Shown here: positions 1 through 64,000 of the stretch, one piece after another
Layout: each line of letters begins with the position of its first letter
Position numbering within the stretch: the first letter of the stretch is position 1
Assembly: GCA_948567375.1 (NCBI GenBank)
Contig: OX419762.1
Span: 14,824,001-14,888,000, forward strand
From: Lunularia cruciata
Lineage: Eukaryota; Streptophyta; Marchantiopsida; Lunulariales; Lunulariaceae
Length of the DNA: 64,000 nucleotides
Direction of reading: 5' to 3'
Program-made: the position numbers and the translations under genes
Notes under the pieces: generated by a model
The model's input: only the letters and a program-made list of their open reading frames with translations
Told to the model about the DNA's origin: nothing
The model's database searches: none

Positions 1-399
1 TCATGTTCTATAAATACAAGAAAATAACATTAAGCCAAATGCCAATGGCCTTCATCACCCTTAGCACAAGACTCATAAATGAATAATAGATGGACATAAG
101 GACTGCCACAATAGAGAGCCAAGTTATGTCATAGCACTTGGGTATCTAAGACAAGACAATTTGTGTGTCTCCAAAACTAATCATGGAGCGGGTGAGGATT
201 CTTGTGCAATTTAGAGCATGCATGCCATTGGTGTGGTAGCAATTGGAGCATTGAATTACCAAGTGAAATCAACCAATAGGGAGAAATCTTTCTTCAAATT
301 CCCATATCTTTGACTCACATACTATCCAATATCAAGTAAATCAAGACAATAGGGCATATGATTGCCTAAATTGCTACTAGTTCTAGAATTGTGCTCAAT

Positions 400-2180
400 T
401 TTGTGACACATTCCACAAATCCTTTGGTTGGTGTTGCTTTGATGCTGATCTCAAAAGTGGTGATTGACATAATCAAATGTTGATGGGTTGTGGTGTATGT
501 TTGTGCTTGTTTGGAGAAACCTCCTAGAAATATAATCAATGGGGTTTGAACAATCATTTCATGCATTTCAAGTAGTGTAATAGTTTGTTTCAAAATGCAT
601 TATTGATGCAAGTGCATTGTGGTAAGCCTCTTCTCAATATGACCAAATGAAACAAGATGGTTGAGCTTTAAAATTATTGCCTTGAGTTGGAAAATATGAT
701 AGAGGTTGTTGTAGCCACCAATGCTTATCGAAATCTTAAGACTAAAATTCTAACTTGTTGCAAAAATATTTGCTGCATGCGGTGCAAGAAGAGAACACCC
801 ATTATTGATGTGAAGATATTGTGTCATTGTACAATGCTTTGATCCATCGACAAGCACTTGTGAAACTTCAATGCATCCTTTAATGCATCATTTAATGCAA
901 ACACAAATATTTTTTAAACCATATCTCTCCAAATACAATGGCTATGATTCAAGGGAAGTCTACTTCTTTCCTTGGCATGTAGTTGGCTGATCTCACATAG
1001 TTGATAGTTTCAAGCAAGCTCAATAGCACTATAGACTACTCTCAAATTGCATATGACACATGTACCCAATGTTTAAAGGTCATAGTAGCACCCTCCACTT
1101 ATGATGTTGGGATGTGATCATAATGGGTGGATGCTTTGGAGCTATGCCACCACAAATTTTTCCTTGTAGATCAGCCAAGTAGATATCAAGTCAGAAAAGA
1201 CCCTCTTGAGAACATGTTCTGCAAGATCTTGAAGATTATTTGTGTACTCTTCCGTCAATGTGTCAATGAAAATTTTCCAATGCTTCATGAATGCTTGCAA
1301 AGATTCATTTGACTCAAAAGCTACATGTTGTGTGGCAAGCACATTCTCATAGATATGCCAAACTAGAGATTATTAAGAAATCTAGGGAAAATCAAAGAAA
1401 TTGCATTCATTAATGCTAGTTCTTTATCTATCAAAGACAAAAACAAAGTTCCATTCAAGATTGACCTATAGATTGTTGAAAAAATTGTTCAACTCTTGCA
1501 TTGGCCAAAGGTAATATGCCTTGTTTCAATCCTCATGAAGCAAAAACATAGTGTACGTCTGATTTGTGGAGGTGATACCAATGCTATGAAGCAATGATAT
1601 GATATTAGTTGGTTTTTGTATGTTGTATGTATGTATGACATGATATTTGTATGTTGAATCCAAGAGCAAAATTTTGTTTATTGAAATTTTTTTGGCTATC
1701 TCTTTTGTGATATTTGATATCACAAACAAGTATGCTAAGATCCCATCATCCTTTTGTTTTGAATCAATGAATGGTCCTCTTCTCAATGAATGCACCAAGT
1801 AGTGCTTTGATTGGAGAACGTCCATCCAATCTCTTTCTTTTGGTTGCAGTCTTTAGATTGTAGATATCTTGAAGACATACTATGCAAAGTTAATTTTGTG
1901 CGTGAAGTGTGCTCCCAATTGGCACTACTCCAACCCTACATAGTTGCTTGAGCAATGTTTCTTTTGTTTACTATAAGAGCACTTGTGGAAAGGTACAATG
2001 CAAGATTTGTTGTTGGTTCCTGGTTCCTGGTTGTGTGTGCTATCCAAGATCTCTAACTTCCAACCACCATTGTTATTCTTTTGTAAAACCACTTGGAAGT
2101 GGCAATTACTTTGCAAAGTTGAAGTGCTATGTGTGTGAGTTTCTTGTATATTTCTCATGGATATGCATATCAAAGACATA
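400..2180 (-). pseudogene. Decayed Mutator-like (MULE) transposase
   Basis: Read on the minus strand, several broken frames together give the order expected of a MULE transposase. Near 2,060-2,110 there is a segment ending GGWKLEILDSTHNQEP, like the GW...HNHE zinc-binding N-terminus of MULE/FAR1 proteins. Around 1,530-1,690 come LLLDSTYK and GITSTNQTYTMFLLHED, matching the DxTYK...VGVTSTNxTF core with its first catalytic Asp. Near 1,140-1,350 comes a segment ending TWLIYKEKFVVAW, the usual stretch after the WHI motif. Stops and frameshifts separate the pieces, so it is dead. No terminal inverted repeats were found. Family assignment is fairly firm; the exact limits are not. Confidence 0.6.
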
Positions 2181-3350
2181 AACTTAATATCACTTTTGGT
2201 TTGTTGTCAAATTGTAGAGTGCTTGGAATTTTTGCAACAATGCCCGTTGAATGTGCCCGGGCTTGGAGAGTGGTATGAGCTTCTTCAAACATTGCATAGC
2301 GAGCGACATTTGGAGCAATGAGAGACATAATGAAATTTCAAATGCAACAAGTAGAGGAAAGACAAAGGGAGAAAGCAAGAAGAAAGTGCTATGAAAAGCA
2401 AAGGAAAGACAAAGAGTTGCAAGGAGAGAAAATGAGAAAGCAAAGGAAAGCCTCAAAATGCCATGCAACCCATCCGCAAGAGGAAGTTGCACATAATTCT
2501 AGGACTTATAGCAAGCAAGCAACTTAATGATTTGATATAATGTCAATTTATCCTATAGTTGAGTTTATGAATTTACCTACAATGGGGTTATCCGCTCACT
2601 TTGATTATAGTTGTATACATCGGAATTACATGGTCCAAATAATACTACATGGTCGCATTGGGATATGTCTATTTGAATTTATTTTAGCATGACTATATAT
2701 ATAGTAATATCTGGTATATAAATATAAATATATATTTATATTTTTCCAGGTAATCCCTAAAGAAAATACCATTTTGGAAGATGCCCATGGGAAAAAAAGG
2801 ACTTTGGTACGGGTATCTAGAAAGTTAAGTGTTGCTATACAGGTCACAATGTCGTACTCATATACAAACGTAACTCCAAGGAATCTCCATATTCGACGGG
2901 ATCAGGTAAAGAAAATGTGCTCTTGAACTTGGTAAGCTGCGTTATGTGGGATCAAATCCAGAGGCGTATTCTGAAAACAATATAGGTGATCGGTGGATAA
3001 CACTTTTATTGCAATACATTCTCCCTATAAAAAGCTTTATCGTAAGCATGACAACCACGTACTCCTTCTATTACGAGACTATGATTGTTTCAACTCCACT
3101 GGAAGGTGAAAAGTAGGAATTTATCATAAATGCTGAACATTCCGTAGCTGAAACGTTCGTGACAAGGCACTATGACAAGGGCTTCAAAATACTTGTCATA
3201 AAACAAAACCTTTATTTAAGATCAGCCTGTGCTAAAATCATTATTTCGTGAACCCCTTACTTTCATTATACCCAAAAAGCAATTCATATGAAAGGGTGTA
3301 GAGAATGTACTCATTCTTGAAGAACTTAAAAGATGGCAGTATATAGACTG
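2181..3350. other. Intergenic DNA, low-complexity and AT-rich
   Basis: The first 350 bases are purine-rich on the plus strand and give a Lys/Arg/Glu/Gln-rich frame that looks like low complexity, not a protein. Around 2,690-2,750 is an AT-rich tract of TATATA-like repeats. No domain, splice-consistent exon or RNA gene was seen. Confidence 0.4.
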
Positions 3351-4510
3351 TATTCAGCTTACGTGGTTAGATCTGACGAAGTTAGTGCCAACCTTGTCTA
3401 TCAGGTACAGTACAGTTAACTGTAGTAGGCCGCGACGTGGAGTCCGGGACCAGGAAGGAGATTGTGGGAAGACTGGAGAAACACCTCCTCCTTCAGTTGA
3501 TGAGGAATTTAGCCTCCATGCGTGTTCTACATTGCCAGGGAGGGTGGAACTTCTCTGCTGAATGTGCGCTACGTCAGTAGCCATACCTGTGCGTCTGCGG
3601 ATTCTATCAATAGCGCTAGGTGTGTTGTCGATCGGTTCCTTTTCGGTGGACTCTTTGTCCTCTTCTGTTCGGAACAAGTCACCAATATAGAGTGTGCTGA
3701 GCAGACCGGTTTTTGGGATCAGTGCTGCTGTGCGTTTTGTGCATCCCCGATTTTGCGTACAATGTGCAGTGAGTTTTGAAGCAGAGACTGTACGTTTGAG
3801 GCTTTTACAGGTTAGAGGACATCGCCGTGAGCTAGTGGTGTGAGATGTTGCCATGTGTTTTCCTCTGTATGATGTTTAGTGGACTGGTGTCTGACAGTGC
3901 AACACTGTAGCATTTAGCAAGGCCTTACAGGACTATGTTGAGGTTGCTGCTTTGTTGCTGAATCTGCTTGTGTTTGACTTTAATTCTTGTTCCCGTGAAT
4001 GAGAAGGAGCATCCGTGCGATATGCGTTCAGCTCTGAGTGAAGCCGCGTGTCTCTCCATTCTGCAGAAGCGGATGAGTTGTTTAATTCAGAATTTGATTA
4101 TTGCGGATAAATGTGTGTCGTTGAGATCGTAAAGCCTTTCCAGCACATGATGATAAGGAAGTAAGTTGTTTGCCGTGGATTGTGATTGCAGGAGATTGAA
4201 AAACACGCAATCGCACTTGTTTTGCTTTCCACAGAAAGAAGAGCAATTGCCACTCGGTTCAGTAGAGATGGTCGGGTGGACTATCTGCGAATTTCTAGCT
4301 TACGGTCTGGTTGGTTTCGTTTATAGATCATGAGATCTTTAACCAAAACTCTCCGTTAGCACAAACAATTCATCCGATATTACCTCAAAGCCGAAAATTG
4401 AGGTTAGATTCAAGAATTTGAGGAGAAGTGGTCGTTATCAGGTAGCAATTTTGATTTGAAACTTCGGGTTGAAGGCTAACTCAGCTTGTCTTAGCAATTG
4501 AGATTCGGAT
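3351..4510. other. Upstream region of IVD
   Basis: Base composition becomes more balanced here, as in the genic part of the window. A 166-codon frame on the minus strand (3,354-3,854) is the only long frame. It has no recognisable domain and no splice context. The stretch probably holds the promoter and 5' UTR of IVD, but no TATA box or transcript start could be fixed. Confidence 0.3.
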
Positions 4511-7500
4511 ATGAGGCAGTCTGTGCGGTTGCTTCGGACGTTGTTGACTCAATCGTCATGGGTGAGAGGTGCGCCATGCGCTGCTAATCCATTTCTCGTA
4601 AGTAGCAATAATATTCCCCAAACGATTCGAGATAGCCTTTATTGATATATAATTCGATTTGATCACGGATATCCCTGAGTAGTAGTTTTGTCGCACAGTT
4701 TGTCGCGACCACTTTTATATAGGATATTCTCAGCCTTATAGAACATCAATAGCGCAGTTGAGCCCTGTCAGTTGATCAATTCAGAAGCAAGAGAAAGACA
4801 TATTGCTTTGTAGTCCATTCCTCTGCATACAGTCTGCTGTGCGTGTTTAGTTGGAGCAAACAATTCCGTGGGAGATTGTTGCTGTCATTTTGAAAGCTTC
4901 ATTCGAAACATGTGGGAAGATTACCATAGATAATCAGTATAGGATAAAGTGGGTGCAAGTCCTTGTCGAGTAATTGGTTGGAAAAATGCGTTCGAGAGCC
5001 ACTGAACAGGTTGTTATTGGGCTATTAAACTTCACTTAGCAGCCGTTGAGAGTTTGAGGACACAAATTGCAATAAACCCTTAGTATATGTCCTGCTTCCA
5101 TATTAGATTTCTCTCACAGCTGAAGGAAAAATTACACCTGTGAAACTTCAATCCGGAGAAAATGAGGTTGCTAGCTTTTTTTGACAAGTGCCTTTATGTA
5201 CAGCAGAATGGCGGCAGCCAGCGCATGTTCGGTAATCTTCTCCTGGATGAGACGGCCGAGCAGGTTGTTGTTCTCCTTGTAATCTATATGAATGGAGTAC
5301 TTCACAAGTGACCTTATGCACTGTCATTGCTGCTGAGAAAAGTCTTTTCGCTATAGCAACATCGAGTGTTATTCTCCTTGCGTAGTTGACAGTAGACTCC
5401 ACTTCCTCTAACATATTGTTTCTCTTTTCCAGTTCAAGGAGAGTGTCAGGAAGTTCGCTGAGGAGAACATTGCACCTCATGCAGAGAGAACAGACTTGAC
5501 CAACACTTTCCCCAAAGTGAGGAGCTGATTTATAAGCTGAAAAATACAGGCCCGAGGCCTGTATCGTTCAGATTACAAGTCCACGTCATTTGCCCGATGA
5601 AGAACTAAATTTGTTAGAATGCAGTCAAATGATCAAATTCATGAATTGTACCCGCTTGTTCAGGAAGTAAATGTGTGGAAATTGATGGGAGATTTCAACC
5701 TGCATGGCATCACCGTTCCAGGTAAAGGTTCAAAGGTGGTCTAGTCTGATTCCCATACGCTCGAACTAGTACTTCAATTTTTCTTTTCTGTTTTTTCGCT
5801 CTTCTCGAGCTAAACACCAAAACATAGAGTTATTTATCGATCCATTGCCTCCGCGCAGAAAAGTACGGTGGTCTTGGTCTAGGTTACCTGTACCATTGCT
5901 TGGCTATGGAAGAAATCAGCCGTGCGTCTGGATCTATCGCACTTTCTTATGGAGCCCATTCAAACCTGTGCATCAATCAGCTGGTATGTTCCAAGCTTTC
6001 ATCAGTCACTTAGAACTTCAGCTTTGACCTATCCGTTCGGGATGACTTGCAGAGAGTTGTATGGAACAGCTTTCTTGTGGCCTTGTTTTTTCAGCTTTTT
6101 GGAAGTTCGCGGTTGAGATTAACGGCACTAGTGTAAGCTCATTAAATATTCTGCGTGCTGGTTATGCAGGTCCGGAATGGTAACGACTCTCAGAAAATGA
6201 AATATCTACCCAAGGTTTGTGCGTCCGTTATTTTCCGATCTGGTCTTAAAACTCTGAATTTTGGAAGCTCTTCAGCGTATTGTCGTGTACCAATCTCTCT
6301 TACCTCTTATCTTTCACTCTAACCATCATCCGTAAATTGGTAATGCTTTAAATATAGATATCTGATTGTTTCCGAAGCACACATGCGTGCTGAAAAGCAT
6401 TCATTTCTACTTTTCAGCACTAGGAAATTCAGATGTCAAGTGGTCAGTTTGAGAGCTACCTTTTCGAAGATTACGAATAAAACTTTGCTCTAATAGTATC
6501 GATTTTATTCTGAACATCTGACCAGAAGCTGCTTAATAGGTATATCTAGTCAGATGTTCGTATGTTCTCATGAGTTTGAAGATTCGTGAAATTACGAGTT
6601 TTAATATTTACTTTACATCTGTTTGGCAACCTTCTGAAGCTTATCAGCGGAGATCACATAGGAGCTCTGGCTATGAGTGAACCAAATTGTAAGTCACCTA
6701 CGATCTTTGAGATATTGTACGCGTTGATAATCTGGTTACCAAGTAGGTTGATCCGAAAGCTCCTGGACAAGGACTCATGTTGGACGCTGCTTCCCACCGA
6801 CAGGGCAAGTTCATTTTACTAATTGGTAGTGGGAATCTGATGGGGGACAGTCATTGGAGATTGTTAGAAGTTTACCAGGGTACTCGTCTGTCATAAGGAA
6901 ATAAGGTTTTTTCTTTTTTTGTTTTGACTGAGATATTCTCCTATTTGCAGCTGGTTCAGATGTTGTGAGCATGAAGTGCAAGGCAGAGCGAGTAACAGAT
7001 GGCTATGTGCTCAATGGGAACAAAATGTGGTGTACAAATGGTCCTGTAGCAGAGACTCTGGTGTGGGAACTGATTTGAATGCGTTCTTGCTTTGTTACAC
7101 TCAAGCTGATTACTTGATTATTACTAAAGCAAATATTTGATTATATTGACCAACATGTCAGCAGGATTGACGATTTTCGTACTCCTTGGTAACAGATTGT
7201 GTATGCTAAAACCGATTTACAAGCCGGAGCACATGGAATAACTGCTTTCATTATCGAGAAAGGCATGAGTGGGTACTAAACACTATCCAAGCTTCCAATG
7301 CTTCTCGTCTGTTGGTTCTGAATTTTCACACCAGATCCATGTCTTCACATACTGCTGGATGAAATGGATCCTTCTCCCATTCCGTGTCATATCCGTACAC
7401 ACTTTCGTAACCTATTCGTGAGCACAATATAGACTCACTTAAACCTATCCTGCCTCTCGCTCTGTGTGGGCTTAATGATTTCACTTTCTCATTGCGTATG

Positions 7501-10039
7501 CAATCCTTGTCGTGTTTTTAGATTGAGCTTGAAACAAATTATATGTGCAGGTTCAGCACTGCACAGAAGCTAGACAAGTTGGGAATGCGAGGCAGTGATA
7601 CGTAAGTATGATGCCATGAACTCTACAAATTCCTGTTGAAGGTTTAAACAACGCAATATTTCTTGTCTCATCTTTTGAGAAGCAAAGCAAGCTTCAGCTT
7701 TATCTTTGTATCATGCATGTTGCAACTCAAGCGTGAGTGAATTACATACGACAAGAAGTGTTGTTTTGCTTGTGTGACCAAAATAGATGGCGAATATCAC
7801 ATTGATCCTTAGAAACCATCTTTCCGATCTGCTTATGTTTAGATTGATGGCCACGGTAGGTTCATCTATCGCTTATGCAGATTGCTTGTTCATGGTTTAT
7901 TTCTCGTCTCAGATGTGAGCTGGTGTTCGAAAATTGTTTTGTTCCACACGAAAACGTCCTAGGACAAGAAAATAAAGGTGCATTTCTCTCTTGACACGTT
8001 TGTCATTTGGGGAATGGTTTTAATTTTAAACACTAATGTGATTGTTTCATGGAGGTTGTATTCTCCAGTAGGTGAACTGCACGTGCAGTTGACGATTTCA
8101 TTATTATTTGCATACAATGTTGTTGGAGAATATTTGAGATCACAAAGTAATTTGTCGAATTTGGGGGCTTGTTCATTCAGGTGTTTATGTCATGATGTCT
8201 GGCCTAGATTTGGAAAGATTAGTCTTGGCTGCGGGTCCTTTAGGACTGATGCAGGCCTGCCTGGACGTTGTTTTACCTTATGTACACGAAAGAGAACAGT
8301 TTGGTAAACCCATTGGAGAGTTTCAGCTGATGCAGGTACGTTGTTATGAGTCCTCTAAATATGGAGCATCATATTCGGAAGGTGTAAACGTAGTAGATTC
8401 TGGTAGTGAACCTTTGAGCCACATTGGGATCAAATCATAAGCTCATCCACATGCACAATGTCTAAGAAACTCCCCGTTTCTTTGGTGGATCCTTAAGCAT
8501 CTACAAAATTTAGCAATAAGAGGTGATGGAGGCTTTTGGTCATTCCAGGCTTTAATTAAGAACACTGTGAGTTGCTGCTATCTGAAGGCCTTAGGAGTAG
8601 CTTTTAAGATCCGAGCCTTTTGGACCGCAACCTTACTTTATGGACACCGTTTAGACTCAGATGTACAGTTCTGCTTTCCTACACTTAGTCTTTCTCAGCC
8701 TCTTTTCTGCCCTGAATCCAGATTCTGTTTTTGGATTTGTGTGGTTCCGGTTCTGTGTAGTATTGACCTCACAAGCTACGCCTGAAGATGCGAGTTTACT
8801 CTAGTTGCTAATATCAACGCTATGCGTTGATTTGACTTGGAACAGGGAAAACTTGCGGACATGTACACCAAAATTCAGTCATCTAGGTACGTAAGCAGAT
8901 GTCTTCCATTCCTTCCCCACATCTGTTATCTCACAGCTGGTAGGATTCCTCACGGTGGTACACCATGACATACAATCTGTCCCTCATTTTGCTAGCCTGT
9001 CTGTACTTCTCCCCCAACGACACGGCATTTCTTAGCATGGAAAGTTACGACCACTTCTGTTGTTAATGCAGATGTCGACCGATTCCCAAGTTATTATTTG
9101 AGTTTAGAGGTATTATTCCTAATTGATATGTAGATATGGTACAAGGTAAAAACTAGGTGCATAGCAACCACTTACAGTAGAGTTGATGACTGGGTGAGAA
9201 GTGGAAGTTCAACTAGTCCTTCAAGCTAACTCCCTTATTTCCGGGTCATATCAACCTATGTAGTACATTCAGGTGCTGTGAAAGAAATCCGACACTACTA
9301 GAATCTTGGACAAACCTTTTGAGATCTGAATCGCAAATCTGATCAAAACGTGATATGTGCAGGGCATTCGTTTACTCCGTCGCTCGCAGTTGCGACGAGG
9401 GCCAAGTCGACAGAAAGGTGTAACTTTTTACCTGAATCGAATGGATCTTCATCACTATGCAGGAAGACATGTGCAAAGCTTCGATTAGGTTCTCTTATTC
9501 TGTGGTTTGCAGAAAGACTTAAATCAATAGTGCATAGTTTTGTATTCACATTTTGTTTCAGTAAATCCATGACGTAGAATCTTTCGGTCATGTGTCATCC
9601 AGGATTGTGCAGCAGTGATCCTTTTTGCCGCTGAAAATGCGACTCAAATGGCTTTGCAGGTTTGTGTGTCAGATGTTCTTGCATGTATTGTTGGAGCATG
9701 TTTTGATCAGAGATCGGTGTTACTCCTATAGATTCTATCATACCCTTGTCATGTTGGAGCAAGTACTTCTTCATGCACGAAGAAACTATTAACGTTTGTG
9801 TGCTTTCTTTCTTTTGCAATCCATATTCTTTCAGGACCTGCACTGTACCTTTAACACTAACTTCGGATCTGATCATTAATGATTGGTGGCAGGCGATCCA
9901 ATGTCTAGGAGGCAATGGCTACATTAATGAATATCCAACTGGTAGGCTTCTGCGTGACGCAAAGCTTTATGAAATCGGTGCTGGGACCAGCGAAATTCGA
10001 CGAATCATCATTGGACGTGAGTTGTTCAAAGAAATGTAA
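4511..10039 (+). CDS. IVD: Isovaleryl-CoA dehydrogenase, mitochondrial (16 coding exons)
   Basis: FAD-dependent acyl-CoA dehydrogenase of leucine breakdown. It oxidises isovaleryl-CoA to 3-methylcrotonyl-CoA in the mitochondrial matrix and passes electrons to ETF. Exons inferred from frame, phase and GT/AG sites: 4511-4597, 5204-5263, 5433-5516, 5664-5721, 5859-5983, 6170-6214, 6640-6688, 6951-7060, 7196-7272, 7551-7601, 7913-7977, 8181-8335, 8846-8886, 9363-9417, 9603-9659, 9893-10039. They join to 1,266 nt, 421 residues, close to plant IVD (about 409). The N-terminus ([14 protein letters not shown]) is basic with no acidic residues, as in a mitochondrial presequence. Family landmarks are [46 protein letters not shown] and the C-terminal [11 protein letters not shown] with [11 protein letters not shown]. 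The catalytic Glu in LDLERLVLA is about residue 282. No frameshift or missing motif was found, so the gene looks intact. The least certain splice site is the GTTGTT donor after exon 2. Confidence 0.95.
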
Positions 10040-10299
10040 ATCTTGTAATTCTGTGGTAAACACATATAAATAATACATGAAACTTTATTGCCATTGGTGA
10101 GAACTTGTCACTCTCCTCGTGTACAGCAATTACACCACATTCTACGTAAAACATGGTCAAGTGTTATCTCCATAGTTATTATGCCTTACAGTGCAAGAAG
10201 CAAAGCTTCTGGTGACCCTGAAATTATCATCTGAGTACCAGGCTAAATAGGTGGAACTGGAGCTGCCAGATTGACTGTCGCACAGTTACGGCAGTATCA
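10040..10299. other. 3' ends of two convergent genes
   Basis: IVD ends at 10,039 and the minus-strand coiled-coil gene ends at 10,300, so the two are convergent with about 260 bp between stop codons. AATAAT-type tracts just after the IVD stop (about 10,065-10,075) could be its polyadenylation signal. Confidence 0.4.
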
Positions 10300-13200
10300 T
10301 CACTCTTCTCTCTGAGATTCTTGAGGATGAATGTGGATCCACGATTCCACATCCTTCTCCAAGTACTTCATCCTTCGTGTGAGCATTGTAGTTGCCTCTT
10401 CGCAAGTTCGCACGATGCCCTGGTTTGAAGCTCTGGGATTTTTTTCTGACATGATTATATTTTCCAAGTTTCGCATGGAATCCTTCACGTGTGATCCAGT
10501 TGTCAATATGCCGTTATTGAATCTTGATTTTATCTGCTCTGTTCTTCTTCTTACCTTAGCTCCTTCTTTTGAACTCTGTGCACTGGTGTCAATTGCACTT
10601 TCTTGTGTGTCCATCTGTAGTAAGATTTGCTCCTCGTATCGGCCAATCTGCTCAGTCATTATGATTTTTAAAGCGGATCAGTGCAACCTTCAAATGTCTG
10701 CTATGTTTGGTGGTTACAGCATACACATTATCAACACTGTTGGTTTCAATCAACTGTTCATTTTACCAGAATAACATATTTCGCATCGTCGATGTCAATT
10801 TGTACCTCTTTCCGAAGTTCATAGATCTGCTCAAGAAGGTCCCTATTAGCTTCCCTAAGGCGATTACCCTGCAGACACAGGGTGGGGAACTCGGTCAATA
10901 GACACAACCCCATTTCGTGATGTCATTGCATCTAATACCTCTATATTGTGGTACTGGAAGGGTGGACCGTCGGTCAGATTGAAAAGAAATCTGATATTCT
11001 GCTCTGTACCGTGAGACGCCATTGCAACTCTTTTTTGCGATGATTATCCTGCTCCTGCGCTAGTTTAGCTTTCAAGTCATCAGCTCCCTTACGCTCCTCC
11101 TTCGAGAATTTTGGAGGTGCAGCACGTGCCTGCTGCTCCAATTTACTCCGCTCTTTTCGGAGCTTACTGATCTGTTCACATGGCACAACGTCTTTTGAAG
11201 ATTTCAACGAGAAGTCAGGCTCTAAGATACAACGCCGGACGCTATGCAAATCTGGGAGTAAAAGAAAAGCGCTGCACAAGTCGTGAACTAAATGCCTTAC
11301 TTCTGCTTCTCTCAGCTGTGTTAAAGCTTCCACGTCTGAAGCCTTTTGCTGCTCCCATGCTGCTTTCTCCTGCTTGAATCGAGCTGCCTGCTCGTCTTGC
11401 TCCTGATTTGAACCGAATAGTATGTCAAATACGATTTCATCTCCTAGATGCAGAGACTGAGAGATGTGCCTTGGAACTTTATTCTGCGTAAGATCCCCAG
11501 GCTACTCACCCTTTAAGCTTTGGAAGTTGGAAAGGTTTGGAAGATTGTAGCTGGTCACCTTCAACGTGGCTTTGATCCTCTTGTTTTCTCTCGTGAAGTA
11601 TAAAATCTCAGACTCTAAGAGTTCCACCTTCTGGCATATTGCCGTGGAAATGTCCTGAAACTTTTCTCCAGATATTCCTTTATCTATGCTTGGTTCTTCT
11701 TTCCTGGACCCGAAATACAACTTCACCAACGATGACACGGGGCCGTGCTGTCCCTTAGTTGAAGAAGCTTTTTCAAACTCGAAGGCGTCACTGACAGATG
11801 TTTCCAGCTCTAGCTTCGAGGAATCACCACTATCGTTTGAATGGTCTTGATCAAGGATATACACTTCCTCAACTGGTGTGCCAACATCAGTTCTCTTTGA
11901 TGGATCGGAGATGTCTTCCTGCGCCTATCAGTCAACACCAAAATCTATGTATTATGGTTCACGTGAATTGTAGATGTTTCTCTATTTGCATCCATCAGAT
12001 ATTGCCCCTTCTGGAAGCATGGCCTTTTAAAAGTCGTGAGGATTTAGACCCGACCTTCTGCATGCATAAGTCGCAAGTCCACTACACACGCTGCAATCAT
12101 ATCTCTGACGGGTTTTCTCTCCTGAATGTATACAAGGTAAGATAAGACTGTTTATCTGAGTTAATGAAACTGCAGCAAGGAGACCAACCTCGTAGTGTAG
12201 ACTGGAAGAATTCATCTCCACAAACCTAGTTCCGGCTTTGTGCTTAGGTACTCTTGCGAGAGAGAGATTCAAACCCTCGGTATACCGATCATCTTCTTCC
12301 TTAGTATAAGTTAGCATAACTATGTCCATATTTGCAGGATCTGTTTTGTGGGTAGAATCGAGAATGGCTCCTAGACATCAAAGCAGAATCTACTGTAGTT
12401 AGCGGTCTGGCTTTAACCTTCAGTTCATTGAACGCTGTATTTACGTTTATACAACCCACTCCATCAATCTGCCGCCGTCGTTCAATGCATCTAGGGAATA
12501 TTTGTTAAGTGCTGAGAGCGCATCGCTAAGGGTCTTTCCAGCTATCTTATCATCCAGGATCGTCTCATACTCTTTAGCAGATTAGTTCTTGAGATGTTTT
12601 CCGTTACGCGAAGTCATGATAACCAACCTGGTTCAAGTTTCGTGAAAATCAAGGGTCAAATGCGGAGTGGGTGGCATTGGGTGGCCAAGCTACTGCAGCA
12701 GATCAGGTTTGACCAGAATTTGAAGATGCCGCTTGTAAGATATGAGGCAACCTCTTCAGATCTTTATCTTTGGACCATTCCAAGCTAACATATCTCGGTG
12801 ATGGTGGCGGAGTGTCGTTCCAGCGGGGCGGAGTACAAAGGAGGTACTTGTCGCCACTGGATCAGTAGGTGTGTTTCTTCACACCACCTTCTCCCTGGAG
12901 AGAAACGCAGGGCTATGGGAAGCAACTCAAGGGTCCACTTGAACCTTGTACCACCATAAGTAAAGTATGCAGGGAAAGTTATAGTCCATGAGGTAGATGA
13001 CTAATACGCATGGCTGAAATGAAGAATGGGAGGCCTGTTCTTTAAAAGAACTTACAGATGAACTATACTCGCCAAGGGGAAAATGCAACTTTTCAACTAC
13101 AAGCCCAATGAAAACTGTACGATATAGGCTCGGAGGAAGCAAGAGATATCTCTAAACGTTGAAGTTGCAAAAAACTACAAGCCAAGGGAGTTCAGGCTGC

Positions 13201-14959
13201 CACTGATATTGGCGGAGTTTGTCCGTCTATCAACATAAGAACTTCAATTTTCCTCATAGGATCCTAAGTTCTGTTCGTATCGAACTCCATGTTCTTCTTA
13301 TTATGGTGTCTGAGTAGGTCTTATGGGTAAGTGATTGCCTGGAGGCGACCCTGCTTAGACTTTGCGACTGCCGCGTTCCTCACTGCTCCGCCGAGTTCTC
13401 GTTGAACTCTCCTCTCCAGCAAATCGAACTCTGACACAGTACCCATTTCCTTCATCAGAGTACTGCCATCGACATATCAAAACTCCGACTGTAGCTGTTC
13501 CATTGCTTTGTTCCTTTACCGTCCTCCCTTAGTTTGCAGATGTTCTTGGGCCTTCGTGGAGAGACTAGAACATCCTGGACTAGGGAAGTTGTGCCACCAT
13601 CAGCTGACTGCCCGACACAACGGAATTTCTGTTTTTTAGATCTTAACTTACGGATTTTACACAAGATAAGAGCACAATACTTACCTTTGATCTCAGGCGC
13701 TGTCAATTTTCGGGGGTTCTTTGATTTGGGAATCAAAGGTTTATTCCTTTTGCGCTTTACATCTGTCTCTTCTCTCTCTTCCGGAAAGGCAGACTCGGAG
13801 CCATTTGTGTCTGTAATACACAAGCAAGCATTTGATCTACCGCTGGTTTCTGGAATAGAGTCCTTGCAGAACGTGCCTACTCGCGCTAGAGATTCCGGGG
13901 ATAGTTGATCTAGTTGTACCTTTGCAAGCTGCAACTTTGTTAGCTGCTGCTCAGCTTCACTCAAAAAAGTTTCCAAATTTTCGGTACCGAATTCTGAAGG
14001 GAAACTACTGCGTGCACTATCGCTGTCCTCGGCTCCGGTTTTCTGCTTACGAATGGATATGTCTGTCTCATTGGGTTCTTTCCCGTGTTTCAGGTATAAA
14101 AGTTCTGACCAAGTACTGGTAGAAGATGAATCATCATCTTGGAAATATATAGGATACTGGGACGGCTGTAGGTTTTGGCTTTTACGAGAATCATCTACTT
14201 CTTCCATTGCACAGAAGGCGGAAGACAAAACTGCAATTTGCTCTGGGTTTTTCAAATTTTCCGCTATAACCCGCAACCTTTCTCGTTTCTCCCTTGTCAA
14301 CCACCTTTGAGGTTTGTCACGCATTCCTATAAGTCCCCGCTCTTCCACGGGAACATACTGAACTTTGAAACCGTTCTCAAAAGCGACGGGTACTTCAGCT
14401 TCAGTTAACCTGACAGCCATCGTGACAGAAATTGGACCTCCACAGCTGGCCGTTTTATTTCCCATCCATTTTGACCACAGTGGATGCTTGGGATGTGAAG
14501 CAGACTTTAGCTCAAGTGCCAGTGGATGCCCCTCGTCGACTTCTGAGTTGTCGACGTGGTCGCTTCCATCTGCCGTTTCAGAAACGCTGCCTGTTCCCTC
14601 CCGTAGCTGTTGAGCATATCGTAGATTCCCTGATAATTTGTTTCTTTTAGGACGATCTTTTTGTTCATGATGCACCTTCTTGTCGAATGCCCTGGATACT
14701 TCTTTCATTTCCTGTTTGATTCGCAGCAATTCCTCGCAGACCGAAGAAATTTTAAAGTTATCACAAGAGGTAAGACTTCGGAGCTGCTTTTGAATGTCTT
14801 TAATCTTTCTCCTTGTGTCTAGTTCGAGGTATACTTTGGAGTCCCCAGACCGAGGAATCTGTTGTCCCGCACTGCAAAGGTGCTGATTATTCTTCCGTGG
14901 AAATCTCTTAAACAGCTGATCACGGAACTTTCGTGAAGCTTGGTCATATAAATCATCAT
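10300..14959 (-). CDS. Multi-exon coiled-coil protein, function unknown
   Basis: Exons read on the minus strand with matching frames: 14959-13685 (425 codons), 13603-13455 or part of it, a coding-like stretch near 13,440-13,320, 12856-12714, 12571 to about 12,480, 12370-12189, 11924-11510, 11395-11301, 11171-11010, 10868-10806 and 10647-10300 (TGA). Phases agree for 12856-12714 into the next exon and from 12370 to the end. The links around 13.3-13.6 kb and into 12370 are not solved, so it could be two genes. The first long exon is highly charged (RRKIKDIQKQLRSL, CEELLRIKQEMKEV). The last five exons are heptad-like coiled coil (SKLRKERSKLEQQ, GNRLREANRDLLEQIYEL). The 12.7-12.9 kb exon holds a proline-rich TPPRWNDTPPPSPRY segment. 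A centriolar or microtubule-associated role is possible in a plant with motile sperm, but no diagnostic domain (for example a CPAP G-box) was seen. The upstream start exon is not identified. Confidence 0.6.
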
Positions 14960-15462
14960 CTGCGATACAGCAGAAACCATGGACGCAATCAGTGTCTCAT
15001 AACACTGTTCAGGTATAATAATCATGAGTTACTTTCAAAACCGTATATTAGTTGCCTTCCTATTGTAAAAACTCTCAAATCGCCATGAGGACTGGAAATT
15101 GCTCGGTGCATTCATTGTCTTCCTCTGCCTGGAAATAATCTCCCATGCGCTCTAGATCCAACTCATACAAGTTGCTTGTTTAGCTGCATTTGAGATTCAG
15201 ACTACCTAAGCCCAGCACATATCCATGCGCTCTCAAGCCGTGTAGATGCTTTACGTTCGACCCAGGTAAGAAGAAGTTAGCGGACCATTATATCACCCAT
15301 TATCCTCGGACCCAAGCTGAGGTGAGCAAATTGGATGTGAAGAAGGGTTAAAAAGCATAGGTCTAGGAAGGGACAAGCATCTGGCTGGCTGGCTGGCTGG
15401 CTGGCTGGCATACTTGGCATCGATAGGTAGAAAGGATCGTCACTGGAAGTAAAAGCCATGTT
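14960..15462. other. Spacer between two minus-strand genes
   Basis: The stretch probably contains the 5' end of the coiled-coil gene. A short minus-strand frame begins ATGGGAGATTATTTCCAGG near 15,150, but no donor site joins it in phase to the exon at 14,959. A CTGG microsatellite lies inside. Confidence 0.3.
15381..15409. repeat. (CTGG)n microsatellite
   Basis: Seven perfect CTGG units plus one base, seen directly. Confidence 0.95.
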
Positions 15463-18400
15463 TTATTGACATGCTGCTGTGCATAGTTGCTCAGTGGTGT
15501 CCAGACCTGATGATGAGTCATCAGATTCATTCTTATTGAAGATACGTTTTAAGGTCTTCGTGGAAAAGATAATTTTTCGTGCAGCGCGAACAGTTACAGC
15601 CGTCCCGCTACGTTCACTCGGTCCTGCAAGTGATAGCCATAATAAAGCATTAAAATTCCATGTCGTGCAAGACAGCGTGATTTGTTGAATGATAGACAGC
15701 ATTTGATATCCATGTATGGTTTTCATTAGAGCAGAACCTACTAATTGGACCAGCTATGGTTCAGTGGAAAAGGAAAGTAGTCATTACTGAATTACCTGAT
15801 ACTGATTCCCCCTCTTGGTGTGCATTTCTACATACACATCGTCTTGCACTCTGTTTAGACTGCTTGGCTAATGATCCAATGTCCTTGTCGTGCCCACTTT
15901 GAGAGAGGTGTTCCTGGATTATATCGTCCACCTCGTTGATATCCACTCCTCCTTCTACTCTTTTTTCGTGACTAACAGCTTGCGCGGACCTGTTTTTAAA
16001 CTCCTTCATCACTGCATGATATCTTTTTTCGCAATGTTGCCAGTTCTTCCAGTCCGATTCCCGTCGATTCGGGTCATCAATATCGCTCAGAGACAATTTA
16101 CTTGGGGAGATGTGTTCCTGGACTTCTTCATCCATCCCGCCGCTACCAGATCCTCCCCGTGTTATATTTTTCCGCCCAGTAACTTTCAAGCACCTCGTCT
16201 TCAACTGATTCAACATCTCTTCATATCTCTTTCCGTAATGTTCCCAATTTGATTCCCTCGTCTTCAAGTTGTCAATATCATTACAACATATTTGATGTCC
16301 ATTATCTTGGAATCCATAGTTCTTCGAGAAGTTACACGATCCAGTCCTTCCCCTCGGGTCGTTGACCCATGAGGAGTCTGCACCATTTTCCAACCTTTCC
16401 TTCCTCCTCTTTCTCAAATCATCTGGATACTTGTACTCGGGTTTATAGTCCACATTGAGAAATACGTGTTGGCAAGAAGCTGTAGTCTCCGCTTCTCGAT
16501 AGATTCCTCTAGTGCTACTGATTATTGCGCCTGCTATAGGTGTGGTCTTTATACGCGGCCCTGCCCGATGAACCGACGTTGACGTATTTGAATTCAAAGA
16601 ACCGTCATGAAATACCCACTCATAATTGTCTCTACAATCCTTAAAGCCCTCATCTTGCCCAACCCGGCTAGCTCGTCCAGTGGTGGCTTTACTCAGTGAA
16701 TTCGGAGCTTTACTCCAATCTTTCATTGAACCCATTGACGGGAAGACGGGTGGAGAACCCTTCTTCACACAGAACGGATGTCCTCTCAGTTGCTCTGCCT
16801 TATCATAAGATAATAGAGTCTCTTCGGTACAGTATCTACTTTGGACATGACAACACCCGCCATACTCGCACTGATGTTTTCTAGGAGCCTTTTGGTGCAA
16901 AAGAGATTCAGAAGCTTCCAGGCACTGGGATACAGAATCCAAATCTCGAAATAGTTTTGCTGGAGAGGATGACCAAGCCTGAGCCTCCACTTCCGTCGAT
17001 TCCATTCCATTCAACATATCACCGGTTGGAGGACATTCTCCTAAAAGACTAGCTTCATCTTGCGGGTAACAACTGTTCGAACCTTGTGACAGAATACCGT
17101 TGCTCTGGTTGTGTTGGTCTGAAGGCATTACTCCGACGTAATGCTCATGTTTGAAATCAGCGCTGTATCTAGAGCAAACCATCTCCTTCTGATCGTTATC
17201 GATGCAGCAATCTTCATTCACTTCAAAGGAAGAAGTACTGCGAGTATTGCTAGCATGCTGAAATTGTCTATCATAGTCTTGGGTTCCGAAGTCACCTGCT
17301 TCTTGAGGTACAGGAAACCTAACTATGCGTCGGAGCCACTTGTTTCCTGGACGTTGATGATTTTCTATCACCTCATCTGGTCTTTTCCGGCGAACACAAT
17401 TTTCATGAACAGACTTGGGCGTTAACCATCCATCTTTATGTACCCCTATCCTGGCGGTCTGCTGCAAGCAACTTCCACTGACCCAAGGGTTTCTATAAGT
17501 CCTGCTGTTATTAGAATCCGAGAAAGTAGAACCTGGTTCTTCTACATGAAGGTTATCTTCTATGGGTGTACTATGCATATAGTCTACGTCACTCATGGGA
17601 AGCTGGAAGTCGAACTTACTTTCTGGACTTTCAATGGCATCCTCATCGCAAATTGAAGTTTTCGAGAACGAGTACATTTTGAAACTGTCACGAGGGTGAA
17701 CGTTTGGGTAAGAACTTTGATAGTTGCTTGATTCAGCAGCTGGAAGCGTTTCATCTGTGGGCAGAGACACGGGGGGCTCCGGGTCATTGCGGCCTTGAGA
17801 TTTGAGAATGTGTATATATTCACAACTGTTCTCATTTTCCACCCCGAAAATTGTACTCTCAGTTGCAAATTTTTCCACGTTCCATTCAGCCCGTCTAGCC
17901 CTCTTGACACCGAAGTTCGAGATTCCATTGACATCATTTTCTCGTGAGTCGGTGTAAATATCACTCACATTGCACCCATCCTTTCCTCCAGATATCTCCT
18001 CCTTCCTTGATTCATCACTCACCTCACGAACATCAGGTTCCTCCAATCCTCTGTTATATGTCTCGGGTGATGGGCTGTCAGCATCACTCGTATCCTCTTC
18101 GGCCTCTCTTCCAGAGGTGGCTGTTAATGATTCACTTTCTTGACTATTTGAATCGTGTGTCTTCCTGCTTCCGACACAGAAACAGTTAGTATGACTCTCT
18201 GTCCTTCCCCAAGACTCCACTTGTGGACGATCTGGGCTTTTTATAGCTCGCGTACCCTTGATTTGCCTTCCGAGTGCCTTTTCCTTCCTTGGTCGGCTGC
18301 TTCTCCTGCCTCTGAGTCTGGGGTCTCCTGCATCTGCAATGACTTCTGTAGACATGTAATTGAATCGGGCAGGATCATTCTCCTCATTACCATTCCTGTC

Positions 18401-19753
18401 TCGTACTTGGCTTGGAGATTCCCTCGTCGCACACTGCCAATCTTCTTTACTGACTTCTTTTTCAAGCCGAGCACCCTTCAACCCTGATGAATGAAAAGCA
18501 TCTTCTGATTCCCGTCCAACTGAAAGCCTACGGTTTCTGAAGTTAGGACGTTTCTTCCTCCCTCGAATTTGATCTATGTCCTTCATCTGATTTCCACATT
18601 TGCACCGAGATCTACTACTGCTGTCACTGCCTGAGCTGAAAATCTTACGATCCGGATCCAGTTGAGGGGAATTTTCCCAGGATCTATTGACGATTGAGAA
18701 GTCGTCCTGGATCGATTTGCAGTCTTTCTTCTGAGGATCTGGATGTCCTGCACACTCTCCCTTTCCATTGGACTCGTTCGGTTTAGCCGAGAAGTCACCA
18801 TCACCAGAAAGTTTGGAGTTCTTCCGCCTATCAGAACCTTCAACGACGAGTTGTTTTCCTAAGGCAGGATCACAGAACTCAATTTCCACACTATACGCAG
18901 CTTCACTCCTGTTATCCTCTCTTCTCCAGGGAGTACTTCCAAGAACTTTCATGGTCACCTTACCTTGTCCCTGAACCTGTCCTCGCTCAATAGACTTCAG
19001 AATTTCTTCTACAATAAGATTGTCGTTAAGTCCAAGGTCAAAACTGAGAGTATCATCCTCGTTACCACCAGCTTTGCTATATCCAATCCTTCCCCGAATT
19101 GCTTCCTCTGATTGTTTCTTGCTGGAAGTATTCAGGGAAGGAAGACATCCGCTTATTGACTCATAGTCAGTCGCTTTTCTCTTTTCTTCACCGTCGATTG
19201 CCTCAGCTTCAAATGTGAAATTATGACCTTGAAAGAACATGGTTTGTATGTTACTGGGTTTTCGCGTTGGTGGATGGTTATCGAGTTGAGATGACTTGAA
19301 AGCTGCACCTGTTGTATTCAAGCTACTTCTTAGCCCTGTAATCCTATAGTCCCCCATCTCATCCTCCAGCGATTTCGTATTCAGCTTCTCTTCGTGTTGA
19401 CCGTAATAATCAGTCTCATATGACACGTGGGCATCAGTTGTGGGGGACCAAGTTCTACTGCATACTTCCATAACCGGTTTCTTCTTACAGTGGGCTACGT
19501 TTATTGCCAAGTTGCTTCTATCGCTATCTCTGTCCGATATCTCTGGTCGTTCTTCCACCATCTGCTCTCCTTCTTCCAGAGGATTTGACAAACTCTTCAG
19601 ATGTTTTGACCAGAAGATCCTTCCAAATGCTGCTACCCATGATTTCCTGGGAGCTTTGCCCTTCTTTTTCAACTGGCTCCCACCGCGTGGCAGTTCCATA
19701 GAGTCCTGAACAGCCATCAAGTTAACCTTGGTTCCAGTCACAGCTCTAGGCAT
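15463..19753 (-). CDS. Large charged protein (about 1,372 aa), function unknown
   Basis: Two coding exons on the minus strand. A very long exon runs from the ATG at 19,753 to 15,796 and is followed by a GTAATT donor. The acceptor at 15,624 opens a final exon 15,623-15,463 (TAA) in matching phase (G+GA). The open frame runs upstream of the ATG to about 19,840, so an upstream coding exon is possible. The protein is hydrophilic, rich in Ser, Glu, Asp, Arg and Lys, with no membrane segment or known domain. The N-terminus has a basic patch (LKKKGKAPRK) followed by SWVAAFGRIFW. Near the C-terminus two related units of about 65 residues occur in tandem, with cores WEHYGKRYEEMLNQLKTR and WQHCEKRYHAVMKEFKNR, each followed by an acidic segment ending VQEHIS or IQEHLS. 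The unspliced frame would end at 15,761 instead. It is certainly coding; its function is not recognised. Confidence 0.75.
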
Positions 19754-20657
19754 CAAGTCTGGTAAACCTGAGCGCACGAGGCTCCGAAATTGAAGACTGT
19801 TTAGAAATTGAGTTCGAATGGCAGAGCAAGAACTGGCTAGCTAAGCAGAATAGGCGTTGAGGACAGGCTCAGACGAAGTGGTGACTCCACTTACCACTTC
19901 GTTACCCTATTAGTAAAACATGTTGCTTCTGCGTATTTCTCAAGGAAACACAAAAGTATACTTCGGAAGACCGCTGATTATGTCCTTCCAAAGCTGCAGA
20001 CTCCAGTATCGCATGTCCGATAAAAAAATCTACGTAGTGATAATCTCCAGAATAACATTTTGTCCTGGGTCAGTGGAAAAGCACCAAATCTGCTCCAGAT
20101 AACCAAGAGACCCAATAAGGTCAAATGATTTTCAAATTGCCGTCTTATACAATACGAATGGTTTCCTTGAAACGATGTCGAAGAACTTCTCGAACTTCTA
20201 TGCTTCCAAAGTGGGAAAAACATAAATGGTTCAAGTGATATGAATATGCACACGAGCTTCATCGTTACATCTAGTTTCCTCTCCGGATGCCACGAAACCT
20301 TATAAATATAAGGTCTCATTAGAATCATCATATAGATGCTGATACTCTCAATTAAACTGATCTTCACCAATTGAGAGTCGCTACGTTATTAAATATAGTA
20401 ACAATTGGTGATCATCGATCAAAATTTGCGGTTTGAATCTCCCTGCGAGATCCATTTTATTTGATGTGGATATTCTGATGCATGGTCGTACACTGTAGCC
20501 TTTCATGTAGTGTCATCCAGTGACTGCAATCCCACGGTTGTATAATCACTAGGTTGCACCCGGAAGATCGGAAAGTACAACCTGGTTCCTCTTGCCGACC
20601 TATACTGTCAGCGCTGTGAGAAATAGAAAGGTTTGAAATAGAAGCAAGACTCCTGAG
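19754..20657. other. Upstream region of the large charged-protein gene
   Basis: The frame of the charged protein stays open to about 19,840, so a short coding exon or 5' UTR may lie here. No exon with supported splice sites was found in the rest of the stretch, and no RNA gene or repeat. Confidence 0.3.
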
Positions 20658-21837
20658 CTACTCCCCGTTCAAACACCAAGAGAAATTCGTGTTTATATGC
20701 TCTCCCGCCTCAATCAACCATCTTCGCTGAGCTTTTGCTATGTCCTCAGAAATGTAGTCTTGAACAAAATTTGTCAGCCTGTAGTTTGAACAAAAGTTAC
20801 CAGGTACTGACTGGTTATTTGCCCTCTCAGCTGGTATGACGAGTAAATCGTTCCGTAGAATATTGCAATGAAGTTCTTCAGTACATGAAGATCTCCAGCA
20901 TTAATTCCACAGACTCTTTAACGGTGCTCCAACTCAAATTCGACATCACTTGCTTCTACTTCATTCCTTCTTGTATGGAGAGTTGAAAGGTCGGAGTTCA
21001 GATTTTACTAGCCCCATTAATGGTCCAAAGAACTCTTCACAGGGATCCGCAGCCCCCAGGTGGAGAACGCTACCCCATCAATCGATGCAAGCAAGAGTTC
21101 GGATACACAGTTGGTGAAGGATATTAGCTCTTGATGATTGACGACCCTTTATTTTGTTCGATCAAGATTCGATAACAAAACGTAAGTGCCAGGTTCGCTG
21201 TATGGTACGATCTTGAAGAGCTGCGACCATTGACAACTCAGGAGTAGAACCGCTAGGCTCCTCGACGAGCTTAGCCCTTCACGCTCCCTCAAGCCGATGG
21301 GTTAGCCTGGACGGCACATGAACGGAAATCTTTGTTACTTGTGTATCTTGCCGATATTGTCTCGACAAGCACACACTGCCCTTCTGTCTTACCCCCATCA
21401 AAGTGATACACGGAACAGACGATTTCTTGCCAGGAGGCTCACTTTCACAGAACACTTCTGATAGACTAATCTGTGATTAAAAGTCATGCGCCAATTTGAA
21501 ATTACAGAGTAACATAGGACAGGTTCTTGATCTGTACATATTCCCCCAATACTTAAAATGAAACATACTAGTGTCATCTCACATGCTCCCCTCTTCTTAC
21601 CCTTTGCACCAGCTCTTTTGAAAGCTCGCTCGCCACGTAGTCCCTCAGTCGAAGTTCTTCGTCTTCCCTTCCTGCTTCTTCCGCCTCTCTATCCAACCAG
21701 CGCGATACACAGGTAGATTGACAGTACCCCTTCATGTGCAAAGTAAGCCCTACCAAAACCGTTGGAACCCACCTGCCAGCAAGTTCTGAAAGCACTAATC
21801 TAGATTTCAATTCGTACCACTCGTCCCTATTCTCCAC
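20658..21837 (-). CDS. Exons of an unrecognised plant gene (3' part)
   Basis: Two segments are convincingly coding. Exon 21,837-21,601 (79 codons, acceptor CACAG, donor GTAAGA, phase 0) includes DEWYELKSRLVLSEL, AGRWVPTVLVGLTLHMKGY and the acidic/basic EEAGREDEELRLRDYV. The last exon runs from 20,806 to 20,658 (TAG) and includes LTNFVQDYISEDIAKAQRR and WLIEAGEHINTNFSW. Between them, near 20,820-21,000, frames such as INAGDLHVLKNFIAIFYG may be another exon, but its junctions are not resolved. Upstream exons beyond 21,837 are missing from this model. No domain was recognised. It may be a separate gene or a distant part of the neighbouring minus-strand gene; the in-frame stop at 20,658 favours a separate gene. 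Confidence 0.45.
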
Positions 21838-23480
21838 CTGTGAGACGGAACCGTTCAGCTCTCGCCTATCCGTTTGGCTAGGATACTATATATCTGGTTT
21901 AAACACAGGATCAGTCGCATCGTGTGATCTGTGCCCTCTTGAGCAGCGCCATCCAGGTCGTAAACGAGCTTCATCCGATTTTCAAGGAGGATGAAGCTCG
22001 TTTAAATTTCGTCTGGCTAGGTGATGGATTATTGTACCCCACAAGTGTGTGAGGAGTATAGTAGAAATCTGTACTTCGGTGTACTGGAGGTATTGTTCTA
22101 AGCAGTTTCTACGATGACGCAGTCGGTTCTTTTGATGAAGAATGCGATGGGAAGAGTATCTAATCCAGTTACATGAGAAACACAATTTCCGAGCAAAACC
22201 TCGTTCTTGACATAGATTACGTGGGACTGACATCGCAAGAAAGCTCATGGTCGTTACAAGTAGGTGTGATTATAAATTCCAAGAAAGCAATCAGGTGGCG
22301 GAGAAACATACCCCAAGAGGTAACTTGCAGTTCTCGACTTGTTGTGCGTGGCTGTTTTGCTGTGTTTCACCTCATTCAAATAGTTACGCTCTCCTCTCCC
22401 TTTCTTTGCTCGTGATACATTTCTGCTGCAAACTGAGGTACTCGAAACAGTGTATTTCCCATAGTCATATTGCTCTGAAACGAGTCACCTCCACGTAAAT
22501 ATATCCAGCTGTTTCTGCCCATAGTTGGCTTTGCACTCCATTTCGCTGCTTCACGAGTTGTCAGTAGTCCATAATCACCTTCTTAAAACGTATTAGTGAC
22601 GTCGGTCCACGGACTGATCGAGTGGAAGGTACAAATCAGAACTGTATCTTCTGAATAATATCCAGAACTGTCACCCTATGCTGAGGCAATAGTTACAATC
22701 AACACAATTGGCACTCCCTACCTCGTTTCCTTCACTACAACCCGCACTCACTTTCCAAACGCTTGCGCCAGTTCTTGACTCAGGCATCTACTTTAAGATA
22801 CGTAACATCACTAGTACTCCACGTATGTCCTTAAGTTGGTTTCTGTCGCCATGCTTACTCCTACAAGATACAACACGCGATCTTTTTCCTCCCAGACACA
22901 ACTCCTCATGGAAGATCCCCACCAATGGATCGCAACCCAACTCCATCGTCAAGAAACATAAACAAACCTCACTTGAGTTCTCTGAATTAATATAGCTTCA
23001 GCTGAACAGCAAGTTCTGGCGTTCTTTAAAGGTAACAGCGCAGATCTCATCCCCTCTTATGTCTCATCCTGGTACGGCTTGATGGGGTCTTCCCATCCTT
23101 CGTGTTATTTTGCGTTACCTTCTCTCTTTTAAGCTAACGCGCATAGGATTTGCTACAACTCCTCGGCGCTGTTTACCGCAAAGACCCAAAAGGACACCGA
23201 AACGACTTCTGGCATGTGAACCGCGTACAGGAGTCACTTCAGCTGAGCAAGAAGTTTTGGCGGTCCCTATGGAAACAGCGGTGATTCACTAGCTCGGCAC
23301 CCAACTACACGTAGCGGAGATTTGGCGGTATTCATTCTGGAGTATTCGTCGCTCCGTATCATTGAGAGGCTGTCAACGTTCAAGGGCGCCAAACTGTACT
23401 GCGGGAGGAAACTATGCTGCTTGATGTTACATGGTTAGCTTTTGGTTGACTGCAGTTTATTCAAGAACGGCCAAAATGGA
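21838..23480. other. Region without a resolved gene
   Basis: Composition resembles the genic part, and the 5' exons of the gene ending at 20,658 may lie here. No splice-consistent exon could be supported. A diverged direct repeat of about 45 bp occurs at 22,995-23,040 and 23,237-23,282. Confidence 0.3.
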
Positions 23481-23725
23481 GTACGCCTTGGATTTATAAT
23501 TGTTTTGAACAATGAAACAACTTTAGTGAATTTTCAAGACGAATTTTTAATACATGCTGTGGTGATCTCAATTGATGATTATTGGCAATTGATATTTTGG
23601 ACAAAAGGGTTATAAGATATCTAGTAGTGGATCCCCTGCCATCTTTCTCCCATGGAGAATGGGAGAAAAGAACGTGTTCAAGGGGTGAAAGAGATTGCTC
23701 AAACCAAAGGATGAAGATACACCAT

Positions 23726-24505
23726 ATGTAATAATATCGAGTTATCCTTAGCAGAAGCTAGGTATAGCTAAAAGGAAAGATAGAATTAACATACCTCTAA
23801 GAATTTTAAGAAATATTTCAAAAGTAATTTGGTGAAAAATTTCCAAAAATATCTAAACAATTGAGTAATTTATATGCCAAGTCAAAGGTTAACATTAGTT
23901 TTTATTCCAAGAAAACAATGGTTTCTAGAAAGAAAATTCTTTGAAAACTTTCTGTGCAGACTTATACTTGATTTACTTATAAATACAAAAAACTTCTTGG
24001 AATTTCAATCAAAGCAAAGATAGATAGAATCTACATACCATCTAATTAGTTTCAATCAAACCATTAGTATTTTTATATCCATTTACTATCAAAACAATAA
24101 TTTCCTACAATTTATTCTTAAATGTTTGGGCAAGAGTTACTAAATGAAATCACCTTGTCTACAAAAGACCAAGGAAAGAAATAGGAGAATGAAAGATCAC
24201 AATAGAATTCTCAAGTGTGTGAAACTCTAAATGCCTAGCATGAGCTTGGGCTTTGGTATTTATTTATTTAGATTTAAGGCTCCCAAGAAGCTTCCAAAAA
24301 AAAACTTCTTTCTAGATATCTCCTTGGAGTGCAAGCTATATTAGTCATCAACTTGGCATTCAAGTTAATCAACCCTTGGACGGTTCTTAGAAGCTTCTCA
24401 CCAAGAAACTTCTTGGATGCTTCTAGAACATTCTTAGAGCTTCCTAGCTATATGCTAATTCTACCACTTTTAGTTATATCTTCTACTAACTCCATATTAT
24501 GATGT
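23726..24505 (-). repeat. LTR of chromovirus family 2 (copy C'), approximate
   Basis: On the minus strand this segment follows a purine-rich tract (GGTGAGGAATA) and starts with a sequence like the putative LTR start near 40,557 (TAATAATATGGA...). Like that LTR, it carries repeated GAAGTTTCTTGG-type motifs and the sequence TGTGATCTTTCATT. Its far end reads TATTACA on the minus strand, a typical LTR terminus. Borders are judged by eye. Confidence 0.45.
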
Positions 24506-24539
24506 ATTCCTCACCACTAGTTGGTGAAGTACTCATTGC

Positions 24540-25821
24540 CATAGAATCATCAAATTTTCATATAGCCGCTTGTGCATTTTGGAGATGAGAAAGACGCTTT
24601 CATATGTCATCATTAAGAGAATACTCTTTCCAAAGGATTTCACATCCAATGTATCATTAATGGTCATGCAAGATGTCATGATATGCAAGTATATGATCAA
24701 CTTTGTACTCTTCATAATCACTAATAAGTATGGGAGGAGGAAGGAGTTGGATACTAGTAAGAAAGAAAGGAAGCAGGTTTAGAGATGAAGATTTTTAATT
24801 TTGAAACATGGAAGACAAGATGCATCTGCATATGACTAGGACCGGTAAGCAATAGGAGAAATGATTTGAGTAATATCAAACGGATCTATCTACTTGAGAG
24901 CAAGCTTACAATATTGGATATCAAGAGGGAAAGGAAGGTTATTGGAAGAAAGTACAAATTTATTGCCTAATTGAAAGGTAAGATTAAGACAATGCGTATT
25001 ATCTTATTGCTTTTACCAATTTTGAGCAACAAGAAGATGAGACTTGCCTTGTTGTATAGATTTAGATAACATGGACAAGAAGGTGGAAGTATGATGTAAG
25101 ATGAGATGGTGGCAAAGCAAGAAGAGAATCTACAACAAGTGAATCTTTCCCATAATTAAGTAAGAAATGAGAGAATTTAGTGTTTGCATGCTTGGAGTTA
25201 TTGTAGGAAAACTTGATTGCCGCAAGACAAATATCCTAGTTGATGTAGTAAGCATTGATAAAGGCACAAAGTGTATCTTCTAATTTCCAATTTGTGAGTT
25301 TGGGTTGCCTATCAGTTTTAAGATGATAGGCAATAAAAAAAGCAAACTTTGTACCAAGTAGTTTGAAAGTGCTTGCCAAAATTTACCAAAGAATCATGGA
25401 TCACAATAAAAATTGAGAACTCTTGGCATACCTTGGTGCTTGAAGACAATACCAAAGTAAATCTTGGTTAGCATTGGATCATCCATAATAGGTGCCAAGT
25501 GAATCTGCTTGCTTATTTTATCAACAAACACCACAATGGTTTCATGGCCTTGACCGTCTTGGGCAAAAATGTGATGAGTTCTACATTTACATATTCCTAT
25601 CGAGCAAATGGAATGGGGAGTGGTTGAAGTAATTTATCCAATTGTTAGTTGCTAATCTTGTTGCATTGGTAGCTCTCACAAGATCAAACAAACTCTTGAC
25701 CTCTCATGCCATGTTTGGCCACCACTATTAAGGTTGAAAGGTACTCAAGAATTTTATCATACCCATGTGATCAACATTAGTAAGTCATGGGTCTCTTGAA
25801 GCCACACAAGTCATAGATCAT
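24540..25821 (-). pseudogene. Chromovirus integrase/chromodomain remnant (copy C')
   Basis: The minus strand aligns by eye with the plus-strand chromovirus at 38.4-40.5 kb. It runs from the integrase zinc-finger region (near 25,640-25,720), through the integrase core, to a chromodomain near 24,550-24,730. Many stops and indels are present. It is cut off at 25,821 where the family 1 LTR begins. Identity as a chromovirus pol 3' part is firm at the family level; detailed domains are too decayed to list. Confidence 0.55.
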
Positions 25822-26406
25822 TGTAATACAAGCAACTAGACATATTATCTAAAGGTGAAAATTGGCTTGGTAACATCTAGAATGATGTTTTGTACAATGG
25901 GCTAAGTAGATCAGACAAAGTTGTCACCAAAAGGGTACTTCTACTCATAAGGTAGAAGCCAAAAATAGCCTGAAAACTTTAGACCCAATTTCAGAGGCCT
26001 AAATAGATGAATTAGGCCTTGAAAATGGAAATATGCCTTTACTTCAAGGGGAAATGCTTGCCTTCTTCTCCCCATGATTTGTCTCATCAAGAGATTTTCA
26101 ATGATACCTCACCTATGTGATTCTGAGCTCCCTATAGGAAGATTCCCCAAATATTCCCTTTGGTCCAACTAGATAGGATAAGGACTGACATGTCACCCAT
26201 CCAAACAACTAATCCAAGGATGGAGCTCACTAATAGGTCACCAATCCATGTATTTGATACAAGGGTGGAGCTTACTTTGAGTGGATCCTCTTTGCTATAT
26301 AATAAAGAAAAGATGCTCCTTTGGGGCACCGAGGGATTGAGTATGAAACTTATATTTTCTCTCTTGTATCTCTCTTGGAGATTTCTCTTGTCTTTGGAGT
26401 ATTACA
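25822..26406 (+). repeat. 5' LTR of Gypsy family 1, plus-strand copy
   Basis: It starts TGTAATAC, ends GTATTACA and is followed at once by a tRNA-Met primer-binding site. It is the same family as the LTRs at 35,048-35,545, 28,910-29,573 and 39,158-39,873, though here on the opposite strand. Length is 585 bp. Confidence 0.8.
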
Positions 26407-26407
26407 A

Positions 26408-26418
26408 TGGTATCAGAG
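26408..26418 (+). other. Primer-binding site (tRNA-Met type)
   Basis: TGGTATCAGAG directly after the LTR end, complementary to the 3' end of initiator tRNA-Met as in most plant LTR retrotransposons. Confidence 0.8.
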
Positions 26419-26999
26419 TGGATGTTTTAGTCCAAGAGAGTGGATGATTACTCTTGGAAGAGCAAGAGCTACTGAAATTGAGTAATTTGAGACGGAGAAC
26501 ATAGTGCAATTGCTAGACTTGGGAAGTGCTTTAGAGAGTAGATGGGATGGATTCATAGAGAGGACAATTTCCTGCACATAGCTTCCCATTCTTGAATCCA
26601 TTCCATATCAAAATTATGTACATCCAGCATGAGAAAATGAGAGTATCTCTAGTTTATCACTTTGGAGTAGAATTCATGGACAAAGTGATGAATTGACCAA
26701 ACCCGATGATTTTACCTATAGTGGTATATGACAAAGTGTGGAATTTGACAATCTACATTTTATTATGATATTATGGATCTGAATGTATTGAATGCTCACC
26801 CTTTCAACACATAAGTAGAAATCCATTGTGTAGTTAAACCAAAAGTGATGTTTAGAGATTTTGTAGTCCACAATTTTGGTGAGGAATATTATCAATGAGT
26901 GATAGCCTCTGAGGTCCCATTAGTAGTCCCCATAGTTTGTGCATCCTCTCGAGTGATCATTCTAACCCTTTATTGAAATAAGAAGTAGCAATTGAATAT

Positions 27000-28811
27000 T
27001 GGTCGTGTGTAGGAATCATGGATCCGTAGTTATAGGAGTTGATGCAAGGAGTGCAAAGGATGTTGAACGAGTTTTGAGAAATCAAGATGACCATGGAGAA
27101 ATTGCAAAATCAAATACGTACTATCAAGAATGATCATGTAATGCAAGAAGGGAAGTCGTCTCAACAACCAGCACCAGGAATCAAAGTACTTGGAGAGTTA
27201 TGCACGCAAATGATACCAATTCCAACCAACAACCAAGCCACACTGTTACTACCAATGAAAAAGATGTGCAACATTGAGCCTTACAAGGGATAGCATTCCA
27301 TGGGAGTAGTGGAAAATTAGATTTTAAGAATGAATCAATATCTTTAATTGTTCACAACAAAGATCACTGATCATTTTGTAGGTGTGTTTGCGTGTAGGTA
27401 CTTGATTGATAAAGCCCTCATTTGGTATAACGCTTGGAAATGATCATTGTTGGTAGAAGGAAGAGATGTCACTTGGACAGCCATGCAAGAAGGGCTGCTC
27501 AAGAATTTCCAATCTATGGATTTTTTGTGCAAATGGTCCAAACTAGACTCTCCAGGTTGGAGCAAAAGAATAACATACAAGAGTACATAGAGGCATTTTT
27601 GGATCTATAGGTTGCAATAACCAATATGCGTCCAGCTAAAGCTCTTGATAATTTCAAGAGAGGATTAAAAGAGCGTATTTGCCAAGTGGTAATGGTGCAA
27701 AATCCTTGTATTGTTTTTGAAGCCATTGCCTACACCCAAAGAATAGTTGGGGCGCTTGGTGGAGGTGAAGCAATAACACCGATGCAAAACTATCGAGCCG
27801 AGACATACCATTTTGGTGAACCAATTCCTATAGAATTGTGTAACATTCAATTTCAAGAGAGAGGAGCAAGACCTCTCTAAGGAGAACGGGGATGGTTCAA
27901 AGAAAGGTGAGAAGGAGTCCCATGGGAAGAAGGGGCTCAATAGAACAACAATGATGTTACAATTGTGGTAGAATTGGGCATATAGCTATCAATTATTGTG
28001 CTCGTCATCTTAGAGGCCCTTGGCCTCCATACAAGCAAACTCTAAACCACATGGAGAGGCAAATTGAAGAGGAGGAAATGGAAATTGCATCAGAAAATGA
28101 AGATCACAAGTAAATGTACCTTGTGGGCTTATTGGCTTGGTGAAGAAGAGTAAAAGTGGGAGGAGGTAGAGGACGAGTGCGCAAAGAAGGAGGAAGATAA
28201 ATTCACAATTAATCATTGTAACTAGAGTGCTAGAAGGTAATCCAATGAGAGTATTGATAGACCTTGGGGCAAGAGAGAATTTCTTGTCTTGCTTTGTTGC
28301 AATAAGGTTTGAGATGGAATTAGAGAAGGATGAGAAGGATGAAGTAGAGTTACCCAATGGTCAAATAGAGAGGATTGATTCATTACCTAGAAAGGTAATA
28401 CTCTTTGTAGGAGGGTATCAAGAAGCAATCAAGTGGCAAGTGAAACAACTAGCTCGTTATGGTGCGATCTTAAGTATACCATGGATGGAGCACTAAACCC
28501 CACTGTGGATTGGAGAAAGAAAGTAGTGAAAACTAGTCAATGGAAGATCTTTAGGATTAAAGGAAGATCACAAAGGCAAGAGTTGCCTTTGTATTGACCA
28601 CATCTATTGGTAAGATAGATAGATGTTTCATGGGTTTAATAAGAGAAGTCCAGAGTGCCCAACTCAATGGAAAAATTCTTGAGAAATTGAAAGATGTGGT
28701 CAATGAGTTCCAAGATGTCTTTCCAGATGAATTACCCACAAGTTTACCACCAAAAAGGAGAGTAGATCATAAAATTGGAATACATCCTATGAAGAAACCT
28801 CCTTGTTAGGT
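27000..28811 (+). pseudogene. Gypsy family 1 gag-protease-RT start (left half, interrupted)
   Basis: Frames in order: gag near 27,600-27,880 (ALDNFKRGLKER, IVFEAIAYTQRIVGALG); a zinc-knuckle-like CYNCGRIGHIAINYC near 27,955; aspartic protease 28,227-28,496 with VLIDLGARENFLS in place of the usual D-S/T-G-A; and the start of reverse transcriptase (28,594-28,811) up to the PP-C motif before KAPY. At 28,811 the frame is cut by the minus-strand sister element and resumes at 35,546. Stops and frameshifts are numerous. Confidence 0.75.
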
Positions 28812-29949
28812 TGTAATACTTTGAGGACAAGAGAACTCTAAGAGGGAAAACATAGATTTCACACTCAATCCTTTGTGCCCCAAAGGACCACCTTCTCTTT
28901 ATTATATAATGTAATACTCTGAGGACAAGAGAAGAGAGAATATATATAATTCACACTCAATCATCCGATGCCCCCAAAGCAGCACATTCTCTTTATTATA
29001 TAGACAAAGAAGATCTCCTCCAAGGAAGCTCCACCATAAGATTAGGCACACAAATAGGTGACATGTTAGCAAGCTCCACCCTTGGATTACTTACTTGGAT
29101 GGGTGACATGTTGGTCCTGGTCCTATCTGGTTGGTCAAACAAGCTTTGACCAGAGTGAATCTTTTAGAGAATCTTCTTGTAGGAATCTTGAAATGGGTGA
29201 GGTAATTTGCATATTTTTGAGGCCTAATTCATCCGTTTAGGCCTCCAAAATTGCCTTCAAAGATTTCAAGCATATTTTGGTTCCTACTCTATTAGTAGAA
29301 ATCCCCTTTTGGTGATACCTCTTTCTGATCTGTTTAGTACATCATGTGTAACATCTTTCCATATGTTACCAAACCAATTCTCACCTTTAATTCATCTGTC
29401 TAGCTATTGGTTCTAAGGTTTTCAAATCTATTTTGATTTTTACCCTATTTGTTGAAGTACTCTTTTGGTGATACTTCTATCTGATCTATTTTTACCATCA
29501 TCTATAACACCATTCTAGATATTACCAAACCAAATTTCATGTTTAGATCATATAGCTAGCTCTTGGTATTACATATAACAAAGAGGATCCCCTTAAAGGA
29601 AGCTCCACCCTTTGATTAGATACATGGATTGGTGACTTGTTAGCAAGCTCCATCCTTGGATTAGCTGTTTGGATGAGTGCATATCAGTCCTTGTCCTATC
29701 TACCTGGTCAAATGGGTTTTACCAAAGGGAATATTTAGGGAATCTTCTTGTAGGAAGCTCAAAATTGCATGGGTAAGGTACAATTGGAAAGCTCTTGATA
29801 AACATATTTTGGTTTTTGGCCTATTAGTAGAAGTACTTTTTTGGTGATACCTATATCTGATCTACTTAGTCCATCATGTATAACATCCTTCCAGATGTTA
29901 CCAAAATAAATTTCATCTCTAGATCATATGTCTAGCTATTGGTATTACA
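28812..29949 (-). repeat. 3' LTR of the minus-strand Gypsy copy (split)
   Basis: Its outer parts, 28,812-28,909 and 29,574-29,949, join to an LTR of about 469 bp, the same family as 35,048-35,545. The inside is the solo LTR 28,910-29,573. Confidence 0.85.
28910..29573 (-). repeat. Solo LTR nested in an LTR of the same family
   Basis: It starts TGTAATACTC and ends GGTATTACA (plus-strand reading) and is flanked on both sides by TATAA (28,905-28,909 and 29,574-29,578), a perfect 5-bp target-site duplication. No internal element sequence remains, as expected after LTR-LTR recombination. Length is 664 bp because part of the LTR is internally duplicated. Confidence 0.9.
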
Positions 29950-30028
29950 AACCTCTCTCCTTTTAAGACGCAATGTCCTCATTGCGAAGCTGCTTCTCAA
30001 AAGATTTTACTTAATAGTGGTACATGGG

Positions 30029-33000
30029 TCAAGTTGGCTGTTGGCTCCCATGTTGCTTCATATAGTGGGTAACCTTTCCATTGTATGAGATATCCCCACG
30101 TGGGTGATGAGTCCAATGGATGAATTTTTTGAGAATGCATTCATTGTCATATTCTTCCTTGTCATCAATGAGTGTCGAGCAAGGTTGAATGTCTTGTATG
30201 GAGGGACAAGGGTCTGATTGGAGTGTATATCTGTGTAGGAGGGAGACATGGAACACTGGATGGATCTTCATGTGTAATGGTAGCTTGAGGTGATAGGCCA
30301 TAGCATCAATTTGATGAAGAATGGGAAAAAGCCCAATAAAGTGAGGTCTGAGCTTGCAAGGGCCAACTAATGTGAGGTTTGTTGTTGAAAACCAAACCTT
30401 ATTGCCCACTTGGAACTCCATGTGCCAATGGTGTGCATTGGCATATTGCTTCTATCAATTTTTGGCAATCTGTAACCAATTTTTGGCATTCTCCACGCCT
30501 TGTTGGATTCTCAAAACAAAAGAGTTGATATCATCAACCTTGGTAGCCACCAGACGGATCTTCATCAAGCTTGTAGGTGAAAGGATGCTTGCCATACATG
30601 AGGAAGAATGGTTTGATTTGGGTGGAGGCATTTATTGAATTGTTGTATGTGAATTCCACCAATGGAAGTAAGGTATCCCACCTCTCTTGCTCATCTAAGG
30701 TGAAGCCCCAAAGCATATTTTCAATAGTGAAATTGGCCCACACTGTTTGGCCATCAGTCTATGGATGGTAAGCTGTGGATATGGCCAATTTGGTTTTGAA
30801 GACACCAAAGAGTGTTCTCTAAAACATATTAGTAAATTGAGTGCCTCTATCGATGATGTGCACTCGAACAAGCCATGGTGAGAAAGAGAGATTACATCTA
30901 AGTACAACTGAGCTAGTTGTGGAGCCATCACCTCCTTGGTGGTAGGATGTACATGAATCATTTTTCTGAGTTGGTCAACAAATAATACAATAGAGTCAAC
31001 CCTTGAGGTGGTCTTGGGCCATTCGCAAACTAGATCCATACTCACATGTTCCCCACATTGCATAGGAGTAAGAAGGGGTTGCAAGAGTCCTATATGAGCT
31101 TGATTAGAGGCTTTGTTCTATTGACAAAGTAGGCAGCTCCAAACATCTTCCATCACATTGTTGTTCATCTTGGGCCAATAGTAATGGTGCTAGATTATTT
31201 TCCAAGGTCTTGTCCACTCCAACATGACCTACAATGGTAGAATCATGAGATTTTGCAAAGATGGTGGTGCGTAATTTTGGGGCATTCGAGATCCATAACT
31301 TACCATCACAAAAAGTGAGTCCTTGGTTGTTGGTGATGCCTTTGGATGATTGAGCTCTTACGATCTAGGGATATTGTTTTGTAGCAACTAGAATCTTTGG
31401 CTAGAATTCAAGGTTCATCTTGACCTCTACCACCAAATTGTTTGCCATTGGCATTCTGGTGAATACATCTGCAAGTTGCTTCTTTCCTTCCACATAGGTG
31501 ATTGTCATGATGAATTATTGTCACCACTCTACCCATTGAATATGGCGACAAGATAGATCCTTTTTTTTCTTGAGGTAGACTAAAAGTTTATGGTTTGTCT
31601 CCACTACAAATGCCTTCATGCCAAGATAGTGATTCCAATGCTTGGTTGCAAGGACAATGGCCAACTTTTCACGCTTTGTGGTGTGATAGTTATGATCTGC
31701 CAGAAATAGCTTTCAAGAGAAATATGCAATTGGATATCACTTCTATTGTAAGATTGCTCCTATTGCTACATCTGATGCATTAGTAGCCAATTTGATTGGA
31801 CATTTTTGGTCATACCATTTCAAGATCGATGCATGTAGCAAGGTGTTATTCAATTCTTGAAAATGGTTTGGTTCCCCATGTTTACTTCTTCCCCTTGCCA
31901 AGTAGTGTTGTTAAGGTTGTGCCACCTTAGAGAAGTCCTTGACAAACCAATGATAGAACCCCATCAACTCCAAGAAGCTCTTGAGTTGAGTCTGATCTTT
32001 CAGAGCACTCCATTTTTGAATGACCTCTATTTTATCTATTAATATTTGGATACCCTTTGCATTTACTCTCTACCCCAAGTAGTCTACTTTAGACTTGCAA
32101 AACTTGCACTTTGAGATTTTGGCATACAAGTGATTTTGTCTTAGAATCAAGAAGACTTCTCATAGATGTTGTTTGTGTTCCGTCATTGTCCTACTATATA
32201 CTAAGATATCATCCAAGAAAACAATAACAAACTACTCCAAATATGGCTAAAATATGGCTAAAATCAGACTCATGAAAGTGGTAGGTGCCTTGGTGAGGCC
32301 AAATGGCATCACAAGGTACTCAAAGTGGCCATACCTGGTTCAGAAGGCAGTTTTATATACATCTTCCTCTACAATCTAGATTTGATTGTAACTACTCCAC
32401 AAGTCCAGTTTGGTGAAGTGTCTTGCTCCATTGAGTTGATCAAACAGGTTGTCCATGCAGGGTAAAGGATATTTATTCTTCACTATTTGTTGATTGAGGC
32501 CTCAATAGTCAATGCACATCCGTATTGTACCGTACTTCTTCTTCATCAACAAGACAAGAGCCTCATATGGTGATACGTTGGGTTGGATAAACCTTTTTGC
32601 AGCATATCATCAATTTGAGCCTTACACTCCTCCAACTCTTGAGGTGATAGATGATATGGGGCCTTACAAGGAGGTGTCTTCCTCAGAAGTATCTCAATTT
32701 TATGATCTACTCTCATTTTTGGTAGTAATCTTGAGGGTATATCATTTGGGAAGACATCTTGAAACTCATTTACCACATCTTTCAATTTCTCAGGAATTTG
32801 TCCATTGAGTTGTGCACTCTGGACTTCTCTTATTAAACCCATGAAACATCTGTTTTGTCTTATAGATAGCTATTGTTCTTGTGACATAGAGAGGTAATTT
32901 CTTCCTATGTGCTTTTTTGCTAACCCCAATGGTGGGTATTCACTGCTTTCTTCCTCCAATCTACCATAGGATTGTATTGCTCCATCCAAGGCATGCCTAA

Positions 33001-34440
33001 GATTACATCATAACAAGCTAATTGTATCACCTGTCACTCAATTGCTTCTTGATATTCTCCTACAAAGAATCTTACCCTTTTGGATAATGACTCAATCTTC
33101 TCTGTTTGCCCATTAGGTAACCCTACTTCTTCACTCTCATCTTTCTCTAGACCCATCTCCAATTTTATTGCAATAGAGCAAGATAAGAAATTCTTTGTTG
33201 CTCCAAGTTCTATTATTACTCTCACTTGAGTGCCTTCTAGGACCCCATTCACGACAATTAATTGCGAGTTTGCCTTTCTAGATCTTTGCTCACTCATCTT
33301 CTTCCTCCTCTTGCTTGTCCACTTCCCTATTGAGCCAATAAGGCCACGAGGTACCTTTATTGGCAATCTTTGTTTTCTGAGGTGATTTCTACCTCCTCTT
33401 CCTCCGTACGTCACTCCATATTGTTCAAAGATCACCTGTATGGAGGCCGAGGGCCTCTAGGAAGATGAGCACAACAGTTGATGGAGATGCACAATATGGC
33501 TACAATTGTAGCAATGATGTTGTTCTCCTCAAGTTCCTTCTCCTTGTGGGACTCCATCTTTCCAATTTTCCACCCGTCCTGGCTCTCCTTGGAGCAGTCT
33601 TTCTCTTCTATCTCAATACAAAGGTTGCCCAATTCCATAGGTGTTGGTCCACCCATGTGTGGCATTTCCACCCGATAGTGTTGAGACGGAACTACTCCTT
33701 CACCTCTTCCAAGTGCTCTCACTATTCTTTGAGCACAAGCAATGGCTTCAAATATAGTGTGAGGATTTGGTACCATGATGTAAATTTGGTCCTTCAACCC
33801 TTGTTTTAAATTTTCTAGAGCCTTTGTTGGACTCATGTCGGTTATTGCGACTTGTAGATCCAAAAATACTTCCACTTACTCTTGTATGCTATTCTTTTGT
33901 TCCAATCCCTATAGTCGGATTTGGGCGATCTGCACCAAATTCATAGACTAGCAATTCTTCAAATGTCCTTCTTGCATTGTTGTCCACGTGACCTCCCTTC
34001 TTTTTACCAACATTGATTGTCCCAAGCATCGTACCATTTGACGGCTTTAATCGGTCAGGTACGCACATGCCAACACACCTACGGCATGCTCAATGATCTC
34101 TGTCAAGAACAATCTGAACTATCGATTCATTCTTGAGATCCAATTCTCTACTACTCCTATAGCATGTTACACCTTGTAAGGCTTGATATTGTAGGTCTTC
34201 TTCATCTGTTGTAACAATGTGGCTTCATCATTGGCCGGGTTTGATGTCATAGGCACGGGTGCCTCTCCAAGTACTTCAATCACAAGTATTGGGCTTTGAG
34301 ACGGTTCTTCTTCCTACATTGTTTGATCATTCTTGAGGGTTTGTACTTGATTTTGTAATGCCTCCATGGTCATCTTGATTTCTTGGAACTCATTCAACAT
34401 CCCTTGCATTCCTTGCATCAACTCCTGCAATTGCGGATCC
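30029..34440 (-). pseudogene. Gypsy family 1 gag-pol with chromodomain (minus-strand copy)
   Basis: Order along the minus strand: gag 33,875-33,432 (ALENLKQGLKDQ, TIFEAIACAQRIVRALG); protease 33,435-33,034 (VIIELGATKNFLS, with the catalytic Asp replaced by Glu); RT from 32,842 (PPCKAPYHLSPQELEECK), with [13 protein letters not shown] near 32,390, YLVMPFGL near 32,310 and the FLDD box near 32,215; RNase H and integrase remnants to about 30,530; then the C-terminal tail with KVWFSTTNLTL and a chromodomain-like IDDKEEYDNECILKKF...WTHHPRGDIS (30,029-30,421). This marks it as a chromovirus. Many in-frame stops make it inactive. Confidence 0.8.
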
Positions 34441-35035
34441 ATGCTTCCTACACACGATTGATGTTCATTTTCTATTTTCTACTTCAATAGAGGGTTAGAA
34501 TAATCACTTGGGAGGGTGCACAAACTATGGGAACTACCATTGGGACCTCAAAAGCCATCACTCATTGATAATATTCCTCACCAAAATTATGGACTACAAA
34601 ATCCCTAACATCAATTTTGGTCTAACTACATGACTGATTTCTACTTGCGTGTTGAAAGGGTGAGGATTTGGTACATCAGATCCATAATATCATAAAGAAT
34701 GTAGATTATCAATTTCTATTCTCTGTCATACCACCATAGGTAGAATCACCAGATTTGGCAAATTCATCACTTTATCAATGAATTTTGCTCCCAAGTGATA
34801 AACTAGCGATACTCTCATTTTCTCCCATTGGATGTATATAATTTGATGTGGAATGGATTCAAGAATGGGAAGCAAGGTGCAAGAAATTGTCCTCCTGGTG
34901 CATCCATCCCATCCGCTCTCTCAAGCTCTTCCTAAGTCTAGCAATTACACTATGGTCTCTATCTTGAATTACTCAGTTTCAATAGCTCATGTTCTTCCAA
35001 GAGGGGTGATCCACTCTCTTGGATTGAAAAACTTG

Positions 35036-35047
35036 CTCTGATACCAT
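35036..35047 (-). other. Primer-binding site (tRNA-Met type)
   Basis: The minus strand reads ATGGTATCAGAG immediately inside the 5' LTR, the mirror of the site at 26,407. Confidence 0.8.
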
Positions 35048-35545
35048 TGTAATACTCTAAGGACAAGGGAACTCTAAGAGAAAAAACACAGGTTTCACAC
35101 TCAATCCTTTGATGCCCCAAAGGAGCACCTTCTCTTTATTATATAGCAAAGAGGATCTCCTCAAAGGAAGCTCCACCCTTGGATCAGATACATAGATTGG
35201 TGACTTATCAGTGGCTCCATCCTTGGATTGGTGACCTATCAATGGCTCCATCCTTGGATTAGCTATTGGATGGGTGACATGTCAATCCTTGTCCTATCTA
35301 GCTGGTCAAATGGGTTTAACCAAAGGGAATCTTGAGGGAATCTTCTTGTAGGAAGCTTAGAATTGCATAGATAAGTACTGTTGGAAAGCTCTCGATGAAT
35401 ATATTTTGGTTTTTGGCCTACTAGTAGAAGTACTCTTTCAGTAATACCTCTATCTAATCTACTTAGTCCATCATGTATAACATCCTCCCAGATGTTATCG
35501 AACCAAATTCATCTCTAGATCATGTGTCTAGCTATTGGTATTACA
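35048..35545 (-). repeat. 5' LTR of the minus-strand Gypsy copy
   Basis: 498 bp, TGTAATAC...GTATTACA, adjoining the PBS at 35,036-35,047. It carries one copy of the region that is tandemly duplicated in the longer family members. Confidence 0.85.
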
Positions 35546-36219
35546 AAGACCCCATATCAACTATCACCTCATGAGTTGGAGGAGTGTAAGGCTCAAATTG
35601 AGGATATGTTGCCAAAAGGGTTTATCCACCCCCAACGTATCACCATATAGGGCTTCTATATTATTGTGAAGAAGAAGGACGTAACAATACGCATGTGCAT
35701 TGACTACCGGGGACTGAATCAATAAATGATGAAGAACAAATATCTATTACCTTGTATGGATGACTTTTTTGATCAACTCAATGGAGCAAGGCACTTCACC
35801 AAACTTGATTTGTGGAGCGGTTACAACCAAATCAGGATTGCGGAAGAAGATATACACAAAATGGCCTTTCAAACAAGGTATGGTCACTTTGAGTACTTGG
35901 TGATGCCATTTGGCCTCACCAACACTCTAGCCACTTTCATGAGTTTGATGAATGGCATATTTTGTTTGTTTTGGATAAATCTATTATCATTTTTTATGAC
36001 ATGTTGGTCTATAGTAGGACGCTGATAGAGCACAAGTAACATCTATAAGAAGTCTAATTGATTTTGTGAGAGAATCAATTGTATGCCAAAATCTCAAAGT
36101 GCGAGTATGGTAAATCTGAAGTAGACTATTTAGGACATAGAGTAAGTGCATAGGGTATCCAAGTGTTAACAGATCAAATAGAGATCATTCAAAAATAGAG
36201 TGCTCTAAAAGATGAGATT
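35546..36219 (+). pseudogene. Gypsy family 1 RT (right half of the plus-strand copy)
   Basis: It continues the frame cut at 28,811: [48 protein letters not shown], then a decayed FLDD region and a VDYLGHRVSA-like segment. It ends in the CAACT microsatellite, where unrelated element sequence takes over. No 3' LTR of this copy was found. Confidence 0.8.
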
Positions 36220-36249
36220 CAACTCAACTCAACTCAACTCAACTCAACT
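36220..36249. repeat. (CAACT)6 microsatellite
   Basis: Six perfect CAACT units. In the sister element the matching RT codons read ACTCAACTCAAG, so the repeat seems to have grown out of coding sequence. Confidence 0.9.
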
Positions 36250-39200
36250 TAATGAGCAAAATGATCAAGGAAATAAGGAATCCTAGTAGGAAATTTTGAG
36301 CCATCTATTGGAAACTTGGTTGGTTCCAATGGAATCAAAAGCTCAACCTATGCAAATTTGCTTCATTTCCAAGGTATGATATCTTATTTGTGGTTGTAGC
36401 ATTTTTGTTGATTTTGGAAGTTCAAAGAATTGCATGTCAATGCAATAAGCAAAAGGATTATGTATTCTTATCAAACTAATAATTGGAAGCAAATTGATGA
36501 TGGTGGGTGGTTGAAAAGGTATATAGGTACACATATTGTTATATTCAAGATTGAGAAAGAGTATTTGGAAGGTATAAAGTTTGTAATGGCACCTCTACAC
36601 ATTGATATTATTTTAGGTATATCATTTTGGGTTTGATGTGGCTTGAACATCATAAGGTTCAATTTATTGGACCCGATGACAAATTCAAATACAACACCAA
36701 GGTAGGAATTTTTTATTAGATTGTCAAGCACATTTGAATTAGACACCTAAGAATAATTAGTCCCAAGATGGGAAGTTTCCCAAGAAAATAGCCATAGAGC
36801 AGGCTTTGAAAGGAAATAAGTCCCAAGATGAGAAGTTTATAAATGAAGCAGCCATAGAGCAAGGTAAATTTAATTTTGTAATGTAGATCAAGTTGATTAC
36901 ACAAGGAAAGCTTGAGTAGAGTCAGAAGCCTCATCAAGCAATGGTTGATCAAATAGTTCAAGATTTTGCGGACGTGCTTTTGGATGATCTATCAAAGGGA
37001 TTATCCTCTGATTGTGATATGCTCTTCAAGATTAAGTTATTGCTAAGGAATACTCTTTTGAGTAGATCAATCTATCGGCTCTCACTAAAGAGGTTAGAAG
37101 AGTTTCAAACAACACTTATGGAGTTATTAGAGAAAGAATTTCATACAACATAATACATCTCATTGCGGAATACCGATATTATTTGTTCCAAAGAAAAATG
37201 AAAGACTTTGTTTTTGTATTGATTGCCGTGGGTTCAACAAATAAACAATGAAATATGCATATACTTTACATCAAATTGATAACTTGCTTGATCAATTGAG
37301 TGGAGCACAATAATTCTCCAAGTTGGACATTCAAAGTGGCTATTGACAAATCCTCATTGATAGAGAAGATGTGCAAAAGACTGCCTTTTGTACAAGGTAT
37401 GGGCATTTTGAATGGAGAGTTATACCTTTTGGGCTCAATAATGCTCCAACAATCTTAATGGATCAAATGCATTGGATGTTGGATAGACTATTGAATCAAT
37501 ACAAGGTGATATTCTTGGATGACATTTTATTCTATAGCAAGATGAAAACAGAACAAGCAAATCACACATGAGAAGTCCTAAGACAACTATGTCAATGGAA
37601 GTTTTATAACAAGTCAAAGTGTAACTTTTGGTAGAAGGAAATTACCTTCTTGGATCACAAGATCTTTTCAGAAAGGATCAAGATGGAAGAGGAGAAAATT
37701 GAGTCCATTTCTTATTGGCTTACTCCAAAGGATATCATAAAAGTGTGAGCATTTAATAGATTGGTAAATTCTATCAATAGTTCATACATTATTATACATA
37801 TGTGGTAGCACCATTGATCGACCACTTAGAGAAGAACTCAAGCTTTCAATGGACCATCAAGCACGAAGACATATTCCAAAAGTTGAACATATGATGTCTT
37901 CAAGATCCATTCTTCAATTATACGACTCTCAACTACCTTGTGTGGTTGATTTTGATGCTTCTAACTTTACCATTGGAGTTTTGTTACAATATGAATTCTC
38001 AGATGAGTTACATCCCATTGTCTTTGTGTGTCACCGATTAAACACCGTAGAAATAATTTACTATGCATGAGATTAGAAACAACTTGCAATGGTATATATC
38101 ACCAAGGTATGGAGATATTATCTCTTGGGAAAATAGGTGATCATGCAAACCAATCACAAACTCTTGTTGCAAACATTACATTTGGAACACACAAAGAGTT
38201 GATAACATCAATGGGAGAAACAACTACACTTGTTTTGACATCAAACTTGAGTACAAACCCAATCTCTTCCATAGCATCCTTGATGCCTTATCACAATAAC
38301 CTAATTTGAAATCTTTTCCTCTCATCACGATGGCAATTGCAACAGTTTCAATCAATTTCAAAGTCCAAATCAAATTTAGTATAACTCTACAACAAGATCT
38401 CTTCTTTTAGATGGTACAAGATCATCTTGCAAGATGCAACAAGGAGTACAACACGTTCTCCTTCAAGGGAAGCTTTTTATTCCATGAGGAACAAATCTAT
38501 ATTCCATCCAAGGGTGATCTCCAACTTGTGCACATTCTATGTGACTCGTTGGTCACATGGGTGTGGACAAGACCTTGGGTAACCTCAACACCAATGGTGG
38601 TGGCCCAACATGGCATGAGATGTTTAAAATTTTGTATGATTGTGTGAGTGCTACCAATGCAACAAGGCCAGTAACCAGAATCAAGTAGACTCCTTCAACC
38701 ACTCTCCATTCCATCTACTCAATGGGAACACATGAGTTTAGATCTCATTACATCTTTACGCAAGACAAAGGAAGGTCACACAACAATCATGGTATTTATG
38801 AATAAACTTAGTAAACAAATCCATTTGGCATCAACCTTTGATATAGTGGATGTCCAAACATTGGTGCAGATCTATTTCAACAATATCTTCAAGCATCATG
38901 AGATACCTTGTGTATTCATCTTTGATCTTTTATGATCCTTGATTCATTGGAAATTTTAGCAAACACTCTTCCAGATATTTGGCACCAAGTTTGCTTTGTC
39001 CATGGCCTATCATCCTCAAACTGATGGACAAACTAAACATATAAATTACACCTTAGAGGATATATTTTGTATTTTTTTCAACACTCACCATACCAATCAG
39101 GATGTATGTCTTGAAATTGTTGAATTTGCATACAATAATTCCAAACATGCAAGCACTTGAAATATTCCGCGGATAGCAAAGAAATACATAAGAGAAAATA

Positions 39201-40508
39201 TAGGTTTCACACTCAAATTTTGGTGCCCAAGGGAACACCTTCTCTTTCTTATATAGCCAAAGAGGATCTCCTCCAAAGATGCTCCACCAAAGGATTAGGT
39301 ACATGGATAGGTAACTTGTCAATGAGCTCCACCCTTAGATTACTTGCTTGGATGGGTGATATGTCTATCTTGATCCCATCTGGTTTCAACCAGATTGGAT
39401 CAACCAAGCTTTGAACAAAGAGAATATTCCTTTAGGAATCTTACAATCATATAGATGAGCTACTATTGGAAAGCTCTTGGCAAGACAAACCAAAGGGGAA
39501 GGAAGGCCAACCGTAATTTTGTGTAAGGGAAAGAGGAGTGAATTTGCACATTTTTGAGGCCTAATTCATTTGTTTAAGCCTTCAAAATTACCTCAAAAGT
39601 TTTTAGGCCTATTTTGGTTTTTGCTCTATTAGTAAAGTGCTCTTTTGGTGATACCTCTACTTGATCTACTTTGTCCTTTATGTGTACCATCCTTCCAGAT
39701 GTCACCAACCCAAATTCTACCTTTAGATCATATGTCTAGCTATTGATTCTAAAGTCTTCAAACTTTGGTGATACCTCTGTCTGATCTACTTAGTCCATCA
39801 TGTATAACATCCTCCCATATATTACCAAACCAAATTTTGTCTTTAGATCATGTGTCTAGCTACTAGTATTACAACACTACATTCTCTTTTTTTTTCTTAA
39901 TTTTGGCCAAGATCTACTTGTTCTAGATGCTTTTCTTGCTCCTCTTCCATCTCATGTCACTCATACTTCCACTTTCTTTACTACCATATCTCATTCCTTC
40001 CAACAAGCCAAATCTCATCTCCTTGTTGCTCAAAATTGTTAGAAATAATATGTGAACCACCATCATTGTGATCTCACATTTCAACTTGATGATAAGGTCA
40101 TGCTCTCCTCTAGTAACCTACTCCTCCTACTTGATACCCAAGTCTATAAATTTTTTTCTTAATTAGATAGGACACTTTGATATCACCCAAAACATTTCTC
40201 TTGTTGCTTATCGACTTGCATTGCTTTGCTTTGTCATATCCGCATCCACCTTATCTTTCATGTTTCCAAATTGAACCCTTTGTTTCTAATACGTCTTCTT
40301 TTTTCTCTTGTGTCTAACCTCCTCCTCTTCTCGTCCTTATCAATGATCATGAGGAGTATGAATTTGATCGTATCCTTACGCGTCGCTACATTCAATGCGG
40401 CCATCAACAACAAAGTATAAAGTCCTCTAGAAAGGGTATCCCTTTCATGATATCACTTGGAAGTCTCTTTCTCATCTCAAAAATACACAAATGGCCATCC
40501 AAGAATTT
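36250..40508 (+). pseudogene. Chromovirus family 2 protease-RT-RNase H-integrase-chromodomain
   Basis: Plus-strand order: protease remnant 36,410-36,700 (LVDFGSSKN-like and DIILGISFW); RT 36,941-37,570 (KTAFCTRYGHFEWRVIPFGL near 37,378, VIFLDDILFYS near 37,500); RNase H 37,849-38,310 (VDFDASNFTIGVLLQ); integrase zinc-finger region near 38,590-38,690; and integrase core from 38,732 (TKEGHTTIMVFMNKLSKQIH) to about 39,157. A solo LTR (39,158-39,873) interrupts the core. After it the integrase resumes and ends in a chromodomain near 40,336-40,508 (HEEYEFDRILTRR, KGYPFHDITWKSLSHL). Frameshifts and stops abound. The 5' part including most of gag is missing. Confidence 0.8.
39158..39873 (-). repeat. 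Solo LTR of Gypsy family 1 inside the chromovirus integrase
   Basis: 716 bp, with LTR ends TGAAATATTC (decayed TGTAATACTC) and AGTATTACA. It is flanked by GCACT (39,153-39,157) and ACACT (39,874-39,878), a 4/5-matching target-site duplication. The host reading frame (FAYNNSKHAST) is interrupted here and picks up afterwards. It contains a tandem internal duplication of about 110-120 bp. Confidence 0.85.
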
Positions 40509-40556
40509 AAAACTTCAATGATGATGATGAGGACATCACCAACAAGAGGTGGAAGA

Positions 40557-41250
40557 ATATATAATAATATGGAATTTATCAACGAGTCAATCAAAGCTAA
40601 TAAAATAACAAATATGCAAAATTAACCTAGAATATTTTAGAAGTATCTAGGAAGTTACTTGGTTCTTCCTAAGTATTGGATAATATGCATGCCAAGTGGT
40701 GACTTCTATGAATAAGTTTCTTGGGAAGTTTCAAGAGTAGTTTAGCTTGACTCCAAATAGACAATTGTAAAATGAGAGTTTTTAAGAAACTTCTCACTAA
40801 CTTAGCTTGCACTCCAAATAGGTAGTTTTTAGGATGAAGTTTCTTGGGAAACTTCATCCTTGTTTGCCAAGTATGCAACTTCTAGAAAAAAAATTCTTGA
40901 AGCTTCTCAGTTAACTTGATTTACATTCCACTAAAATAACTTGAATAAACTTTTTGAAAACCTTCTCAAGAGCCTTGTATACCCTCTATAAATAGCAAAA
41001 TTTAAATTTATGCTAGGCATAAATTAGTAGTTATATAGGAGTTATAGAAGTTTTCTTCATTCAAGAATCCCATTGTGATCTTTCATTTTCTATTCTCCTA
41101 TTTCTCTATTTGATCTTTAACAAATTTGTTTAGATTGGTGTTCAAGCATTGCATTTAAATTCTTTTTCCTTCTAGAAATGTTGTATATTTCTCCTTGATA
41201 ATATTGGAAATGATGATCAAATGGACCAGGAGTGCATGTTATGATGACAA
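40557..41250 (+). repeat. Putative 3' LTR of chromovirus family 2 (approximate)
   Basis: It follows a purine tract (AAGAGGTGGAAGAA, 40,543-40,556) and resembles the minus-strand LTR at 23,726-24,505, including GAAGTTTCTTGG-type repeats and TGTGATCTTTCATT. The far end was not located. Confidence 0.4.
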
Positions 41251-42560
41251 GTCAAGTTGCTCATTATTTCCTTATGCGATACAAAGAATACTAAAAACAA
41301 GTATGGAAGGTACCAAAGTTTGGGCCAACACATGAGCTCAGACTCGTAGTAACAAATCTACATACAACCTCTGATCCATAAGTTCCATTATTAGGCACCC
41401 GATGTAATCCCAAAGAAGAAAAGGAAAAGTACATCATTGTGGGTGTGGAGGAGCCATGGTGTTTTTCATCGTGTCATTTTCTTGTCATCCTATATGGTCA
41501 TCTACTAGATCAATGATAAAATGGCACAATCATGTGTTCTAGCCAAAAAGCTTTCTTAACCTTGGAGATAAGGTTATCACATCTCGTTGTGGAAATATGA
41601 AAGTGCTACAGGCAAGGAAAGCACCAAGAAAATACTTGCATGGTGGCCTGGTTAGTGCAAAATACTCTCTTTCATATAAAATATATTTGACTTCTATTGA
41701 ATTGTTGGAACAACTAGCCTAGACCGTCATAAACTCCTTCCCAATATTATCTTGTTGGATGAACATTAATCCAAGCTCCAATGTACTCCAATCAATATGA
41801 ACTTGGAATGGTTTTACTCTAATTAATCTTTTGAAAATAAAGGCAAATGTAAATCTCTCCTTGTACTCTAAAAAAATCTCTCTGATCTGTCCGATACCAT
41901 TCTTGTGTAAATTTGATTAGTTTTGTCCAAACTTAACAATGACATTACATGCTCTAGTATATAGATGATAGAAATTTGCTAACCCAAAGATACTTGCACT
42001 CTTTACTCATATACAAAAATATATCAAAAATATACATTGACTTTCACTTTGGTCTATTGAACACCAAGTCTACCAAAGTAGATAGGTGACCCAAATAGTT
42101 AACCTAGATAGGAAGAAATTTTCACTTTTCAAAATATAATCTGAATCTATAAGATCTTGTGTCTTGAACATTTCTAATATATATATTTTATATTTTTTCA
42201 AATAATATTATAGAACATGTCATAAATATAATACCAAACAAAATTCAATACTATAAGATTAATATGTATATCTTTTTACACTCAACAAAATATTTATTTA
42301 ACACATGATAAAAAACCCTCATTTATATAATATATCTTTATAGTAAAGATCAATAACTTCAAAGTTATTTTGGGTTTGTATTTTCTTTGATTGGTGGTTG
42401 ATATTCATCCTCAAATATCTAAAATATTTATGACTTTTGTATGCCCATTGACATCATATATCTCCTCAAGGGAAAAACATAACATACCAATCAACCCTCT
42501 TCTATGACAAACTTTCCTTTAAGGTCTAAGGACAATGGTAAGATGTGACGCCAGCTCAGT
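41250..42560. other. AT-rich sequence without recognisable genes
   Basis: No frame longer than chance, no RT, integrase or LTR motif, and strong AT richness around 42,150-42,330. It is probably old transposon debris at the edge of the TE nest. Confidence 0.4.
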
Positions 42561-43409
42561 GTCTGTTTAGTCCTTAAAATGTTGAATCTTTTGTAGTCAA
42601 GACTGTCTGTTTACTCCTTAAAATGTTGAACCTTCTGTAGTCAAGACTATCAGAAGGTGACAAGGTTACGTTAGTGCTGCAATTGTGACTCCAGATTGCC
42701 ATTACCATCTTTGTGAAGTTATGTGTGTTGTAAAAAAATACTACGGACCATCCTATATCGCACAAAAAATCTATGATAAGAAGAGATGCACTCCATCGGA
42801 ATGATTGATTGGAAGGTGGAAGGATTCAATGCGTTCCAGTAGCATAGAATTTTATTCCCAAACAGTATTTGCATTCACAAATTTCACACCGAACCCCGCA
42901 AGTTTAGGATCTGTTCTCACTGCCAATTGCGACAAAACATTACGAATCAATGACTCGTACTCGAGCAAACGGCATTACAGCTCTTGCAACTGTCCCACTG
43001 GGACAGCGTACGCAAAGATCCAACTGCGATTCATACTCAAGCAAACCCACTGACAAGCTCTCGTCATTTGGACAGAGACACAGCGAGCCAACAGCAACGT
43101 CCTATTCTGGCAATCCGATTAAAAAATACTGCTTGGATGTGTTGCCTTGTGTTGCTTGAATGTGTTGCACGAATCAGTACACACTGTTTAACTCGTCCAG
43201 CTGTTAAATTTCCCTGCCCCAAGCAGAGATGAGTCTGCAACCCCACGGTAGAGATAAACTGCTTAGTTCGTACTTACTGCAGCGAAAATCTGCATAAATC
43301 TGGAACTCCTGTTCAGGACATACTAGAAATAGTAGGTGAAATTCGCTTGTAGAAACGAAGGTTTTGTTCTTACTGCTTTGATTAGTTGGTCTCCCCTCAA
43401 GGGGGAGGG

Positions 43410-43606
43410 TGGGCTGCGCCGACCAAGGAAGTAGTGCAATACCAAGGCGATGCTGGCGGAACCGAGTCAGCAAGCTGACCCTTTGGCCTCGCACCCGTGA
43501 AAGAAATTAAATTAATATCGTGAGGGTCGATGACCGTCGTATCAGATATTAAACTGATAAGAACAGATACTACACTTGATCTTAGCCAAAAGGCCGAGAA
43601 AGGTAT
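43410..43606 (-). ncRNA. U2: U2 snRNA (A1)
   Basis: Spliceosomal U2 snRNA, which pairs with the intron branch site. The minus strand starts ATACCTTTCTCGGCCTTTTG, carries the branch-site pairing GTAGTA, a TAATTTCTTTCA Sm-like site and the stem-loop IV loop TTGCACTAC, and ends GGCGCAGCCCA at 197 nt, the usual plant size. One substitution (GACGGTCATCGACCCTC) unpairs stem IIb. A promoter and a 3' hairpin (43,391-43,407) are present. Confidence 0.93.
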
Positions 43607-43631
43607 ACATTCCTGGCTACGGCCGGGGGAG

Positions 43632-43680
43632 TATGAATCGCAGATACACTCACGATCCTTGTCCGGCTTATGGGTTTACG
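43632..43680 (-). promoter_or_regulatory. U2 A1 promoter: TATA-like box and upstream element
   Basis: On the minus strand CGTAAACCCATA (43,669-43,680) lies 31 nt upstream of a TTCATA box (43,632-43,637), which is 25 nt before the U2 start. The same spacing occurs in all eight genes. Confidence 0.7.
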
Positions 43681-44225
43681 TCCTACGTCAGGGCACCTCC
43701 TTGACAGGAAATTGTTCATTGACTAGTGCTCACAAGATGTCCATGAAGCCATGAAAGCTAAGTTAGTGTGGACCATCCTAACGTAATCACTCCATTCGAT
43801 CTAGGCTTTGAGATATACAGGGCATGCTTCCAGGGAAACTGCATACCACGGACGAAGTTCGCTGTCACGACAGATTTGTTCCTTCACACGAGGAGGAGAT
43901 AAGATAATCTGCGTAGGCTGTAGGAATAAGTGCTTGGGTGTAAAACTGGCTCACATCTAGCAGCGCCACATGATGATACAGGTAGTGAACACACTAGTAC
44001 AGCACCAGGAAAATCATGTACCATTCTATATTATCGGTCAGAATTTGGAGGACTAGCCAGGAATCTACACTAGCCTTCAATAACAGGCGATATCTTTCAC
44101 CCCTTAGTTTTGGAAGATGGTTTATTCTTCAAGTTATGAAGACTGATCTGTCCGGAGATTCCAGCAGGTTTGGAGTTTGTTGAGTACGAACTTTCTCTGT
44201 TTTTGGTAAGGGACTGGAGCAGACA

Positions 44226-44385
44226 TGCTGTTTGCTTATGTGGGTCTCTTTTCTGTAAAGAAAGGGGGGCAGCAATGCTGCTGTAAATTGGGAAAACGTC
44301 GAGGCCGAGACAGCAAGCTGTTGGCCTTGCATCCGTGGGAGAAAAAAGATCACTTGATCTTATGAACCAAGAGGTAGAGCAAGAT
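44226..44385 (-). pseudogene. U2 snRNA pseudogene
   Basis: Fragments of U2 are recognisable in order on the minus strand: a decayed 5' end, AAGATCAAGTG near 44,350-44,360, then directly the 3' stem part (CAGCTTGCTGTCTCGGCCTC). The middle third, including stem II and the Sm site, is deleted. It sits inside a spacer that resembles the D-type 3' flank, not at the normal U2 position of that spacer. Confidence 0.7.
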
Positions 44386-44737
44386 TAGAAATTAGATATC
44401 TCCTGATTAAAGCCTCGGCCATGAACATTTGTTCAAGTTCGCACCTTTGCACGACGGACTACTTTGAAAGCCATTATGCTACATGAACACCAAAGCAGAT
44501 GGATTTATACCGATAGAAACTATTTGGAAAGTTGTCGACCAACTTCTCTTATGCAACCAGCAGCATGATGGAGATGAGCGCATACATGTGAGGTTTCACA
44601 AACGAGAGTGGCGATTCACTTAGTCTGCCAAACGAAGTGACAGCACTACTGTGAAGTCCAAATACATGGAGCTGTAATTCTCTGAAGCTTTTTTGGAATG
44701 CTCGTTTGTTTGCGTTGGTTCTCCCTTCGCAGAGGGT

Positions 44738-44934
44738 TGGGCTGCGTTAGCCAAGGAAGTAGTGCAAGACCAAGGCGACACTGGCGGAACCGAGACAGCA
44801 AGCTGACCCATTGGCCCCGCACCCGTGAAAGAAATTAGATTAATATCATGAGAGTCAATGACCCTCGTATCAGATATTAAACTGATAAGAACGGATACTA
44901 CACTTGATCTTAGCCAAAAGGCCGAGAAAGGTAT
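44738..44934 (-). ncRNA. U2: U2 snRNA (B1)
   Basis: Full 197-nt U2 with a consensus 5' end and GTAGTA. It differs from most copies by TATCCGTTCTTATCAG (a C for T just after the branch-site pairing region) and a G-U-tolerated change in stem IIb. The 3' hairpin is at 44,723-44,736. It is followed by the same promoter layout as the other copies. Confidence 0.93.
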
Positions 44935-44960
44935 GCTCCTCCATATGAAGTCTGGAGGAC

Positions 44961-45009
44961 TATGAAATTCGGATTGAATCCCATTTCTTGGCCGGTGTAT
45001 GGGTCTATT
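44961..45009 (-). promoter_or_regulatory. U2 B1 promoter: TATA-like box and upstream element
   Basis: AATAGACCCATA (44,998-45,009), then 31 nt, then TTCATA (44,961-44,966), 26 nt before the U2 start. Confidence 0.7.
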
Positions 45010-46026
45010 TGCTTTCCGGGTCTCTGGTCATCATGCAGTCCGCACAATCACATCATTCGTAATCGGAATAACGCTGAACTCTACTTCCAGTCTACAGTGG
45101 CGAAACTCTACCAGTTGACAAAATCCAGACGGAAGGACTGACAATGGTGCGAATGTGGGTGATGTATCAATGATGGTAAATACACAAGTACAGTCGGGGT
45201 GGGACGATGAAGTTGAGCGGTTTAGTATATGGACAGGCACGCAAGAAGAAACTTTCAGGTTCGTATGTATGCAAATCCTAAAAGGAAAAAGCTTTAGGGT
45301 GTGCTCTGGAGGGGGATAGGCTCAGCCAGCAATTCAAAGTGAAGTTCATGGTCAATGCGTCCAGAGGTTTGCGAAACAGCTCAGCCAACTCGATTGATCG
45401 CTTCCTTGCCAGACGGAGCCGCCTGATAAATAATCCAAGAATCGGATTTGCCAGGGCATATCAATAAAGAGACCAAGTAGATGTCCGCTGGCTCAAAACG
45501 GAGGATGTGTGAGCAGGAAACGAAATTGATGGAGGCTTGAGGAAGACATTACAAGGGAACGGAAGTCGATCCTGCTCACGAATCATAAGCTTGATCTATT
45601 TCCTGTCGCACACAGACCTCAATTCCTTCATAAGCTATCTAGGAGATTTTGGTCCGGTTTGATTCTCCTCACCTCCACCACCATGATAAACGACGCATTG
45701 ACCATAAGCGTGATTTTATATTCTGTGACACACAGAATTTGATCCCCTTCATGAACTACTTACGAGATTTTGGTGCAGTTTGGTATTCCTAACTTCCAGG
45801 TGCATGATAAACGACGCACTGGTTCTGTTTGTACAAACTCCTAGATGGAGAAGATTTCTCAGGATTTACGAGATGAACATCTTTGCTTCATCGGGAACTC
45901 CACATAGCAGTGAGTACTTCGAGGAACTGACCTGCAATTCAAGTTGAGAGGATTACTCCAGACTAACGTGACGAACCTGTGATTCGACGGGAAGTCCACG
46001 GCAGTGACACGAGGGACTGATCTGCG

Positions 46027-46288
46027 TGTTATGTTTGGCTTGCTATAAGTGACTTGCCTGATCAAGAGCAAGAGCAAAACTTGACTGATGGAAACTCTTT
46101 ACAGTATCATGCGATATATATTCAGTCACTTCTAAGGTTGAGTATTAAAGTGACTAGATATCTTGAGTGGTCACTACTCATGAAGTCACGCAGGTCTATA
46201 TTCAGGAGTTTAGACAGTGACAGAGTGACTATCCCTGTGTTTGTATATATATACATATGTGCAATGAAAATAAAGGGTTCGAAGGCTA
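46027..46288 (+). repeat. Truncated 5' LTR of the Copia element
   Basis: It matches the first part of the 3' LTR (49,765 onward) up to AAAGG-TTCGAAGGCT and then changes abruptly into late gag sequence. Confidence 0.85.
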
Positions 46289-46311
46289 TATGGGAAGGAT
46301 GATATAAACTG

Positions 46312-49300
46312 TTGGAGGTCTTTTCAGCATTATTGTCCAATGAGATGCGAAAAAGACCCAACCAAGAAAAGACAAATTCAGATGCTCTATTTATCAGAGG
46401 AACGACAAGAGAGAGAGAGATCAGATCAGGAGTAAATCAAGATCCAAGTCTAGAACTGGAGGTTTCAAAGGCAAGTGCTGGATTTGTGGGAAGGTTGGAC
46501 ATTTCAAGAAAGATTGTAACAACAAGAGGCTTGAGTCCAACAAGGATAAAGGTCAACTTTCAGATCAAGCAAGCATTGCTGAGTCATCTGGAGTTGTGGA
46601 TGATGTTCTATGTGTTACCCAAGACAAAGATCAATTTGAGGAGTCATGGATATTGGACTCAGGTTGCTCTTACCATATGTATCCAAATAAGGAATGGTTT
46701 CATGAGTACAAATCATTCAATGGAGGATCTGTAATAATGGAGAACAACATGGCTTGTAAAGCTATTGGCATTGGTACAATACGCATTAAGATGTTTGATG
46801 GTATTGTGAGGACTCTTGCTGATGTGAGGCATGTTCCTGAGTTAAGGAAGAATTTGATATCACTAGGCACTTTGGACTCAAATGGTTGGAGGTGGGGAAC
46901 AGAAAATGGAACACTCAAGGTATCAAAAGGAGCATTGGTTGTAATGAAGGTCAAGAAGATAGGAAACCTTTATGAGCTTGTTGGAGAGACCATCACTGGA
47001 GGAGTGGCAAGTACTATTTCTGAAAATGAAGATCCCAAAGATCTTACTCAGTTATGGCACCTCCGGTTGGGGCATATGAGTGAAAGGGGTCTAAGTGAAT
47101 TGTCCAAGCAACAACTTCTGAAGGCCCTTAAAAGTTGTAAGTTAAAAGTCTGTGAGCATTGTGTAATAGGAAAGCAACGGAGGGTAAGCTTTTCCACAGG
47201 AGTTCATTGCACAAAGGGAATTTTAGACTAGGTGCATTTTGATGTTTGGGGCCCTGCACCTGTAGCTTCAAAATCTGGAGCATTATATTTTGTGTCTTTG
47301 GTTGATGATTACTCTAGGAGAGTATGGGTCTACACCATGAAGCAAAAATCAGAGGTCTTCTCTATCTTTAAACAATGGAAGGTGATGATGGAGAAACAAA
47401 CTGAAAGGAAAGTGAAATGTTTGAGGTCTGATAATGTTGGAGAATACAAATCTGGAGAGTTTGATAGATATTGTAAGAGTGAAGGGATAATCCATCACTT
47501 TACCATACCGAGTACTCCTCAACAAAATGGTGTGGCAGAGCGGATAAATCGTACACTCTTGAAGAAAGCAAGAAGTATGTTAAGCAACGCTGGATTGGAG
47601 AAGAGTTTTTGAGCAGAAGCTATAATTACGGCTTGTCATTTGGTAAACCTTTCTCCCTCTACTGCTATTGAGTGTAAGACACCTATGGAAAAATGGACAG
47701 GTAGGCATGTTGATTACTCTTCACTTAGAGTATTTGGATGCATAGCTTATGTTCATATTCAACAAGAACAAAGGACAAAGTTAGACCCCAAATCTAGAAA
47801 ATGTATATTCTTGGGATATGAGAAGGATACAAAGGGATATAGATTGTGGGATCCAGAAAGGTGTTGTCTTGTTGTGAGTGTGGATGTAGTTTTTGATGAG
47901 ACTAGTACAATGAAGACTATTACTATAGCAAAAGAAAAGAAAAAACAAATTCAGTCAGATTTTGTTAAGATAGATATTGATACTGGAAATGAAGACATTT
48001 CACCTCTTGTAGATCTACCAAGTGAACCATTAGAAGAGCAAAGCCTAGAGTGATTCATGAACATAGGTATCCAAATAGGGATAGAAGGCCTCCAAAGAGA
48101 TTTGATGATTCTTTTGTAGCTTATGCTCTTCTTACGGAGAATGGTGAGCCTTCTTCATATGAAGAGGCAATGCAAGATCAAGAATGTCAAAAATAGCATT
48201 GTGCAATGGAAGAGGAGATGAAGTCTTTGGCCAAGAACCAAACTTGTAGACTTGAAAAATTGCCTATGGGAAAGAAGGCAATTGGTTGCAGATGGATATT
48301 TAGGAAGAAGGAAGGACTTCCAAAATCAGGTGGAGATAGATACAAAGCAAGGCTTGTAGCAAAGGGTTACAGCCAAAAAGAAGGTATTGACTTCAATGAG
48401 ATTTTTTCACCAGTGGTAAAAATCTCTTCAATTTGTGCACTATTGGCAATAGTTGCATTGCATAACTTGGAGTTGGAGCAACTAGATGTTACAACTGCTT
48501 TTTTACATGGAGAATTGGAGGAGGAGATTTACATGCATCAACCTGAAGGTTTTGTGGTACCAAGGAACCAGAACTTGGTTTGCAGGTTACAAAAGTCTTT
48601 ATATGGACTAAAGCAAAGTCCAAGACTTTGGTACATGAAATTTGATACTTTCATGTTGAAGCAAGGATATAACAGAAGTGAATCAGATTGTTTTTTGTAC
48701 CTCAAGAAGCTACATGGACCTAGAGTATTTGATTTAATCATCTTGGTACTATATGTGGATGATATGCTGATTGCTACAAAGGATATGGTTGAGGTGGAGA
48801 AATTGAAAGCACAACTTGGTAAGGAATTTGATATGAAGGACTTGGGTTCTTCAAAGAGGGTACTTGGGATTGAAATCCATCGGGACAGGAGCAAGGGAAA
48901 GTTATGGATATCTCAAAGGAGATATTTGGAAAAATTACTTGCTCGGTTTGGCATGGAGAAAGCAAAACCAGTAAACACTCCAATGGCAAGTCATTTCAGG
49001 ATATCATTGGAGCAATGTCCATCAAATGAGGAGGAGAGAAAAGTAATGTCCAACATTCCTTATGCTAGTGCTGTTGGGAGTTTAATGTATGCTATGGTCT
49101 GCACTAGACCAGACATCTCATATGCTGTGAGCATGGTGAGTAGATACATGGCAAATCTGGGGAAACAACATTGGGAAGTTGTGAAGTGGATACTTCGTTA
49201 CTTGAAAGGGACTATAAATATTGGCATTAACTTTGATGTGGAGAAGGAACAAGAAGGAGGAATTACAGGGTATGGAGATTCTGATTTGGCCGGAGACTTG

Positions 49301-49735
49301 GATAAGAGAAGGTCTACAACAGGATTTGCTTTTACACTTGTTGGTGGTGCAGTAAGTTGGAAGTCTACTCTCCAATCTACTGTTGCTCTTTCCACTACAG
49401 AGGCAGAGTATATGGCAACAACCGAGGCTGCCAAGGAGGCAATATGGCTACAAAGATTAGCCAAGGATATAGGACTCCCTAATATGAAGTCCACACTCTT
49501 TTGTGATAGCCAAAGCGCTATTCACTTGGCAAAGAATCAAGTATATCATTCAAGGACAAAGCATATTGATGTGAGACATCATTTTATCAGGGAAGCTGTG
49601 ACAAATGGTGAAATCAATCTGCAAAAGATTGGCACAGAGGTAAACGCAGCTGATATGTTGACTAAACCTGTTCCTGTTGAGAAATTCAAGTTATGCATGA
49701 ACTTGATTAACGTTCAATGTTGCTCTTTGGGATGA
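46312..49735 (+). pseudogene. Copia gag (C-terminus)-pol
   Basis: In order: late gag (DVFSALLSNEMRKRP-like); zinc knuckle CWICGKVGHFKKDC near 46,475; protease WILDSGCSYHM near 46,650; integrase zinc finger WHLRLGHMSERGL...CEHCVIGKQ (about 47,055-47,180); the integrase D-D-E core (HFDVWGPA, LVDDYSRRVWVY, CLRSDNVGEY, TPQQNGVAERINRT); the GKP-type region; then one clean 509-codon frame 48,206-49,735 with RT (KARLVAKGYSQKEGIDF, TAFLHGELEEEIYM, VLYVDDMLIA) and RNase H (SDLAGDLDKRRSTTGF, TEAEYMA, KHIDVRHHFIREAV). Three nonsense changes are visible (47,229; 47,611; about 48,196) plus a frameshift near 48,050. The intact RT/RNase H suggests a fairly recent insertion. Confidence 0.92.
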
Positions 49736-49764
49736 TAAGGTGGATACAAGCAAAAGGTGGAGTT

Positions 49765-50214
49765 TGTTATGTTTGGCTTGCTATAAGTGACTTGCCTGAT
49801 CAAGAGCAAGAGCAAAACTTGACTGATGGAAACTCTTTACAGTATCATGCGGATATATATTCAGTCACTTCTAAGGTTGAGTATCAAAGTGACTAGATAT
49901 CTTGAGTGGTCAATACTCATGAAGTCACGCAGGTCTATATTCAGGAGTTTAGACAGTGACAGAGTGACTATCCCTGTGTTTGTATATATTGGTATACCCC
50001 TGTGTATATATTGTATATCCCTGTGTTTGTATATATATACATATGTGCAATGGATATAAAGGGTCAAAGGCTGGTGTGAGCCTGTTTCAGCCGTGGAGGT
50101 AGCTTCCGGGACAGGGAGTGAACCACGTTATTTACTGTTAGTCCTCTGATTTATGTTTAATGGGTCTTATGATGTGCTATTGCGAGAGGTCCCTTGGGAC
50201 TGTATTTTCTAACA
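49765..50214 (+). repeat. 3' LTR of the Copia element
   Basis: 450 bp, TG...CA ends. It contains a short tandem expansion of a CCCTGTGT-TATATA motif (49,970-50,040) absent from the other LTR copies, which explains its greater length. Confidence 0.9.
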
Positions 50215-50239
50215 CTGAGTTCATACCATATGAGTGGAC

Positions 50240-50642
50240 TGTTAGAAAATACAGTCCCAAGGGACCTCTCGCAATAGCACATCATAAGGCCCATTAAACA
50301 TAAATCAGAGGACTAACAGGAAATAACGTGGTTCACTCCCTGTCCCGGAAGCTACCTCCACGGCTGAAACATGCTCACACCAGCCTTTGAACCTTTATTT
50401 CCATTGTACATATGTCTATATATACAAACACGGGATAGTCACTCTGTCCTCTGTCTAAACTCCTGAATATAGACCTGCGTGACTTCATGAGTATTGACCA
50501 CTCAAGATATCTAGTCACTTTAATACTCAACCTTAGAAGTGACTGAATATATATCCGCATGATACTGTAAGGAGTTTCCATCAGTCAAGTTTTGCTCTTG
50601 CTCTTGATCAGGCAAGTCACTTATAGCAAGCCAAACATAACA
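50240..50642 (-). repeat. Solo Copia LTR, inverted
   Basis: Reverse complement of the 3' LTR next door (403 bp), flanked by perfect TGGAC copies (50,235-50,239 and 50,643-50,647). It is therefore an independent insertion reduced to a solo LTR, 25 bp from the end of the Copia element. Confidence 0.93.
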
Positions 50643-51444
50643 TGGACCTGTGCAGAACGTGTATGTGTATGCAGGTGCTTATTGAATTTCGATGATGAGG
50701 CCCCATGAAGGAGCTTTCCAAAGATTGCTTTTAACTGTTTGTATGTCCCGCGCACGGTATTCTTTAGTAAAAGGCGGAAGAGCAGTTCGCTGTAAGCTGG
50801 ACACTCGGTCGTTCCAACCATGAATAAGTTCCGGGGTATGTCAGTTTCAAGCGGATTTACTGCAAGTTCTTTATCTATGGGTTTAGTGGCCAGCTCACCT
50901 TCCTTCACCAATGGACTGTGTTCAGGGCAAGCTGTCAAAACTGAATCACGTCATTCGATCTAGGTTTCGAGATATACAGTGCATGCTTTCAGTAGGATTA
51001 CACGGCACGGTACTAACAAGGTCATTTTCAGCAACAAGATGTGTTGCTCCAAGAGGTGAAGCTAGGATTATCTGCGTAGTGTTTGAGATCATTTGTTTAG
51101 GTGCAAAACTGGTTCATATGTACCAACATGATGATATAAGTTGAGATATCATCGATACATGTAGTGAACACACTACTACGGTGCCAGGAAATTCATCCAC
51201 CGTTAGACATTACTGGTCAGAATTTGGAGGACTCGCCAGGCATCTACACAAGGCTTCCCCAGCTGGCAAAACCATTCACGCCTTGGTTCCGGAAGATGGT
51301 TTGTTCTTCAAGCTATAAAGGCTGTGCTGTGCTCTGCAAATGAAGCGACAGAAATATGTGAAAGCCAAAGCCATGGACCTGTAATTCTCTAGAATTTCAC
51401 TGCAATGCTGCTTTGTTTGCGTTGGGTCTCCTTGCAGGAAAGGA

Positions 51445-51641
51445 TGGGCTGCGCCTGCCGTGGAGGTGGTGCAAGACCAAGGCGACACTGGCGGAACCGA
51501 GACAGCAAGCTGCCCCGCTGGCCCCGCACCCGTGATAGAAATTAGATTAATATCGTGAGGGTCGGTGACCCTCGTACCAGATATTAAACTGATAAGAACA
51601 GATACTACACTTGATCTTAGCCAAAAGGCCGAGAAAGGTAT
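51445..51641 (-). ncRNA. U2: U2 snRNA (C1)
   Basis: Full 197-nt U2 with a consensus 5' half. The C type differs in the 3' domain: the stem-loop IV loop reads TTGCACCACC instead of TTGCACTACT, and the stem is changed with it (GTGG...CTGCC side). The stem II start is GGTACG. The 3' hairpin is at 51,430-51,443. Confidence 0.92.
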
Positions 51642-51666
51642 ACCTCGACGGTGAAGTCGGGAGGAC

Positions 51667-51715
51667 TATGAAACTCGGATTGCATCCCGTTTCTTATCCG
51701 TTGTATGGGTCTATC
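51667..51715 (-). promoter_or_regulatory. U2 C1 promoter: TATA-like box and upstream element
   Basis: GATAGACCCATA (51,704-51,715), then 31 nt, then TTCATA (51,667-51,672), 25 nt before the U2 start. Confidence 0.7.
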
Positions 51716-53658
51716 TGCTTTCCGGGTCGCTGTTCATCATGCACAGCTTACAATCATGTCATTTGTAATCGCGATTTCTGGAACTCTACTTCCAGCCTAC
51801 AGTAGCGAAACTTTCGATCTGAACGCGTTCTAGTACTTTACAGAATCGAGACGGAAGACTGGCAGTGATGAGAATGTGGTGATGTATGAACGGTGATAAA
51901 TAGGCCGCGGGCAAGACAAGTACAGTCGGGGTGTGACGATGACGTTAAACGGTTAAATGTATGGATGTAATGTAAAGGCACTCAAGAAGAAACTTTGAGG
52001 CTCGAATGTCAAAATCTCCCAAAAGGGGAGACTTATAACGCGCTATGGAGGGGGATAGGCTCAGTCAGCAATTCTAGGTCAATGCGACCAGAGTTTGCAG
52101 AGCAGCTCAGCCGAACGTACCCAGAATCATACACGCTAGGTCATATCAATACGGAGCACAAGTAGATGTCCGCTGGCTCAAAACGAAGAATGTCTGAAAG
52201 AAACAAATAAACAAAGGAGGATGTGTGATCAGGAATGGAAATTGATGGAAACTTCGAGAAATCACATTACACGGGAACGAAAGTCGATGTTGCTTTAGAA
52301 ACATACGCTTGATCTTATTTCCTGTCAAGCACAGGACTTGATCCCCTTCATGCCCTATTCAGTTCGATTATCATAACCTCCAGTTCACGACGCACTGATT
52401 CGGTCTGCACAATCCAAGTTGAAGAGATTACTCAGGATCTACGTGATTTCAGTGATTCATGGGGAAGTCAACGTACCTATCAGTACTATGCGTACTATGA
52501 GAAACTGGCCTCCATTCACTCCATATGAATAGACCCTGTCCAGGCCGTGTGCATGTTGGTAAATGTTATTCTCTGTTAGGTATATCGTCGACTTAATGTC
52601 TTCAGTGGTCAGCCGATGCTTCTTTAACTCGGTGGTAAGGCCCCGTAACGGTCTCTCCAAAGACTCGGATAAACCGTTTGTGTGTCCGTCACACGATATT
52701 CTTTGGTAAAAGGCGAAAGAATAGTTCGCTATGTGCTGGACGCACGGTAATGCAGAGGTAGAAAACTTCGAGGTGCCTTGATTTCAAGAAGAATGTACTG
52801 ACGTACTTCGTCTAAGGGTTTAATCGCTTGGACATTTTCACCAATCGACTGTTTGTTCTGGGAGAACGTACAAACTGATTACTTCCTTCCATCTAGATTC
52901 TGAGAAATACAGTGCATGCTTTGAGTGTAACTACATGACACGGACGAAGTTCACGGTCAACGACAAAATTTGCTCCTTCAAGAGGTGGAGATAGGACCAT
53001 CTGCTCGGGTGTAAAACTGGCTCACGTAACGTCAAATGACGGTCAATGTAGTGAACACTATTACAGAACCAGGACGTTCATCCACTTTGCTAAATTACTC
53101 GTCAGAACTTGAAGAACTCGCCAGGCGTCTACTTCACAAGGCTGTCCGTAACTGGCATCCTATTTCGCCCCTTGGTTCTGGAAGTTTCAACTATGAAGGC
53201 TATCCTGTGTCCGGGGACTTCAGTTGGTTTGGAGGTTGTATTGAGTATAACGTCCTCACTTTTGGTAGGAGACTCGAACAGATACAGTAGATAAGAAAAT
53301 TGACATCTCCTGATTATAGCCTTCGCTCTGGACATTGATTCGAGTTCCGACGTTGGGGGAACAGACAACTTCGATAGCCTTGATTCGGTAGGAACAAAGA
53401 CGCAGATGGAATTCCAAGGACTGAAACAATCTGCGAAGTTGTCCATCCACATCCCATTTCCACACACAGCATCGAGGAGACACATGCGGACACATCTAAT
53501 GCTTCCGGTACGCTGCGGGGATCTTTCAAGTTTTACGCAAACAGACCAACAATAACAGGTCAGTACTGCTTCGAAACCTCTATGTTCAGCTAAAATGCTA
53601 GAGTTAAAGGCAGATGACTTGCTGTTTGGTTTACACTGGGTCTCTATTTTCAGAGAGA

Positions 53659-53855
53659 TGGGCTGCGCCAGCCAAGGAAGTAGTGCGAGACCAAGGCGAC
53701 GCTGGCAGAACCGAGACAGCAAGCTGCCCCGTTGGCCCCGCACCCGTGAAAGAAATTAGATTAATATCATGAAGGTCGATGACCCTCGTATCAGATATTA
53801 AACTGATAAGAACAGATACTACACTTGATCTTAGCCAAAAGGCCGAGAAAGGTAT
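53659..53855 (-). ncRNA. U2: U2 snRNA (D1)
   Basis: Full 197-nt U2 with a consensus 5' half, GTAGTA, Sm site and TTGCACTACTT-type loop IV (here CTCGCACTAC, one change). Stem IIb has one G-U pair. The 3' hairpin TCTCT/AGAGA is at 53,641-53,656. Confidence 0.93.
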
Positions 53856-53880
53856 ATTTCGGATGGGGAAACCGGCGGGT

Positions 53881-53929
53881 TATGAGACTTGGATTCAGTA
53901 GCAATTGTTGTCAGGGTTATGGGTTTATG
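53881..53929 (-). promoter_or_regulatory. U2 D1 promoter: TATA-like box and upstream element
   Basis: CATAAACCCATA (53,918-53,929), then 31 nt, then CTCATA (53,881-53,886), 25 nt before the U2 start. Confidence 0.7.
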
Positions 53930-54373
53930 CTCAACATGTGTCAATGGAGCCAGTTTGATTGGTACGAGTACACTAGAACTGACATTGCGCTGAATGTTGC
54001 AAGAGCGGAACACCTGATTGTTTGGGCCTAAAGGCAAGGGACTTTACCTGCTATGAGCTGGACGACATTCATTCTAATCGTCTTTGCATTGCTGAGAGAG
54101 AAGGTTGAAATTCCAACCGCCCTCACTTGTACTTAGATAGTAGCCAGAGTTGAGTTCGATGAGATAAACTGATCTGCTCTGATCAAACCGCAGAAGGCGC
54201 CATAATTGCTGAACAGTTCCTGGAACAAATCTGGACAGTTGTAACTAGTTGTGATACGTAATAAAATAAAGGAATATGTGAGAGGACAACTTAGAGATAT
54301 TCTAGAGTATCATAATCTGACAGACAAGATATAGGTTAGATAGAACATGTGCATCAACGGACTTTAACCGTAC

Positions 54374-55577
54374 CTGCTTCACAAAGGCAACCAAACGTAA
54401 GTAAATGTTGGATGTCCGGGTTTCAGGTTGGCACAATGTGAAGTGATGCGCATCCACCGTTGTGAATCCACCACTGTGAGTACCATATCTTGCGGATTTT
54501 TCCGGCACAACCATATCATAAAAACCATCCTGTACATACACGTCGTCAAATGTGAGTGCCTATGACTTTTAACATGTCGCTTTCAATAGACATACTGACC
54601 TGCTCTTGATCATTCAATAATATTTGGATGCGTGGAGCTCGGCCAAGTTAAGAGGAAATCGGAGAAAGTTTATCAGCATCTGTTGTTGATACACTTCGAT
54701 CCAACTACAGATGGAGCTCTCGGTTGACACAACGCATTCACAGCTTGCAGACAATGTAACTTAGATTTGAGTTTTTGGCATGAAAATGGGGTTATGAGCC
54801 ATCCGAGGATTCTGATGAGGACAAGAAGGTACTCACGGAGTTATCAAGGCTTATTACCTGGGAACAGCTCCCTGAAGAACCTCCTGTCAGGATGAACTCT
54901 AACCACGACGGTCTTTGTTTTGCCCATGCCAAGCATGTTGCCTTGGTCTCTCCAACTCCACCAACAACCCATTCGTAGTGCAGTCGCAAATTCTCCAGGT
55001 TTCGGTCTAGTCTTACAGCGTGTGGGCTCAGTAATTTAAAGAACTCCATTAAAGGACTAGGATTTTGCATGGTTATTCCATCAGGTTCTGCCATTCCTCT
55101 ATGTGGAGTCCCATAGAAGAATAAACCTTTGAAGCTCCTTAAGAAACACTCCATCTTCACTTTTCCTTGTGGCAGCCTTGACAAATTCATGCTCTGATTG
55201 ACATGCAAACACAACTGCTTGATCAAAAGTCCACCGACCCCGTGACCAACAAATATCACTGGGCAAGCAGTCGACATTCCCACCCCGGCGTGATCTAGAA
55301 GATCACGGGCCAGATTTTCCGCTGCATTAAGAAGGTCAAGTCTACCACTATCATCTGTGGTTATCATAGAAGAATCATATCTAATAGTTAAAATTCTAGC
55401 CGATGAAAATCGCTCCCGAAGCCAGGTCTTTGGCCAAATTTCCTGTGATGCCAAATCTCCCGACTTCCAAGTAGAAAGGTGGATCTCAGGTTCTAGACTG
55501 TCAAATTGAAGCCCATGGAAAAATAGAATTTCCAATTTTATTTTCTCCTTATCAGGACTGTATAGTTCGTATACCAT
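54374..55577 (-). CDS. SERAC1-like alpha/beta-hydrolase with Gly at the nucleophile site
   Basis: Two exons on the minus strand: 55,586-54,837 (ATG at 55,577, 247 codons, GTGAGT donor) and 54,529-54,374 (52 codons, GTACGG donor), both phase 0. The order is that of plant SERAC1-like hydrolases, also found as the N-terminal domain of bryophyte hydrolase-type NLR proteins: FFHGLQFD, WPKTWL, ARILTIRYDS, VIFVGHGVGGLLIK, FFYGTPHRG and, in exon 2, SARYG and HHFTLCQPE with the expected catalytic His. The nucleophile motif G-x-S-x-G reads G-H-G-V-G, with Gly at residue 113, so hydrolase activity is doubtful. Exon 2 ends in a donor site, but only U2 repeat sequence follows, so the 3' part of the gene is missing or not recognised. 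An upstream coding exon is possible. The gene fills the gap between the two B-C-D blocks. Confidence 0.75.
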
Positions 55578-56213
55578 GTCGGTCACCTGAACATCGTACA
55601 AACTTACAAAACGGTTAGATGATCCCAAAATCCAATCAAATTAATCTATTTCAATAGAAGCAACGTCGACGATAACATGTTCATCTGACGACCTAGAGCT
55701 AAACCATAACCAGATGGGCTTATCGAATGAAAGATCATTCCACTACAGTCAACTGATTCCGATGAAAACATAACATGGACACTGTAAAATGTGTAGAATC
55801 AAATCGTAACTTGATTGCAGCAGCTTATCGTGATTAATTGCGACAAAGACCCTTAATTTCTGTAACAGACAAATGCAGAAGAGCGAATTACCTGCTAAGC
55901 AGCTCCTGTGGTCGTCGTGTTTCCGCATATCAGGCTCAGGTCTGTGGACAATCACGCAGTAAGCTCACACCGAAACCTTGGAGAAACTTGGTATTCTCAC
56001 GTTTCCAACTAATACAACCGGATGACGTCCACAAATGTCCACCATTTCGGAATATATACATGTACGGTTTCACAAACGGGAGTGGCGATTCACTTAGTCT
56101 GCCAAACGAAGTGACAGCACTACTGGGAAGCCCAAACACATGGAGCTGTCGTTTTCTAAGGCTTTATTGGAATGCTCGTTTGTTTGCGTTGGGTCTCCCG
56201 TTGCAAGGGAAGA

Positions 56214-56410
56214 TGGGCTGCGCCAGCGAAGGAAGTAGTGCAAGAGCAAGGCGACACTGGCGGAACCGAGACAGCAAGCTGACCCGTTGGCCCCGCACCC
56301 GTGAAAGAAATTAGATTAATAACATGAGAGTCGATGACCCTCGTATCAGATATTAAACTGATAAGAACAGATACTACATTTGATCTTAGCCAGAAGGCCG
56401 GGAAAGGTAT
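56214..56410 (-). ncRNA. U2: U2 snRNA variant (B2)
   Basis: Full-length 197-nt U2, but with three changes in the normally invariant 5' domain: TTTCCCGG for TTTCTCGG, CCTTCTGG for CCTTTTGG, and AAATGTAG for AAGTGTAG, next to the branch-site pairing region. There are also changes in stem IIb. It may be a non-functional variant despite an intact promoter and 3' hairpin (56,196-56,210). Confidence 0.88.
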
Positions 56411-56436
56411 ACTCCACCATATGAAGTCTGGAGGAC

Positions 56437-56485
56437 TATGAAACTCGGATTGAATCCCATTTCTTGTCCGGTGTATGGGTCTATT
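56437..56485 (-). promoter_or_regulatory. U2 B2 promoter: TATA-like box and upstream element
   Basis: AATAGACCCATA (56,474-56,485), then 31 nt, then TTCATA (56,437-56,442), 26 nt before the U2 start. Confidence 0.7.
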
Positions 56486-58326
56486 TGCTTTCTGGGTCGC
56501 TGGCCATCAACGCAGTCCGCACAATCACATCATTCGTAATCGGAATAACGCTGAACTCTACTTCCAGTCTACAGTAGCGAAACTCTACCAGTTGACAAAA
56601 TCGAGACGGAAGGACTGATAATGGTGCATATGTGGATGATGTATCAATGATGGTAGATACACAAGTACAGTCGGGGTGGGACGATGAAGTTGAGCGGTTT
56701 AGTGTATGGACAGGCACGCAAGAAGAAACTTTCAGGTTCGTATGTGTGGAAATCCTAAATGGAAAAGGCTTTCGGGCGTGCTGCTCTGGAGGGGGATAGG
56801 CTCAGCCAGCAATTCAAAGTGAAGTTCATGGTCAATGCGTCCAGAGGTTAGCGAAACAGTTCAGCCAACTCGATTGCTCGCTTCCTTGCCAGACGGAGCA
56901 TCCTTTTAAATAATCCAAGAATTGGATTTGCCAGGGCATATCAATAAAGAGACCAAGTAGATGTTCGCTGGCTGAAAACGGAGGATGTGTGCGCAGGTTG
57001 ATGGAAGCTTGAGGAAGACATTACAAGGGAACGGAAGTCGATCCTGCTTACGAACCATAAGCTTGATCTATTTCCTGTCGCACACAGAACTCAATTCCTT
57101 AATAAGCTATCTAGGAGATTTGGGTCCGGTTTGATTCTCCTCACCTCCACCACCATGATAAACGACGCACTGACCATAAGCGTGATTTTATTTTTCTGTG
57201 ACACACAGAATTTGATCCCCTTCATGAACTACTTACGAGATTTTGGTCCAGTTTGGTATTCCTAACTTCCAGGTGCATGATAGACGACGCACTGATTCTG
57301 TTTGTACAAACTCCTAGTTGGAGAAGATTTCTCAGGATTTACGAGATGAACATCTGTGGTTCATCGGGAACTCCACATAGCAGGGAGTACTTCGAGGAAC
57401 TGATCTGCAATTCAAGTTGAGAGGATTAGTCAAGACTAACGTGACGAACCAGTGATTCGACGGGAAGTCCACGGCAGTGACACGAGGGACTGGTCTACGT
57501 TCACACCATTTGAGTTCCTGTGCAGAACGCGTATGTGTATGCAGGTGCTTATTGAATCTCGATGATGAGGCCCCATGAAGGAGCTTTCCAAAGATTGCTT
57601 TAAAATGTTTGTATGTCCCGCGCACGGTATTCTTTAGTGAAAGGCGAAAGTTTAGTTCGACGTAAGCTGGACACCCGGTCGTTGCAGCCATTAATAAGTT
57701 CCGGGGTATCTTAGTTTCAAGCGGATTTACTGCAAGTTCTTTATCTATGGGTTTAATGGCCAGCTCACCTTCCTTCACCAATGGACTGTGTTCAGGGCAA
57801 GCTGTCCAAACTGAATCACGTCATTCGATCTAGGTTTCGAGATATACAGTGCATGCCTTCAGTAGGACTTACACGGCACGGTACTAACAAGGTCATTTTC
57901 AGCAACAAGATGTGTTCCTCCAAGAGGTGAAGTTAGGATTATCTGCGTAGTGTGTGAGATCATTTAGGTGCAAAACTGGTTCATATGTACCAACATGATG
58001 ATATAAGATGACATATCATCATATGATACATGTAGTGAACACACTACTACGGTACCAGCAAATTCATCCACCGTTCGACATTACTGGTCAGAATTTGGAG
58101 GATTCGCCAGGTTTCCCCTACTACACAAGGCTTCCCCAGCTGGCAAAACCATTCACGCCTTGGTTCCGGAAGATGGTTTGTTCTTCAAGCTATGAAGGCT
58201 GTGCTGTGCTGTGCTCTGCAAATGAAGCGACAGAAATATGTGAAAGCCAAAGCTATGGACCTGTAATTCTCTAGAATTTCACTGCAATGCTGCTTTGTTT
58301 GCGTTGGGTCTCCTTGCAGTAAAGGA

Positions 58327-58523
58327 TGGGCTGCGCCTGCCGTGGAGGTGGTGCAAGACCAAGGCGACACTGGCGGAACCGAGACAGCAAGCTGCCTCGT
58401 TGGCCCCGCACCCGTGAAAGAAATTAGATTAATATCGTGAGGGTCGATGACCCTCGTACCAGATATTAAACTGATAAGAACAGATACTACACTTGTTCTT
58501 AGCCAAAAGGCCGAGAAAGGTAT
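58327..58523 (-). ncRNA. U2: U2 snRNA variant (C2)
   Basis: Full-length 197-nt U2 sharing the C-type stem-loop IV changes with C1. One extra substitution turns AAGATCAAGTG into AAGAACAAGTG, in the segment that pairs with U6 (helix I). The 3' hairpin CCTT/AAGG is at 58,312-58,325. Confidence 0.9.
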
Positions 58524-58549
58524 ACTTCAGACGGGGAAGTCGAGAGGAC

Positions 58550-58598
58550 TATGAAACTCGGATTGCATCCCGTTTCTTATCCGGTGTATGGGTCTATC
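58550..58598 (-). promoter_or_regulatory. U2 C2 promoter: TATA-like box and upstream element
   Basis: GATAGACCCATA (58,587-58,598), then 31 nt, then TTCATA (58,550-58,555), 26 nt before the U2 start. Confidence 0.7.
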
Positions 58599-60532
58599 TG
58601 CTTTCCGGGTCGCTGTTCATCATGCACAGCTTACAATCATGTCATTTGTAATCGCGATTTCGTGGAACTCACTTCCAGCCTACGGTAGCGAAACTTTCGA
58701 TCTGAACGCGTTCTAGTAGTTGACAGAATCAAGACGGAAGGATTGGCAGTGATGAGAATGTGGTGAGGTATGAACGGTGATAAATAGGCCGCGGGTAAGA
58801 CAAGTACAAGTCGGGGTGTGACTATGAAGTTCAGCGGTTAAATCTATGGATAGGCACTCAAGAAGAAAATTTGAGGCTGAATGTCAAAATCTCCCAAAAG
58901 GGGAGACTCCCAAAAGGGGAGACTTATAACGCGCTATGGAGGGGGATAGGCTCAGTCAGCAATTCTAGGTCAATGCGACCAGAGTTTGCAGAGCAGCTCA
59001 GCCGAACGTACCCAGAATCATACACGCTAGGTCATATCAATACGGAGCACAAGTAGATGTCCGCTGGCTCAAAACGACGACTGTCTGAAAGAAACAAATA
59101 AACAAAGGAGGATGTGTGATCAGGATTGGAAATTGATGGGAACTTCGAGAAATCACATTACAGGGGAACGAAAGTCGATGTTGCTTTAGAAACATTCGCT
59201 TGATCTTTTTTCCTGTCACGCACAGGACCTGATCCCCTTCATGTCCTATTCAGTTTGATTATCATAACCTCCAGCTCACGACGCACTGATTCTGTCTGCA
59301 CAATCCAGGTTGAACAGATTACTCAGGATTACGTGATTTCAGTGATTCATGGGGAAGTCAACGTACCTATCAGTACTATGAGAACTGGCGTCCATTCACT
59401 CTATATAATACACCCTGTCCAGGCCGTGTGCATGTTGGTAGATGTTATTCTCTGTTAGGTATATCGTCGACTCAATGTCTTTGGTGGTCAGCCGATGCTT
59501 CTTTAACTCGTTGGTAAGGCCCCGTAACGGTCTCTCCAAAGACTCGGATAAACCGTTTGTGTGTCCGTCACACGATATTCTTTGGTAAAAGGCGAAAGAA
59601 TAGTTCGCTATGTGCTGGACGCACGGTAATGCAGAGGTAGAAAATTTCGAGTTGCCTTGATTTTAAAAAGAATGAAATGACGTACTTCGTCTATGGGTTT
59701 CATCGCTTGGACATTTTCACCAATCGACTGTTTGTTCTGGGAGAACGTACAAACTGAATACTTCCTTCGATCTAGATTCTGAGAAATACAGTGCATGCTT
59801 TGAGTGGAACTACATGACACGGACGAAGTTCACAGTGAACGACAAAATTTGTTCCTTCAAGAGGTGAAGATAGGATCATCTGCTCGGGTGTAAAACTGGC
59901 TCACATAACAACGTCAAATGACGGTCAATGTAGTGAACACTCTATTACAGAACCAGGACGTTCATCCACTTTGCTATATTACTCGTCAGAACTTGAGGAA
60001 CTCGCCAGGCGTCTACTACACAAGGCTGTCCGTAACTGGAATCCTATTTCGCCCCTTGGTTCTGGAAAAAGTTCCAAGTTTCAACTATGAAGGCTATCCT
60101 GTGTCCGGGAACTTCAGTTGGTTTGGAGGTTGTGTTGAGTATAACGTGCTCTTTTTTGGTAGGAGACTGGAACAGATACCGTAGATAAGAAAATAGACAT
60201 CTCCTTATTATAGCCTTCGCTCTGCACATTGATTCAAGTTCCGTCGTTGGAAGAACAGACAACTTGGATAGCCATGATTCGATAGGAACAAAGAAGCAGA
60301 TGGAATTCCTAGGACTGAAGCCATCTGCGAAGTTGTCCATCCGCATCCCATTCCACACGCACCATCGGGGAGACGCATGCGGACACATCTAATGCTTCCG
60401 GAACGCTCCGGGGATTTTTCAAGTGTTACGCAAACAGACCAACACTCGCAGATCAGAACAGCTTCTAAACCTCTAGAGATAATGGCAGTAGACATACTAT
60501 TTGGTTTACTCTGGGTCTCTATTTGCAGAGAG

Positions 60533-60729
60533 TGGGCTGCGCCAGCCAAGGAAGTAGTGCAAGACCAAGGCGACACCGGCGGAAACGCGACAGCAAGCTG
60601 CCACTTTGGCCCCGCACCCGTGAAAGAAATTAGATTAATATCGTGAGGGTCGATGACCCTCGTATCAGATATTAAACTGATAAGAACAGATACTACACTT
60701 GATCTTAGCCAAAAGGCCGAGAAAGGTAT
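60533..60729 (-). ncRNA. U2: U2 snRNA (D2)
   Basis: Full-length 197-nt U2 with a fully consensus 5' half, a perfectly paired stem IIb and TTGCACTACTT loop IV. Minor changes lie in stem III. The 3' hairpin TCTCT/AGAGA is at 60,516-60,531. Confidence 0.94.
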
Positions 60730-60755
60730 GGTTCTCAAAAGGGAAACCGGCGGCT

Positions 60756-60804
60756 TATGGCACTTGGATTCAGTAGCAATTGGTGTCAGGGTTATGGGTT
60801 TATG
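60756..60804 (-). promoter_or_regulatory. U2 D2 promoter: TATA-like box and upstream element
   Basis: CATAAACCCATA (60,793-60,804), then 31 nt, then a weaker GCCATA box (60,756-60,761), 26 nt before the U2 start. Confidence 0.65.
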
Positions 60805-61115
60805 CTCAACGTGTGTCAATGGAGCCAGTTTGATTGGTACGAGTACACTAGAACTGACATTGCGCTGAATGTTGCAAGAGCGGAACACCTGATTGTTTGG
60901 GCCTAAAGGCAAGGGACTTTACCTGCTATGAGCTGGACGATATTCATTCTAATCGTCTTTGCATTGCTGAGAGAGAAGATTGAAATTCCAACCGCCCTCA
61001 CTTGTACTTAGATCGTAGCCAGAGTTGAGTTCGATGAGAATAAACTGATCTGCTCTGATCAAACCGCAAAAGGCGCCATAATTGCTGAACAGTTCCTGGA
61101 ACAAATCTGGACAGT

Positions 61116-62396
61116 ACAGAACATGGTCAAATGGAGACTCCGTGTCCGATAGCTGCTTGAAACATACGAGTTCAAGTTTAGCGATCGTGGAGGATAATTA
61201 AGGCTTCAGGATAAGAGGATGCTCCGTGATGTTGCCCCCTGCGCCGCAAATTTGATATCATGACAGCATGTTTTACACAGTTGGAACCGATTTCCAGATT
61301 TGCTTAGTAGAGCCGAGCTGCTGTCTCTCCACTCATGATTTGCGCAGAGAGCGAGAGTTCGTGTCCTGTGCCCTATTTCCTCAAGGAGTAAGAGCTCCTG
61401 CACTTACGTGCTCAACTTACTTCTCAGGTTCGAAACGGGCAAATGAAGCTCAAGACACAGTCGGCTCTGCTGTGCTCCCATCCATATTTACACATGATTA
61501 AATGCACTGGGAATTCCACTATGTGAGTCTCGACCCATCATTGAAGGGAAGTAACGAAGTAGCGCGACGACGATTGCATCAAGCCCCGAGTACTATATCT
61601 AAAAAATGCTGTACCTCTACAATTCTTCAACATGGCACAGACTGCTGCACAGGGAATCAATTGATATAGATATTTACCGTCCTATGCGGCCAAATCTGGT
61701 GTAAATCAGAGTAATTGATACCTGAAATTCTCCATCTGACCAATGGTCGTGCCATCTAGACGGCTCCTCAGTATCACCTACATTAGTTCAAACACATACT
61801 TCTCGTAGAAGGTCTAAACACCCGACATATGTTGTCATCTGATGGCAACGACCGGCAAATTGCACAATCAATCTTCTGCTATTGGATCCAAGACTATTAA
61901 GTAGACTGTGGTACATGTCTCGGTATTCACACTTAATTTACCTTATGGTGACGGAAAAATTTGGCTTCAGGCGGTGGTGCCGAAAGGACTTTCCAGGATT
62001 GGACTCATTGTTAGCGAAACGATTTTTCTTCAGTTTCTGACGATCCAGAAAGTTCAGCCCGACATCCATCTTTGTGTATGTTGGTGGCGTCCCAGCGAAG
62101 GGACTTTCCAAAGATTGAGATAAACCGCTTCTGTGTCCCGCACACGGTATTCTTTAGTAAAAGGCGAAAGAATAGTTCGCTTTGGGCTGAACACACGGTT
62201 GATGAGTAGGGGAGTCTTTCTGTAAGTATATATACGTCCCGGTAAAGTACGCAGAGACACTTGGTCTATGGTTTTAACGGTCTTCGACGAGGTCACTAAT
62301 TAGGTCTAAGAACCGTGGTAAGGTCATGCCACAGTTCCCTGTTCGTTCACTCCTAGGGTGTAGTCAAGAAAATCACGACGGGGACGAACTTTCATG
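61116..62396. other. Spacer between the D2 and A2 units
   Basis: Most of it has no recognisable content. Around 62,105-62,200 it carries the conserved spacer module (GGACTTTCCAAAGATTG and CACGGTATTCTTTAGTAAAA) also present near 50,716, 52,654, 57,586 and 59,536. No U2 copy or transposon was seen. Confidence 0.4.
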
Positions 62397-63217
62397 AGTG
62401 CTGCAACTGTGATTCCAGACTGCCGTTACCGTCTCTACCAAGTCAGATGTGTTGCAGAATAATACTACAGACCGTTGCAGATTGCTCAAAGATCTGTGAT
62501 AAGAAGAGATGCAACCTACCGATACACATGAAAAGTGGGAGGATCCAAAGCATTCCAGTACAGAGTTTATATTCCCAACAGAATGAAAAAGTACTGCCAC
62601 CACAAATTTCACACCCTGCCCCAGCAAGTTTAGGGGGTTGTACTCACTGCTTACTTGAACAATCCACTGCGAATCAGTGACTCATACTCGAGCGAACGGC
62701 ATTACAGCTCTTGCAATTGGGACCGAGTATGCAACGATCTAACTGCGACCAATTATTCATACTCGAGGAAACCCCATTACAGGTCCGCAATTGGGACAAA
62801 GCCGCAACTATGGAACTACATAGTCCTATACAAACTGGATATGCTTCCGGCTCACTAATTCCAACCTCAAGGGACGGTAAGGGCCATGAACACTTCAGTG
62901 CTCCCAACTCGACATAATCCCCGTCAATATTGGTATTGGCATTGTGCGGGAAAACTTTCTTACGACAAAGATACCTTAATCAGTTCAGCCATCGATGTCA
63001 CGTGTAGCGCTACTTAACTTAGCACGACTCAATACAAACTGATTAACTCGTAAAGCTGTTGAATATCCCTGCCCCAAGCAGAGTTTAGTCTGCAAAATAT
63101 CGGTAGCGAATTAGTGCTTGATTCGTAATTATTCCAGCAGAACTCCGACAGGCATCGCTGTTTAGGAGTATTTTAACATCCTGCTTTGATTAATTGGTCT
63201 CCCCTCGAAGGGGAAGA

Positions 63218-63414
63218 TGGGCTGCGCCGGCCAAGGAAGTAGTGCAATACCTAGGCGACGCTGGCGGGACCGAATCAGCAAGCTGATCCTTTGGCCCCGC
63301 ACCCGTGAGAGAAATTAGATTAATATCGTGAGGGTCGATGACCCTCGTATCAGATATTAAACTGATAAGAACAGATACTACACTTGATCTTAGCCAAAAG
63401 GCCGAGAAAGGTAT
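63218..63414 (-). ncRNA. U2: U2 snRNA (A2)
   Basis: Full-length 197-nt U2 with a consensus 5' half and a perfectly paired stem IIb, unlike A1. There are small changes in stems III and IV (CGCCTAGGTATTGC). The 3' hairpin CCCC/GGGG is at 63,201-63,213. Confidence 0.94.
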
Positions 63415-63439
63415 ACTTCTCGAAACACGGCCGGAGGAG

Positions 63440-63488
63440 TAAGAATCACAGATACACTCCCGATCCTTGTCCGGCTTATGGGTTTACG
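63440..63488 (-). promoter_or_regulatory. U2 A2 promoter: TATA-like box and upstream element
   Basis: CGTAAACCCATA (63,477-63,488), then 31 nt, then TTCTTA (63,440-63,445), 25 nt before the U2 start. Confidence 0.65.
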
Positions 63489-63555
63489 TCCTACGTCAGG
63501 GCAACTCCTTGACACCTCCTTGGCAGGTAACTGTTCATCGACTACTGCTCACAAG

Positions 63556-63774
63556 ATGTCACATGAAGCCATGAAAGCTAAGGCAAAAACTTCTGGGAAT
63601 GCAGGTACGATGAATGTGGCAGAGATGGGAAATCCCAGCCAGAAGATCGCAGTGGCTTCTCTACACGTGAAATCAAATGGAGCGAATCTAAAGTCAAAGA
63701 CGGGAGTCAAAGAATTGGGATTGGGCCCATTATGGGATGAGAGAAAATTGCCATCGGTCGTACAGGTCGTTTAA
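63556..63774 (+). CDS. Possible small protein or first exon (72 codons), unknown
   Basis: An ATG frame that begins at the edge of the type A repeat and runs into unique sequence (MSHEAMKAKAKTSGN...GLGPLWDERKLPS). Residue use looks protein-like, but there is no domain and no supporting context. Confidence 0.2.
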   Translation: MSHEAMKAKAKTSGNAGTMNVAEMGNPSQKIAVASLHVKSNGANLKSKTGVKELGLGPLWDERKLPSVVQVV

Positions 63775-64000
63775 AATGATGGCCGGACCAGCAGTTCCTC
63801 TTGAGATTGAGATCGCAACCCGACGTTTGTAAGCTCTGATCGTGGCAGAGACTGAGCTCGGGGAAGTAAATAGAGAGAATTCCTACCCCTTTCAAAGCGA
63901 ATTTTCAGGGCGCAAGAAAGTCGACAAACCACTGTAGTAAGAGCCTCTGGAGATTGCCTGCTGGGGCATCCAACAGAGCAGTCTGCCCACTGGCTTGAAA

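Follow-up and report, generated by a model that had tools for sequence, protein, structure and literature searches.

A 64-kb window of the Lunularia cruciata genome (the whole stretch of DNA analysed here) carries part of an array in which U2 and U5 snRNA genes largely alternate on one strand. Most probably, these are separately promoted U2 and U5 genes that evolve by duplication of units and arrays, with some copies decaying.

U2 and U5 genes largely alternate in the window

By scanning the window with Rfam models at the gathering threshold, we found eight U2 copies (RF00004), all full length (model positions 1-192) and all on the minus strand, with scores of 134-171 bits against a gathering score of 46 (E values 4e-27 to 5e-36; 8/8 pass). 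An earlier note, made from the sequence alone, had reported eight full-length U2 copies on one strand; the covariance model agrees, with a length of 198 nt per copy rather than 197 and a U2 span of 43409 to 63414. The same scan revealed five U5 genes (RF00020) interspersed among the U2 genes on the same strand, with 61-86 bits against a gathering score of 40 (5/5 pass). The array is therefore largely alternating, with two junctions at which U2 is followed directly by U2, and the U2-only array described in the earlier note is ruled out by these U5 genes. The genes are:

43409..43606, minus strand, U2 type A, left end of the array (RF00004, 155.6 bits)
44305..44350, minus strand, U2 remnant (psi) of 46 nt resembling U2 nt 95-145 (blastn of the window, ~76%, best E 1.9e-5)
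44737..44934, minus strand, U2 type B (RF00004, 151.2 bits)
50698..50811, minus strand, U5 (RF00020, 66.4 bits)
51444..51641, minus strand, U2 type C (RF00004, 152.1 bits)
52638..52750, minus strand, U5 (RF00020, 76.2 bits)
53658..53855, minus strand, U2 type D (RF00004, 157.6 bits)
56213..56410, minus strand, U2 type B, lowest U2 score (RF00004, 134.1 bits)
57568..57681, minus strand, U5, conserved loop changed to CTTTCAC (RF00020, 61.2 bits)
58326..58523, minus strand, U2 type C (RF00004, 150.6 bits)
59517..59629, minus strand, U5, identical to 52638-52750 (RF00020, 76.2 bits)
60532..60729, minus strand, U2 type D (RF00004, 156.5 bits)
62087..62201, minus strand, U5, best U5 score of the window, clear TATA box (RF00020, 86.4 bits)
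63217..63414, minus strand, U2 type A, highest-scoring copy (RF00004, 171 bits), upstream element at -71

Spacer alignments back the order of four spacer types that the earlier note had proposed, that is A (43409), psi, B (44737), C (51444), D (53658), an ORF, B (56213), C (58326), D (60532) and A (63217), and the pseudogene that it placed among the U2 genes corresponds to the 46-nt remnant. Neighbouring gene starts lie ~0.6-6 kb apart, the longest gap including a retroelement. No U2 or U5 gene reached the gathering threshold between positions 1 and 43408, and no tRNA gene was found in the window. The ORF between the two copies of a duplicated segment (54792-55640) only matched Abhydrolase_6 at E 0.2, and a 1359-aa ORF at 15761-19840 matched no Pfam family, even with E values up to 1 allowed.

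The branch-site pairing sequence GUAGUA is invariant in 17/17 aligned U2 copies, eight of them from the window. Over the 45 pairs of the Rfam consensus, 90.0% of cells were paired (75% in the 3' stem) against 32-43% in a sliding control. Covariation in the stems was weak, since its score was reached by 14/500 shuffles and the count of pairs in which both partners changed by 216/500. Individual copies carry changes: U2 56213, with several changes within its 5' half, is possibly decaying, and U2 58326 is the sole window copy with A, not T, at nt 28. The conserved U5 loop GCCUUUUAC is present in 4/5 window copies, and U5 57568, which has GCCTTTCAC instead, is probably decaying.

A shared upstream element precedes the U2 and U5 genes

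An element resembling AAACCCATA was found near -72 in the U2, U5 and best U4 genes, with a weaker match, closer to the start, in U6. With at most one mismatch, it is present at -71 to -74 in all 13 window genes (eight U2 and five U5), and in 8/8 U2, 11/12 U5, 4/5 U4 and 1/8 U6 promoters, compared to 14-23/1650 shuffles. The signals around the best-scoring genes are:

63477..63485, minus strand, upstream element AAACCCATA at -71 of the type A U2 gene 63217
63199..63215, minus strand, hairpin directly 3' of the same U2 gene
62267..62275, minus strand, upstream element AAAACCATA at -74 of U5 62087
62229..62234, minus strand, TATA box TATATA at -33 of U5 62087

This element is distinct from the canonical plant USE, RTCCCACATCG, which lies about 70 nt upstream of plant snRNA genes. 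None of the 33 chosen promoters carried this 11-nt USE within three mismatches in the -90 to -45 stretch. For the 10-nt form RTCCACATCG, as printed in the excerpt of one source (PMC545797), 3/33 promoters matched within three mismatches and 0/33 within two, where shuffles gave 326 and 45 out of 1650, respectively. The canonical USE was thus rejected, its 16 window matches at two or fewer mismatches comparing with 20.5 expected.

Apart from 62087, the window U5 genes (4/5) are without a clear TATA box, and 7/8 window U2 copies have a weak TATA-like CATA near -30. Most dispersed U5 genes and some U4 genes have a clear TATA box near -30. In plants, the USE-TATA spacing of U6 genes is about 10 nt shorter than that of Pol II genes. 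Here, the element-TATA spacing is 26-27 nt in 4/8 U6 genes (those with TATA at -30/-31) and 30-32 nt in 7/7 further U5 and 4/5 U4 genes, U6 being shorter by about 5 nt. Judging from the sequence, each gene of the array, with its own upstream element, is probably a separate RNA polymerase II unit.

At the 3' side, hairpins similar to that of U2 63217 lie downstream of most U2 copies. The plant snRNA 3' box, given as CA(N)3-10AGTNNAA in the text available from PMC5079582, occurs within 70 nt downstream of 2/8 U2 and 2/5 U5 window genes, and within the same distance of 0/20 other genes tested, eight of them U6. The 3' ends may be formed at such a box-like signal just downstream of each gene.

The array extends past the window and has relatives on the same chromosome

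The array, which lies on chromosome-scale sequence, continues past the window end to about C12:14,894,900, for a total of 10 U2 and 7 U5 genes. The additional members are:

C12:14,889,002, U5
C12:14,892,119, U2, diverged (97 bits)
C12:14,893,590, U5 (50 bits)
about C12:14,894,718, U2

Past those, no U2 or U5 gene reached the gathering score in the readable sequence up to C12:14,904,000, and no match to a 36-nt U2 pattern is listed there.

C12 carries further, related arrays at 35.9-37.1 Mb, and the spacers of the one at 35.925 Mb are ~79-94% identical to those of the window when best-matching types are compared. The 36-nt pattern identified 32 U2 loci, of which 29 are on C12 (nine in the array described here and 20 at 35.9-37.0 Mb) and three in all on C8 and C10; one C8 locus fits the type A sequence within one mismatch of the pattern. 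Hence, the suggestion of the earlier note that this cluster might be a main U2 source is supported for the chromosome rather than for this array alone. Among the matches listed, C12 carries 34/42 for U5, 2/31 for U4 and 1/48 for U6, and none of the 42 U5 matches listed is on C8 or C10. Weak matches included, 33 of 44 U2 places listed on C12 have a U5 less than 3 kb away, the nearest U5 being on the same strand in 32/33, whereas 0/7 U2 loci inspected off C12 (of nine listed) have a U5 inside about 1.5 kb. The window array and its sister arrays would probably supply most of the U2 RNA and part of the U5 RNA. For U5, well-scoring dispersed copies with good TATA boxes are found on C2, C6 and C11, so the arrays need not be its main source. 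Separately, C2 carries a U1 array of nine U1 copies.

A duplicated segment, and gene pairs under apparently uneven constraint

By comparing the window with itself (blastn), we found that a five-gene segment U2-U5-U2-U5-U2 is present twice, with 92.5-93.3% identity, its left copy being split by a retroelement:

44582..54239 (44582-46027 and 50647-54239), no strand assigned, left copy of the duplicated segment
46028..50642, no strand assigned, inserted Copia-type LTR retroelement (LTRs; RVT_2, Pol_BBD, gag_pre-integrs, rve)
56056..61115 (56056-57500 and 57517-61115), no strand assigned, right copy of the duplicated segment

The LTRs of the element (46027-46250 and 49765-49989) are 98.7% identical, and it also holds a palindrome and an additional LTR, the third, in inverted orientation. 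Between unit types, spacers are ~66-77% alike, and the copies carry private changes.

We then compared the divergence of paired genes with that of their surroundings. First, the type A U2 pair differs by 5.6% and its flanks by 18.6% (p=5e-5), and the U5 pair 52638/59517 shows 0/113 differences against 4.7% (p=0.009); these two pairs appear to be constrained. Second, since the segment duplication, the U2 pairs of types B and D show no lower divergence than the spacers, and the same goes for the U5 pair 50698/57568 (10/114 differences), suggesting that the three pairs have changed at the spacer rate since then. Third, the promoter stretch from -1 to -80 is less diverged than spacers in none of the tested pairs, and the promoter (13.8%) and 3' flank (16%) of type D diverged even more than spacers (p=0.002 and 0.003, respectively). 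Since neither these pairs nor the promoters fall below spacer divergence, several copies may be dead, and the eight U2 copies do not look all alike in apparent function.

Such data could also mean that one or two genes (U2 63217 and U5 62087) are active and that the rest are pseudogenes carried by segmental duplication, which we regard as possible though doubtful. The pairs evolving at the spacer rate and the promoters, which are no less diverged than spacers, fit this idea, as do the changes in otherwise conserved regions of 56213, 58326 and 57568, the clear TATA box that 62087 alone has among window U5 genes and the top U2 score of 63217. However, the U2 gene bodies are mutually 89.9-97.5% identical, well above the spacers of different types, the upstream element is kept in every window gene and the U5 pair 52638/59517 is identical over 113 nt. 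Also, only 1/27 changes in the A, C and D U2 pairs falls within nt 1-70, a count that leaves out the B pair (4/12) and uses a cut at 70 picked after the changes were seen.

A homogeneous tandem array under concerted evolution, like human RNU2, which consists of U2-only units, is very improbable. The window does resemble RNU2 in having many U2 copies lined up on one strand at one place, but it is heterogeneous, with U5 genes intervening, spacers that differ by about 23-34% between types, private changes, and strong similarity only within the duplicated segment; self-comparison of the unit spacers led us to reject this explanation. Finally, a false duplication made by the assembly, a concern already raised in the earlier note, is hardly credible: a separate pair of C12 segments ~170 kb apart is 99.6-99.8% identical (over 3.2 kb at each of two places), but the duplicated segments of the window differ by about 5-7%, the retroelement interrupts one of them, and the same pattern of gene spacing is seen again 21 Mb away.

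We therefore keep the reading of separately promoted genes that duplicate and partly decay. The array would have grown from a repeat unit of about 2 kb that held U2 and U5; spacer homology shows that units and the five-gene segment were duplicated and that whole arrays were copied along C12. The array would evolve by birth and death, not by strong homogenisation.

Relation to known snRNA gene arrays

U2-U5 linkage is known in Drosophila. Linked U2-U5 snDNA arrays are also described for the fishes Plectorhinchus, Moronidae, Engraulidae and Oreochromis in the excerpt of PMC3464664; like the present array, they link U2 and U5 in tandem, with a promoter element for each gene, and the fish genes also have a 3' box each. 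According to the same excerpt, Plectorhinchus has a single chromosomal site with homogeneous units of ~1 kb, in which no variants or pseudogenes were observed. In contrast, Lunularia cruciata has ~2 kb units, diverged spacers in place of homogeneous fish-type units, apparently decaying copies, several arrays along one chromosome and a plant-type promoter layout. The fish and Lunularia cruciata arrays are likely of independent origin.

In plants, the part of PMC545797 available reports 18 U2 and 14 U5 copies in Arabidopsis, including one pair, U2-17/U5-10, less than 200 nt apart. Here too, a plant U2 adjoins a U5 within multi-copy families, but instead of a single pair Lunularia cruciata has 10 U2 and 7 U5 genes in one array, plus sister arrays. 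Also, all 14 Arabidopsis U5 genes have the USE according to that text, whereas it was not found in the Lunularia cruciata promoters tested. Outside animals, U2 tandem arrays associated with Utopia retrotransposons are described in Phytophthora, with no U5 mentioned for them in the excerpt of PMC4640811. Because U2 alternates with U5, the closest parallels are the fish arrays and the Arabidopsis U2-17/U5-10 pair, not the animal RNU2 tandem that the earlier note had invoked. In the literature on plant snRNA arrays, U2-U5 linkage, the USE and U2 3' ends, covering few subscription papers, we found no multi-copy plant U2-U5 array. The array of Lunularia cruciata is a larger plant variant of known U2-U5 linkage.

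A broader view, which we consider unlikely, is that the snRNA system of this lineage has been reorganised. It would combine a linked U2-U5 unit amplified on one chromosome, a lineage-specific element AAACCCATA in U2, U4 and U5 (more loosely in U6), a C in the U tract of the Sm site, and an extra U2 3' stem-loop, with mature U2 reaching about 15-20 nt beyond the Rfam U2 end.

The co-clustering of U2 and U5 in fishes, in Drosophila and in a large plant array suggests that the linkage is recurrent, perhaps reflecting co-regulation or a shared nuclear location. The upstream element shared by these genes offers a way to study the drift of snRNA promoters whose layout is kept. Moreover, since the spacers are diverged and the copies carry private variants, the RNAs of most genes can be distinguished, which makes dosage and decay in an snRNA family directly testable.

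Composition of the array

The earlier note had described eight full-length 197-nt U2 genes and a pseudogene, all on one strand. By scanning the window with covariance models, we recovered eight minus-strand RF00004 matches at 43409-63414 (134-171 bits, gathering score 46), all full length and 198 nt each, and the pseudogene proved to be a 46-nt U2 remnant at 44305-44350. The reading of these copies as a multi-copy same-strand U2 array stood, but the array is not U2-only: five U5 genes, also on the minus strand, intervene (RF00020, 61-86 bits, gathering score 40). Pairwise identity among the genes is 89.9-97.5% for U2 and 73.5-100% for U5. When 42-64 kb was rescanned permissively (E up to 1), no additional snRNA emerged, and the other matches were limited to two microRNA families, below cut-off and within a retroelement palindrome; no tRNA gene was found in the window. 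The cluster is a plant U2-U5 array, which both confirms and enlarges the first observation.

Genes (start in the window) and duplicated segments of the array
43409, minus, U2 type A (RF00004), then the U2 remnant
44737, minus, U2 type B (RF00004); retroelement between it and U5 50698
50698, minus, U5 (RF00020)
51444, minus, U2 type C (RF00004)
52638, minus, U5 (RF00020)
53658, minus, U2 type D (RF00004), open frame 54792-55640 next
56213, minus, U2 type B (RF00004)
57568, minus, U5 (RF00020)
58326, minus, U2 type C (RF00004)
59517, minus, U5 (RF00020)
60532, minus, U2 type D (RF00004)
62087, minus, U5 (RF00020)
63217, minus, U2 type A (RF00004)
44582-46027 and 50647-54239, duplicated segment, left copy (self comparison)
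56056-57500 and 57517-61115, duplicated segment, right copy (self comparison)

Segment duplication and constraint

Self comparison shows that a U2-U5-U2-U5-U2 segment occurs twice in the window at 92.5-93.3% identity, the left copy being divided by a Copia-type element with LTRs 98.7% identical. Older unit-to-unit spacer similarity is about 66-77%, some of these comparisons including gene bodies. After the LTR element comes a palindrome that includes a third LTR in inverted orientation (49765-50642), and 50165-50289 resembles MIR5512 with a score below cut-off. Between the two segments lies a 282-aa open frame (54792-55640, minus), which at best resembles alpha/beta-hydrolases (a sub-threshold Abhydrolase_6 match at E 0.2). 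One uninterrupted frame of 1359 aa at 15761-19840 (minus) matches no Pfam family.

Then, we compared gene and flank divergence between duplicated copies. First, between the two type A U2 copies 5.6% of positions differ vs 18.6% in their flanks (p=5e-5), and the U5 pair 52638/59517 has no difference in 113 nt vs 4.7% in spacers (p=0.009). Second, constraint since the segment duplication is absent from the U2 pairs of type B (6.1% vs 5.5%) and type D (5.1% vs 4.7%) and from the U5 pair 50698/57568 (8.8% vs 4.7%), type C being intermediate (2.5% vs 4.7%, p=0.2). Third, promoters (-1 to -80) diverged significantly less than spacers in none of six pairs, and type D diverged more than spacers in both its promoter (13.8%, p=0.002) and its 3' flank (16%, p=0.003). 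Nucleotides 1-70 hold 1 of the 27 changes in the A, C and D U2 pairs (p=1e-4), with the 70-nt cut picked after the changes were seen and the B pair (4 of 12 changes there) excluded. This pattern fits birth-and-death evolution in which some copies, above all 56213 and 57568, are decaying.

Extent of the array and genome-wide distribution

The window corresponds to C12:14,824,001-14,888,000 in an assembly of 565.8 Mb. Past its end follow a U5 at 14,889,002, a U2 at 14,892,119 (97 bits), a U5 at 14,893,590 (50 bits) and a U2 at about 14,894,718, which brings the whole array to 10 U2 and 7 U5 genes within 27.5 kb. About 5 kb past the last U2 lies a plant SRP RNA gene (C12:14900065-14900357, L088:6065-6357 in the fetched locus; RF01855, 136 bits).

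The genome-wide RF00004 count proposed in the earlier note, for which 46 of 18,692 candidates were scored, gave at least 42 matches, 39 of them above cut-off; it placed 33 of the 42 listed on contig C12. Four of the window's eight copies escaped both this search and a 45-nt U2 pattern (16 matches, all on C12), likely because 65-nt stretches of these copies are N in the genome copy. With a 36-nt pattern taken from a part of the gene free of such stretches (up to 3 mismatches; reversed control, 0 matches), we recovered all eight and found 32 loci, 29 on C12, two on C8 and one on C10, while missing diverged copies such as those off C12 (9 of the 42 Rfam-listed). Nine of the 29 belong to the window's array and the other 20 are found at 35.93-37.01 Mb. 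As C12 makes up 10.6% of the assembly, 29 of 32 corresponds to p of about 2e-25 assuming independent loci, which they are not. Among the matches listed, all snRNA counts being lower bounds, C12 carries 34 of 42 for U5 (with well-scoring singles on C2, C6 and C11), 2 of 31 for U4 and 1 of 48 for U6. For U1, 18 of 27 listed matches are on C2, where nine minus-strand genes occupy 38 kb (C2:8860917-8898994).

Among 44 listed U2 places on C12, a number that includes weak matches, 33 lie within 3 kb of a U5, and the nearest U5 is on the same strand in 32 of these 33. An array at 35.925 Mb (U2 35,925,526 to U2 35,937,023) has the window's gene order with similar spacing, and its spacers are about 79-94% identical to those of the window for the best-matching types (gene bodies masked, best five rows per locus). 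It is without the retroelement at the corresponding place, since in its locus L004 nothing but the U5 gene separates the two flanking spacers, which lie 196 nt from each other. Two U2-U5 groups about 170.4 kb apart at C12:36.66-36.88 Mb (L010-L013) are 99.6-99.8% identical over 3.2 kb, either because they duplicated recently or because the assembly duplicates them.

At the seven off-C12 U2 loci fetched of nine listed (L014, L015, L020, L025, L026, L028 and L030; 82-112 bits), we found neither a U5 within about 1.5 kb at the gathering threshold nor spacer similarity to the array. Pattern loci C8:61,446,627 and C10:52,339,551 lie outside this set; among the 42 U5 matches listed, C8 and C10 have none. 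The dispersed U5 loci L062 (C2) and L070 (C11) share upstream sequence with U5 62087, so single units seem to have been relocated through duplication of DNA.

Promoters and 3' sides

We selected 33 promoters: those of the window's 8 U2 and 5 U5 genes plus 7 further U5, 5 U4 and 8 U6, the U4 and U6 being best-scoring picks with weak loci excluded. Between -90 and -45, none of the 33 carries the canonical plant USE, either in the 10-nt form printed in PMC545797 (within 2 mismatches) or in the 11-nt form (within 3). At up to one mismatch, AAACCCATA is found in 24/33 promoters vs 14-23/1650 shuffles (U2 8/8, U5 11/12, U4 4/5, U6 1/8); as it was derived from window genes, window matches are not independent. 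Within two mismatches it is found in 5/8 U6, a level reached by 178/1650 shuffles. A broader set without U6, to which diverged U2 and U4 were added, gave 30/44. Matches to the element begin between -69 and -75 in the U2, U5 and U4 genes and between -65 and -67 in 7/8 U6; the eighth (L084) has GAGACCATA at -65, though the scan placed its best match elsewhere. The gap to the TATA is 30-32 nt in 7/7 further U5 and 4/5 U4, and 26-27 nt in the four U6 genes whose TATA is at -30/-31. A shorter U6 gap is what the plant Pol II/Pol III spacing rule predicts, though the rule gives a difference of about 10 nt. Together, element position and TATA spacing suggest, at sequence level, a plant-type layout with a drifted USE in the U2, U5, U4 and U6 genes examined.

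Most of the U5 and U4 genes examined have a CACC- or CACAA-like stretch beginning no more than about 10 nt from their annotated 3' end. In U2 genes a hairpin of about 15-19 nt, which could be part of either mature U2 or its precursor, comes first and is typically followed by ACC. The hairpin region folds better than shuffles in 18/26 copies (uncorrected p<0.05; the copies are related, not 26 independent tests), including 6/8 in the window and 4/6 off C12, with the L028 stem at another place. Several pairs show both-side changes (TA to CG) among 18 of the 26 copies, hand-aligned and picked because they fit.

The usual Sm site is AUUUUUG. Sm-site-like stretches with a C inside the U tract occur in L047-L051, L062-L071 and the window U2 and U5 genes: AATTTCTTTC in most U2 copies, AATTTCTCTC in 63217, AATTTCTATC in 51444, AATTTCTG in 5/5 U4 shown and AATCTTTGG in most U5 copies.

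Relation to known snRNA gene linkage

Searches of mainly open-access literature on plant snRNA arrays, U2-U5 linkage, USE elements and U2 3' ends listed no plant U2-U5 array of multiple copies. PMC5079582 describes the plant 3' box and USE, and telomerase RNAs were found across plants using species-specific USE sequences, according to PMC12133305. For the fishes studied, PMC3464664 terms U2-U5 linkage the common arrangement, and it also reports the linkage from Drosophila. Arabidopsis has 18 U2 and 14 U5 genes with one U2-U5 cluster (PMC545797), whereas the window's array has 10 U2 and 7 U5 genes. The array is a larger plant form of this known linkage.
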